A stretch of 64,000 nt of DNA from Gigantopelta aegis (Eukaryota; Mollusca; Gastropoda; Neomphalida; Peltospiridae), in NCBI RefSeq assembly GCF_016097555.1, contig NC_054707.1:89501-153500 (forward strand). Direction: 5' to 3'. The position numbers and the translations under genes are program-made. Within the stretch, counting starts at the first letter, position 1, and every line of letters begins with the position of its first letter. Shown piece by piece: positions 1-64,000 of this stretch. The notes under the pieces were generated by a model, which was not told the DNA's origin, ran no database searches, and saw nothing but the letters and a program-made list of their open reading frames with translations.

Positions 1-1356
1 TTTGACAGACGGAACTGCAGTCAATAGAGTACGAAGTCGGTTAAAAGTGAGACGTAGATTTGACAGACGGAACTGCAGTCAATAGAGTACGAAGTCGGTT
101 AAAAGTGAGACATAGATTTGACAGACGGAACTGCAGTCAATAGAGTACGAAGTCGGTTAAAAGTGAGACGTAGATTTGACAGACGGTTAAAGGTGAGACG
201 TAGATTTGACAGACGGAACTGCAGTCAATAGAGTACGAAGTCGGTTAAAAGTGAGACGTATAGATTTGACAGACGGAACTGCAGTCAATAGAGTACGAAG
301 TCGGTTAAAAGTGAGACGTAGATTTGACAGACGGATAAAGGAGAGACGTAGATTTGACAGACGGAACTGCAGTCAATAGAGTACGAAGTCGGTTAAAAGT
401 GAGACGTAGATTTGACAGACGGTTAAAGGTGAGACGTAGATTTGACAGACGGAACTGCAGTCAATAGAGTACGAAGTCGGTTAAAAGTGAGACGTAGATT
501 TGACAGACGGAACTGCAGTCAATAGAGTACGAAGTCGGTTAAAAGTGAGACATAGATTTGACAGACGGAACTGCAGTCAATAGAGTACGAAGTCGGTTAA
601 AAGTGAGACATAGATTTGACAGACGGTTAAAGGTGAGACGTAGATTTGACAGACGGAACTGCAGTCAATAGAGTACGAAGTCGGTTAAAAGTGAGACGTA
701 GATTTGACAGACGGTTAAAGGTGAGACGTAGATTTGACAGACGGAACTGCAGTCAATAGAGTACGAAGTCGGTTAAAAGTGAGACGTAGATTTGACAGAC
801 GGTTAAAGGTGAGACGTAGATTTGACAGACGGAACTGCAGTCAATAGAGTACGAAGTCGTTAAAAGTGAGACATAGATTTGACAGACGGAACTTAATAGC
901 AGACGTAGATTTGACAGACGGAACTGCAGTCAATAGAGTACGAAGTCGGTTAAAAGTGAGACGTAGATTTGACAGACGGTTAAAGGTGAGACGTAGATTT
1001 GACAGACGGAACTGCAGTCAATAGAGTACGAAGTCGGTTAAAAGTGAGACGTAGATTTGACAGACGGTTAAAGGTGAGACGTAGATTTGACAGACGGAAC
1101 TGCAGTCAATAGAGTATGAAGTCGGTTAAAAGTGAGACGTAGATTTGACAGACGGTTAAAGGTGAGACGTAGATTTGACAGACGGAACTGCAGTCAATAG
1201 AGTATGAAGTCGGTTAAAAGTGAGACGTAGATTTGACAGACGGAACTGCAGTCAATAGAGTACGAAGTCGGTTAAAAGTGAGACGTAGATTTGACAGACG
1301 GAACTGCAGTCAATAGAGTACGAAATCGGTTAAAAGTAAGACGTAGATTTGACAGA
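1..1356. repeat. 58/30-bp composite minisatellite, cut by the window start
   Basis: A tandem array of about two dozen units. The long unit (about 58 bp) begins TTTGACAGACGGAACTGCAG and ends GTGAGACGTAGA. The short unit (about 30 bp) is the same without the internal segment from AACTGCAG to GAAGTC. Long and short units alternate irregularly, often long-short-long, so the array has a higher-order structure. The last unit ends near 1356 in unique sequence. There is no coding potential, and no relation to a splice site was found. Confidence 0.95.
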
Positions 1357-1659
1357 CGACAGGATAACGACGCGACACAGTTAGCTCATCCAGTCGTATC
1401 CGACATTCACCGGCCACACAGGCGAGGCTCGATCAATAGAGCTCATTAATTCCACTGATTCACAACTTGTCTTCCTCTATTCACGGCTGTTAGATTATGG
1501 AATCAATATATAATAATCTAAGCTTAGCTGATCGGAACTGTTACATGAAGTAATTTGCTTATTGCTCGGGGAGTCGCTGTGCGTGTGCGTGTGCGTGTGC
1601 GTGTGATTGTGCGTGTGATTGTCATCTAAGAGTATTGATGTTCACTGATTACTTGTTTT
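1357..1659. other. Non-coding spacer with short GTGCGT microsatellite
   Basis: No gene seen. A short run of GTGCGT hexamers lies at about 1576-1606. The rest is unique, AT-rich sequence. Confidence 0.6.
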
Positions 1660-3700
1660 ATGGGGGTATGGGGGTGGGGTATTCCCTTGTGGTAGGAATG
1701 TTACGTATTCTATTCTACTGATTACAGAGGGGTATGGGGGTATTCCCTTGTGGTAGGAATGTTACGTATTCTATTCTACTGATTACAGAGGTGTATGGGG
1801 GGTATTCCCTTGTGGTAGGGATGTTACGTATTCTATTCTACTGATTACAGAGGTGTATGGGGGTATCCCTTGTAGTGGGGATATTACGTATTATATTCTA
1901 CTTATAACTTGGGTGTAGGGTGTATTGCCTTGTGTTGGCGATTGTTACATATCATATTCTACTAATTGCCTGACAGTATGGGGGTATTCCCGTATGCTGG
2001 CGTATTACATATTCCCTTGTACTGCAGATTGTTACGTATTACATTCTACTGATTACAAGGATGTGTGGGATATGGGGGGAGGGGGGGGGGTATTCCCCTG
2101 TACTGGAGATTGTTATATATTACATTCTACTGATTACCAGGATGCGTGGGATATGGGGGGGGGGGGATATTCCCTTGTACTGCAGATTGTTACGTATTAC
2201 ATTCTACTGATTACCAGGATGTGTGGGATATGGGGGGGGGGGGGGTATTCCCTTGTACTGCAGATTGTTACGTATTATATTCTACTGATTACCAGGATGT
2301 GTGGGATATAGGGGGGGGAGGGGGATAGTCCCTTGTACTGAACATTGTTACGTATTATATTCTACTGATTACCAGGATGTGTGGGATATGGGGGAGGGGG
2401 GATATTCCCCTGTACTGGAGATTGTTATGTATTATATTCTACTGATTACCAGGATGTGTGGGATATGGGGGAGGGGGGATATTCCCCTGTACTGGAGATT
2501 GTTATGTATTACATTCTACTGATTACCAGGATGTGTGGGATATGGGGGGGGGGGATATTCCCTTGTACTGCAGATTGTTACGTATTACATTCTACTGATT
2601 ACCAGGATGTGGGATATGAAAGGGGGGGGGGGGATATTCCCCTGTATTGGAGATTGTTATGTATTACATTCTACTGATTACCAGGATGTGTGGGATATGG
2701 AGGGGGGGGGGGGATATTCCCTTGTACTGCAGATTGTTACGTATTATATTCTACTGATTACCAGGATGTGGGATATGAAGGGGGGGGGGGATATTCCCCT
2801 GTATTGGAGATTGTTATGTATTACATTCTACTGATTACCAGGATGTGTGGGATATGGAGGGGGGGGGATATTCCCTTGTACTGCAGATTGTTACGTATTA
2901 CATTCTACTGATTACCAGGATGTGTGGGATATGGGGGGGGGGGGGGGGTACTCCCTTGTACTGAAGATTGTTACGTATCACATTCTACTGATTACCAGGA
3001 TGTGTGGGATATGGGGTGGGGGGAGATATTCCCTTGTACTGCAGATTGTTACGTATCACATTCTACTGATTACCAGGATGTGTGGGATATGGGGGGGGGG
3101 GAGATATTCCCTTGTACTGCAGATTGTTACGTATTACATTCTACTGATTACCAGGATGTGTGGGATATGGGGGGGGGGGGGATATTCCCTTGTACTGCAG
3201 ATTGTTACGTATTACATTCTACTGATTACCAGGATGTGTGGGATATGGGGGGGGGGGGAGATATCCCCCTGTACTGGAGATTGTTACGTATTACATTCTA
3301 CTGATTACCAGGATGTGTGGGATATGAGGGGGGGGGGGGATACTCCCTTGTACTGAAGATTGTTACATATCACATTCTACTGATTACCAGGATGTGTGGG
3401 ATATGGGGGGGGGGGGATATTCCCCTGTACTGGAGATTATTATGTATTACATTCTACTGAATACCAGGATGTGTGGGATATGGGGGGGGGGGGGGGGTAT
3501 TCCCTTGTACTGCAGATTGTTACGTATTATATTCTACTGATTATCAGGATGTGTGGGATATGGGGGGGGGGGGTATTCCCTTGTACTGCAGATTGTTACG
3601 TATTACATCCTACTGAATACTGGCTGTATGGGGTATTGGGGGGGGGGGGGGGTATTCCTTTGTGGTGGGAATGTTACGTATTATTTTCTACTGATTACTT
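1660..3700. repeat. G-tract minisatellite, unit about 65-80 bp
   Basis: About 25 tandem units. Each carries a conserved core (TATTCCCTTGTACTGCAG, GATTGTTACGTATTAC, TCTACTGATTACCAGG) followed by a G homopolymer of 5-15 bases. The first units (1660-1990) are more diverged: GTGGTAGGAATG replaces the GTACTGCAG segment. Several long translations run through the array in all three forward frames, but they are products of the repeat and not genes. Confidence 0.95.
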
Positions 3701-3915
3701 GTGTGTATATATATATATATGTGTGTGTGCGTGTGTGTGTGTGTGCGTGTGTATGTGTGTGTGTATGTGTGTATGTGTGTGCCTGTGTCTGTGCGTGTGT
3801 GTGTCTGTGTGTGTGTCTGTCTGTGTGTATGTGTCTGTGTGTGTGTGTTGTGTGTGTATGTGTGTGTGTGTATGTTTGTGTGTGTGTCTGTGTGTGTCTG
3901 TGTGTATGTTTGTGT

Positions 3916-4002
<87 letters not shown>

Positions 4003-4066
4003 TGTGTGTGTGTGTGTTGTGTGTGTGTGTGTGTGTGTGTGTGTGTCTGTCTGTGTGTATGTGTGT

Positions 4067-4123
<57 letters not shown>

Positions 4124-4124
4124 T

Positions 4125-4175
<51 letters not shown>
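3700..4175. repeat. (TG)n microsatellite, about 475 bp
   Basis: Nearly pure TG/CA dinucleotide repeat with scattered TC, TA and TT interruptions. It lies inside one unit of the surrounding G-tract minisatellite, whose core resumes at about 4176. Long Cys/Val-rich translations here are artefacts. Confidence 0.97.
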
Positions 4176-4176
<1 letters not shown>

Positions 4177-4345
4177 CCCTTGTACTGAGGATGATTACGT
4201 ATTATATCCTACTGGTTGCTGGGGTGTATAGGGGCGGAGTATTCCCGTGTGATGGACAATATTTCGTTTTATACCCTACTCATAACTTTGGTGTATGGGG
4301 TAGGGGGGGGGGGTATTCCCGTCTGCGTGAAACTACACATCATTA
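4176..4345. repeat. Diverged tail of the G-tract minisatellite
   Basis: Two further units recognisable by TTCCCTTGTACTG, GATTACGTATTA and a G run at 4301-4311. Short GTTGAGTGAG-type repeats follow at about 4366-4412. Confidence 0.8.
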
Positions 4346-4412
4346 AAGTGACTTGCTCGAGTGTTTGAGGTTGAGTGAGGTTGAGTGAGGTTAAGCGAGG
4401 TTGAGTGAGGGC

Positions 4413-5016
4413 GATCCATCGTTGTGTTAGCACTGCACATTTTCCCTGATTCCTCTAACTGAGTATCGCCGTCGCATCTCCTTGCAGTACACCTCCCCCA
4501 TTATGACCTCCCTCCGTCATGAAGTCTGGCGCGTAATAATTACAACTGTCACGTCTCCCAGGACACTCCAAGCTGACTGACACACGGTCGTTACAGATCT
4601 AAATGAACAACACCAGTCCATCTTCATCCCATTTCACGCGAATCTTCCTTCACGTTTTGTTTCGAGTACAGCACGACGCGGACAACGACATAACTCAATT
4701 TGTCACTGCTAGCGAGGGACGGCACAATGATAACATGGACGTGCGAAATAGTGAATAGCACTCGAACTGATCACCAATAACATAACGGAAGATGCTAGCA
4801 GGGAGCAATTATAAATATTAGTTTGCCTTTCAATTGGGTGGGGGTGGGTGGTGGATTTTCGAAGTCTTCAGAGGAAAGGGAAACGATAATTCATCTTTTT
4901 AAATATCGATTTTGGTGGCAAACTTCGGAAGTATGCATTTTTAAATCACTAGATACCGTATACTTGTAACCATAAAAAGATAATAGTTTGGTATACAAAC
5001 CTGACAAAAATACTTA
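4413..5016. other. Non-coding unique sequence
   Basis: No exon, RNA gene or clear repeat recognised. Ordinary AT-rich intergenic or intronic DNA. Confidence 0.5.
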
Positions 5017-5249
5017 ATGCTAGGATCAGACTACCAACTGCCACGACACAGTTGGCCAACTTTCTGCTGTGACGACTTCTACGACTGTCCAGTTGCTAGT
5101 CTGAGCGTTCTTACAACTTGATTCTCGTCGTATAGCCCATCAGCTGTTAATCTGAGCGCACCCGTCGTAAGTCGGGAGTTGGGGATATTACAACGCAACC
5201 GTCGAGTTGACCAACTTCGTCGTGACAGTTGACAGTCTTACCCTAGCAT
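5017..5249. mobile_element. MITE with TA target duplication
   Basis: A 233-bp non-coding element. The left end starts ATGCTAGGATCAGACT. The right end, read in reverse complement, starts ATGCTAGGGTAAGACT. The similarity continues inward over about 45 bp through CAACTG and CACGAC. TA lies immediately outside both ends (5015-5016 and 5250-5251), which fits a Tc1/mariner-type target duplication. The terminal inverted repeats and TA flanks are seen directly; the superfamily is inferred. Confidence 0.75.
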
Positions 5250-5404
5250 TACAGCTCACTATCGTTTCCTCGCCTCCTAGGCATGGGTTCAGTACACGAG
5301 AGAAACGTTAATGGCATAAATAAACTTGCAAGATGACAGTGATATTTTTAAAAACGGCGCCAGTTTGCCAAACGCAACCGATTAAATGATTTTCTTTTTT
5401 AACA

Positions 5405-5720
5405 CGGGGCGGGCCGTAGCCCAGCGGTACAGCGCTCGCTTAATGCGCGGTCGGTTTGGGATCGATCCCCTTCGGTGGGCCCTTTGGGTTATTTCTCGTT
5501 CCAGCCAGTGCACCACGACTGGTATATCAAAGGCCGTTGTATGTGCTATCCTGTCTGTGGGATGGTGCATATAAAAGATCCCTTGCTACTAATGGAAAAA
5601 TGTAGCGGGTTTCCTCTCCAAGACTATTTTTCAAATTACCAAAACTTTGACATCCAATAGCCAATGATTAATATATCAACGTTCTCTAGTGGTGTCGTTA
5701 AACAAAACAAACTTTAACTT
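5405..5720 (+). mobile_element. tRNA-derived SINE, full length
   Basis: The head has an A-box-like TAGCCCAGCGG and a B-box-like GGGATCGATCCCC (matches GWTCRANNC), then the core shared by most SINEs in this window (CCAGTGCACCACGACTGG, AAAGATCCCTTGCTAC, GTAGCGGGTTTCCTC). The tail ends GGTGTCGTTAAACAAAAC. It is the reference full-length plus-strand copy for the main SINE family here. Confidence 0.9.
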
Positions 5721-5857
5721 TTCTTTTTAACAATAGTTGATTTAATCAATAGGGAATGTTATTTCACGTATCTGTAATATTTATTTATTGTATGTATATA
5801 AGTATATGTATTCGCGAAAAACGGTTCTTATCAAGAAAACCCCCCAGAAGAAAAAGA

Positions 5858-5990
5858 AGTTTGTTTGTTTTGTTTAAGGACACCAGTAGAGCACATTGAT
5901 TAATTAATCATCGGCTATTGGATGTCAAACATATGGTAATTCTGACTCGTAGTCATCAGAGAAAACCCGCTATATTTTTCCTGATACATG
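5858..5990 (-). mobile_element. SINE, 3'-end fragment
   Basis: Reverse-oriented tail and 3' core of the main SINE family: the reverse of GTTTAACGACACC, then GAGCACATTGATTAATTAAT and CATCGGCTATTGGATGTC. The tRNA head is absent. Confidence 0.85.
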
Positions 5991-6838
5991 GAATCTTTAA
6001 TGTGTGATGTGTAATGTTGTTGAGTGTTGTTTTTTTTTTGGAGGGGTTGGGTATTTTTATTACTGTAATTTATTATGTAATATATGTCTGTCAATGGTAC
6101 TAATGCCAATATAAAAGTAAAGAATTAACTAAAAACACTTTCAGTGTTGGGGCACCCGCTTCCGCATATGTACAAAGTAATGATTATTATAGCATGTCTT
6201 GAAGAAGACAAAAAAACCAACAACAAAAACCCCCACACGCACGCACACAAATATGGACTGACCGATTTAGGCTTTGGCTTGACCATGTGTTATGAAGAAG
6301 ATGACTCAAGTGGTATTATAACATGACTGAAATTGTCTTGTAAAGGAAACACAGATTGTATATGGCTTGACCACGGGTTATTAAACAGACGACTACTGAT
6401 AAGTGGTTTTATTACGTGACTGAAACTGTTTTTAAGGGTCTTCTTTTGTTTCAATCTCGTCGACTGAGGAAATCAAAGAAACCTCGAAGGGGAGCAAAAA
6501 GTGCTACTCGTCACGTGCCGGAAAATGACGAAGAGTTCCGACGTGTTTGATGGCCGTGAACCACGTAACAGACGGACCCCCAGTCGGCCAATCAAATTGA
6601 TTTCCACTGAATCGTTACTGTTCGCCGACTGTGTACATTTACTCAAGATTAAAGGAACATTTCTCGTTTTCTTCTTCAAACCCAGATGAAAGCTTGCTTA
6701 CCATCTTCTTGATGCAGCCAATGAGTTGATTGAAACACCAGCCTGGAACTCGTCAGTGTATTCTGACAGACAATCACGATCTTAGCTAGTTTCTAGAAGA
6801 TCACATTACGCTGACCTGTTGATAGTAATCTATATAGA

Positions 6839-6885
6839 AATAAAATTGCAGGCCTAGTAGTAGTAGCGACAGCAACAGCAGCAGT

Positions 6886-6930
<45 letters not shown>

Positions 6931-7070
6931 CTACTAGTAGTAGTAGTAGTAGCAGCAGCAGCAGTAGCAGCAGTAGTAGTAGCAGTAACAGTAGCATCAG
7001 TAGTAGTAGTAGCAGCAGTAGCAGTAGCAGTAGTAACAGTAACAGTAACAGTAAAAACAACAGTAACAGT
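6839..7070. repeat. Trinucleotide (GTA/GCA)n repeat
   Basis: About 230 bp of AGT/AGC/AAC trinucleotides. Leucine-, threonine- or alanine-rich translations on the minus strand come only from the triplet periodicity. Confidence 0.93.
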
Positions 7071-7121
7071 GCGTGGGTTTAGTCTCTGCTGTATGGTACA
7101 GTTTTTGTGCATTCGTTTGTT

Positions 7122-7440
7122 TTCGTAGCCCAGTGGTAAAACGTTCGCTTGATGCGCGGTCGGTCTGGGATCGATCCCCGTCAGTGGGACCATTGAGCTA
7201 TATCTCGCTCCAGCCAGTGCACCACGACTGGTATATCAAAGGCCGTGGTATGTGTTATCCTGTCTGTGGGATGGTGCATATAAAAGATCCCTTGCTGCTA
7301 ATCGAAAAAGAGTATCCCATTAAGTGGCGACAGCGGGTTTCCTCTCTCAATATCTGTGTGGACCTTAACCGTATGTCCGACGCCATATAACCGTAAACAA
7401 AAATGTGTTGAGTGCGTCGTTAAATAAAACATTTCCTTCC
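7122..7440 (+). mobile_element. tRNA-derived SINE, second tail type
   Basis: The same head (TAGCCCAGTGG, GGGATCGATCCCC) and core as the 5405 copy. From the 3' core onward it switches to a different tail: TAAGTGGCGACAGCGG, then GTCCGACGCCATATAACC, ending GTGCGTCGTTAAATAAAAC. This defines a second subfamily that shares head and core but not tail. Confidence 0.88.
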
Positions 7441-7816
7441 TTGTCTGTTTTCTGCGTAGGTTTATAATCCATTGCGTCAAAATTGCGTCAAAATTGGCAT
7501 GTCCTCTATAATGAATAATGCGATTTCAACCAATATGAGGACATATTATTAACTTTCAAGCCCAAACAAACTCCCATAATATTTTGTTTACCAACATATA
7601 TTCATTATCAATAAACACATTACTATGCAATTGTAAAAAAATATATATTTTAAAATCTCATTTTTAATACAGTGGAAGACAAAATCCCGGAACAGCCAAG
7701 GTAGGCACAGTTACTAGTGATCGATAAAGCAGCATGAGCGTACGAGACGGGGAGCGTGCGAGAAGGGGGGAGGGGGGGGGGGGGGGGCAGTTGCAATTGC
7801 CTTCCTAGTAATGGAG

Positions 7817-8040
7817 CAAACCTCAAAGTCGGGCAAAAATGATAGAGATATTTGGGGAAAATGTGCTAATCTGAGATATTTTTACCCTCAAAATTAGTTG
7901 TAATCCATGTAAAAATGCGTAGTGATTCATTTGCAACCCTATATAGCTGTTTGGTAGTAGTGCTAATATGAAGAAATGTTATGCAGATTCGAGCATTTTC
8001 ATTTAATTCAGGCAAAAATCAGCATGCCCCCCCCCCCCCC
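7817..8040. repeat. Interspersed repeat, copy 1 of 2
   Basis: About 220 bp that recurs with moderate divergence at about 24030-24275. Shared blocks include AAAAATGCGTAG, ATAGCTGTTTGG, GTGCTAATATGAA (or AATGCTAATATGAA) and CATTTAATTC, and both copies end in a C-run. There is no coding region. The class is unknown. A poly-G run lies just upstream at about 7767-7787. Confidence 0.7.
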
Positions 8041-8062
8041 AACAATGGGAGCCCGTACTCCT

Positions 8063-9385
8063 ATGTAAAGCAGTATATAGATACGTAAAGCGGTATATAG
8101 ATACGTAAAGCAGTATATAGATACGTAAAGCAGTATATAGATACGTAAAGCACTATATAGATACGTAAAGCGGTATATAGATACGTAAAGCACTATATAG
8201 ATACGTAAAGCGGTATATAGATACGTAAAGCAGTATATAGATACATAAAGCACTATATAGATACGTAAAACGGTATATAGATACGTAAAGCAGTATATAG
8301 ATGTAAAGCAGTATTTAGATACATAAAGCAGTGTATATAGATACATAAAGCACTATATAGATACGTAAAGCAGTATATAGATAAGTAAAGCGGTATATAG
8401 ATGCATAAAGCACTATATAGATACGTAAAGCAGTATATAGATACGTAAAGCAGTATATAGATACATAAAGCACTACATAGATACGTAAAACGGTATATAG
8501 ATACGTAAAATAGTATATAGATACGTAAAGCAGTATATAGATACGTAAATCGGTATATAGATACGTAAAGCGGTATATAGATACGTAAAGCAGTATATAA
8601 CTACATAAAGCACTATATAGATACGTAAATCGGTATATAGATACGTAAAGCAGTATATAGATGCATAAAGCACTATATAGATACGTAAAGCAGTATATAG
8701 ATACGTAAAATAGTATATAGATACATAAAGCAGTATATAGATACGTAAAGCACTATATAGATACGTAAAATAGTATATAGATACGTAAAGCAGTATATAG
8801 ATACGTAAAATAGTATATAGATACATAAAGCAGTATATAGATACGTAAAATAGTATATAGATACATAAAGCAGTATATAGATACATAAAGCAGTATATAT
8901 ATACATAAAGCAGTATATAGATACGTAAAGCACTATATAGATACGTAAAATAGTATATACATACATAAAGCAGTATATAGATACATAAAGCACTATATAG
9001 ATACGTAAAACAGTATTTAGATACGAAAAACAGTATTTAGATACGTAAAGCAGTATATAGATACGTAAAACACTATATAGATACGTAAAGCAGTATATAG
9101 ATACGTAAAGCAGTATATAGATACATAAAGCACTATATAGATACATAAAGCAGTATATAGAGTCGTAAAGCACTATATAGATACGTAAAACACTATATAG
9201 ATACATAAAGCAGTATATAGATACGTAAAGCACTATATAGATAAGTAAAATAGTATATAGATACATAAAGCAGTATATAGATACGTAAAATAGTATATAG
9301 ATACATAAAGCACTATATAGATACATAAAGCAGTATATAGCTACATAAAGCAGTATATAGATACATAAAGCAGTATATAGCTACT
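8063..9385. repeat. 20-bp satellite array (about 66 copies)
   Basis: Unit ATACGTAAAGCAGTATATAG, 20 bp with very few length changes. Variants alternate CAGTATATAG, CACTATATAG, CGGTATATAG and TAGTATATAG, and ACGT with ACAT. Tyr/Leu/Ile-rich minus-strand translations arise because three units make 60 bp and contain no stop in one frame. I do not treat them as genes. Confidence 0.97.
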
Positions 9386-9797
9386 ACAGGTAGAACTGCT
9401 CGCCGTGCTATACGTGGCTGTGCCATCAGTTGTCTTCGCCTCTGTATCAAGAAGAAAAAGTTAACCTATGAAATTTGATGGAAATGTTTAAACAAAGTGT
9501 AGTTTTTAAAATATTTATTTACACTGAAATGTTTCGTCAAAATATGTTATACGAGTTGGTATGGGCATAAAACTTACCAATATGCTGTTACATGCGTTTT
9601 TACTTGATCATTATGGAGTTGATTGAAAATACATGATTGAATTTGTAAATAAAAAGATTTTAAAAAATGTGTGGAGTTTTATGCCAATGTCTCGGGTCCC
9701 TTGCATGAGTTTTTACTTTATCATAATGGAGTTTTCTGCCAATGTATCGGGTCCCTTGTGACGCAAACGGCCCAAAGTCTCCGCTGTCTGCTTTCAG
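9386..9797. other. Upstream flank / intron of the Ly6-type gene
   Basis: Non-coding. It contains an imperfect direct repeat of about 60 bp (TGGAGTTTTATGCCAATG at about 9672 and TGGAGTTTTCTGCCAATG at about 9727). It ends in a 3' splice site, CTGCTTTCAG, at 9788-9797. No signal-peptide exon was recognised upstream within the window. Confidence 0.5.
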
Positions 9798-12700
9798 TCT
9801 GGAGTCTCCGGTGCTACGTGTGTGACAACTCGGCGAACGGGGCGTGTGGCGAATATTTCAAGATGTATCAGTTCAAAGCGCTCAACTGTCCCGGATCAGA
9901 CTTCAAGTGTGGCAAACAGACCCAGCCTCCTCTACCAGGTGAGTCAGTACCATGTCCCTGGTCAGACGTCAAGTGTGGCAAACAGACCCAGCCCCCTCTC
10001 TCAGGTGAGTCAGTACCATGTTCCTGGTCAGACGTCAAGTGTGGCAAACAGACCCAGCCCCCTCTACCAGGTGAGTCAGTACCATGTCCCTGGTCAGACG
10101 TCAAGTGTGGCAAACAGACCCAGCCCCCTCTACCAGGTGAGTCAGTACCATGTCCCTGGTCAGACTTCAAATGTGGCAAACAGACCCAGCCTCCTCTCCC
10201 AGGTGAGTCAGTACGATGTCCCTGGTCAGACGTCAATTGTGGCACACAGACCCAGCCGCCTCTCCCAGGTGAGTCAGTACCAGGTCCCTGGTCAGACTTC
10301 AAGTGTGGCAAACAGACCCAGCCCCCTCTCTCAGGTGAGTCAGTACCATGTTCCTGGTCAGACGTCAAGTGTGGCAAACAGACCCAGCCCCCTCTACCAG
10401 GTGAGTCAGTACCATGTCCCTGGTCAGACGTCAAGTGTGGCAAACAGACCCAGCCCCCTCTACCAGGTGAGTCAGTACCATGTCCCTGGTCAGACTTCAA
10501 ATGTGGCAAACAGACCCAGCCTCCTCTCCCAGGTGAGTCAGTACCATGTCCCTGGTCAGACGTCAAGTGTGGCAAACAGACCCAGCCGCCTCTCCCAGGT
10601 GAGTCAGTACCAGGTCCCTGGTCAGACTTCAAATGTGGCAAACAGACCCAGCCTCTTCTCCCAGGTGAGTCAGTACCATGTCCCTGGTCAGACTTCAAGT
10701 GTGGCAAGCAAACCCAGCCTCCTCTCCCAGGTGAGTCAGTACCATGTCCCTGGTCAGACGTCAAGTGTGGCAAGCAGACCCAACCTCCTGTCCCAGGTGA
10801 GTCAGTACCATGTCCCTGGCCAGACGTCAAGTGTGGCAAACAGACCCAGCCGACTCTCCCAGGTGAGTCAGTACCATGTCCCTGGTCAGACGTCAAGTGT
10901 GGCAAACAGACCCAGCCGCCTCTCTCAGGTGAGTCAGTACCATGTCCCTGGTCAGACGTCAAGTGTGGCAAACAGACCCAGCCCCCTCTCCCAGGTGAGT
11001 CAGTACCATGTCCCTGATCAGGCTTCAAGTGTGGTAAACAGACCCAGCCGCCTCTCCCAGGTGAGTCAGTACCATGTCCCTGGTCAGACGTCAAGTGTGG
11101 CAAACAGACCCAGCCCCCTCTCCCAGGTGAGTCAGTACCATGTCCCTGATCAGGCTTCAAGTGTGGTAAACAGACCCAGCCCCCTCTCTCAGGTGAGTCA
11201 GTACCATGTCCCTGGTCAGACTTCAAGTGTGACAAACAGACCCAGCCCCCTCTCTCAGGTGAGTCAGTACCATGTTCCTGGTCAGACGTCAAGTGTGGCA
11301 AACAGACCCAGCCCCCTCTCTCAGGTGAGTCAGTACCATGTTCCTGGTCAGACGTCAAGTGTGGCAAACAGACCCAGCCCCCTCTACCAGGTGAGTCAGT
11401 ACCATGTCCCTGGTCAGACGTCAAGTGTGGCAAACAGACCCAGCCCCCTCTACCAGGTGAGTCAGTACCATGTCCCTGGTCAGACGTCAAGTGTGGCAAA
11501 CAGACCCAGCCCCCTCTACCAGGTGAGTCAGTACCATGCCCCTGGTCAGACGTCAAGTGTGGCAAACAGACCCAGCCTCCTCTCCCAGGTGAGTCAGTAC
11601 CATGTCCCTGGTCAGACTTCAAGTGTGGCAAACAGACCCAGCCTCCTCTCCCAGGTGAGTCAGTACCATGTCTCTGGTCAGACGTCAAGTGTGGCAAACA
11701 GACCCAGCCCCCTCTCCCAGGTGAGTCAGTACCATGTCCCTGATCTGGCTTCAAGTGTGGCAAACAGACCCAGCCGACTCTCCCAGGTGAGTCAGTACCA
11801 TGTCCCTGGTCAGACTTTAAGTGTGGCAAGCAGACCCAGCCTCCTCTCCCAGGTGAGTCAGTACCATGTCCCTGGTCAGACGTCAAGTGTGGCAAGCAGA
11901 CCCAGCCTCCTCTCCCAGGTGAGTCAGTACCATGTCCCTGGCCAGACTTCAAGTGTGGCAAACAGACCCAGCCTCCTCTCCCAGGTGAGTCAGTACCATG
12001 TCTCTGGTCAGACGTCAATTGTGGCAAACAGACCCAGCCCCCTCTCCCAGGTGAGTCAGTACCATGTCCCTGATCAGGCTTCAAGTGTGGTAAACAGACC
12101 CAGCCCCCTCTCTCAGGTGAGTCAGTACCATGTCCCTGGTCAGACGTCAAGTGTGGCAAACAGACCCAGCCCCCTCTCCCAGGTGAGTCAGTACCATGTC
12201 CCTGATCTGGCTTCAAGTGTGGTAAACAGACCCAGCCCCCTCTCTCAGGTGAGTCAGTACCATGTCCCTGGTCAGACTTCAAGTGTGATAAACAGACCCA
12301 ACCCCCTCTACCAGGTGAATTAAATACACGGTAACCAGTATCTCAAACCTATGGTGGCATAAAACTGCCATTGACTTAACGACGTGATTTAGAAACGTCT
12401 CTACCAGATGGTATCTTTCTAGGCGTTTTGTTAGTATAACGATATACTAAGCCAACATAATGGGAGTGTATCACATGTTCAAACCTTACCCTAACCCTAC
12501 CCCTACCTTTAACTCTTTAGTTATATGATAATGTCGATGGCAGTTCTATGCCAAAATACTAACCTCACTTAATACGTTATACGCAGATATAGAAGTATGA
12601 TGAACTACGAAATATTTTACTATATTTGTAGGAGGCTGGGTGTAACGTTATTCTATATTTGTAGGAGGCTAAATGTGACATGTTATTCTCTATTTGCAGG

Positions 12701-15700
12701 AGGCTAGATGTGACATGTTATTCTATATTTGTAGGAGGCTAGATGTGACATGTTATTCTCTATTTGTAGGAGGCTAGATGTGACGTTACTATATTTGTTA
12801 GGAGTTCTCTATTTGTAGGAGGCTAGAGGTGACATGTTATTCTGTATTTGAATGAGGCTAGATGTGACATGTTATTCTATATTTGTAGGAGGCTTGATGT
12901 GACATGTTATTCTCTATTTGTAGGAGGCTAGATGTGACATGTTATTCTATATTTGTAGGAGGCTGGGTAGCAGTGATCAGACGGGACATATGTTATTCTA
13001 TATTTGTAGGAGGCTAGATGTGACATGTTATTCTGTATTTGTAGGCTAGATGTGACATGTTATTCTGTATTTGTAGGTGGCTAGATGTGACATGTTATTC
13101 TATATTTGTAGGAGGCTAGATATGACGTTATTCTATATTTGTAGGAGGCTGGGTAGGAGTGATCAGATGTGACATATGTTATTCTCTATTTGTAGGAGGC
13201 TAGATGTGACATGTTATTCTGTATTTGTAGGAGGCTAGATGTGACATGTTATTCTATATTTGTAGGAGGCTAGATGTGACATGTTATTCTATATATGTAG
13301 GAGGCTAGATGTGACATATTATTCTGTATTTGTAGGAGGCTAGATGTGATATGTTATTCTATATTTGTAGGAGGTTGGGGTAGGAGTGATCAGATGTGAC
13401 ATGTTATTCTATATTTGTAGGAGGCTAGATGTGACATGTTATTCTATATTTGTAGGAGGCTTGATGTGACATGTTATTCTATATATGTAGGAGGCTAGAT
13501 GTGACATGTTATTCTATATTTGTAGGAGGCTAGATGCGACATGTTATTCTATATTTGTAGGAGGCTGGGTAGGAGTGATCAGATCTGACATGTTATTCTA
13601 TATTTGTAGGAGGCTAGATGTGACATGTTATTCTATATTTGTAGGAGGCTTGATGTGACGTTATTATATATATGTAGGAGGCTAGATGTGACATGTTATT
13701 CTATATTTGTAGGAGGCTACATGTGACATGTTATTCTATATTTGTAGGAGGCTAGATGTGACATGTTATTCTATATATGTAGGAGGCTAGATGTGACATG
13801 TTATTCTATGTTTGTAGGAGGCTAGATGTGACATGTTATTCTATATTTGTAGGAGGCTGGATGTGACATGTTATTCTATATATGTAGGACGCTAGATGTG
13901 ACATATTATTCTATATTTGTAGGAGGCTAGATGTGATATGTTATTCTATATTTGTAGGAGGTTGGGTAGGAGTGATCAGATGTGACATGTTATTCTATAT
14001 TTGTAGGAGGCTAGATGTGACATGTTATTCTATATTTGTAGGAGGCTTGATGTGACATGTTATTCTATATTTGTAGGAGGCTAGATGCGACATGTTATTC
14101 TATATTTGTAGGAGGCTAGATGTGACATGTTATTCTCTATTTGCAGGAGGCTAGATGTGACTTGTTATTCTATATTTGTAGGAGGCTAGATGTGACATGT
14201 TATTCTCTATTAGCAGGAGGCTAGATGTGACATGTTATTCTATATTTGTAGGAGGCTAGATGTGACATGTTATTCTCTATTTGTAGGAGGCTAGATGTGA
14301 CGTTATTCTATATTTGTAGGAGGCTGGGTAGGAGTGATCAGATGTGACAAGTTATTCTATATTTGTAGGAGGCTAGATGTGACATGTTATTCTATATTTG
14401 TAGGAGGCTAGATGTGACATGTTATTCTCTATTTGTAGGAGGCTAGATGTGACATGTTATTCTATATTTGTAGGAGGCTTGATGTGACATGTTATTCTCT
14501 ATTTGTAGGAGGCTAGATGTGACATGTTATTCTATATTTGTAGGAGGCTGGGTAGGAGTGATCAGACGGGACATATGTTATTCTATATTTGTAGGAGGCT
14601 AGATGTGACATGTTATTCTGTATTTGTAGGCTAGATGTGACATGTTATTCTGTATTTGTAGGTGGCTAGATGTGACATGTTATTCTATATTTGTAGGAGG
14701 CTAGATATGACGTTATTCTATATTTGTAGGAGGCTGGGTAGGAGTGATCAGATGTGACATATGTTATTCTCTATTTGTAGGAGGCTAGATGTGACATGTT
14801 ATTCTATATTTGTAGGAGGCTAGATGTGACATGTTATTCTATATTTGTAGGAGGCTAGATGTGACATGTTATTCTATATATGTAGGAGGCTAGATGTGAC
14901 ATATTATTCTATATTTGTAGGAGGCTAGATGTGATATGTTATTCTATATTTGTAGGAGGTTGGGGTAGGAGTGATCAGATGTGACATGTTATTCTATATT
15001 TGTAGGAGGCTAGATGTGACATGTTATTCTATATTTGTAGGAGGCTTGATGTGACATGTTATTCTATATATGTAGGAGGCTAGATGTGACATGGTATTCT
15101 ATATTTGTAGGAGGCTAGATGCGACATGTTATTCTATATTTGTAGGAGGCTGGGTAGGAGTGATCAGATGTGACATGTTATTCTATATTTGTAGGAGGCT
15201 ACATGTGACATGTTATTCTATATTTGTAGGAGGCTTGATGTGACATGTTATTCTATATATGTAGGAGGCTTGATGTGACATGTTATTCTATATATGTAGG
15301 AGGCTAGATGTGACATGTTATTCTATATTTGTAGGAGGCTAGATGCGACATGTTATTCTATATTTGTAGGAGGCTAGATGTGACATGTTATTCTCTATTT
15401 GCAGGAGGCTAGATGTGACTTGTTATTCTATATTTGTAGGAGGCTAGATGTGACATGTTATTCTCTATTTGCAGGAGGCTAGATGTGACATGTTATTCTA
15501 TATTTGTAGGAGGCTAGATGTGACATGTTATTCTCTATTTGTAGGAGACTAGATGTGACGTTATTCTATATTTGTAGGAGGCTGGGTAGGAGTGATCAGA
15601 TGTGACAAGTTATTCTATATTTGTAGGAGGCTTGATGTGACATGTTATTCTCTATTTGTAGGAGGCTAGATGTGACATGTTATTCTATATTTGTAGGAGG

Positions 15701-18539
15701 CTGGGTAGGAGTGATCAGACGGGACATATGCTATTCTATATTTATAGGAGGCTAGATGTGACATGTTGTTCTGTATTTGTACGCTGGATGTGACATGTTA
15801 TTCTGTATTTGTAGGTGGCTAGATGTGACATGTTATTCTATATTTGTAGGAGGCTAGATATGACGTTATTCTATATTTGTAGGAGGCTGGGTAGGAGTGA
15901 TCAGATGTGACATATGTTATTCTTTGTTTGTAGGAGGCTAGATGTGACATGTTATTCTGTATTTGTAGGAGGCTAGATGTGACGTTATTCTATATTTGTA
16001 GGAGGCTAGATGTGACATGTTATTCTATATTTGTAGGAGGCTTGATGTGACATGTTATTCTATATATGTAGGAGGCTAGATGTGACATGTTATTCTATAT
16101 TTGTAGGAGGCTAGATGCGACATGTTATTCTATATTTGTAGGAGGCTGGGTAGGAGTGATCAGATGTGATATGTTATTCTATATTTGTAGGAGGCTAGAT
16201 GTGACGTTATTCTATATTTGTAGGAGGCTTGATGTGACGTTATTATATATATGTAGGAGGCTAGATGTGACATGTTATTCTATATTTGTAGGAGGCTACA
16301 TGTGACATGTTATTCTATATTTGTAGGAGGCTAGATGTGACATGTTATTCTATATATGTAGGCTAGATGTGACATATTATTCTATATTTGTAGGAGGCTG
16401 GATGTGATATGTTATTCTATATTTGTAGGAGGTTGGGTAGGAGTGATCAGATGTGACATGTTATTCTATATTTGTAGGAGGCTAGATGTGACATGTTATT
16501 CTATATTTGTAGGAGGCTTGATGTGACATGTTATTCTATATATGTAGGAGGCTAGATGTGACATGTTATTCTATATTTGTAGGAGGCTAGATGCGACATG
16601 TTATTCTATATTTGTAGGAGGCTAGATGTGACATGTTATTCTGTATTTGTAGGAGGCTAGATGTGACATGTTATTCTATATTTGTAGGAGGCTAGATGTG
16701 ACATGTTATTCTCTATTTGTAGGAGGCTGGGTGTGACGTTATTCTCTATTTGTAGGAGGCTGGGTAGGAGTGATCAGGACCTGTCACGTGTTATTCTCTA
16801 TTTGTAGGAGGCTGGGTAGGAGTGATCAAGAGCTGGTATATATGCTCTTCAAAAAAAGAAACGCAAAAGGGTACAAATGGGTTATAACTCCGATTTTATG
16901 TTTCCTACCGGTTCATGCTTTGTGAATATAAGGTCATTGCATGCCCCAAACACATTCCCACGGTTACATTCGATAAAACGCAGCTACTGTACAATAAAGT
17001 TCCAAAATGTGAATATTCGCAAAAACGCAGCCACGTGCAAACCATGTCACCACTGCACGTGCGTTGTCTGCACGTGCAACATGAACACCGACAGTATAAA
17101 AGTGCAGGGTGTTCGCTTGCCTGGCCTCTGTGTCTGGCCGACAGTTGACAATCCAGGACATGCCACGTCTCAGTGAACCGCAGAGAAACAATGCCATCGG
17201 CCGACTAGACGCAGGCGAATCCAGACTGTGGGACCGTTACCAGCAACATGGATCAACACGTGACCTCCCTAGATCCGGTCGACCACGGGTCACTACCCCC
17301 GGGCAGGACCGCTACATCCGGGTACGCCACCTTCGGGAACGATTGACTACTGCCACCTCCACAGCCGCAGCAATACCAGGTTTGCGCAGGATATCCGACC
17401 AGACGTACGGAACCGCCTACGTGAGGTAGGAATTCGTGCCAGACGTCCAGTTCTCGGTGTCATCTTAACACCACAACACCGTCGACTCCGACTGCAGTGG
17501 TGCCAGATTCATCGACAATGGCCTCAACTGCGATGGAGACAGGTGTGGTTCAGTGACGAGTCCCGATTTCTGCTCCGACGTCATGATGGAAGATGTCGCG
17601 TGTATAGGCGTCGTGGTGAACGTTATGCGGCAAACTGCGTGCAGGAAGTGGACAGATTCGGCGGGGGTAGTGTCATGGTGTGGGCAGCCATCTCACACAC
17701 TGGCAGAACTGACCTGGTCCACGTGCAGGGCAACCTGAATGCACAGGGCTACATTGACCAGATCCTCCGGCCACACATCGTTCCAGTTATGGCCAACGCC
17801 AACGCAGTGTTCCAACATGACAACGCCAGGCCTCACACAGCATGTCTCACAACGGCTTTCCTACAGAACAACAACATTAATGTCCTTCTTTGGCCATCGA
17901 TATCACCGGATTTGAACCCAATTGAGCATCTATGGGACGAGTTGGACCGACGCCTCCGACAGCGACAACCACAGCCCCAGACCCTGCCCGAGCTGGCAGC
18001 AGCCTTGCAGGCCGAGTGGGCCACCATCCCCCGGGACGTCATCCGTACTCTGGTTGCTTCAATGGGCAGGCGGTGCCAGGCAGTTGTCAACACACGCGGA
18101 GGCCACACCCGGTATTGACTCCAGATGACCTTGACCTTTGTGGTGTGTCCTATCACTTACTCACAATGGACTAGAGTGAATTGTGAACAATCCTGCAACA
18201 TTTGGTAATTATCGGACTCACCATTCAGTAATTAAATCAATTCTCCAAATGTTACGACAATGTGGTTTTGCGTTTCTTCTTTTGAAGAGTATATTATTAT
18301 ATTATTATCTATTTGTAGGAGGCTGGGTAGGAGTGATCAGGAGCTGCTATCAAATGAACTCTCTCCCTGGCATCAACGAATCGGACGGCTGTCACCACTG
18401 GACACTTCCGGCCGACCCAGACAACTTCACCGCGACTCTGTGTTTCTGCAGTGAGGACATGTGTAACAGGGCAGGCGTACTTAAACCCACCTTCCACGTG
18501 GCCCTGGTCCTCGCGATCAGTGTACTCATGTGTAGATGA
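9798..18539 (+). CDS. Ly6/uPAR-type GPI-anchored protein, 3' two exons (5' end not found)
   Basis: Two coding exons. Exon A is 9798-9938 (phase-1 entry, ends CTCTACCAG before GTGAGT). Exon B is 18319-18539 (follows ATTTGTAG, ends in TGA). Both join in phase 1. The joined product has the ten-cysteine Ly6/uPAR pattern: RCYVC, GAC, LNC and FKC in exon A; RSC, DGC, LCFC and EDMCN in exon B. Two N-glycosylation sequons (NES, NFT) are present. A hydrophobic C-terminal tail after CNRAG (VALVLAISVLM) looks like a GPI-attachment signal, so the protein is probably secreted and lipid-anchored at the cell surface, similar to quiver/sleepless-like or CD59-like proteins. The exact subfamily and ligand are unknown. 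The signal-peptide exon was not identified and may lie upstream. The intron holds copies of both of its own splice sites (9888-12323 and 12620-16842) and a Tc1 element (16845-18289). Which donor is used in vivo is not certain. Confidence 0.8.
9888..12323 (+). repeat. 66-bp minisatellite spanning the Ly6 exon A 5' splice site (37 donors)
   Basis: Thirty-seven GT donors at an exact 66-bp spacing from 9939 to 12315, with no net indel. Each unit holds about 51 nt matching the end of exon A (GTGTGGCAAACAGACCCAG, CTCTACCAG) and about 15 nt of intron (GTGAGTCAGTACCATG). The first unit is the real exon end. The last donor is GTGAAT. Because 66 is divisible by three, three forward frames and one reverse frame are open over hundreds of codons. 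In the exon A frame translation stays open through the first 17 donors to a TGA at 11015. It could be read as an exonic coding repeat instead of intron; loss of the Ly6 spacing makes that less likely. Confidence 0.93.
12324..12619. other. Unique intron segment between the two splice-site arrays
   Basis: About 300 bp of non-repetitive sequence inside the Ly6 intron. No feature recognised. Confidence 0.6.
12620..16842 (+). repeat. About 35-bp minisatellite spanning the Ly6 exon B 3' splice site (>100 acceptors)
   Basis: More than 100 units of the form TTATTCTATATTTGTAG, GAGGCTAGATGTGACATG. The basic unit is 35 bp. Longer units read GAGGCTGGGTAGGAGTGATC and match the start of exon B at 18319 (GAGGCTGGGTAGGAGTGATC). 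Every unit therefore carries an intron end (TTTGTAG) plus the first nucleotides of exon B. Long blocks recur: the marker GATCAGACGGGACATATG appears at about 12975, 14560 and 15714, so the array also grew by kilobase-scale duplication. The copy just before the Tc1 insertion (about 16809-16840) holds about 31 nt of exon-like sequence. Confidence 0.93.
16845..18289 (+). mobile_element. Tc1/mariner transposon, copy 1 (defective)
   Basis: The ends are CTCTTCAAAAAAAGAAACGC and, inverted at the right, CTCTTCAAAAGAAGAAACGC; the terminal inverted repeats are about 24 bp. The right flank is TA. On the left the base next to CTCTTC is G (TATATG), not the A seen in the other copies. Nucleotide identity to copies at 42753 and 48100 is very high by eye. 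It lies between the acceptor array and the real exon B acceptor of the Ly6 gene, in the same orientation as the gene. Confidence 0.93.
17160..18118 (+). pseudogene. Tc1-like transposase, broken copy
   Basis: The reading starts with [10 protein letters not shown]. Relative to the copy at 43068 it lacks 48 bp, which removes 16 residues of the helix-turn-helix ([16 protein letters not shown]). The lost segment lies between two TCCAGA repeats, as in short-repeat-mediated deletion. A 1-bp deletion at about 17404 (GACCAGACGTACGG against GACCAGACCGTACGG) shifts the frame before the catalytic domain. The catalytic part is still readable from 17543: FSDES, then FQHDNARPH, then SPDLNPIEH, with 34 residues between the second D and the E (DD34E). 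Confidence 0.9.
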
Positions 18540-18804
18540 CGGGGACTCATTGACTAATAGTATAAACAATTGCGCACGTTATAAGTGGGCCTAATTCGCT
18601 AAATCTGAATGTCAAAACCGTATTCGTGATCAAATTCGTATCGCTGCACAAGGGAGAGTCGGTTTGAGATTTCAGACAAAGTAATTGCTACCAGGTTCTC
18701 GTCGTTAGCAGGACTGCCACGCCATAGGAGATTCTCGCAACTCTGCGATATAGCCGTGCAGGGCCACCAATTCAGGGACCGCTGGCAACTTTGCGATATC
18801 GCAC
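18540..18804 (+). other. 3' flank / probable 3' UTR of the Ly6-type gene
   Basis: No coding sequence. No strong polyadenylation signal immediately after the stop codon. An AATAAA at 18898 lies inside the next array and is only a possible signal. Confidence 0.35.
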
Positions 18805-19030
18805 TACAATACAAATAGACTTGCGAACTCGCACTTCAATACAAATAGACTTGCGATCTCGCAGGACAATACAGACAGACCTGCGATCTCGCACTTCAAT
18901 AAAAATAGATTTGCGATCTCGCACTTCAATACAAATCGACTTGCGATCTCACTTCAATACAAATCGACTTACGATCTCGCACTTCAATACCAACAGACTT
19001 GCGATCTCGCACGTCAATACAAATATACTT
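18805..19030. repeat. About 30-bp minisatellite
   Basis: About eight units of ACTTGCGATCTCGCACTTC followed by AATACAAATAG, with some variation. No gene. Confidence 0.88.
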
Positions 19031-19084
19031 GCAAGAACGATGTTTAAGATAGCTTTGTGAATTAGTTCCCGGATGATAGATCGT

Positions 19085-19235
19085 GTTAATGTCATTACTA
19101 TGTAATACATCAACTTATTGTCGTTATATAAAGAATACATGTAATACATCAACTTATTGCCGTTATATAAACAATACATGTAATAAATCAGCTTATTGCC
19201 GTTATATAAATAATACTTGTCATACTTGTATTGAG
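19085..19235. repeat. About 50-bp tandem repeat, three copies
   Basis: Three units built on TGTAATACATCAACTTATTG and CGTTATATAAA. No gene. Confidence 0.8.
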
Positions 19236-19902
19236 TTTGTTCTTGACATTCAGTTCTCTGTGGAAAGGTCACAAAGTCGTCTTTCACAGTTCTGTAAACG
19301 GATGACATCCTGCGAGTGCCTACAGTGATTTAGCATAAGACCATTGAACGTGGAGATTATTTCCACCAGAATTAATCTGCTATAGTGCCGTGCAGCGACC
19401 ACACCTGAGTGACAGGTCACGCGAACTCCGTGACACGAGCTGCACGGTCGGCACTTGCCATTTCTCACCACGAGTAGCAGAAATAGGTCCGCGTTATGAG
19501 ATCTGATTTGTCGCGTGAATCCCGCGAAACGCGGTAAATTGGAAAAGTGAAGGATCTCTTCAGACGGCAAGTTTTCTTCTCGCGCACTCATTTGTAAAGT
19601 AGTCCACTCGAGTTGTTCATTTGTACGAGTCCCCGCAGAGGATTAATAACTCGTCATTAGGCGCGAAGTGATTTCTTTTCGCAAGCCAGTAGGTTCTCGC
19701 TCAGTCGAAAAATGCTTTCAAAATAGTATAATACCGCAAATAATGTTATAACACGTGACATTAGGTCTACTACCTGTACAACTCCACAATAACAAAAACG
19801 ACAACTAAAACAACAACAAAACAAATATGCACACTCCAATCCAAATCCCCAAAGGCAGTAACAAACCAACTATCACATTCGCGGATCCATGATTTGTGCA
19901 GG

Positions 19903-19935
<33 letters not shown>

Positions 19936-19960
19936 GGGGGGGGGGGTCTACATGTTAGTG
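19236..19960. other. Intergenic sequence
   Basis: No exon or RNA gene recognised. A (GT)n run followed by a G-run lies at about 19907-19946. Confidence 0.5.
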
Positions 19961-19964
19961 GAGA

Positions 19965-20357
19965 AAGAAAGAAATGTTTTATTTAACGACGCACTCAACA
20001 CATTTTATTTACGGTTATATGGCGTCAGACATATGGTTAAGGACCACACAGATTTTGAGAGGAAACCCGCTGTCGCCACTACATGGGCTACTCTTCCGAT
20101 TAGCAGCAAGGGATCTTTTATTTGCGCTTCCCACAGGCAGGATAGCACAAACCATGGCCTTTGTTGAACCAGTTATGGATCACTGGTCGGTGCAAGTGGT
20201 TTACACCTACCCATTGACAAATCAGATCTCATAACGTGGTTACTCAGGGTTTGGAGTCGGTATCTGGATTAAAAATCTCATGCATCGACTGGGATCCGAA
20301 CCCAGTACCTACCAGCATGTAGACCGATGGCCTGCCACGACGCCACCGCGGCCGGTG
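19965..20357 (-). mobile_element. tRNA-derived SINE with alternative head
   Basis: Reverse-oriented. Read on the minus strand, the head begins GGCCGCGGTGGCGTCGTGGC with a B-box-like GGGTTCGGATCC, followed by an extra block (GATACCGACTCCAAACCC, GTAAACCACTTGCACCGACC). It then joins the common SINE core (AAAGATCCCTTGCTGC) and the second tail type (GTGCGTCGTTAAATAAAAC). It shares its head with the plus-strand copy at 58925. Confidence 0.88.
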
Positions 20358-20764
20358 TGTTAGTGGAGAATGCACTTTAAAATAATTGGAAAAGGACATT
20401 TTCACGGGAAAGCTTGCTAAAAAAAAGTCTCACCAGGGAAAAATGTCTGAATTTAAAGAATATACAGAAACTACAATATGTACGAACTGAACCGTAAACA
20501 CTTGTACATTGGGGTTTTTGTTTTGTTTTTTTATTATGAGGAATTCTATTCAGAGACGGTAATACATTTTGAACTGAAAATGAAGAACCTTTTTGCATAT
20601 AATGTGCCTATCTTTGATAAACTAATAATATTTTGATGGGGCCTAAAAACCAATAACCAGGCACTTCGAATGTCAGTGGGTACACCCCCCCCCCCCTCCC
20701 CTTGGAACCTCGCTTGCAGTCCCTCGATGTCCGTTCTTATTAATGAAATGATGCACAACACTCA

Positions 20765-21034
20765 CGGACGTAGTTCAGTGGTAACGAGCTCGCTTGATAC
20801 GCTGTCGGTCTAGGATCGATCCCCATCGGTGGGACCATTGGGGAAATGTTTTGTTCTAGCTAGTTCACCACGACTGGTATATCACAGGCCGTGGTATGTC
20901 CTATTCTGCATATAAAAGATCCCTTGCTACTGATGGGAAAATGTAGTCAAGTTTCCCCTCATGTTGACTTTGTCAAAATTACCAAATGTTTGACATCCAA
21001 TAGTCTGTGATTAATAACCCAATGTGCTCTATAT
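20765..21034 (+). mobile_element. tRNA-derived SINE, main family
   Basis: The head CGTAGTTCAGTGGTAACG and AGGATCGATCCCC are diverged forms of the A and B boxes. The core (CCACGACTGGTATATC, AAAGATCCCTTGCTAC) and 3' region (TTGACATCCAATAG) follow. The far tail is truncated. Confidence 0.85.
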
Positions 21035-21047
21035 ACATTGGCGTAGC

Positions 21048-21330
21048 CAAGACCCTCCCCAGGTTCACCTCCCCCATCATAGTGACCTAGTAATACTAGT
21101 AGTAAGCGACACACCGCCATTCCAAGTTGTTCCTACATTGAGGTTTGATGGTCCTGTATGCATATGTATGCAATATATGGTCCGGACAGGGATTTACTGT
21201 TATGTGCAGTAGACCGTGAAACGTAGGTCATAGTGACCTAGTAATACTACTAGTACGCGACACATCGCCATCCCAAGTTGTTCCAACATTGAGGTTTGAT
21301 GGTCCGGTATGCAAGATATGGTCCGGACAC
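21048..21330. repeat. Two-copy tandem duplication of about 180 bp
   Basis: The block CATAGTGACCTAGTAATACT to ATATGGTCCGGACA occurs at about 21079-21187 and again at about 21228-21328, with small differences. No coding sequence. Confidence 0.75.
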
Positions 21331-22705
21331 AAAAACTTTAACACACAGACGTACGTACGAACGGAAGGACAATACAATACCATAATACGACCCATCGTAG
21401 ACGGGCGTATAAAAACCCACAATAATAAATAAATAAATAAACATAAAAAGAAATAAAATCAAATAATAAAATTCTAGCTACGTTGAGTGTTAACATGATA
21501 CATTATTTAAAAATGCATTTGCAAATGTTCTTAAATATGTTGGGGACATCACCTCTACACACACTGACCTAGTTAGTGGCCATGCCCCCTCCCGTTACAC
21601 CTCTTTTGTCCCCGCCACCTTTTATACTTGCCTGTAGCCTCATAGACAATGTGTGCCCCCCACCCCCCACCTTTCCCCAGTATAAAATCCCGTGTTCGAC
21701 TAATTTTGTGAATCGGTTGGAATTCCATATATAATCATAGGTGATAGGCTTAATCGGTTTGCACCACCTGATCAACACTGGATTAATCAATCGGTTAGAA
21801 GAAACTCAGGAAATATTTGAATCATTAGAACCATACACTGTGGTCATCAGGGATTTTTTCTTCTTCTAATTTTACACTTAATATCCGTTTTCTTTATGTA
21901 CACACAAAAACACCAAATAAAAGCATATTTACATCAGTTTCATCACCCAAACTGTCGTAGGACCAACTGCATAACATTTCCCAAAACCGTCGATTATGGA
22001 GTGTTATAATCGACCATCACGATGGAGACGGGTCCAACCGATCAATAATCGATAATTGATCACTGAAACATCGCTAGATCCACGAACCCCCACCTCCGAC
22101 TTCAACGGTCCTCATAAACAAACAAACAAACAAACAAAAAAAGACCCCCTCCCCTCCGAAAACAACGACAATTAAACACTTACCTCTATGCATACATCCA
22201 CTCCACGCTTGTAACAGATATTACAACAGCACAGTTGTTACATTTACGCACGTTTTAAATAAATATGATTATAAATGACAAACAGCGATTCTGTTCGCAA
22301 ATTTCTGAAGTTAAATCTATATTCAGAAGAATGTACGTAGTATCGCTTTGCCATCAATAAGCATATTAAAACGTCAAAGCATTGTTGACGTCATGTCAAA
22401 GAATCTGTTTTTATGGTAACGTTTCAGGAAATTTTCTTAAGTTATTTGAAACTGTGTGTGAAAATATAATTCAAATGTAAATCTATATATCATTCCAAAT
22501 AGGAAATCTATTCAAAGATATCCTTACATATTCCCGAAACTGTTTTAAGTTTACTGTATCTACGAGGTCGCGGGAAAAGGTGTGTATGGGTGATCTGGCA
22601 GGGTTACAATGTCATGGAATTAGACTACTATCGTGTTACAACTTACAAGATAGAGAGCAACCATAGATATATATATTAAAGAAAAATTCTGTTTAAACTT
22701 AAAAC
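21331..22705. other. Intergenic sequence
   Basis: AT-rich, with short homopolymers and C-runs (for example 21656-21670). No exon, RNA gene or recognisable element found. Confidence 0.5.
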
Positions 22706-22708
22706 GTG

Positions 22709-22998
22709 TGTTTTGTTTAACAACACCACTAGAGCACATTGATTTATTAATCATCGGCTATTGGATGTCAAATATTTGGTCTCAGAGAGGAAACCCGCTA
22801 AATTTGTCCATTGGTAGCAAGGGATCTTTTATATGCATCATCTCACAGACAGGATAGCACATACCACAGCCTTTGGTATACCAGTTGTGGTGATCTAGCT
22901 AGAGCGAGACATAGCCCAACCGGCCCACCGACGGGGACAATCCCAGACCGACCGCACATCAGGCGAACGCTTTACCACTGGACTACATCCCGCCCTTT
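22709..22998 (-). mobile_element. tRNA-derived SINE, main family
   Basis: Nearly full-length reverse copy: tail (reverse of GTTAAACAAAAC), GAGCACATTGATTTATTAAT, CATCGGCTATTGGATGTC, AGCAAGGGATCTTTTATATG, and head ending GACTACATCCCGCCC. Confidence 0.88.
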
Positions 22999-23399
22999 CT
23001 GCTTAAAGATTATAACAGAAAAATTCAAGGTATTTAATATTTACAATTTTTACACTTCAGTAATTGGAACATGGCGACATACATTTATGTTATATGATGT
23101 TTATATGATGGTTATACGAAAACCATTGACAGCGGTAACATACACGCTTATTACTGAAGATGTATTTGTACTTTGCAGTATTATGTTATATTATGGTAGG
23201 GCGAAGTTATACATTAAAGTTTCATTTATAATAGTTTACGACACTAAATTACCAAACGATCTGTGACATTATGGGGATAACCATGTTGTATGTGACCATT
23301 TGCGGAGGTTAATGCTGGTTTTACATTCGCAAACTGAGGTGGATATGTAGCCGGTTGATTGACATACTTTTCATGACCCCTCCCCAACCCACCCCTACT

Positions 23400-23526
23400 C
23401 TGCACACGCGCCTGCACCGAGTCGTTGAACTTGCTTTGCTTGGGAGCCGGTACCGGGATGCGAACCCAGTATCAACCAACCTTACGTCCGATGGTTTAAC
23501 CATTACACGACGTGCGGAGGCCGCCC
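23400..23526 (-). mobile_element. tRNA-like SINE head, third type
   Basis: On the minus strand it reads GGCCTCCGCACGTCGTGTAA, GGTTAAACCATCGGACG, then a B-box-like GGGTTCGCATCCCGG. It resembles the head of the element at 34372. Only the head region is clear. Confidence 0.6.
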
Positions 23527-24029
23527 ATATAATATAGGTTCTGCCCTAACGCATGTCTATACATGTATATCTATGACGCAGTCTGAAGCCATCTTGGACA
23601 AGACGGTGACTGTTCAAATTTGATTTCTTTACTTTTGCATGTAGGACACGTCCTCAACGAACAAGATAATTAGGCACAGAGTCTGTCTGCTGGAATTGCT
23701 CGTGCAGTTAACCTAATTGACCCAGTATTAACGCCAGTTTATAACGGAGAGTATTCTGTTAACATTAATGACAATTTCTATCTGGCCAAGTACTTGTGGT
23801 CAGCTCTGATGACTTTTAGTTGATCAGTCTAAATTATTAAACAACTCACGATTGGGTTACAGAACTACCACCTCTAACTTCCAGACAAACATACAAATCT
23901 CAGGAGCGGATTCAGGAGGGGACCCAAAGGGGCCCGGGCTCCCCTATTTTTTGACAAACAATACATATTACAGAATACCATAAGTGTACTGGACAGGGGG
24001 GCAAGGCGGTTACCCACCTCCAGTCCCGG
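23527..24029. other. Intergenic sequence
   Basis: No gene recognised. GGGGACCCAAAGGGGCCCGG at 23919-23938 looks like the edge of an interspersed repeat, also partly seen near 34430. Confidence 0.4.
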
Positions 24030-24275
24030 AGAAAATCCTCAAATTCGGGCAGCAACAATAGAGAATTCGGGAAAAATTAACTGCCTGAACACTTTTCACC
24101 ATGTATTTTCATTGTTCTACCCAAAATATTAGGTGTAACCCATATAAAAATGCGTAGCGAATCGTTTGCAACACTAAATAGCTGTTTGGCAGTAATGCTA
24201 ATATGAATAAAAGTTGTAATCCAGATTCGGGCACTTTCATTTAATTCGGGCAAAACTCAGTCTATCCCCCGCCCC
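24030..24275. repeat. Interspersed repeat, copy 2 of 2
   Basis: Related to 7817-8040 (same order of shared blocks: AAAAATGCGTAG, ATAGCTGTTTGG, AATGCTAATATGAA, CATTTAATTCGGGC). Non-coding; class unknown. Confidence 0.7.
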
Positions 24276-24284
24276 ATAGCAACC

Positions 24285-24372
24285 ACACTGACATACAAAC
24301 CACTCAGACATACCAACCATACAGACATACCAACCACACAGACATACCAACCACACAGACATACCAACCAGA
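24285..24372. repeat. 15-bp tandem repeat (about 5 copies)
   Basis: Units of ACATACCAACCACACAG with small changes. No gene. Confidence 0.85.
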
Positions 24373-24612
24373 CACATATACAAATTACAGTCTGTCCCAT
24401 CCTCCTACAACAAAAGTAAAAGTGTTTTGGAAATAACATAAAATGCAATTTTCTAAAATATAAAATGCAATTTACTATTTTAGAAAACAATCAGTTCAGA
24501 AATAAATATTTTGTAATAAATTGCATAGTATAAAAATGGCATTCCCTGTGGGAAGAACTATAGACTCACATACGAACACATGACAGAAATGCAAAACCAG
24601 CACTATTTCTTA

Positions 24613-26525
24613 CAAGCCCCAGTCTGACGAGCCCCAGTCTTAACAAGGCCCAGTTCTAACAAGCCCCAGTTCTAACAAGCCCCAGTCTTACAAGCCCCAG
24701 TCTAACAAGCCCCAGTCTTACAAGCCCCAGTCTAACAAGCCCCAGTCTAACAAGCCCCAGTCTTACAAGCCCCAGTCTTACAAGCCCCAGTCTAACAAGC
24801 CCCAGTCTAACAAGCCCCAGTCTTACAAGCCCCAGTCTAACAAGCCCCAGTCTTACAAGCCCCAGTCTAACAAGCCCCAGTCTTACAAGCCCCAGTTCTA
24901 ACAAGCCCCAGTCTAACAAGCCCCAGTCTAACAAGCCCCAGTCTTACAAGCCCCAGTCTTACAAGCCCCAGTCTAACAAGCCCCAGTCTAACAAGCCCCA
25001 GTCTTAACAAGCCCCAGTTTAACAAGCCCCAGTCTAACAAGCCCCAGTCTTACAAGCCCCAGTCTTACAAGCCCCAAGCCCCAGTCTTACAAGCCCCAGT
25101 CTTAACAAGCCCCAGTCTAACAAGCCCCAGTCTTACAAGCCCCAGTCTAACAAGCCCTAGTCTTACAAGCCCCAGTCTAACAAGCCCCAGTCTAACAAGC
25201 CCCAGTCTTACAAGCCCCAGTCTTACAAGCCCCAGTTCTAACAAGCCCCAGTCTAACAAGCCCCAGTCTAACAAGCCCCAGTCTTACAAGCCCCAGTTCT
25301 AACAAGCCCCAGTCTAACAAGCCCCAGTCTTACAAGCCCCAGTCTAACAAGCCCCAGTCTAACAAGCCCCAGTCTTACAAGCCCCAGTCTTACAAGCCCC
25401 AGTCTAACAAGCCCCAGTCTTACAAGCCCCAGTCTAACAAGCCCCAGTCTTACAAGCCCGTCTTACAAGCCCCAGTCTAACAAGCCCCAGTCTTACAAGC
25501 CCCAGTCTTACAAGCCCCAGTCTAACAAGCCCCAGTTCTAACAAGCCCCAGTCTTACAAGTCCCAGTCTTAACAAGTCCCAGTCTAACAAGCCCCAGTCT
25601 TACAAGCCCCAGTCTTACAAGCCCCAGTTCTAACAAGCCCCAGTTCTAACAAGCCCCAGTCTTACAAGCCCCAGTCTAACAAGCCCCAGTCTTACAAGCC
25701 CCAGTCTAACAAGCCCCAGTCTAACAAGCCCCAGTCTTACAAGCCCCAGTCTAACAAGCCCCAGTCTAACAAGCCCCAGTCTTACAAGCCCCAGTTCTAA
25801 CAAGCCCCAGTCTTACAAGCCCCAGTCTAACAAGCCCCCATCTTAGTCTAACAAGCCCCAGTCTTACAAGCCCCAGTCTTACAAGCCCCAGTTCTAACAA
25901 GCCCCAGTTCTAACAAGCCCCAGTCTAACAAGCCCCAGTCTAACAAGCCCCAGTCTACCAGTCTAACAAGCCCCAGTCTTACAAGCCCCAGTCTAACAAG
26001 CCTCAGTCTTACAAGCCCCAGTCTAACAAGCCCCAGTCTTACAAGCCCCAGTCTTACAAGCCCCAGTCTAACAAGCCCCAGTCTTACAAGCCCCAGTCTT
26101 ACAAGCCCCAGTCTTACAAGCCCCAGTCTTACAAGCCCCAGTCTAACAAGCCCCAGTCTAACAAGCCCCAGTCTTACAAGCCCCAGTCTAACAAGCCCCA
26201 GTCTTACAAGCCCCAGTCTAACAAGCCCCAGTCTTACAAGCCCCAGTCTAACAAGCCCCAGTCTTACAAGCCCCAGTCTTACAAGCCCCAGTCTAACAAG
26301 CCCCAGTCTAACAAGCCCCAGTCTTACAAGCCCCAGTCTAACAAGCCCCAGTCTAACAAGCCCCAGTCTTACAAGCCCCAGTCTAACAAGCCCCAGTCTT
26401 ACAAGCCCCAGTCTAACAAGCCCCAGTCTTACAAGCCCCAGTCTAACAAGCCCCAGTCTTACAAGCCCCAGTCTTACAAGTCCCAGTCTTAACAAGCCCC
26501 AGTTTAACAAGCCCCAGTCTAACCT
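24613..26525. repeat. 15-bp satellite with two alternating variants (about 125 copies)
   Basis: The unit is either CTTACAAGCCCCAGT or CTAACAAGCCCCAGT, with occasional TTCTAAC (+1 bp) units. On the minus strand this places GGGG every 15 bp. The Leu/Val/Arg/Gly translations of up to 220 aa on the minus strand come from a 5-codon period and are not genes. A fragment of the same unit recurs at 26645-26668 after a poly-C/poly-A tract. Confidence 0.97.
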
Positions 26526-26605
26526 GCAGAGAAAAACTCACAAACAACCAGCAATTACATATACACAGTATTAGTCTGGTGGCAACATCAATAATCATAA
26601 TAATA

Positions 26606-26720
26606 CCCCCCCCCCCAAAAAAAAAAAAAAAAAAAAAAAAAAAAAGCCCCAGTCTTACAAGCCCCAGTAATGGATCTGTATAATGGATCTGTAGAATGGA
26701 TCTGTATAATGGATCTGTAG
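26606..26720. repeat. Poly-C/poly-A tract, satellite fragment and short tandem repeat
   Basis: C13 followed by about 30 A, then two satellite units, then four copies of TAATGGATCTGTA-like sequence. It could be the remains of a retroposed fragment, but there is no clear target duplication. Confidence 0.6.
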
Positions 26721-26851
26721 AGGGGTTTTGATCCTATGATACAAGCACCTCAGGTAAAGATCCTGTTGACTGACCTAGATGCTGCAGTCTGCACAAGACA
26801 GAGCCAAAAGGATATTTTAACAAGGTCATGACTGCTCACATGGAAATTAAA

Positions 26852-27172
26852 AGTTTGTTGTTTAACAACACCACTAGAGCACACCGATTAATTACTGTAA
26901 TCATCGGCTACTGGATGTTAAATATGTGACAATGTTTGACATGTAGCCTTGGAGGAAATCTGATACAAACTTCCATTAGCAGAAAAGAACGTTTTATATG
27001 CACTTTCCCACAGACAGGGCATCACAAACCACAACCTTTGATATGCCAATCATGGGGAACTGGTGGGATGGGAAAAAACCCAACCAGAGAATGGGTCCAC
27101 CAAGGTGATTCAATCCTATGATGCAAGCACCTCATGCGAGCACTCTACTGACTGAGCTAGATCCCGCCCCCA
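26852..27172 (-). mobile_element. tRNA-derived SINE, full length, diverged
   Basis: Reverse copy from the tail (reverse of GTTAAACAAC) through CATCGGCTACTGGATG and CCACAGACAGGGCATCAC. Its head ends GAGCTAGATCCCGCCCCC and has a different internal head segment (CAATCCTATGATGCAAGCAC) from the 5405 copy. Confidence 0.82.
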
Positions 27173-27807
27173 CCCTACCCCACAAGAATCAACAATTACT
27201 CTTGTTTATATCACAACACAGGCACTTGAGGTTATAGTCACAATAACTATAAGATGACATGTAGGAAGTTTGTAATAAATTCAGTGTACATCTACTGATG
27301 GAAAGAAATAAAGGATCACACACACAGATAGCAACAAGAAATAATGACTGCATCAAAAATCAATTCATATTGTCAAAAGTTGACTGGGAACATATAGGCA
27401 GCACATTCAACACTACAGACTTTCAATCCCACATTACAACTTGGTATGAAATACAGACATTACTACGCTAGTTGTGAATTAAATTTAGTCTACAATTTGA
27501 TGTGTTCCCTTGTTTCCTTCCATCAGTATACTAACATATTGCTTTACCGTGTTACCATCCATTAAAATACCATGATTGTGTTTTACTTTCTTGGTCTCCC
27601 CTATGTGTGCTGTAACCTCACCGTGGTGCAGGGGTGTAACATTCTCTTTGAGAATGGCCAATACAGCACAAAATTGAAGTTTTGAGTAAAATTCAGTATC
27701 CGTAAAATTCTGTGATATTTGTGTTTTTGCACAGTTCGATACACTGTTTTTGTTTAAACCTTGAATTTTTATATTGATGTTGATCATCACTTTATTTATT
27801 TGCATTA

Positions 27808-27874
27808 CCATAGTTTGACACCCAATAGCCGATGTATTTTTCGTGCTGGGGTGTCGTTAAACATTCATTCATTT
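27808..27874 (+). mobile_element. SINE tail fragment
   Basis: Only the last part is present: GACACCCAATAGCCGATG then GGGTGTCGTTAAACATTC. Confidence 0.65.
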
Positions 27875-28020
27875 CTTGGTCTAGTATGCATTGTTGATAA
27901 ACGTTATATGCATAGCACACTTAACTGACAATGGTTGAGGAAAGAGTAACCGCCACCAACAGCTCATGCAGTTTTATCACTACAATGTATCTTAACAGTG
28001 GTCATTAAATGCAAGTACAG

Positions 28021-28372
28021 CAGGAAAAATATTTCAAAATCTTAGGTAACCGGAAGTCAGTTCACGTGAGTTTTATGTGAATATAGTTCTCGTAACTGAT
28101 GAGTTAGGCCTACCTAATCCTAAAACACTTGAACTATGGTTCTGTGCTACATTGGTGGTTCTGTGCTACATTGGTGGTTCTGTGCTACATTGGTGGTTCT
28201 GTGCTACATTGGTGGTTCTGTGCTACATTGGTGCTTCAAAAACAAACTGATTTTTACTTTCATTACTGATATATGGTGCTTTTAATGTTAGAATGGAATT
28301 GTTCACTGCGTAACCAATTGGCGGTTCTTGTGATTTTAAAGTTCTCGTGTTCTCGTGAAATATTGTGACCTG
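28021..28372. mobile_element. Non-autonomous CAGG-ended DNA transposon (MITE), copy 1
   Basis: Left end CAGGAAAAATATTTCAAAAT. The right end in reverse complement is CAGGTCACAATATTTCACG. Same family as 47925-49724 and 52568-53679. TACAG or GTACAG flanks both sides, suggesting a 5-6-bp target duplication. A 19-bp internal unit (GGTTCTGTGCTACATTGGT) is tandemly repeated five times at 28138-28232. Non-coding. Confidence 0.75.
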
Positions 28373-28438
28373 TACAGTATAACAATGTTTTACTGATGGT
28401 AACACACATTAATATCATGTGGTTGTATGCATGTTGAA

Positions 28439-28444
28439 TTTATT
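28439..28444 (-). terminator. Candidate EDEM2 polyadenylation signal
   Basis: AATAAA on the minus strand, about 260 bp downstream of the EDEM2 stop codon. It is the nearest clear canonical hexamer in the expected orientation that I found, but not verified. Confidence 0.35.
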
Positions 28445-28704
28445 ACAATTCGTCACAGATCACAGATCGTTACTGGTGCATCAACCCTGCATCACCCCAC
28501 CATCTCTCGCTCAAGCTCCAGGGAAACATGGCTCAACCACCCCTAGAAACTTCCCATGTGAAAGTCTAGACCTGCCCCTGCATACATTCCTACACACATA
28601 CCTGCAATACATGTAGTCTGTAAGTTAGAGGTAGAACATCAAGTGCTTGTTGTGACTACAAATAAAAACATCGCCATAGCAAGAGTATAAAATAAATAAC
28701 AATT

Positions 28705-31700
28705 TTATATATTTAACGGATATTCGAACATTTCTCCAAGAACGGACATGCGCATGTGGAATGGCTGTGCTGGGCAGTGGAAGAGTTCAGGGAGTGTGGA
28801 GTAGTTGAGCGAGTACTGCCTCATCACCTGGTACAGGTGGTAGGTGCTGGGGTGCTGTGTCGTGTTCGTGTCCGCCGATGATGACGTCAGGCTCGCCAGC
28901 ATGTCCATCAGCTGACTGGCCAGACCGAGCCGGCCGCGAGTGCTGCCCCCTACAGGAGTTGTCTTCTCCTCCAGCTTGATCAGCGTTCTGCGTTGACTGT
29001 GAGTCTTGTCATGTCTGATGATGATTTTCGCCGGGTTCTCGTTAAGGTTGGGCGTTTTAACCAGAGTCTCTTTCATCACAGTCACAGGTTTTATTGAAGC
29101 ATTTGGAACATTGGGAAGAACATTTACAGCTTTTTCTTCTCCTGGTACACCTTGCGTACCACTTTCTGGTACACCTTGTGTACCTTCGTGATCTGACGAA
29201 TCTCCCTTTGTAACAATAATATTAGGATCTGCCGACTTGTCGACCTCCTGATCTTTACTGTCACTCTGTGAATCTGTCTGTGTATCTTTCACAGATACAT
29301 CTATTGTCTGTCCATCCACCTGATCTTTATTGTCACTCTGTGAATCTGTCTGTGCCTCCCCTACAGCTACATCTAATGGTCGCCCATCTCCATGACTCTC
29401 AGTCCTCGGTTGTTTCTTCGTCTTCAGCCTGTGCCCGAGCCTGGCTGCCTGTTTGAGCGGTGTGATATCGAGTAGTTCGAGGAGGTTGAGGTTGTCGTGG
29501 AACGTCTGCAGGATGTGACCCTCCTCCTTCTTCTTGGCACTGCAGCAGTGGACCGCGGCCAGATCCAGGGGGTGGGCCTCCGTGTTGAAGATGTAGCCCC
29601 CAGTGTCGATGATGCACTCCCCGCTGGGCGTGTTGATGATGGTGCCGCGCCCCCCTGCGTTGTGCAGGAAGTTGTCCTTGTCAAACAGCAGGTACAGATA
29701 CTTGGCCGTCTCCGCCAGGAAGAACGACTCCATCCGGTCCTCCAGCCGGTGATCACGCACATCCTTGATCTGAAACACACAGAGTTCACACACTGAAACA
29801 ATACAAACTGGAGTGTAATGTCACACGTCTTTCAGCTGAAACACACAGAGTTCACACGATGAAACAATACACACTGGAGTGTAATGTCACACGTCTTTCA
29901 GTTGAAACACACAGAGTTCACACGATGAAACAATACACACTGGAGTGTAATGTCACACGTCTTTCAGCTGAAACGCACAGAGTTCACATGATGAAACAAT
30001 ACACACTGGAGTGTAATGTCACACGTCTTTCAGCTGAAACACAGAGTTCACACACTGAAACAATACAAACTGGAGTGTAATGTCACACGTCTTTCAGCTG
30101 AAACACACAGAGTTCACACGATGAAACAATACACACTGGAGTGTAATGTCACACGTCTTTCAGTTGAAACACACAGAGTTCACACGATGAAACAATACAC
30201 ACTGGAGTGTAATGTCACACGTCTTTCAGCTGAAACACACAGAGTTCACACGATGAAACAATACACACTGAAGTGTAATGTCACACGTCTTTCAGCTGAA
30301 ACACACAGTTCACACACTGAAACAATACACACTGGAGTGTAATGTCACACGTCTTTCAGCTGAAACACACAGAGTTCACACGATGAAACAATACACACTG
30401 GAGTGTAATGTCACATGTCTTTCAGCTGAAACACACAGAGTTCACATACTGAAACAATACACACTGGAGTGTAATGTCACACGTCTTTCAGCTGAAACAC
30501 ACAAGAGTTCACACGATGAAACAATACACACTGGAGTGTAATGTCACACGTCTTTCAGCTGAAACACACAGAGTTCACACACTGAAACAATACACACTGG
30601 AGTGTAATGTCACACGTCTTTCAGCTGAAACACACAGAGTTCACACGATGAAACAATACACACTGGAGTGTAATGTCACACGTCTTTCAGCTGAAACACA
30701 CAGAGTTCACATACTGAAACAATACACACTGGAGTGTAATGTCACACGTCTTTCAGCTGAAACACACACTGAGTTCACACGATGAAAACAATACACACTG
30801 GAGTGTAATGTCACACGTCTTTCAGCTGAAACACACAGAGTTCACACGATGAAACAATACACACTGAAGTGTAATGTCACACGTCTTTCAGCTGAAACAC
30901 ACAGAGTTCACACACTGTAACGGTCCGTACAAATGGCATCCACATTAGACAATGAAACCGACTTAACACTGGAGTTGACAGTAAAACACACAGAGTTCAC
31001 ACGATGAAACAATACATCTAGGAAACTTTTTTTGTAATGCTGATACATATGAAATTAAAACTACTAATGGTGTGGCAAACTGTATTTTATCTGAGCAGAC
31101 AACTGTTCCCTTAATGTTTTTGTTTTTTTGCTGAGGCGATTTTCTAAATTGCAAAGACTGTGGTTACCAGCAACCACTAACAACTACCTGTGTTGTAAAA
31201 TAGTACTAGAACTTACTGTTGCATAGCCGCATGATGTCTTGGCACTGTGTTCTATAGACTCGAGGATGTCGATACCGATCTCCAGCAAATACGGATCCTT
31301 GGTAGCTTGATATAAATACACGACACTCTCTATCAGCTCTGTAAAAGAAAACATCAGAATATACCTCATACACCTTGACCTGTAAGAAAACAAGATACAC
31401 TTCACTTTAACCGAGTTCCAAGTCAAAGATTTCTGTCAACAATATGACGATAACTGATAACATGAAACTATTTCAGTCCTTGAAATTATATCGAGGATAA
31501 TAAACGACTTCCCAGTTATTATCAAATTTATGTCCCGAGTGAAATAATGTTTACTTGTCACGAGCTTTATTTGATAATAACTGGTACCGAGTTTGTTATT
31601 CTATTTATTACCCCAGCTATTTGGGTTATTTTTTTAGCCTTTATTTTCGATACAGCCTATATCGGCTACACGTCCATGTATATAGAAACGACGTAAACTA

Positions 31701-34700
31701 CTTTACTGTGCTGGGTATTGCTTTAACTTTGTATTTTATTCACGGTTCACAGATAATTTTCAAAAATCAAAGTTCTATATATTCTGTAAAAAAAAAATCT
31801 ATAATGAACTACCATTTTGTTACAAGTTTAACACTGAAACCAGAAAGACGTAAATGCTAAAGTTTTAAACTACGTGACGTCATTGTGTGTGCTAGTACCA
31901 AGGTGATTGGATTGTTGGCATCAAATCACCCAATAGTAGTGTACGTTAAACCAATGCATGATAATTGCTCAATGAGAAATTATGATTTTTATTTTCCCCG
32001 TTACGAGTGCCTGCAGGTGTAATAAATAACTTTATATCACTGCTTTTACATACATGTATATCCCTCCCCCCCACCCCCACCCCACCCCCCACCCACCCCC
32101 ACCGAAAACATGTTTTATAAAAGTGTTAAAACACTGACTACTGTACTTTTCACAAAGACTAGATATAACCAGTTTTCATTGTCAGTTACATACCTGGATG
32201 AAATGAGTCACGTACATGGACGAAGTGAGTCATGTACCTGGAAGAAGTGAGTCACACACCTGGACGAAGTGAGTCACGTACCTGGATGAAGTGATCACAC
32301 ACTTGGTCGAAGTGAGTCACATACCTGGATGAAGTGAGTCACGTACCTGGACGAAGTGAGTCACGTACCTGGATGAAGTGATCACACACCTGGACAAAGT
32401 GAATCATGTACCTGGACGAAGTGAGTCACACACCTGGACGAAGTGAGTCATGTACCTGTACAAACTGAGTCACGTACCTGGACGAAGTGAATCACATACC
32501 TGGACGAAGTGTCACACATACCTGGACAAAGTGACACACATACCTGGACGAAGTGAATCACATACCTGGACGAAGTGAATCATATACCTGGACGAAGTGA
32601 ATCATATACCTGGACGAAGTGAATCATATACCTGGACGAAGGGGATAACCCTCTCTGTTGTGGTGGACTTCTGACTTTGGAATGTTGTAATACTCAGGTG
32701 TAAAACCATACTGCTTCCACACCTGGTGAAAGTTGTGGATTGTTTTCATCGCTTTATCAATATCCCCAAGAAGACACTGCAAAAATAACAACATCACCTA
32801 CAACAACTGAACATAATTATTATACTTTACTGATGTATATTGTAAAAGTTCAAATTTGTTTATTCAATGTCAAACATTTGGTAATTTTTTACACAAAGTG
32901 TTAGAGGAAACCTGCTACATTTTTCTACCAACAACAAGGAATATTTTATATGAATTTTCCTCACAGACAGGACAGAACATACCATGGCCTTTGATAAACC
33001 AATCGTGGTGCACTGGTTGGGACAGAAAAAGGCCCAATCAGAGAATGGGTCGACTAGATCAGAGAATGGGTTGACTGGATCAGAGAATGGGTCGACTAGA
33101 TCAGAGAATGGGTCCACTAGATCCTGCCCCCGATGTACCGGTACATACCGGTGACATAAGACACTTAATTATGTGTTGTAGTTTACATACTCTTCAGCAT
33201 TCAATGATTGTCTCAATTACACAAATAAGTAGATAGCAGAGATGTGTGCACAGGAACCAAACTGAATATAACTACACAAATAAGTAGATAGCAGAGATGT
33301 GTGCACAGGAACCAAACTGAATATAACTACACAAATAAGTAAATAGCAGAGATGTGTGCCCAGAAACCAAACTGAATATAACTACACAAATAAGTAGATA
33401 GCAGAGATGTGTGCCCAGAAACCAAACTGAATATAACTACACAAATAAAGTAGATAGCAGAGATGTGTGCCCATGAACCAAACTGAATATAACTACACAA
33501 ATAAAGTAGATAGCAGAGATGTGTGCCCAGGAACCAAACTGAATATAACTACACAAATAAAGTAGATAGCATAGATGTGTGCCCAGGAACCAAACTGAAT
33601 ATAACTACACAAATAAAGTAGATAGCAGAGATCTGTGCCCATGAACCAAACTGAATATAACTACACAAATAAAGTAGATGGCATAGATGTGTGCCCAAGA
33701 ACAAAACTGAATATAAACACACAAATAAAGTAGATAGCAGAGATGTGTGCCCATGAACCAAACTGAATATAACTACACAAATAAAGTAGATAGCACAGAT
33801 GTGTGCCCAGGAACCAAACTGAATATAACTACACAAATAAAGTAGATAGCATAGATGTGTGCCCAGGAACCAAACTGAATATAACTACACAAATAAAGTA
33901 GATAGCAGAGATGTGTGCCCAGGAACCAAACTGAATATAACTACACAAATAAAGTAGATAGCACAGATGTGTGCCCAGGAACCAAACTGAATATAACTAC
34001 ACAAATAAATTGAGAATGACACGAAGCAGGGTTTGTTTTACCTGAATACCAGGCAGGTAACAGTCGAGTGATGTGAACAGAGGAAGAGTTATTCCCCCTT
34101 TTTTCATGTGGGCCCACATGTACCAGTCGTCTCGCTTCAGATGTTTCTCGATTATCTTCTCGTATTCTGCACGATAGAAACTCAAAATTACTCCAGTCTT
34201 CAATAACATGTTAAGCATTTTTCTTCTAAACTGATCTGATTATCATAATGTATTATTTTGTAAATCGTCTGGTGGGCTCCCTTTGTTTAAATAATGATAA
34301 TTTCAAGGAAACTGTTGTTTTGTCAAACCATGTCTGAATAAACTTTGACCAGAGTTAACAATTAACACACCAGCCTCAGTGGTATAGTGGTTACGCCATT
34401 GGAAGTAAGCAGAGGTGGATCTAGAGGGGGACCCCAGGGGCCCGCCCTTCCTAAATTTCCCCCAATGTTTCCTTGATATTCCACCTCATGTCACTGAGGC
34501 CCTCGTAAATGGATTTTCTGGATCCGCCATTGGAAGTAAGGTTCATAGGTATTGGGTTCCACTCCTGATACTGGCTTCCACTCAGAACAACTTTAACGAC
34601 TCGATGACCACCACACCATCTTCTATCTCACTAACAACAACTCTCTGTCCTGGACAGACAGTCCAGATAGCTGAGGTGTGTGCCCAAGACAATATGCTTA

Positions 34701-37700
34701 AACCTTAATTGGATATAAGCAGGAAAAGAACCAACCTACAAATGAAATAAAATGATCAAGTAACAAACAGGTTACAGTTTATGTTTGTTTTGTTGTAAAA
34801 CACACTGATTTATTGTTCAAGTCAAACATTGAGTAATTTTGAAATATAGTCTTAGAGAGGAAACCTGGAACATTTTTCCCTTAGTAGCAAGAATCACGTA
34901 TATGCACCATCCCACAGACAGGATAGCATATACCACAGCCTTTGATATACCAGTTGTGTAGCACCGGCTCAATTAACAAAAATGCAAGCTTTGTATGCTT
35001 TGTAAAACCAAAAACAAATAATTATATATTTTGTAACATAAAGAAAATGCCAAACATATCTGTATATATTTAATTTCAATAATTAAAAGGCTCTGAAATT
35101 AAAAGTTAAAAATTTATTTTATTTAGTGACACAACTATAGAACATCGATTTATTAATCATCAGCTACTGGATGTCAAACATTTTGTAATTCTGACATCTA
35201 ATCTTAGAGGAAACCAGCTACATACCTCCACTAACAATGAGATCTTTATATACACTTGTTTTATATAGGTATAAACCAGGCATGGGAAAAAAAACCCAAC
35301 TGGAGAATTAGTCCACTGAAGTGATTCGATCCTATGACGTAAGCACCTCAGGTGAGAGCTCTACCGACTAAGCTAGATCCCAGCCCTAAAGAGCTCTCTT
35401 AGTGGGGAACGTTTTAACAAGGACAGCAGCAAACTGAAGCTCTGGTCTCTGTCAGTGATTACCTCGGTACATCTGCAGCAGTTCTGGGATTTGAAACATG
35501 ATCGACCCTTTAACGAGATACTCAAAGTACGAGTCTATTCCGCCACCGACTCCCGAATCTAGTGCCGTCCATTTCCCGTCTGACACGTCCACATGGTTAC
35601 CAACCTACAACAAGTAACGTCCACATGGTTACCAACCTACAACATGTTAAAGGTAAAGTTTGTTTAGTTTAACGACACCACTAGAGCACATTGATGTATT
35701 AATCACTGGCTACTTGTTTAGTTTAACGACACCACTAGAGCACATTGATGTATTAATCACTGGCTACTGGATGTCAAACATTTTGTAATTTTTACATTTA
35801 GTCTTAGAGAAAACCTGCTACATTTTTTCACAAGTAGCAAGGGATCTTTTATATGTACCATCCCACAGACAGGATAGCACATACCACAGCCTTGGATATA
35901 CCAGTTGTGGGGATCTTTTATATGTACCATCCCACAGACAGGATAGCACATACCACAGCCTTGGATATACCAGTTGTGGGGATCTTTTATATGTACCATC
36001 CCAGACAGGATAGCACATACCACAGCCTTGGATATACCAGTTGTGGGGATCTTTTATATGTACCATCCCACAGACAGGATAGCACATACCACAGCCTTGG
36101 ATATACCAGTTGTGGGGATCTTTTATATGTACCATCCCACAGACAGGATAGCACATACCACAGCCTTGGATATATCAGTTGTGGGGATCTTTTATATGTA
36201 CCATCCCACAGACAGGATAGCACATACCACAGCCTTGGATATACCAGTTGTGGGGATCTTTTATATGTACCATCCCACAGACAGGATAGCACATACCACA
36301 GCCTTAGATATACCAGTCATGGTATGAGAAATAGCAAAAGTGCCCACTGATGGGGATTGATCCTAGACCGACCGTGCATCAGGCGAACACTTTACCACTG
36401 GGCTACGCCCCAACAAGAAACACAACTGCGTAACACAACTCAGTGACACAACTCAGTAACGTCTCCTGTCACTCGATACAACTCAGTAACGTCCCCTGTC
36501 ACTCGATACAACTCAGTAACGTCTCCTGTCACTCGATACAACTCAGTAACGTCTCCTGTCACTCGATACAACTCAGTAACGTCTCCTGTCACTCGATACA
36601 ACTCAGTAACGTCCCATGTCACTCGATACAACTCAGTAACGCCCCATGTCACTCGATACAACTCAGTAACGTCTCCTGTCACTCGATACAACTCAGTAAC
36701 GTCTCCTTTCATTCGATACAACTCAGTAACGTCTCCTGTCACTCGATACAACTCAGTAACGTCTCCTGTCACTCGATACAACTCAGTAACGTCTCCTGTC
36801 ACTCGATACAACTCAGTAACGTCTCCTGTCACTCGATACAACTCAGTAACGTCTCCTGTCACTCGACACAACTCAGTAACGTCTCCTGTCACTCGACACA
36901 ACTCAGTAACGTCTCATGTCACTCGACACAACTCAGTAACGTCTCCTGTCACTCGACACAACTCATTAACGTCTCCTGTCACTCGACACAACTCAGTAAC
37001 GTCTCCTGTCACTCGACACAACTCAGTAACGTCTCCTGTCACTCGACACAACTCAGCAACGTCTCCTGTCACTCGATACATCTCAGTAACGTCTCCTGTC
37101 ACTCGACACAACTCAGTAACGTCTCCTGTCACTCGATACAACTCAGCAACGTCTCCTGTCACTCGATACATCTCAGTAACGTCTCCTGTCACTCGATACA
37201 TCTCAGCGGAAACATGAAGTATTATTCCTGTTTATTTCAGGTACACTGTATGAGTATGTAAATCAAGTCAGGAAGCAGTTCCGTGACGTAGCTGTGGATG
37301 TGAGGCCTACATGTAGGTGATGACACAAGTCATATCTTATAACACAACGTAGACATTTGAATTTACTTTTTATCTTGTTTCTAAATTTTCTGTCATGACA
37401 CAAAACAACATTTCATGATAAAAGTTTTAATTAGTTCTCACAAGCTCTTCAAAACCAAAAGTCATACTTAAAAAAAACAAATAAATTAATGTTTTTTGTC
37501 TTTGTTGTAATTTCATATGACCAAAATAAAGCATTAAAGAAGATATCTTGCTAGTTGGACATATGGTTAAGGAACACACAAATAAGGAGAGAGGAAACAT
37601 TCTTCTGCCATAATTACTAGCAAGGGATCTTTTATATCACCATCCCACAGACAGGATAATATATACCATGGCATTTGCTACATCAGTTGTGGAGCACTGG

Positions 37701-40700
37701 CTGGAATGAGAAATAACACAATTGGCCCACTGATGGCGATTGATCCTAGACTGACAACGCATACATTACCACAGTGCTACATCCCACCCTCTTACGACAT
37801 AGAGAGGTTTGTCATAAACACAGATAAACTAATCTAGTCCACCGTGCTTAAACAGCTAAAAAACCCACCTAAAATAACATGTTTAACCCAGTAGTCCGCC
37901 GGGCTTAAACATCTAAAAACCCACCTAAAATAACATGTTTAACCTAGTAGTCCGCCGGGCTTAAACATCTAAAAAACCCACCTAAAATAACATGTTTAAC
38001 CCAGTAGTCCGCCGTGCTTAAACATCTAAAAACCCACCTAAAATAACATGTTTAACCCAGTAGTCCGCCGGGCTTAAACATCTAAAACAACCCACCTAAA
38101 ATAACATGTTTAAATAAAAGTTACTGATTTTGCCTTTTTCTCTCTTTTTTAAATTTATTAAAATTGTTGGGCTTCCAATTTTTACTGAGAGCTACCAGAT
38201 TTTAAAACCTGGTAGCCCACCGGGCTACTAAAAAAAGTTAAGGTCAAGATCTGCTCATGTGAGTGAGCGCTCAACTGACAAAGCTAGATTCTGCCTCAGT
38301 TTGTTATAACTACAGATATCCTAAACTTACGAGTCCCAGTTCCGACCGAGCATCCCACAATGCCCGGAGAGCTCTCATTGCCACCTTTTCGAAGACCGGA
38401 TCCCCGGTGAGTCGGCTCAGAGAACCAAACTCTATAATAAACGTCCCCACACCAGCGGTGCATGTCACAGTTGTCTCCCCTCGAGGAACTCCATGGCGAA
38501 GGTTTACTGTCCCGTATGGCATACCAGTCGGGGTGTCAAATGCTGAAATGTAAAATTAATCTGTGTAATACGTATTATGTGTACCTGTAAGAAACTGAAC
38601 ACCAATAAGTAAAAATTAATCCACAGGAAAAAAAGAAATATTTTATTTTAAAAAAATTAAAAATATATGTTTGTTTTGTTTAATGACATCACTACAACAC
38701 ATTGATTTATTCATCATACGCTGTTAGATGTCAAACATTTGGTGATTCTATCAGTCTTATTGAGAAAATCTGCTTAAATTTTCAATTAGTAGCAAGGGAT
38801 CTTTTATATGCACCATCTCATAGACAGGACAGTACATACCAAGGACTTTGATATACCAGTCGTGAGGCACTGGCTGGAATGAGAAATAGCCCAATGGGCT
38901 CACTTACAGGGATCGATCTTGGATGGACCAAACATATTTCTCCACAGTTATACGGCCTCAGACATATGGTTTAATAGCATGAAGCTAACGAGTGGGCTAC
39001 TCTGTCCAACCCCGCCCTCTAACCCACATGATGTCATCTGGTGTGATGATGTAAAACAATACATGTATAATGACACAATGACAGGAAACGTTACCTGGTA
39101 GAAGTTTTCTCGCTATATTCTCTGCCATGAAGCGTTACCTGGAAGAAGTTTTCTCGCTATATTCTCTGCCATGAAGCGTTACCTGGAAGAAGCTTTCTCG
39201 CTATATTCTCTGCCATAAAGCGTTACCTGGAAGAAGCTTTCTCGCTATATTCTCTGCCATAAAGCGTTACCTGGAAGAAGCTTTCTCGCTATATTCTCTG
39301 CCATGAAGCGTTACCTGGTAGAAGCTTTCTCGCTATATTCTCTGCCATAAAGCGTTACCTGGAGGAAGTTTTCTCGCTATATTCTCTGCCATGAAGCGTT
39401 ACCTGGAAGAAGCTTTCTCGCTATATTCTCTGCCATGAAGCGTTACCTGGAAGAAGCTTTCTCGCTATATTCTCTGCCATGAAGCGTTACCTGGTAGAAG
39501 CTTTCTCGCTATATTCTCTGCCATGAAGCGTTACCTGGTAGAAGCTTTCTCGCTATATTCTCTGCCATAAAGCGTTACCTGGTAGAAGCTTTCTCGCTAT
39601 ATTCTCTGCCATAAAGCGTTACCTGGAAGAAGCTTTCTCGCTATATTCTCTGCCATAAAGCGTTACCTGGAAGAAGCTTTCTCGCTATATTCTCTGCCAT
39701 AAAGCGTTACCTGGAAGAAGCTTTCTCGCTATATTCTCTGCCATAAAGCGTTACCTGGAAGAAGCTTTCTCGCTATATTCTCTGCCATAAAGCGTTACCT
39801 GGAGGAAGCTTTCTCGCTATATTCTCTGCCATAAAGCGTTACCTGGAGGAAGCTTTCTCGCTATATTCTCTGCCATAAAGCGTTACCTGGAAGAAGCTTT
39901 CTCGCTATATTCTCTGCCATAAAGCGTTACCTGGAAGAAGCTTTCTCGCTATATTCTCTGCCATAAAGCGTTACCTGGAAGAAGCTTTCTCGCTATATTC
40001 TCTGCCATAAAGCGTTACCTGGAAGAAGCTTTCTCGCTATATTCTCTGCCATGCGTAGCAGTGGTCCAGAACATGGCCACCCCGGTTCAAGCACCATCCC
40101 AGCTCGGAGCTGGAACAAATGAGCCGACAGCAAACCACCCACAACTACAATATATAATTGACAAATCTCAAACCACCCACAGCTACAATATACAAGTGAC
40201 AAACTCTCAAACCACCCACAACTACAATATATAATTGACAAATCTCAAACCACCCACAGCTACAATATACAAGTGACAAATCTCAAACCACCCACAGCTA
40301 CAATATACAAGTGACAAACTCTCAAACCACCCACAGCTACAATATACAAGTACTCTCAAACCACCCACAACTACAATAAATAATTGACAAACTCTCAAAC
40401 CACCCACAACTACAATAAATAACTGACAAACTTTCAAACCACCCACAACTACAATATACAATTGACAAACTCTCAAACCACCCACAACTACAATATACAA
40501 TTGACAAACTCTCAAACCACCCACAACTACAATATACAATTGACAAACACTCAAACCACCCACAACTACAATATACAATTGACAAACTCTCAAACCACCC
40601 ACAACTACAATATACAATTGACAAACTCTCAAACTACCCACAACTACAATAAATAATTGACAAACTCTCAAACCACCCACAACTACAATATACAATTGAC

Positions 40701-43700
40701 AAACTCTCAAACCACCCACAACTACAATAAATAACTGACAAACTCTCAAACCACCCACAACTACAATATACAATTGACAAACTCTCAAACCACCCACAAC
40801 TACAATATACAATTGACAAACTCTCAAACCACCCACAACTACAATATACAATTGACAAACTCTCAAACCACCCACAACTACAATATACAATTGACAAACT
40901 CTCAAACCACCCACAACTACAATATACAATTGACAAACTCTCAAACCACCCACAACTACAATATACAATTGACAAACTCTCAAACCACCCACAACTACAA
41001 TATATAACTGACAAACTCTCAAACCACCCACAACTACAATAAATAATTGACAAACTCTCAAACCACCTACAACTACCATATATAACTGACAAACTCTTGT
41101 TGGTTAATAGGACCCATATTTTTTAAGCTATCTTAGTGCTATAATATCGTAAAACTATTGTAGGTTATGATATCACTATGATGTGTGTCTTAAGGTGTCA
41201 TAGCCTATGACAGTTTTACAGTGTCAGAATATCGTAGCCCTTAGATAGCTTCAAAATTCTCTAGTCAGTGTTTTTCACTGTACTGATACTGGACAAACTT
41301 AGCACATCTTTTACAGTATTTTGGCAGTATTGTCTAACGAGACAATACTGATAGCACATAATTTATCTAAACCTAAGAGTCATTGAAAACAAAAGAAGAA
41401 AGAAATTGAATACATTTTTTTTCTTTTTTAATAGAAATTGAAGATTTTTAACTTTAGTGGCACTGAACAAATGTTTACAGCCATTATGTTGTTTACATAT
41501 CTGATAGAGCTATGTAGGTCTATGTGAGATGTCTAGACATACATCTAAAATTGATTTCAAACACACGCAGTGATACATACATGTACAACATGTAAACACA
41601 CCTCAGAGTTATGGTAAGTGTTGGTAAGTGAACCACGAGTATGATTTTATGCGGAATACAAATAGTAATAGTGGCTCATATGAAGAAGATAATATTATTT
41701 GGGCGACTAACGCCATTATTTTTTGTTAATATTTAAGTCGCCGAAACAGGACATTCGTCACATTTGGCGACCTGGCCATAGGCCGTTTCGAGCCCTGGTA
41801 TATGCAATATCTAAGTTAAAGACACCTCTGATATTAGTTTCAAACACGGACGCATTGATGTCGAGGTCGAACAAATCTGCCGAGTTATCGATGAGCACCT
41901 GCGCAATGCGGCGGAACTCAGAGTTGTTTCCCATGATGATCAGCGTGTCGAGCGCATCAATCAACGTCAACGAATAACTGAAAGAAATATTACAAAGAGA
42001 CCAGGTCAAACATTTCAAATATTATAAACACATACCAACATGTTAACCATTTAAGAAATTATAAACAACAAACCAAATCAAACATTTTAAAAATTATAGA
42101 CATATCACATTTCAGATATCATAAAGAAAAACAAAGTCAAATATTTCATTAATTATAAGCAAACCACAACATATTATATATTTTAGAAATTGTGAACACA
42201 ACACAATACTAAACAGGGACTGATGCAAGGTATTTCTAGGGAGGGGTGCAAAGTTTAATAAGACCATTTCCAGTATTAAAAAATAACTAATTTATTATGT
42301 TTCCCACTAAAAACCAACACATTTCAAAGGCATTATTTCATCTGTTAAACACTGGTTGGGGGGGAGGGGGGGGGGGTGGAGGTCCAAACACTTTGAACGT
42401 TGGTATATGTGTATACCCAGCACCCTCCCCTTGGATCCGTAACTACTAAACATTTCAGAAAACATAAAATAGACAGCACACGCATGTGACTTGCCGAAAA
42501 ACAAACCTACATATTCACTCAGCTTTTATCCCCCTCAACTGTTTTTTTTTTAATGAATGTGATATTCCCAATCTTTATGCAGACTGGCATCGATCTGGCT
42601 GAATATGTTTCATCACATTTTTAAATTAAAAAACAAAAAATCTATGAAACGTATGCTTGGATTAAATTTATTTTCAACAGTGTGCTAAATTTATCATTAT
42701 TTTATCTCTTGAAAATTCAGGGTAATTTCTGCATACTTGAACTGAATATATACTCTTCAAAAAAAGAAACGCAAAAGGGTACAAATGGGTTATAACTCCG
42801 ATTTTATGTTTCCTACCGGTTCATGCTTTGTGAATATAAGGTCATTGCATGTCCCAAACACATTCCCACGGTTACATTCGATAAAACGCAGCTACTGTAC
42901 AATAAAGTTCCAAAATGTGAATATTCGCAAAAACGCAGCCACGTGCAAACCATGTCACCACTGCACGTGCGTTGTCTGCACGTGCAACATGAACACCGAC
43001 AGTATAAAAGTGCAGGGTGTTCGCTTGCCTGGCCTCTGTATCTGGCCGACAGTTGACAATCCAGGACATGCCACGTCTCAGTGAACCGCAGAGAAACAAT
43101 GCCATCGGCCGACTAGACGCAGGCGAATCCAGAACGGCCGTTGCCAGGGCATTCCATGTGTCCCCAAGCACCATCTCCAGACTGTGGGACCGTTACCAGC
43201 AACATGGATCAACACGTGACCTCCCTAGATCCGGTCGACCACGGGTCACTACCCCCGGGCAGGACCGCTACATCCGGGTACGCCACCTTCGGGAACGATT
43301 GACTACTGCCACCTCCACAGCTGCAGCAATACCAGGTTTGCGCAGGATATCCGACCAGACCGTACGGAACCGCCTACGTGAGGTAGGAATTCGTGCCAGA
43401 CGTCCAGTTCGAGGTGTCATCTTAACACCACAACACCGTCGACTCCGACTGCAGTGGTGCCAGATTCATCGACAATGGCCTCAACTGCGATGGAGACCGG
43501 TGTGGTTCAGTGACGAGTCCCGATTTCTGCTCCGACGTCATGATGGAAGATGTCGCGTGTATAGGCGTCGTGGTGAACGTTATGCGGCAAACTGCGTGCA
43601 GGAAGTGGACAGATTCGGCGGGGGTAGTGTCATGGTGTGGGCAGCCATCTCACACACTGGCAGAACTGACCTGGTCCACGTGCAGGGCAACCTGAATGCA

Positions 43701-46243
43701 CAGGGCTACACTGACCAGATCCTCCGGCCACACATCGTTCCAGTTATGGCCAACGCCAACGCAGTGTTCCAACATGACAACGCCAGGCCTCACACAGCAC
43801 GTCTCACAACGGCTTTCCTACAGAACAACATTAATGTCCTTCCTTGGCCATCGATATCACCGGATTTGAACCCAATTGAGTATCTATGGGACGAGTTGGA
43901 CCGACGCCTCCGACAGCGACAACCACAGCCCCAGACCCTGCCCGAGCTGGCAGCAGCCTTGCAGGCCGAGTGGGCCACCATCCCCCGGGACGTTATCCGT
44001 ACTCTGGTTGCTTCAATGGGCAGGCGGTGCCAGGCAGTTGTCAACACACGCGGAGGCCACACCCGGTATTGACTCCAGATGACCTTGACCTTGGTGGTGT
44101 GTCCTATCACTTACTCACAATGGACTAGAGTGAATTGTGAACAATTCTGCAACATTTGGTAATTATCGGACTCACCATTCAATAATTAAATCAATTCTCC
44201 AAATGTTACGACAATGTGGTTTTGCGTTTCTTCTTTTGAAGAGTATATATAAAACCCAAACACTGGTAAGCATAAAATCCATATAAATATTTAAATGTAA
44301 ATTAAGACATTTTCCAAGCACAACCATAAAATTCAGGGATTCATCAAGATCTGTGCAAACTGACAAAGCTTTGATATCTACCGGTATGTACTTTAAGTTA
44401 GTTTATTGTTAACTCCATGGTAAAAACACATTTAGGTAAAAACTTACCTTCCCCAAGTATCGTGCCCATTGCAGGTCAAAGGTTGAAGTTCATCATATGG
44501 ATAGGCATGTTTCAGGTAGCCTTCATATGCATGGTTAAACATATTAATAACACGACCTCTGAAACAACAAAACAAATAACGTGTTAAACATATTAATAAC
44601 ACAGCCTCTGAAACAACATAACAAATAATGTGTTAAACATATTAATAACACAGCCTCTAAAACAACATAACAAATAATGTGTTTCTTTAAACATATTAAT
44701 AACATGACCTCTGAAACAACAAAACAAACAACATGTTAGTAACACCATTAACACAAGCTTTAAAAATATATTTTTGTAAAGTTCAAACAAGTAAAAACAT
44801 GTACCCAGCCATAATTACTGGAGGCAGATGGGCAAGAAGGCAATGGCCCCACCAGCTAAGATGTTCCATTTTTATCTAGCTAGAAAAAATATATATTACT
44901 TTTCCCCAATTCTTTTGTAACTAAATACACTGTACATAAGGGTCAAGCTGTTCAACAATTATGTAATGCTCTGGGAGAGAAAGGGGGATACAAGGGAAAA
45001 CATTCAGTGTCGCCACGCTATTCGCTATACAAATTTTAACTGATCACCAACTGTTGCTAATCAAATGTTTTAAAACAAAATGTTCCCTGGGTTATCATGG
45101 GATGCATTGTGAAATGCTACAGGGGAGGGAGGGGAGTGTTTGTCAACAATTATGTAACATGTTCAAAATAATTCCCATCTTTATTCATATTTTTATCTTT
45201 AACAGATGATTTTCTATCTAGCATATATATATATTACCAGACCTAATAATATTGGTCACTTTTTCGTGATTACGACAGAGAAAGCAGGAAAGGGTATACT
45301 GACAAGCATTTAACATGTATACTTTTAAACGAAGACTGGCCTTTGGGTTACTAACCTTTACTTGAGAAAAATCAGGGTTTCTGCCAGAATATGAAGGATA
45401 AATTTAAATTACATGCTCTAAAATTTAAAAAATAGATACATTTTTCTAATTTTAGAAATATTATAGCTAGTGAAAACTTTGCTTTGTTTAACAACACCAC
45501 TAGAGCACATTGATTAAATAATCATCGGCTATTGGATATCAAGCATTTGGTAATTACGACTCTTAAGTCATCAGAGGAAACCCGCTATATTTTTCCTAAT
45601 GCAGCACAGACAGGAAAACACATACCATGGCCCTTGACCAGTTGTGTTGCACTCACCAAAACAGATTATGTAATTAACAATATTTACGTCTGCTGTATGC
45701 TCGTTTTTGACGCACATGCAGTAAATTGTGCTACTTAGGGGCCAATTTAGTGCTCATTTGAAGTGTTGAAATACTAATAAAAAGGTAGCTATTTGGATAA
45801 CAATTGTCTGTTGGAAAGAGTTCCGTATTTTCCCCACTACTACAAACGACGTAGTGCTAGGCCTGGATTACGAAATATAAACATTATGTTGGTTTTATAG
45901 AACAGATTGTTTTAAAAGCTATTTTATATAACTATCGCTAACCCTAACCTTAAACTAATTCTAACAAATATTTCTTTAAAATCGTTATGGGGAAAATAAG
46001 GAACTCATGCCCATACGTTTGCGATTTAAAAAAAATTAATAACTAATAACGAATAGGCCTAAACTCTGAAAACTGGAATAAATAAATAAATAGAAAACTA
46101 CACCTGTATTTTATGAAGTCTTTTTCGGAAAATTTTAAAATTGTGTCACTGTCAGCGCTATATGGTGAAATACTAACTACTAAGAAAATTATTATACTAG
46201 AATAATATCGGGTTTGGGGTTGAATACTATTAAATAAGTGCAT
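28705..46243 (-). CDS. EDEM2: EDEM2, ER degradation-enhancing alpha-mannosidase-like protein 2 (10 exons, complete)
   Basis: Coding exons in transcription order: 46104-46243, 44448-44558, 41826-41977, 40019-40144, 38331-38542, 35463-35604, 34042-34166, 32632-32776, 31217-31338, 28705-29769. All have GT/AG junctions and matching phases, giving 2340 nt and 779 residues. A hydrophobic signal segment lies at about residues 17-30, then the GH47 domain at about 40-500. Family hallmarks: FETNIR with the catalytic-type Glu (E130), [15 protein letters not shown] (E275), [13 protein letters not shown], and [13 protein letters not shown], whose Thr488 matches the GH47 calcium ligand. The C-terminal CPAQPF (Cys757) matches human EDEM2 Cys558, which is reported to bond TXNDC11. 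The family acts in the ER lumen, trimming mannose from Man9 to Man8B glycans to start glycoprotein ERAD. The acidic, Thr/Ser/Asp-rich stretch between about 510 and 740 makes it about 200 residues longer than the human protein. Six exon borders are embedded in tandem repeats. Confidence 0.93.
29770..30950 (-). repeat. 66-bp minisatellite at the EDEM2 last-exon acceptor (about 17 extra copies)
   Basis: On the minus strand each unit ends in CTCTGTGTGTTTCAG, the same intron end as the real acceptor at 29770. It is followed by CTGAAAGACGTGTGAC where the exon has ATCAAGGATGTGCGTG. The intronic half is nearly identical to the real site; the exonic half matches only about 60%, so the exon part has diverged or was converted. 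Plus-strand translations of about 100 aa are artefacts of the 66-bp period. Confidence 0.85.
31511..31582. repeat. Inverted repeat, 16-bp arms
   Basis: CCAGTTATTATCAAAT and ATTTGATAATAACTGG flank a spacer of about 40 bp, inside an EDEM2 intron. It may be part of a MITE whose ends I cannot fix. No gene is seen in 31339-32050. Confidence 0.6.
32190..32640 (-). repeat. 22-bp minisatellite spanning the EDEM2 exon 8 donor (about 20 copies)
   Basis: Read on the minus strand, the unit is CTTCGTCCAG then GTATATGATTCA or GTATGTGACTCA. It contains the last 10 nt of exon 8 and the GT donor. The unit adjoining the exon (ending at 32632) is the real donor. Units drift in sequence away from the exon (GTGAGTCACGTACC type), and a few are 21 bp. 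Confidence 0.92.
32850..33128 (-). mobile_element. tRNA-derived SINE with tandemly repeated head segment
   Basis: Reverse copy with core blocks AGAGGAAACCTGCTACAT, CAGACAGGACAGAACAT and CTTTGATAAACCAATCG. In the head, a 20-bp segment (AGAGAATGGGTCGACTAGAT) is repeated four times before GATCCTGCCCC. Inside an EDEM2 intron. Confidence 0.83.
33190..34010. repeat. About 56-bp minisatellite in EDEM2 intron 7
   Basis: About 15 units containing AAGTAGATAGCAGAGATGTG, TGCCCAGGAACCAAACTG and AATATAACTACACAAATA. It stops about 30 bp short of the exon 7 donor at 34042 and does not include exon sequence. Confidence 0.93.
34372..34715 (+). mobile_element. tRNA-derived SINE (third head type) carrying a small insertion
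   Basis: The head reads CAGCCTCAGTGGTATAGTGG, is interrupted after CCATTGGAAGTAAG, and resumes with GTTCATAGGTATTGGGTTCC. The body ends GCTTAAACCTTAATTGGATA. The interruption (34411-34525) begins CAGAGGTGGATCTAGA and ends TCTGGATCCGC, which are imperfect inverted ends. It is flanked by a direct repeat CATTGGAAGTAAG, so a nested insertion with a duplication of about 13 bp is visible. Confidence 0.75.
34782..34965 (-). mobile_element. SINE fragment, main family
   Basis: Tail and core only: ACACTGATTTATTG, AGAGAGGAAACC, CACCATCCCACAGACAGGAT, GATATACCAGTTGTG. The head is missing. Confidence 0.82.
35109..35390 (-). mobile_element. tRNA-derived SINE, diverged
   Basis: Reverse copy with CATCGATTTATTAATCATC, CTACTGGATGTCAAAC and a head ending AAGCTAGATCCCAGCCC. 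The central core is partly deleted. Confidence 0.8.
35585..35650 (-). repeat. Two-copy 32-bp duplication at the EDEM2 exon 6 acceptor
   Basis: On the minus strand, TTGTAG then GTTGGTAACCATGTGGACG (acceptor plus 19 nt of exon 6) occurs at the real junction (exon edge 35604). It is repeated once, 32 bp further upstream in the intron, in the same order and orientation. Confidence 0.88.
35655..36413 (-). mobile_element. SINE with internal tandem expansion (7 x 69 bp)
   Basis: A main-family SINE in reverse. The tail segment containing GAGCACATTGATGTATTAAT is present twice (about 35660-35765). The core segment GGATCTTTTATATGTACCAT to CCAGTTGTGG is tandemly repeated seven times (starts near 35840, 35909, 35978, 36044, 36113, 36182, 36251). 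The head follows normally to GGGCTACGCCCC. The translations on both strands come from the 69-bp period. Confidence 0.92.
36428..37210. repeat. 30-bp minisatellite in EDEM2 intron 5
   Basis: About 26 units of ACTCAGTAACGTCTCCTGTC plus ACTCGATACA, almost without indels. There is no match to the neighbouring exon edges (38331 or 35604). Confidence 0.96.
37545..37795 (-). mobile_element. SINE, partial
   Basis: Reverse copy from GGACATATGGTTAAGGAACA through AGCAAGGGATCTTTTATATC to a diverged head (GATTGATCCTAGACTGAC, CTACATCCCACCC). Confidence 0.8.
37840..38115. repeat. About 58-bp tandem repeat (about 4.5 copies)
   Basis: Units contain CAGTAGTCCGCCGGGCTTAA, ACATCTAAAAACCCACC and TAAAATAACATGTTTAA. 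EDEM2 intron 5. Confidence 0.92.
38668..38935 (-). mobile_element. SINE, main family, diverged
   Basis: Reverse copy: GTTTTGTTTAATGACATCAC, CATTTGGTGATTC, AGCAAGGGATCTTTTATATG, CCAGTCGTGAGGCACTGGCT, and a diverged head at the end. Confidence 0.83.
39086..40052 (-). repeat. 44-bp minisatellite spanning the EDEM2 exon 4 donor (22 donors)
   Basis: Twenty-two units at an exact 44-bp spacing (donor GT at 40017-40018, then every 44 bp down to 39093-39094). On the minus strand the unit contains 34 nt equal to the end of exon 4 (ATGGCAGAGAATATAGCGAG, AAAGCTTCTTCCAG) plus 10 nt of intron (GTAACGCTTT). The exon-proximal unit is the real one. As 44 is not divisible by three, use of a distal donor would shift the frame. 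Confidence 0.95.
40130..41100 (-). repeat. 39-bp minisatellite spanning the EDEM2 exon 4 acceptor (25 acceptors)
   Basis: Twenty-five copies of ATTGTATATTGTAG then TTGTGGGTGGTTTG on the minus strand: the acceptor with the first 14 nt of exon 4, followed by AGAGTTTGTCA. The real acceptor is at 40145-40146. Distal units are exactly 39 bp; the six nearest the exon vary (34-39 bp), so upstream acceptors are mostly out of frame with the exon. Confidence 0.95.
41101..41825. other. EDEM2 intron 3, unique part
   Basis: No additional exon or element recognised. AT-rich. Confidence 0.5.
41978..42752. other. EDEM2 intron 2, part before the transposon
   Basis: AT-rich. It contains three imperfect repeats of a 40-50-bp AAATTATAAACA/AAACATTTC-type segment (about 42005-42210) and a G-run at 42357-42377. 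No gene. Confidence 0.5.
42753..44243 (+). mobile_element. Tc1/mariner transposon, copy 2 (complete ends, open transposase)
   Basis: 1491 bp. The ends are CTCTTCAAAAAAAGAAACGC and inverted CTCTTCAAAAGAAGAAACGC. TA flanks both sides within a TATATA context. It lies in EDEM2 intron 2 in opposite orientation to the gene. The 5' leader has CAATAAAG and GTATAAAAG motifs before the transposase ATG. Very similar to copies 1 and 3, hence a recent insertion. Confidence 0.95.
43068..44072 (+). CDS. Tc1-like transposase, uninterrupted (334 aa)
   Basis: I chose the ATG at 43068 ([10 protein letters not shown]). An in-frame ATG at 43017 would add 17 residues that look like leader sequence. Domains: paired-type helix-turn-helix at about residues 5-110 ([20 protein letters not shown]), an AT-hook-like RSGRPR at 55, and a DDE catalytic domain with D149 (FSDES), D237 (QHDNARPH) and E271 (SPDLNPIEY). 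[12 protein letters not shown] precedes the second Asp, as in the family. Between D237 and E271 there are 33 residues, one fewer than in the other two copies, because one Asn of an NNN run is missing. The enzyme would cut and paste the element at TA sites. Whether this copy is active is unknown; its reading frame is whole. Confidence 0.93.
   Translation: MPRLSEPQRNNAIGRLDAGESRTAVARAFHVSPSTISRLWDRYQQHGSTRDLPRSGRPRVTTPGQDRYIRVRHLRERLTTATSTAAAIPGLRRISDQTVRNRLREVGIRARRPVRGVILTPQHRRLRLQWCQIHRQWPQLRWRPVWFSDESRFLLRRHDGRCRVYRRRGERYAANCVQEVDRFGGGSVMVWAAISHTGRTDLVHVQGNLNAQGYTDQILRPHIVPVMANANAVFQHDNARPHTARLTTAFLQNNINVLPWPSISPDLNPIEYLWDELDRRLRQRQPQPQTLPELAAALQAEWATIPRDVIRTLVASMGRRCQAVVNTRGGHTRY
44540..44745 (-). 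repeat. About 54-bp repeat spanning the EDEM2 exon 2 acceptor (4 copies)
   Basis: On the minus strand, TTGTTGTTTCAG then AGGTCGTGTTATTAATATG (acceptor plus about 24 nt of exon 2) occurs at the real junction (exon edge 44558). Three more copies follow upstream (near 44609, 44662 and 44715). One copy has lost the AG by CAG to TAG/TTAG-type change. Confidence 0.88.
44746..45477. other. EDEM2 intron 1, unique part
   Basis: AT-rich. No exon or element recognised. Confidence 0.5.
45478..45660 (-). mobile_element. SINE fragment, main family
   Basis: Reverse tail and core: TTTAACAACACCACTAGAGC, ACATTGATTAAATAATCATC, AGAGGAAACCCGCTATAT. A central deletion leads to ACACATACCATGGCCCTTG. Confidence 0.82.
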
Positions 46244-46420
46244 ATTGAGCCGTGTTTGTAAACACCGACGACTGGAAAAGGAAATGTGGAAGATTAGTGC
46301 GTTACGCTTCTTTAAAAACTGGTGCTCTGCTCAGTTTTTAAAGAAGCGTAACGCACTAAGACTGTGCAACTTCCTTTTCCGTTTTGGCGACATATTTGGT
46401 TGCATGTATGTAGATAATCG
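46244..46420. promoter_or_regulatory. Probable EDEM2-RPS10 intergenic start region with palindrome
   Basis: It starts immediately upstream of the EDEM2 ATG. A perfect inverted repeat with 28-bp arms (46294-46321 and 46332-46359, arm starts TTAGTGCGTTACGC, loop GTGCTCTGCT) is extended outward by GGAAAAGGAA (46274) and TTCCTTTTCC (46371). The plus side, CTTCCTTTTCCG at 46370, looks like a 5'-TOP start, the type used by ribosomal protein mRNAs. A possible donor (GTATGT at 46407) follows. The palindrome is seen directly; its role as a shared promoter for EDEM2 and RPS10 is inference. Confidence 0.45.
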
Positions 46421-46903
46421 TATTTTATATCACGATAAATTGTGTCAATACAACCAACATCGTTGATTTTTAGCTAAAGAAATAAATACACGAATGTTCC
46501 CCAAACGTCATTTGAATGTTATTTTGTCCCTTTTTTTAATATACTATTATTTATGGACAACAAACCGATGTCTGTAAATCGAAACTCCTAAAAACTATTT
46601 TATTGCAACACATAAACAATTATAGTTCATTAATTTGAGTCAAAATTTAATGCAACACAATATTGCACAGAGCATTTGTGTAATAATCTTAAGGAAAACG
46701 ATTAAACATCCTAAAACTACAGCAAATATCGAAATCGTGATGGTCACAATGCAGTTTAAAATTTACCCAACCAGTGTCCAACGTCGGGCTATATCAAAGG
46801 CTATGGTATGTGCAGTCATATCTGTGAATGAGTTCGGCACGTACCCCTCTGTATCAAGGCTCTAAAGACAACACTAAAACTAACCTTAACCATTGAAAGG
46901 GGG

Positions 46904-47533
46904 AATCATAGTCACTTCGTACCATGGGCATGGCATAGTCATTTCATACCATTGATTTCGTACCATACTGCCTGGTTATTTCGTACCATAGTCATTTCGT
47001 AACCTAGTCATTTCGTACCATTGTGAAAAGTCATTTCATACCCTGGTCATTTCGTAGCAGTATATAGCAAGCGAATATATGACTTGCATATATCTGTATA
47101 AGAAAATGTGTCTACCAAGGGAAACAGTGTGTTTACTTTAACAACTAAACAAGTCATCATTAAGGCAACTGACCAAAGGGAGCTTTTTATATTTATGTTT
47201 TAATAATTATGATAATAATAATAAATTAATTTGAACCATTTTACAGCTACCAGTTGACTATGATACAAAATGACAGGATATTATTTATTTGCATCTTTAT
47301 TATTATTTTTATTCAGTTGCAGGTGATGTTTGCATCTTACAGACATTTGTAATGTAATGTTATTTTGTAAAAGACATTACACCAGGGTGATATTATGTCT
47401 GACATTAAACATTTTTGTTATGGTATGAAATGACTAGGGTACAAAATGACTTTATGCAATTGTACGAAACAACCAAATTAGGTACGAACTGACTATGGTA
47501 CGAAATGACCAGGTTACGAATTGACTAGCAACC
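46904..47533. mobile_element. Non-autonomous Mutator-like MITE (630 bp)
   Basis: A direct repeat GAAAGGGGG flanks both ends (46895-46903 and 47534-47542): a 9-bp target duplication. The termini are built of repeated blocks in inverted orientation: GTCATTTCGTACC several times on the left (46915-47060), and GGTACGAAATGAC several times on the right (47415-47520). The centre is AT-rich and non-coding. A 9-bp duplication with long repetitive inverted ends fits the Mutator superfamily; that assignment is inferred. Confidence 0.72.
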
Positions 47534-48099
47534 GAAAGGGGGGTTCGATGTTTAATTTTCTATTTCAGATATAATTTTATATTTAGAATTATTTTACAAA
47601 TTACCATTAAAAATAAAATGTCTTGCTCTTAAAATAGTTTATAAAAATGTATGTATGATAATTGGCATACCTGTACTACTTGTAAAACATAACGTGAATA
47701 AACCGAACCACGAATAAATCAAACTGTGGACCGAAAACCGAACCAAAAAAACACAAAAAAAACGTCCCATCCCTAGGAACAGGGCGAATTCATGCCTACC
47801 AAATGTTTTGACACCCAACAGCCAATGATTATCATTGGGTGGACCAGTTCTGATGAGCATTTGGTTCTAAAGCATATCAATATTTATAAACACAGTTGTT
47901 ATTCAAATAGCTACCTTTTTATTACAGGGGACAATATTTCAAAATGTTAGGTAACCTAAAGTCGGTTCACGTGAGGTCTACTTAGGTAACCGATCGTTCG
48001 GTTAAGTGAATTTGATTCTGGTAACGGATGAGTTGTACCTACTTAATTGTAAAACACTTGAACTAAGGTTATCTGCTACACTGGTGGTTCAAATGTATA

Positions 48100-49559
48100 C
48101 TCTTCAATAAAAGAAACGCAAAAGGGTACAAATGGGTTATAACTCCGATTTTATGTTTCCTACCGGTTCATGCTTTGTGAATATAAGGTCATTGCATGTC
48201 CCAAACACATTCCCACGGTTACATTCGATAAAACGCAGCTACTGTACAATAAAGTTCCAAAATGTGAATATTCGCAAAAACGCAGCCACGTGCAAACCAT
48301 GTCACCACTGCACGTGCAACATGAACACTGACAATATAAAAGTGCAGGGTGTTCGCTTGCCTGGCCTCTGTATCCAGGACATGCCACGTCTCGGTGAACC
48401 GCAGAGAAACAATGCCATCGGCCGACTAGATGCAGGCGAATCCAGAACGGCCGTTGCCAGGGCATTCCATGTGTCCCCAAGCACCATCTCCAGACTGTGG
48501 GACCGTTACCAACAACATGGATCAACACGTGACCTCCCTAGATCCGGTCGACCACGGGTCACTACCCCCGGGCAGGACCGCTACATCCGGGTACGCCACC
48601 TTCGGGAACGATTGACTACTGCCACCTCCACAGCCGCAGCAATACCAGGTTTGCGCAGGATATCCGACCAGACCGTACGGAACCACCTACGTGAGGTAGG
48701 AATTCGTGCCAGACGTCCAGTTCGAGGTGTCATCTTAACACCACAACACCGTCGACTCCGACTGCAGTGGTGCCAGATTCATTGACAATGGCCTCAACTG
48801 CGATGGAGACAGGTGTGGTTCAGTGACGAGTCCCGATTTCTGCTCCGACGTCATGATGGAAGATGTCGCGTGTATAGGCGTCGTGGTGAACGTTATGCGG
48901 CAAACTGCGTGCAGGAAGTGGACAGATTCGCTGGGGGTAGTGTCATGGTGTGGGCAGCCATCTCACACACTGGCAGAACTGACCTGGTCCACGTGCAGGG
49001 CAACCTGAATGCACAGGGCTACATTGACCAGATCCTCCGGCCACACATCGTTCCAGTTATGGCCAACGCCAACGCAGTGTTCCAACATGACAACGCCAGG
49101 CCTCGCACAGCACGTCTCACAACGGCTTTCCTACAGAACAACAACATTAATGTCCTTCCTTGGCCATCGATATCACCGGATTTGAACCCATTTGAGCATC
49201 TATGGGACGAGTTGGACCGACGCCTCCGACAGCGACAACCACAGCCCCAGACCCTGCCCGAGCTGGCAGCAGCCTTGCAGGCCGAGTGGGCCACCATCCC
49301 CCGGGACGTCATCCGTACTCTGGTTGCTTCAATGGGCAGGCGGTGCCAGGCAGTTGTCAACACACGCGGAGGCCACACCCGGTATTGACTCCAGATGACC
49401 TTGACCTTGGTGGTGTGTCCTATCACTTACTCACAATGGACTAGAGTGAATTGTGAACAATCCTGCAACATTTGGTAATTATCGGACTCACCATTCAATA
49501 ATTAAATCAATTCTCCAAATGTTACGACAATGTGGTTTTGCGTTTCTTCTTTTGAAGAG
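48100..49559 (+). mobile_element. Tc1/mariner transposon, copy 3 (defective), nested in a MITE
   Basis: 1460 bp with the same ends as copies 1 and 2 (left end CTCTTCAATAAAAGAAACGC) and TA on both sides. Compared with copy 2, the leader lacks 15 bp (between CACGTGC repeats, near 48315) and 19 bp (near 48373). Confidence 0.94.
48381..49388 (+). pseudogene. Tc1-like transposase, one nonsense codon
   Basis: The frame runs from MPRLGEPQRN and is whole except for a TGA at 48783, where copy 2 has CGA (Arg after CQIH). The helix-turn-helix is intact. The catalytic triad is present: FSDES, QHDNARPR (His to Arg near the second Asp), and SPDLNPFEH (Ile to Phe beside the Glu), with DD34E spacing. Otherwise nearly identical to the 43068 protein. 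Confidence 0.92.
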
Positions 49560-49724
49560 TATATATAGAAAAGACCCAACTGATTTCCAATTTGACTTCT
49601 AATGGTACTTTTAATTTTAGAAATTAATTGTTCACCACGTAACCATTTGGCGGTTCACATGATTTTAAAGTTGCGTAACCGACATGCAAACAGAACAACG
49701 GTTCTCGTGAAATATTGTGCCCTG

Positions 49725-50380
49725 AATTAGTATTTCTACAGTTCAAATGAGCACTAAACTGGCTGCTAAGTATCTGTTTACTGCACGTGCGTCAAAAACT
49801 GAAAATGTATGAACAGTAAATATTGTTAACTACGTCACCTGTTTCAGTGAGTGACATGTTTAGTGGTATAGCTTACAGTAAAAACTTTCCAACACAAAAT
49901 TTTAAAGTTTTTTATCAAAACGTGTATGTTGTTCAACAAAACATGCACTTACAATAATTTATTAAAAATATTTTAAGGCAAATTACAAAATGGAAACCTC
50001 GAGAACCAATGTTATGAGAGAAGATTTTAGAAAAACAAATATAATAATTATGATGTCTTGGAATAGTGTTATAAGTTGAGCAATTGAATGGTTATTATGG
50101 TAAAATTGTTTGGTTTAAAATATAAGCTGCATTCTGAGTTTTAATACATATATACATTTGTGGTGTATTTTTAAGGCAGAATCTATAATAAATTTTTGTT
50201 TCTTTTACCCATATAGAGAAGTATATAATATAATTTGGCAGCCACACAAATTTAACAGACCTGTCTATTGACACATTTTGTTATAAAATTCACTAAATTG
50301 CTAACTTTTTTTTTTTAGTATCCCACATATTTTGCTATTCATTTGTAACAGAATTAACAGTGTAAGATTGTTTGTTTTAG
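49725..50380. other. Interval before the first RPS10 coding exon
   Basis: AT-rich. It ends in a pyrimidine-rich 3' splice site (TTTGTTTTAG at 50371-50380), so a non-coding first RPS10 exon must lie upstream. No exon recognised in this stretch. Confidence 0.5.
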
Positions 50381-50381
50381 A

Positions 50382-53300
50382 ATGTTGATGCCCAAGAAGA
50401 ACCGAGTTGCCATCTTTGAGTACCTCTTCAAGGAGGGCGTGATGGTCGCCAAGCGAGACTTTTTCGCCCAGCGACATCCCGAGGTCGACGTGCCCAATCT
50501 CCATGTTATTAAAGCTTGCACGGTCAGTGAGAAGTTACCAGATGTTAAGTTCTAGTCCTTCAGCCAAAGGCTCTACTATTTATCCAGTGGTAAAAAAACC
50601 TGCCATCAGTAAAGCCAAGACCAGATATGAAAATTGGCATTTGTACTAATTAAGTTTGAGCCTTTGAGCTTCAGTTTTTTTTTTATTGTAGTAACCTTGA
50701 AATGTTGGGGGTTCTTGACAGGGTTTCTGCTAGACGATAAAACAGGTAAGACGCCATCCCCAAAGATATTGGGGATGGCGCCATACCCAAATATTTTTCA
50801 ACTTTTTGTAGATTTTATTTTTTTAGTTGACCTTTTGACAAAATTAATGACTCCTATTACTCGGATCTTCTAATTTTTTTTATAAAATCCACTAGCTATG
50901 GGATCAGTGATTTTAAAAATTTACTAGGCACGATTAAAAATTCACTAGCCCTACTTAAGTTGATACAATTTTACTAATTAATAGTAATGATCGGATATGA
51001 ACCTAAATAGGGAGATGGAGCTTAAAAAGACTAACATTGGGTGGTGGTCGGCGGTTAGAATATTCTTGTTTACAAAATAGACTTTTCGCGTGAAATATTA
51101 ACAAAAATTTATTAAATTGAATAATTGGTGAGTAAAACGTTACCGAATTAAAAAAATATAATCAAAAATAGTCTGGTCATAAAGCTTCAGTGTAAACTGG
51201 CTTCAACAGCATTGCATACATTCGAATCCGTGCATGTTCGAAACATAGTGGTTTATCGAGAATAATCTGGCCTGGAGCCAAGTGGTGGTTGGCCCATTTC
51301 TATGAACCAAATTGCCAACGAAGAGAACCGAAAGGAACGTGTCACCAAATTTAGTAATACATCAAACATTTCTATGTTAGTTCACTGATATTATGTTCCT
51401 AACCCTGAATTAACTGCTCTTTTTAATCAATACATCTTTTTGTCGGTTGTGGAAATAAGTTTCAGTAATATACGTGCAAAATACATTGGCAAAAGTATCC
51501 CATGCGCTCTTTATGAATAAGCAATTTTCGAAAAGTTAATGGGCTGCGTTCGGCCAGACCGAGCGGAAAAACGTCGCCAGACTGGTTTGTGTGGTTCACA
51601 GTAAACCAAATGGCCACATTGGAAACCAATCAAGTAGTTTGCGAACGTTAGTGAAACGTTTGCTGGCTGAACTTGGGGGCTGGTAAGACACCTAAAAAAA
51701 ACACTGACTGTAAAGAAAAAACAAATGGAACGAACAACTAAAAAAACACTTTTTAGTTTTTTTGCTTTAAAATTGAATAAACTATCACTGGCAAATTGGT
51801 TATTCTTTGCAGTAAATAGTAAGCTTGTTTTAAAAAAAATCCATATACAGTTAGCAGCATATGACACATAATTCTATATGTACACTAACACTGTTGACAA
51901 AGTTCTTATCTGAAAATGTTTAGAATCGTAGGATTCCCGTGGACTGCTTCCATGGGAATCCACGTGGATTCTCGTGGACTGCTTCCATGGGAATCCAAGT
52001 GGATTCTCGTGAAAAAAGCTGAATTTTTAGTTCTGTAACTGCAGCATTTGACTCCTTTTTTCTTTTTCTTTTTTTTTTACTAGCAGTTGGGCATGACTAG
52101 TAGTTATTTACTAGTTTATTCACTAGCCATGGGAGTGGGGCTACCATAATCTAGAAGCCCTGTATTACTGTATGATTAATGTGTCCATTCAATGGAGAAA
52201 CATCCACAGCCTAACTAACAGGATATATTCTATTGGAACATTTCATTTTATTTGTAATGCTCAAAGGCAATTTTTTCTAATGTTTTCGTCATATGTGGAA
52301 AATGTATTTTTTATATCAACTCTAGTGTGCACAAAAGACTGATGGGGACCACGGAATTTGTATCAAGATGTCTGAAAAACATGTCCGAGGGATCCTAAAT
52401 TACATTTACTTACTGGGGAAGGCCTTTGACAATCGCATTCTAAAAACGTAATTCTGTTGCGCCATACCTAAAAATGTCTTTATGGCAAAAACCCTGCTTG
52501 ACTATTTTATTAGGACTAAAGCTTGTTTCAATTAATCAAAACTCTAAATGGTAGTAAATCTGTAAAGCAGGGCACAATATTTCACGCGAAACGCCGTTCT
52601 GTTTGCGTGTCGGTTACGCAAAATTAAATTTACGGGAACCGCAAATCGGTTACATCATGACCTGTAAACGTTCAGAAATTAAAACTTGCAAACTTCACGA
52701 TTACAGGACGTTTATTCATGCAGACATACTACTGGTATTCCGACAAATGTTTTAGACTGATTTTTAGATACTTGATGCGCAGCAAACCAGTAAACAACGT
52801 TATATTGCAACAGTCGACAGTTTTAAAACAGTTATAAAGGAATGTGCTCGGACCGCTTGGGACGGCTAAATTTTCTGCTGCTATTTTATCTCTAAAGGAA
52901 TATATGTAGACGTACTATTGGATTGGCTATAATTTTACATATGTTAAAAACAGTTTTAACGTAAACAGGAATCCAAAAGTGTCACAAAAATTGAAAAATA
53001 CTAACATCGCATAATGAGCTTTAAAAAACAACAACATTTGGAACGTCACTGTAGTATATAAGTACCATCGATGAAGTGAAAGTAGCATAGCCACCACAAA
53101 TCGCAAAAAGGAATCCCTACAAATGAGTATCTATTTCAAAGGCATAGCGCCCATTACGCACAGTACGTAATGCAAAAACAAAATCCGGGAATAGGTCGAG
53201 GCTGTCTGTAATTGTTCTATAAAATAGACCTCTTAAAATTGACTCAAAAAAAGATTTTTAAAAATGCATCTACAGGCGTCCTGAGTTTCAAAATTTTCAC

Positions 53301-54556
53301 AGGGGCAGGCCCCCCGAATCCCCCCGCTCGGGCACGCCTTTGGCATGCGTAATTCTAAGAATAGTTCTGGCTACGCCCCTGTATTTTGTTTCAGTACTGG
53401 GGCTAATATTCAGTTCTTTTATAATATTGTTAACTTTAGCAAGCATTAAAGAATTTTTTTTTTTTTTTGTAAAATGTTTTCTTTTGTATTTGTTTTAACT
53501 TTATGTTTCAGCTAAAAACTATGTATTTAAAATATAATTTCAACGTAATTTTGAGGTAACCGATCAGATAACCCATGGGTTACGCAAATATAATTCACGT
53601 AACCAAACAATTGGTTACCTAGGTAAAAACCACGTGAACCGACTTCCGGTTACCTCAGATTTCAAAATATTGTCCCCTGGTAAAGTCCATGTAATTTTCA
53701 AATTTGGTTTTTCATCAAATTAATTATGAATTAAATAAAAGAAATTCAACTTTAATTTGCATTCGATAAATGACGGCTTTGAAAATATAATATTATTCAT
53801 TTGAATCAAGAGCTTAAGTTTATCTTGCATATAATAAGTAATCCTGAATTTGTTTTCACAAAACTAATTAAGTCTGAATTTGGCCAAAAATTTTAGATAA
53901 ATAAATTGTTTTGATATATTGTGTAAGTTTAGTTAGTGATTATCCTAATTTAAGAACAAAATAAATCTCTCTTAAATATTTGTGTGTGTGTTAAAACATA
54001 AACCACTGTATTCAAATTGACATCTCATGGAGTTTTGTAACAATTCCACTGACTCGTATAACCAATATTTAAAATTAATTAGGTTTAGTGAAACTGGATT
54101 GGCTCTCCTTCATTTCTGATTTGATTTTTTGTTGCATCAAACTTAAGATTTTTATGATACCAAATTCATCTCGACCATCTTGTTACAGTATTCTGCATGT
54201 CTATTTACCCCTTTCAGAGTTTGAAGTCGAAGGGCTTCGTAAGGGAGCAGTTTGCCTGGAGACATTTCTACTGGTATCTGACGAATGACGGCATCCAGTA
54301 TTTGCGAGATTTCCTCCACCTTCCAGCTGAGATAGTTCCTGCCACGCTGAAACGTCAGACACGCCCAGAAACGGCCAGACCAAGACCGAAGGGTAAGCAG
54401 TGGTGGATTTACATTAAACAATTTAGGCAGTGTTTCTCTCCTGGAAGGAATCGGTTATTAATGTAAAAGATAATAAGCTGCAATGTTTGAGAGTTCTGTG
54501 TCCATGCAATGTATCCAAAAGTGGGACAGCCCACTGTCTGTGAAATTTGAAAATGT

Positions 54557-54593
<37 letters not shown>

Positions 54594-57093
54594 TGTCAGT
54601 GTTGCCGTGAGTGAGGGTTCAGGAGCTTGTTCATCTGAGTGAAATTTTAACTTGATATATGGCATTTTCAGCATTCTGAGTATATGTGGGTTGCTGCCCC
54701 CCCCCCCCCCCAATTTCTGCAGCCCCTGATGATTTCACTGTCAACAGTATAGCTGTCGGTCAATAAACAATGTTACAACTTATGGTAAGTCTGGTGCTTA
54801 AAAACTTAGTCTGGACTCGAAACTCTCTTAGCAAACTAAATGTGTGCGATGTCATCAGATACGCCCATCTAGACCACATTTTTATAAAGGTGGTCCAGTA
54901 ACATTCCAGGATGATGTTGATAATATTCTAAGACACTAAATAGTAGTAGTCTAGTAGTATGTAATTTCTAACTGAAACACCCTTCTGAAACATTTTGACA
55001 TGTATGTTATATGTTGATACTGGTGATGCCTACAACAGAACCTGCATGAACGTGTGCCAGTTGTGCACACATTGTTGATGATTCGTCTTCCTTTCAGGCC
55101 CAGAGGGACCTGCCAGACCTGGCATGGACCGAGATCGTCAAGAGTACAGGAAAACTGGACCACGTGAGTACTTTGTTGACTGTTTACTGATGTTAGAGGC
55201 TGGATGTAGCCCACTGGCAATGTGCTCAATTGATGCATGGTCGGTTTGGGATCGATCCCCGTCGGTGGGCCCATTGGGTTATTGTTCCAGCCAGTGCACC
55301 ATGACTGGTATAACAAATGCTGTGGTATGTGTTATTCTCTCTTTAAGACTATATTCTGTGAATCATGAATAAAATACATCATGCTGTTATTGCGTGCTGA
55401 AATGCATATTGTTTTGTTAATGAGTCTGGTAATTGCAACTTTTAAAACTTAAACCTGCAAACAAGAATTAGCCAATGTATTTTAATGCTGAGGTGTCATT
55501 AAACATTCATTCAATTACACAAAAGAAGTTAGCTTTTGTTTTGACGGCCAGACGAGCATTCCACAGTTTGATAGTTGGTAGTAATTTCCTCTACTCTTAA
55601 GCAGGGCACCATAAAAATAACAAGATGTAGGGAAAACATAATAAATCTAGTATCAACAGCAACGTTTTGTTTTTGTTTTTTTGCATAAATTTGCAAAGCC
55701 TGTTTTAAGCATTACAGGGCTAGCAGAAAATGTTACCAAATTATTTACTAAATTTCATAAATGACAGAAACCATTTATCACTACAAGAACTTATTTCAAC
55801 AAATTAAAATCAAATTTTCCAATTTGTAAAGTTTGTAATTGCTAAATTTGGTGATTGCCAGTGTTATATGTGTGCATGCTAAAAATGGGTACAAAAAGAA
55901 AAATCTGCAAAAATATTTTGAGTATGGCGCCATACCCATTTTACCCTCTGGTAGAAATCCTGGCTTTGTAAAATTGGCCCCATGTCTTTGGTCAGTGACT
56001 AAACTCATTGATTGTGTGTAATAATTGATATGTTTTATGTTGACCAATGTTTTCTTTTTCAGCTGGCGGTGGAGACAAGAAGACCGACGCTGGAGCTGGT
56101 GCTCAGGAATCCTTCCAGTTTGTAAGTTTATAACCTTCTTTCTCATTGGTCTTTGTTCTGATTAATCTTCATAACCTTCTTTCTCATTGGTCTTTGTCCT
56201 GATTAATCTTCATAACCTTCTTTCTCATTGGTGTTTGTCCTGATTAATCTTTATAACCTTCTTTCTCATTGGTTTCCCCCCCAAAAATGAACTGAGTGTA
56301 TGTACTAGATGTAATGTGTCTTGTATATATAGGTGGGTTTTTTTGTTGTTGCAGGGTTAAAACTTGAGCGTATATTATATTTTGTTCATTATTATATGTC
56401 AAATACAATCGGAGCTCAAACATTGGGATGAATTTTGGTTTAGCCAGTTTTCAGATATATTGAGTATTTTCTTGAAAATGATTAAAATAAGGTTAATTTA
56501 AAGTATATTTTATTAGCCAAAGACTGAATATTTTACCACTTGGCTTAAAAAATAGCATTTGACTAATTTGGCAATGGACAATAGTTTCTTCATTTCATGA
56601 ATGAATGGACAGAAATTATTTCATTTTATATAGGTGTTTGATAATATCAAATGGCTGTTTCTTGTTTGAACCAGTGCACCACGACTGGTATATCAAAGGC
56701 TGTGGTATGTGTTATCCCATCTGTGAATAACGCATATTGAAGATCACTTGCTACTAATGGAAAAATGTAGCAGGTTTCCTCTGTAAGACTGTTACCATTA
56801 CAAAACAATTGACATCCAGTAGTCTATTATTAATAAATCAGTGTGCTCTAGTGGTGTCTTTGAACAGAACAAATTTTAGTACATAACCACACAAACTGGT
56901 TTATTTTTATTTTTTTTAATTTTTTTTTACAATGGATTAGTTTTGTAATAAAAACTAGACTAGTTATCATTATATGTACCGTATTAATACTATTATAATA
57001 AAACTGTTTTTTGTGTTTCAGAGAGGAGGTGCCAGTGGTGGATTTGGTAGAGGACGGGGAGGATTTGGTAGAGGTCGAGGAGAATCCACTTAA
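50382..57093 (+). CDS. RPS10: 40S ribosomal protein S10 (eS10), 5 coding exons
   Basis: Coding exons: 50382-50522, 54218-54392, 55098-55163, 56063-56121, 57022-57093, with matching phases (0, 0-1, 1-1, 1-0, 0), 513 nt and 170 residues. The start [20 protein letters not shown] is the family's conserved N-terminus. The S10/plectin winged-helix domain spans about residues 3-100 ([36 protein letters not shown]). A Pro/Arg-rich linker follows, then the Gly/Arg tail (GGFGRGRG repeated) that is arginine-methylated in mammals. It is part of the 40S beak/head, near the mRNA entry side. The start lies 1 nt after a 3' splice site, as in other animals where exon 1 is non-coding. Human length is 165 aa. 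AATAAA at 57125 lies 32 bp after the stop. Intron 1 (3.7 kb) holds a MITE; no junction-spanning repeats were seen in this gene. Confidence 0.97.
51928..52012. repeat. Two-copy 38-bp repeat with internal dyad
   Basis: GATTCCCGTGGACTGCTTCC and GATTCTCGTGGACTGCTTCC, each followed by ATGGGAATCCA, inside RPS10 intron 1. GGATTCCC and GGGAATCC also give short inverted pairs. Confidence 0.8.
52568..53679. mobile_element. CAGGG-ended DNA transposon, copy 3 (1.1 kb)
   Basis: Left end CAGGGCACAATATTTCACGC. The right end in reverse complement is CAGGGGACAATATTTTGAAA. GTAAAG lies directly outside both ends (52562-52567 and 53680-53685): a 6-bp target duplication. About 100 bp at each end match copies 1 and 2. 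The longer interior has no open transposase that I can recognise. Confidence 0.8.
54557..54590. repeat. Poly-G homopolymer (34 G)
   Basis: An uninterrupted G run in RPS10 intron 2. Length is uncertain in any sequencing technology. A poly-C run of about 15 follows at 54697-54711. Confidence 0.9.
55197..55385 (+). mobile_element. SINE, head and 5' core
   Basis: Truncated copy: GATGTAGCCCACTGGCAA, TTGGGATCGATCCCCGTC, CCAGTGCACCATGACTGG, CTGTGGTATGTGTTATTC. Inside RPS10 intron 3. A separate tail fragment (TTAGCCAATGTATTTTAATG) lies at about 55470-55525. Confidence 0.83.
56125..56275 (+). repeat. About 42-bp tandem repeat directly after the RPS10 exon 5 donor (4 copies)
   Basis: Units of ATAACCTTCTTTCTCATTGG plus TCTTTGTCCTGATTAATCTT begin 7 nt inside the intron (donor GTAAGTTT at 56122). 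Unlike the EDEM2 arrays, the unit does not include the exon edge or the GT. Confidence 0.9.
56668..56880 (+). mobile_element. SINE, 3' half
   Basis: Starts in the core (CCAGTGCACCACGACTGG) and runs to the tail (GTGCTCTAGTGGTGTC, GAACAGAAC). RPS10 intron 4. Confidence 0.85.
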
Positions 57094-57124
57094 ACAGGAC
57101 AAAATATGTGCTTGTAAATCGTGT

Positions 57125-57130
57125 AATAAA
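57125..57130 (+). terminator. RPS10 polyadenylation signal
   Basis: AATAAA 32 bp after the RPS10 stop codon, a usual distance for a short ribosomal-protein 3' UTR. The cleavage site is not visible. Confidence 0.75.
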
Positions 57131-58200
57131 CTTTGGTCCTCAGTGAAATGTGTTTTCGTTGTCGGATTGTCTCTAGTTCGTTGTGTATCAGTGTACTTCT
57201 TTCAAGAAAGTGTTGGTTTATTGCCATAATCAGAAATGTGTGTTCAGGGAGACCCCCCCCCCACCCCCCACCCCCCACCCCCCCTAAACAGAGCTTATTA
57301 CAGAAGAGTTTGTGATAACAATTAGTGTATACATATACTGACATCCAAAAGAAACTACTGTATAAAATTTGAATAATTTGTTGCTGATTGAAAATAACAA
57401 ACCACCTTATAGACACTTCGCATGTATCACGAAGTGCATTGTTGTTCAGATGTTCAAGTTAGGATACATTCATATTCCACTATACCATTGTATAGATAAA
57501 GAATAATACTTCAGTGGCCCCTAGATACCATTTATCTCACAAGGAGTTGTTTTAAAATGTATCTTAACAAGCGGAAGCAATTTTGATACGTTTTTAAACG
57601 AGTTGTGAAATAATGGTATCTAACGGACCCGAATGTATTATTCTATTTCTTACATAGCCTCAAAAACAGTTTTAAGCAAATTTTAACATCTTTTTCAACA
57701 AGAATTTACTTATAGCCGTTGCACTTCTAGTTAACTTCAATGTCACAAACCCATGATTGACAGGTTAACTATAGGTCACAATGTAATCTATATCCATTGT
57801 GTAGTTTTTCATTGGGTGTATGGCAGAGGTGACCTGGTCATCACCTAGGTGCAACCAGTCGTATGTCTTGGACATTGTTAACAGGCTTACATGTGTAAAC
57901 AACCATGTGTTGTCAATAATAATGCATGGCGTTCTCACCTTGGGTGTGTACGAATGCAATTTCAAGCCTTGTACAGTTTCTTTTGGATGGCAGTATAGTA
58001 ATAAATTATGATTTAATTATAAGAGTGGTTGATTTAGAACCAGGCTGTTCAATTAATGGTTACAGGGGTATTTAAATTGTATCTTAACAAAAAGCGATAA
58101 AACACCACTGAAATAATTTGGGTCCCCTAAGTAAAGTAATCTTAAGAACATATACAATATTCTTTACACTGACATTTGATAGACACGGGAAATTCATTTT
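57131..58200. other. Intergenic sequence downstream of RPS10
   Basis: No exon, RNA gene or element recognised. CCCCCACC-type low-complexity sequence lies at 57251-57284. Confidence 0.5.
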
Positions 58201-58289
58201 ATATGCACTTACTACAATTAATTAATCGATGTGCTCTAGTGGTGTTGTTAAATAAAACAAACTTTCAAATACTTTTTAATTTTTTCCAC

Positions 58290-58485
58290 ATGAGCCCAGT
58301 GGTAAAGTTCTCTTGATATGCCGTCGGTCTGGTATTGACCCCAGTCTTTGACCCATTGGGCCATTTTTTATTACAGCCAGTGTACCATGACTGGTATGTG
58401 TTGTCTGTCAGAATTGCCAAATGTTTAACATCCAAATAGCCAGAGATTGATAAATAATTTGCTTAGTGGTGTTGAACAAAACAAA
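58290..58485 (+). mobile_element. SINE, internally deleted
   Basis: Head GAGCCCAGTGGTAAAG, diverged B-box region, CCAGTGTACCATGACTGG, then directly the 3' part (AACATCCAAATAGCCAG) and tail. A tail-only fragment of another copy precedes it at about 58205-58265. Confidence 0.78.
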
Positions 58486-58489
58486 ACTG

Positions 58490-58800
58490 ACCACATGACA
58501 GCCCAGTGGTGAAGTGCTCGCTTGGTGTGTGGTGGGTGTGGGATCGATTCCCATCCGTGAGCCGATTGGGCTATTTCTTGTTCCAGCCAGTGCATCATGA
58601 CTGGTATATCAAAGGCACATGGTGCGTGTGATTTTTGTACTATAAAAGATACCTTGCAACAAATCACACACAAAAAAAGAAGAGTAGCAGGTTTCCTCAC
58701 TGACTCTGAATTATGAAATGTTTGACATCCAATAGCCAGTGATTAATAAATTAATGTGATCTTGTGACGTCGTTACTAAGACAAACTGAAGTTTGACCAC
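58490..58800 (+). mobile_element. SINE, near full length
   Basis: Head CAGCCCAGTGGTGAAG, GGGATCGATTCCC, then CCAGTGCATCATGACTGG, AAAGATACCTTGCAAC, GTAGCAGGTTTCCTC and TTGACATCCAATAGCCAG. The tail is diverged. Confidence 0.83.
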
Positions 58801-58924
58801 ATGACAGCAATTCACTTGCAGGACAGTGTGTTAATAGTGTGTATGGTCATACTTCTCGTAGGTTAAAAACTGGCATGTGAACTGTTACACCAATGAGACT
58901 GGTGCAGGACTACATGCCATGACA

Positions 58925-59322
58925 TACCGGCCTCGGTGGCGTCGTGGCAGGCCACCGGTCTACAGGCTGGTAGGTACTGGGTTCGGATCCCAGTCGAGGC
59001 ATGGGATTTTTAATCGAGATACCGACTCCAAACCCTGAGTGAGTGCTCCGCAAGGCTCAATGGGTAGGTGTAAACCACTTGCACCGACCAGTGATCCATA
59101 ACTGGTTCAACAAAGGCCATGGTTTGTGCTATCCTGCCTGTGGGAAGCGCAAATAAAAGATCCCTTGCTGCCTGTCGTAAAAAGAGTAGCCTATGTGGCG
59201 ACAGCGGGTTTCCTCTAAAAACAGTGTCAGAATGACCATATGTTTGACGTCCAATAGCCGATGATAAGATAAAAAATCAATGTGCTCTAGCGGCGTCGTT
59301 AAATAAAACAAACTTTACTTTA
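58925..59322 (+). mobile_element. SINE with alternative head, full length
   Basis: Head GGCCTCGGTGGCGTCGTGGC with GGGTTCGGATCCC, extra block (GATACCGACTCCAAACCC, GTAAACCACTTGCACCGACC), core (AAAGATCCCTTGCTGC), GGCGACAGCGGGTTTCC. It then ends with the main-family type of tail (TGTGCTCTAGCGGCGTCG, AAATAAAACAAAC). It has the same head as 19965-20357 but a different tail. Confidence 0.88.
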
Positions 59323-59619
59323 CATGCCATGACATTTAATATACTGTATGGCACATGTTGGAATAGGAAAGATTCCAGAGGTTTGGGTATCGAAACTCGG
59401 GCACTCTGGACCTGCTAGATCCTACAGCCCTGGAATGGTTATCTGGATATTGGTGGATACTGTTGACATTGCACAGCTTTAGTAACACGACTGAATGTTG
59501 ACGACATCAAGATCTTCATACAGAACGTGTACGGGTGGTATCTAGCTTCGTCGCTAGAGAACTAGTCAGAGATCCCGTACTCACAGGATCGAACCTTCTA
59601 TGTGGACCCATTCTCCTAC

Positions 59620-59955
59620 TGGGTTTTCCAATGCCAACGACTGGTATATCAGAGGTTGTGGTATGTGCTGTCCTGTCACTAGGAAAGTGCATATTAAAAT
59701 CCTTTAATGGGGAAAACAATAGGCCTACCGGGTTTCCTCACAAAACATTAGCCGGTTTCCTCTAATGACCGAGTCAGAATTACCAAATGTTTAACATCCA
59801 TTAGCCGATGATTAATTAATCAATGTGCCCTAGTGGTGTCGTTAAACAAAACATTCCTCTCAAGACCGAGTCATAATTACCAAACGTGACATCCAGTAGC
59901 TGATGATTAATTAATTAATGTGCTCTAGTGGTGTTGCAAAACAAAACAAACTTTT
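59620..59955 (+). mobile_element. SINE, headless, with duplicated 3' end
   Basis: Core from ACGACTGGTATATCAG. The 3' end (ACCGAGTCAGAATTACCAAA to GTCGTTAAACAAAAC) is present twice in tandem (about 59768-59850 and 59865-59950). Confidence 0.8.
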
Positions 59956-60910
59956 CAGTGAACACCAAGACTCCATTCTGATATCGGAATAAATGTTAAA
60001 TTAAAAAAAAGAAATATGACCTCAGTTTAACTTTATTTTTGTTTAGAAAACATGATTCTAAGTATTTCTTACCACTATTTTACATTTAACCAGTCGTACA
60101 ACACTGGCCCTTGTAGCAATTAAAGTAGAAAAAGCAATCTTTAGCTTTCTACCTTAAACTAATAATGATGTCTTTCTAAAAAAAAAAAGAAGAGAGAATA
60201 AGTCTACCTTATCTACACTTACAGTTTTTAAAACTAAAATTCACTCACTAGAGTCGGTCCTTTAGGATTGATATCGTTTGTAAGGGTGGGGGGAGGGGGA
60301 GGTGTCTGCACAAGCTAGATTTTAATATTTATTACCATTAGTCTCTTGCTGGTCCAATTGGAAAAGACTATTATTATAGGTTTCGTGTCCGTCCTGTCCG
60401 TCTGTCCCACATATTGCTTTCCGGACGCAATGCCTCAGAATACTGGGCTGAAATTTTGTGTATAGCGCGGACTTTAATTGGAATTTATTAAAGGGCCATA
60501 ACTCTGTCAAAATTGGAATTTATCCATGTTTGATAAAGTTGTAGCCCTTGAGCTTCAGGAACTCCGCAGTAGGCCTAGTCTCAGAATTTTGTTAATATGG
60601 AGCTGGACAAAAATAACCGTTCATTTTTGTACTCTAGATCCCACAAGCTTAAGGGAACATGTTAAACTTTGGGCAATTCTGACAAACTCCGACGATACCC
60701 ACTACAGTTGTCTATTACCAGCAAAGGATAGGTTTTATTATGCACTTGACAGCACGTACAAGTTGGAGTGGGAGAAAACCCAATGGGTCTGCTGAGGAGG
60801 TGTGAACCTGAGACTAGCACATCAGGCGAGTGCTTTAAATACTGACTGAGCTCCCACCCCCCATTTGAAGTATTACCACATACGGGCCTGTATTTCCAGG
60901 TGTCTGATAA
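59956..60910. other. Intergenic sequence with degenerate SINE traces
   Basis: No gene. A weak reverse SINE remnant is visible at about 60690-60865 (GAAAACCCAATGGGTC, GCTCCCACCCCC). Confidence 0.4.
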
Positions 60911-60911
60911 T

Positions 60912-61110
60912 GGAAGGAGGGAAGGAAATGTTTTATTTAACGACGCACTCAACACATTTTATTTACGGTTATATGGTTAAGGGCCACATAGATACTGAGG
61001 GAGGAAAAGTGCTTTCGCCACTTCATGGGCTACTCTTTCCGATTAACAGCCAGAGATCTTTTATATGCGTCATCCCATACAGGATAGCACATACCACAGC
61101 CTTTGTTACA
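60912..61110 (-). mobile_element. SINE fragment, second tail type
   Basis: Reverse tail (AATGTTTTATTTAACGACGC, ACTCAACACATTTTATTTAC) and core to CACAGCCTTTGTTAC. Head missing. Confidence 0.83.
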
Positions 61111-61734
61111 GCAGTTGTGCTGATAAGGGAAGCAACTCTCATTAAACTTGTTACATGATCTGGCATCCAGGTATTCAGGTTTTGATTCTGGAATCAATTC
61201 TGTTTTAACACCAACATTATGAGAGTCCCCACACCATCCTTCATCATTAAACGGTTATATGAGTTGTGATTAATACAACTATAGACATTGGCTGCAACAG
61301 TGTTGGTATTCCTTATGTAGACACAACGGTATATGATTTAGCAGCAGTTTAAACACTTTGGAACGTAATTCTCCCAATTGGTTCAGTAGTAAAGCAGTCA
61401 CATAGGTTACTCATTTCAACTCTTGGCAAATGGTATTTTATGCACGTAATTTCCTAATGTCACGGTAGCACATACCACCGCCTATGACGTATTTGTTATG
61501 TATCACAATAATTTAAAAACATGTTTTTATAACATCATATCAGCAACGACTGTTTGATGCCTAACGTGGTTATTTGGTCGATAGATTTAAGCCATTGCCG
61601 CCATGTCAACATAGGCCTACAGGTCAGGTCATAGGTTTTAACGTGCACATTCTGAACAAGCCGTTGTAACACACGCTGGTCATGGGCGCAGGTGTCGACT
61701 TTTACCGGCCTTTCTGTCCATGACAGGAAAAGAT
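61111..61734. other. Intergenic sequence
   Basis: No gene or clear element recognised. Confidence 0.45.
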
Positions 61735-64000
61735 AGGCCTACAGGTTAGTCTTGCTTATAAAGCAGCAAGAAGACAGGAAAAGATAGGCCTACAACTTAC
61801 TCTCATAAAGCAGCAAGAAGACAGGAAAAGATAGGCCTACAGCTTATTCTCATAAAGCAGCAAGAAGACAGGGACAGATAGGCCTACAGCTTACTCTCAT
61901 AAAGCAGCAAGAAGACAGGAAAAGATAGGCCTACAGCTTACTCTCAGCAGCAAGAAGACAGGAAAAGATAGGCCTACAGCTTACTCTCATAAAGCAGCAA
62001 GAAGACAGGGAAAGATAGGCCTACAGCTTACTCTCATAAAGCAGCAAGAAGACAGGGAAAGATAGGCCTACAGCTTACTCTTATAAAGCAGCAAGAAGAC
62101 AGGGAAAGATAGGCCTACAGCTTACTCTTATAAAGCAGCAAGAAGACAGGGAAAGATAGGCTTACAGCTTACTCTCATAAAGCAGCAAGAAGACAGGGAA
62201 AGATAGACCTACAGCTTACTCTTATAAAGCAGCAAGAGGACAGGGAAAGATAGACCTACAGCTTACTCTTATAAAGCAGCAAGAGGACAGGAAAAGATAG
62301 GCCTTACTCTCATAAAGCAGCAAGAAGACAGGGAAAGATAGGCCTACAGCTTACTCTTATAAAGCAGCAAGAAGACAGGGAAAGATAGGCCTACAGCTTA
62401 ATCTCAGCAGCAAGAAGACAGGGAAAGATCCTACAGGTTAATAAAGCAGCAAGAAGACAGGGAAAGATAGGCCTACAGCTTACTCTCATAAAGCAGCAAG
62501 AAGACAGGAAAATATAGAAGACAGGGAAGAGGACAGATAGGCCTACAGCTTACTCTCATAAAGCAGCAAAGAGGACAGGAAAAGATAGGCCTACAGCTTA
62601 CTCTCATAAAGCAGCAAGAAGACAGGGAAAGATAGGCCTACAGCTTACTCTCATAAAGCAGCAAGAGGACAGGAAAAGATAGGCCTACAGCTTAATCTCA
62701 TAAAGCAGCAAGAAGACAGGAAAAGATAGGCCTACAGCTTAATCTCAGCAGCAAGAAGACAGCTTACTCTTATAAAGCAGCAAGAAGACAGGGAAAGATA
62801 GGCCTACAGACTCTCATAAAGCAGCAAGAAGACAGGGAAAGATAGGCCTACAGCTACTAGCTAGGCCTACAGCTTACTCTCATAAAGCAGCAAGAAGACA
62901 GGAAAAGATAGGCCTACAGCTTACTCTCATAAAGCAGCAAGAGGACAGGGAAAGATAGGCCTACAGCTTAATCTCAGCAGCAAGAAGACAGGAAAAGATA
63001 GACCTACAGCTTACTCTCATAAAGCAGCAAGAGGACAGGGAAAGATAGGCCTACAGCTTAATCTCAGCAGCAAGAAGACAGGGAAAGATAGACCTACAGC
63101 TTACTCTCAGCAGCAAGAAGACAGGGAAAGATAGGCCTACAGCTTACTCTCATAAAGCAGCAAGAGGACAGGGAAAGATAGGCCTACAGCTTACTCTCAT
63201 AAAGCAAGCAAGAAGACAGGGAAAGATAGGCCTACAGCTTACTCTCAGCAGCAAGAAGACAGGAAAAGATAGGCCTACAACTTACTCTCATAAAGCAGCA
63301 AGAAGACAGGGAAAGATAGGCCTACAGCTTACTCTCATAAAGCAGCAAGAAGACAGGGAAAGATAGGCCTACAGCTTACTCTCATAAAGCAGCAAGAAGA
63401 CAGGGAAAGATAGGCCTACAGCTTACTCTCATAAAGCAGCAAGAAGACAGGGAAAGATAGGCCTACAGCTTACTCTTATAAAGCAGCAAGAAGACAGGGA
63501 AAGATAGGCCTACAGCTTACTCTTATAAAGCAGCAAGAAGACAGGGAAAGATAGGCTTACAGCTTACTCTCATAAAGCAGCAAGAAGACAGGGAAAGATA
63601 GACCTACAGCTTACTCTTATAAAGCAGCAAGAGGACAGGGAAAGATAGACCTACAGCTTACTCTTATAAAGCAGCAAGAGGACAGGAAAAGATAGGCCTA
63701 CAACTTACTCTCATAAAGCAGCAAGAAGACAGGGAAAGATAGGCCTACAGCTTACTCTTATAAAGCAGCAAGAAGACAGGGAAAGATAGGCCTACAGCTT
63801 AATCTCAGCAGCAAGAAGACAGGGAAAGATAGACCTACAGGTTACTCTCATAAAGCAGCAAGAAGACAGGGAAAGATAGGCCTACAGCTTACTCTCATAA
63901 AGCAGCAAGAAGACAGGAAAATATAGGCCTACAGCTTAATCTCATAAAGCAGCAAGAGGACAGGAAAAGATAGGCCTACAGCTTACTCTCAGCAGCAAGA
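61735..64000. repeat. 46-bp satellite array running off the window (about 49 units)
   Basis: Unit AAGCAGCAAGAAGACAGGG, AAAGATAGGCCTACAGC, TTACTCTCAT, with shorter units lacking CATAAAG. A series of about seven units with the same variant order recurs at about 62010-62310 and 63410-63710, so the array also grew by larger duplications. Confidence 0.96.

Follow-up and report, generated by a model that had tools for sequence, protein, structure and literature searches.

Minisatellite arrays across exon-intron junctions in the deep-sea vent snail Gigantopelta aegis, probably born at random and tolerated at exon edges

Results

The window analysed here is a 64,000-nt stretch of the genome of the deep-sea vent snail Gigantopelta aegis (C9:89501-153500), and positions below are counted within it unless a contig is named. 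It lies 89 kb from one end of contig C9, which measures 84,917,595 bases in a genome of 1.149 Gb and 5216 contigs; according to the excerpted text of its description, the assembly was made with PacBio, Hi-C and Illumina polishing (PMC7895826). On the reverse strand, at 28705..46243, the window contains EDEM2, a GH47 gene for which the reading frame, Pfam and the G. aegis protein P0001 gave ten exons and 18 splice junctions. Exons 1 to 5 are at 46104-46243, 44448-44558, 41826-41977, 40019-40144 and 38331-38542, and exons 6 to 10 at 35463-35604, 34042-34166, 32632-32776, 31217-31338 and 28705-29769. Joined together, exons 2-10 form a single open frame with GT-AG borders that matches GH47 in Pfam with an E value of 8e-114, and over the 498 residues that start in exon 2 and end in exon 10 the identity with P0001 is 100%. 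Exon 1, with its donor at 46103, was placed from P0001 and the sequence; its edge was entered as 46101 in the array and junction counts, and the nearest array is far from this edge. On the forward strand is a Quiver/Ly-6 gene (Ly6 below) whose exon A (9798..9938; PF17064), defined from Pfam and the sequence, matches QVR with an E value of 7e-12 and has its donor at 9939. The array and unit-end analyses used 9932 for this donor, a position that is still within the array found there. Exon B of the same gene (18319..18539) adjoins a single acceptor copy that stands behind a transposon.

TRF returned 81 rows for the window and our own period detector 33 array segments, or 30 once the pieces of the Ly6 acceptor array had been merged. 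The units are arranged head to tail, measure roughly 10-100 bp and, for the four units searched, are locus-specific among the matches listed, as expected of minisatellites (VNTRs). Twelve of the detector arrays lie in EDEM2; five are strictly across a splice junction, one ends exactly at a junction and six are clear of exons. The five strict cases, on the reverse strand like the gene, are: (i) at the exon 2 acceptor, 4 copies of 49-54 bp (44534..44738) with 25 bp of exon inside the array; (ii) at the exon 4 acceptor, 25 copies of 39 bp (40131..41097) with 14 bp of exon inside; (iii) at the exon 4 donor, 22 copies of 44 bp (39089..40052) with 34 bp of exon inside; (iv) at the exon 6 acceptor, 1.9 copies of 32 bp (35585..35644), found by our own detector and absent from the TRF list; and (v) at the exon 8 donor, about 20 copies of 22 bp (32184..32641) with 10 bp of exon inside. 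The sixth array, also on the reverse strand, has 17 copies of 66 bp (29770..30917), and its end coincides with the exon 10 acceptor. Translated, the unit gives L-K-D-V-stop in place of the I-K-D-V of exon 10, with 9 of 15 bases matching, a resemblance consistent with the diverged exon side of the unit being an old copy of the exon edge. TRF alone reported three extra intronic arrays in EDEM2 without exon contact (32068-32103, 36419-36460 and 42005-42102), as well as a two-copy 72-bp array, in-frame in length, within exon 10 (29247-29388); exons are therefore not always array-free.

Two junction arrays, both on the forward strand, were found in the Ly6 gene. The array at the exon A donor has 37 copies of 66 bp (9887..12318) and includes 52 bp of exon; translation continued out of exon A stays open through the first 16 added units, of 22 aa each. 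The array at the exon B acceptor has about 111 copies of 35 bp, plus longer variants (12620..16828). Between it and the last acceptor copy is a forward-strand transposon of about 1.46 kb (16838..18294), which we take to be Tc1-like and which has two further near-identical copies within the window. A first-pass annotation of this DNA had described seven junction arrays in EDEM2 and Ly6, and all seven were borne out, with copy numbers right within counting error. The last-exon acceptor of EDEM2, listed there as a probable eighth case, does have an array (17 x 66 bp) that ends exactly at the acceptor and shows a diverged resemblance to the exon, but this array is not strictly across the junction. 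Similarly, the remark that the other arrays do not touch exons applies to six of the 12 detector arrays in EDEM2 but not to the two-copy TRF array inside exon 10.

Arrays across junctions recur in other genes. The next gene along C9, LOC121381188 (13 exons and 24 junctions, mapped from protein P0121 of 1060 aa), has ten arrays; two, with 17 copies of 99 bp and 11 copies of 26 bp, are strictly across donors, those of exons 4 and 5, and two more stop 4 and 9 bp ahead of acceptors. For a sample of other genes, profile matches to myosin, CCT and GH47 served as exon anchors, giving 90 exons in which 171 of 180 edges were resolved by splice-site score. The rows used came from 39 of 80 matches for myosin, 25 of 64 for CCT and none of 36 for MCM; for GH47, 26 of 39 matches were used, five being EDEM2 itself and eight being dropped for internal stops or small contigs, and L011, L021 and L022 were excluded from the GH47 rate. 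There were four strict cases at the 171 junctions, all in myosin exons on C1, C5 and C8. Three are donor arrays, with an 80-bp unit present at least 6.8 times (L032, C8), six copies of 85 bp (L041, C1) and two copies of 98 bp (L059, C5), and the fourth is an acceptor array with 1.6 copies of 72 bp (L069, C1). The L032 donor was placed at 2077 by score and at about 2030 from the sequence, and is inside the array either way; L041 and L069 are 24 kb apart on C1 and may belong to one gene. In the myosin set, two further arrays stop no more than 10 bp from a junction (the L032 acceptor and the L058 donor), and strict junction arrays were found at none of the 48 CCT junctions and none of the 48 junctions of GH47 paralogues. 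A further exon on C1, with a peptide matching Mediator subunit 12 (E 6e-9), has a donor motif repeated in 141-bp steps, and MED12 is perhaps another junction-array gene, judged from the repeated motif rather than from a read array.

The cases on C8, C1 and C5 are about 10.6, 20 and 3.2 Mb, respectively, from the nearest contig end, which means that junction arrays are not confined to contig ends. Array density differs by region, as arrays cover 0 to 32% of GH47 regions on other contigs, 28-45% of C9:69.5-173.5 kb, which surrounds the window, and 3% of the next 10 kb. A 17-aa repeat frame on C1 gave Pfam matches that were all below curated cut-offs, and these were taken as chance.

The splice dinucleotides are nearly always present when units are picked by a seed over the splice site. 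GT was found in 22 of 22 units of the EDEM2 exon 4 donor array, 20 of 20 at exon 8 and 37 of 37 at Ly6 exon A; AG was found in 25 of 25 units at EDEM2 exon 4, 4 of 4 at exon 2, 2 of 2 at exon 6, 110 of 111 at Ly6 exon B and 16 of 18 at exon 10. A seed-free alignment of seven arrays gave 12 dinucleotide variants versus 20.5 expected from the mean column rate. By this measure the three donor arrays of the window have 0 GT variants versus 8.15 expected and the exon 4 acceptor array 0 versus 2.0, while exon 2 has 1 versus 1.0, exon 10 has 2 versus 0.8 and the Ly6 exon B array 9 versus 8.5, eight of the nine being gaps. The lack of GT loss in the three donor arrays is a hint that GT might be under constraint there, going by the aligned units. 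General selection on decoy splice sites, which the donor arrays of the window had suggested, was rejected; it is contradicted by L041, where GT is lost in five of five decoy donors, and by EDEM2 exon 10. Divergence between units of an array averages 2-11% per column.

We also compared the strength of the outer copies with that of the splice site in use, the valid results of this scoring excluding both Ly6 arrays. Outer donors that equal or outscore the used donor make up 21 of 21 at EDEM2 exon 4, 15 of 20 at exon 8, 16 of 16 at LOC121381188 exon 4, 5 of 10 at its exon 5, 6 of 6 in L032 and 1 of 1 in L059. For acceptors, the outer copies as strong as the used one are 1 of 3 at EDEM2 exon 2, 10 of 24 at exon 4, 0 of 1 at exon 6, 0 of 17 at exon 10 and 0 of 1 in L069. 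Read by eye, outer copies are decayed in L069 (an in-frame stop) and in L059 (amino-acid changes).

The exon share of the unit ranges from 0.25 to 0.81, and unit ends have no fixed place relative to the junction (12 values; KS test against a uniform distribution, p = 0.39, with the Ly6 exon A value entered as 0.70 where 0.79 is correct). Nor did we find a bias of unit length to frame, a multiple of 3 occurring in 5 of 13 scored arrays. AGGT is present at the splice site in the units of the EDEM2 exon 4 and exon 8, Ly6 exon A and LOC121381188 exon 4 and exon 5 donor arrays, and absent there from the units of the EDEM2 exon 4, EDEM2 exon 10 and Ly6 exon B acceptor arrays; in the window's three donor arrays, a pyrimidine-rich stretch precedes CAG/GT. 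Four units were searched for, and all matches, among the 108 listed by a search that skips very common words, are at the units' own places in the window. The idea of one transposable or dispersed repeat, against which the first-pass annotation had argued, is contradicted for these four units by the locus-specific matches, among those listed. A second haplotype of the array-bearing loci was not seen among the sequence compared.

A coverage-type enrichment test, in which a junction and a random intron base are compared for being inside an array, was discarded because expanded arrays inflate the background; our null model instead has a single founding unit per array, placed at random. For EDEM2 this gives five strict cases versus 0.8 expected from the 12 detector arrays (P = 6e-4), or P = 5e-5 when the abutting exon 10 array is counted too, and the three extra TRF intronic arrays would add about 0.07 to the expectation. 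These P values are not unbiased, since the gene was picked for its striking look in a selected window. The strict and expected numbers elsewhere are 4 versus 1.82 for myosin (18 arrays, 75 junctions), 0 versus 0.35 for CCT, 0 versus 0.49 for GH47 and 2 versus 0.85 for LOC121381188. Outside the discovery genes there are then 6 strict cases versus 3.5 expected (P = 0.14; ratio 1.7, 95% interval 0.6-3.7), a number that agrees with random placement; in myosin, CCT and GH47 together, 6 arrays come within 10 bp of a junction versus 4.3 expected. The pool that includes EDEM2 has 11 strict cases versus 4.3 expected (P = 0.005), and this pool, EDEM2 itself and an excess of donor-motif arrays on C1 form a counterweight to random birth. 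As selection against exon-reaching arrays is absent from the expected values, the true enrichment could be somewhat higher.

Genome-wide, a strict donor motif gave 2099 tandem-triple matches per 41233 singles (5.1%; these are matches, not arrays). The controls gave 634 per 44954 (1.4%) for the backwards donor motif, 1717 per 39349 (4.4%) for a motif without GT and 857 per 42105 (2.0%) for its backwards form, and the spread between the four motifs is too wide for the genome-wide counts to allow a conclusion on a link to junctions. The strict motif is matched by 2 of 85 resolved donors. In the first 3 Mb of C1, among the matches listed, the donor motif is in arrays at 6 of 52 loci versus 3 of 137 for two control motifs (p = 0.014), and on the forward strand alone at 5 of 44 versus 1 of 85 (p = 0.017). 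When six C1 donor-motif arrays were read on their 5' side, a recognised coding exon, that of MED12, was found in one; at L071, a C1 donor-motif array, the repeat extends past the stretch read. Array-proneness of GGTGAGT-like DNA would be as good an explanation of the C1 excess as splicing.

Discussion

We have described the anatomy of tandem arrays that include exon edges, and such arrays recur in other genes and on other chromosomes, with no fixed breakpoint and no bias to frame. A scenario that probably accounts for them is that they are locally born minisatellites, that their birth is random with respect to junctions and that they are tolerated when they lie across an exon edge. A segment of about 20-100 bp would be duplicated in tandem and the array would then expand; where the founding segment spanned an exon edge, each unit would bear an exon end and a splice site. 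The exon-nearest copy would stay the splice site in use, as pairing of sites across the exon would select this copy, and the remaining copies would fall into the intron. We infer that splicing of the RNA uses the exon-nearest site, that a junction array is tolerated because of this, and that neutral tolerance, not benefit, keeps the arrays. In the database proteins P0001 and P0121 the sequence is that predicted from the exon-nearest copies, and the decay of outer copies, as read by eye, is of the sort that intronic DNA would show. Since outer donors frequently match the used one in strength, position would have to decide between them; outer acceptors are mostly weaker, so strength may help at acceptors.

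Two explanations had been left in competition by the first-pass annotation: arrays born preferentially at junctions, and arrays born everywhere that survive over an exon when the junction stays usable. The data outside the discovery genes (6 versus 3.5, P = 0.14) lean to the second. The first, in which arrays would start preferentially at splice junctions through R-loops, splice-site-like microhomology or pre-mRNA-templated repair, strikes us as unlikely, and it is similarly doubtful that splice sites, perhaps via co-transcriptional R-loops, nucleate tandem duplication several times above other sequence in a lineage that keeps growing splice-site ladders. Our reasoning for this is that: (i) the sample outside the discovery genes fits no excess; (ii) unit ends, and hence breakpoints, are at no fixed place and unit lengths have no frame bias; (iii) the units include intronic sequence in addition to exon, which means that spliced mRNA did not serve as the template; (iv) the control motif without GT, at 4.4%, comes near the donor motif in its tandem-triple share; and (v) a recognised coding exon is present in only one of the six C1 donor-motif arrays read. 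Against this stand the excess in EDEM2, which is an outlier, the pooled count of 11 versus 4.3, an interval that reaches 3.7, the C1 donor motif in arrays at 6 of 52 versus 3 of 137 loci among the matches listed, and a tandem-triple share for the donor motif that is the highest of the four motifs (5.1% versus 1.4, 2.0 and 4.4%).

It is considerably less probable that the extra splice sites are useful, as a mutation buffer or as a source of regulated exon lengths, and are kept by selection. Retention of the splice dinucleotides in nearly all seed-picked units, outer donors whose scores frequently equal or exceed that of the used donor and a Ly6 donor array that stays open for 16 units of 22 aa would all fit such a role. 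However, concerted evolution alone predicts high similarity between units, unit lengths have no bias to multiples of 3, outer acceptors are often weaker than the used acceptor, and splice dinucleotides have in fact been lost, GT in all five outer donors of L041 and AG in two of the 18 exon 10 units.

Birth of the introns themselves from arrays, by tandem duplication of an AGGT-bearing exon segment with dual-specific splice sites, is largely refuted and in our judgement very improbable. The CAG/GT and the pyrimidine-rich stretch in the donor arrays of the window would allow each unit to serve as both types of site, and the EDEM2 exon 4 donor position is not common to the paralogue exons on C3 and C10, which extend further, so EDEM2 intron 4 may be younger. 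Yet ten introns of EDEM2 and LOC121381188 bear arrays (abutting ones in three cases), and in none does a single array hold the two intron ends; several arrays, too, are at acceptors that lack AGGT. Moreover, the start of one C3 paralogue exon is a few bases away from the EDEM2 exon 4 acceptor, and the end of another is close to the EDEM2 exon 5 donor (predicted borders, compared by eye), for which reason introns 3 and 5 look old. An assembly artefact, with repeats collapsed or spuriously expanded, is the least credible account of all: tandem arrays are difficult to assemble and copy numbers may be wrong, but the assembly combines long PacBio reads with Hi-C data and was polished with Illumina reads (PMC7895826), units differ from one another by a mean of 2-11% per column, and the pattern is seen at several loci, including the two-copy cases L059 and L069.

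The arrays have several implications. Each is a natural contest in which as many as about 111 acceptors, or 37 donors, of nearly the same sequence compete beside one exon. Should the exon-nearest copy win every time, the arrays would be a clean demonstration, provided by nature, that sites pair across the exon; otherwise, these genes would yield length-variable proteins. The arrays also show one route to harmless intron lengthening and can mislead gene annotation. Were their birth linked to junctions after all, splicing or transcription would be tied to repeat instability.

Relation to known systems

Minisatellites, or VNTRs, in introns are a known general class. The snail arrays are like them in having head-to-tail units of about 20-100 bp with variant repeats, and differ in that the unit spans the exon-intron border and has the splice site in every copy. 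Zhuo reportedly described introns from tandem arrays in 2007. The statement in the first-pass annotation that no class of this kind had been described is too strong, as there are human cases in PMC10809524 and PMC2812944. Among the matches listed by our literature searches, in which subscription journals are thinly covered, no title or abstract concerned arrays of such copy number across splice junctions.

There is precedent for minisatellites at exon-intron boundaries in human genes. According to the excerpted text of De Grassi and Ciccarelli 2009 (PMC2812944), such minisatellites were found with TRF and account for 27 intron modifications, and within recent segmental duplications the repeats are said to give rise to new introns and to alternative splicing. 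The two systems share minisatellite units placed at exon-intron boundaries; in the snail the arrays are at one intron end, with the other end outside, and have up to about 111 copies. In the case of PMC10809524, the passages drawn on here report 792 human introns in 262 tandem repeats and attribute tolerance to removal of the expansion by splicing; in a special case, comprising 77 introns, intron length is a multiple of the unit and the two splice sites are copies of a single motif. A splice-site motif once per unit is shared with these repeats, whereas in none of ten array-bearing snail introns are the two ends part of a single array. Intron gain through tandem genomic duplication, as summarised in part of a review (PMC3443670), involves duplication of an exonic segment, from which a new intron results. 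Tandem duplication of a segment that holds a splice-site-like AGGT is the shared element here, but in the snail the duplicated segment straddles a junction that already existed, and the array leaves out one end of the intron.

With regard to the choice between competing sites, the abstract of PMC9225289 reports that large introns favour the sites lying nearest across the exon, and such a preference for proximity between side-by-side sites would explain why the snail arrays are tolerated. The rule is not absolute, as section 5 of the same paper reports that the downstream 5' site was favoured in most events of every class. The sites compared in that work are human pairs, whereas the snail arrays present 2 to about 111 copies. 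As far as literature listings show, what is new in the snail is the copy numbers, the position at one end of introns that otherwise extend beyond the array, and the spread over about six genes in a single species.

Coding potential of the Quiver/Ly-6 donor array

In the donor array of the Quiver/Ly-6 gene (window 9939-12318), the frame continued from exon A stays open across 16 units of 22 amino acids, most of them carrying two cysteines, and meets a stop in the 17th unit. Splicing from outer donors, that is, those of units other than the one nearest the exon, could in principle give rise to Quiver/Ly-6 proteins of variable length.

Other repeats in the window

Three copies of one transposon, which we take to be Tc1-like, lie at 16838-18294, 42746-44248 and 48093-49564 and are 98.5-99% identical over their longest stretches; one of them separates the Quiver/Ly-6 acceptor array from its last copy. 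Within the coding part of EDEM2, a two-copy 72-bp array (24 amino acids; 29247-29388) falls inside exon 10 and was present in the TRF list, having been missed by our own detector. A further array of 14 x 56 bp (33218-34009) occupies intron 7 of the same gene and ends 33 bp into that intron, near, not at, the exon 7 donor. The large arrays at the two ends of the window (1-1358, and 61722-63991 running on into positions 1-1387 of L025, the adjoining C9 stretch) are in none of the exons mapped.

Repeats on contig C1

In the myosin donor array on C1 (L041 1386-1901, about 27.05 Mb), the donor GT has been lost in all five outer copies. Elsewhere on this contig, an array of approximately 34-bp units (G000:C1:719698-722733) carries CAGGTGAGT in nearly all of the units listed. 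At the MED12 exon (L075; G000:C1:2916340-2916640) the donor motif recurs at 141-bp steps, a distance greater than the exon itself (roughly 130 bp), and this repeat is possibly a near-whole-exon duplication.
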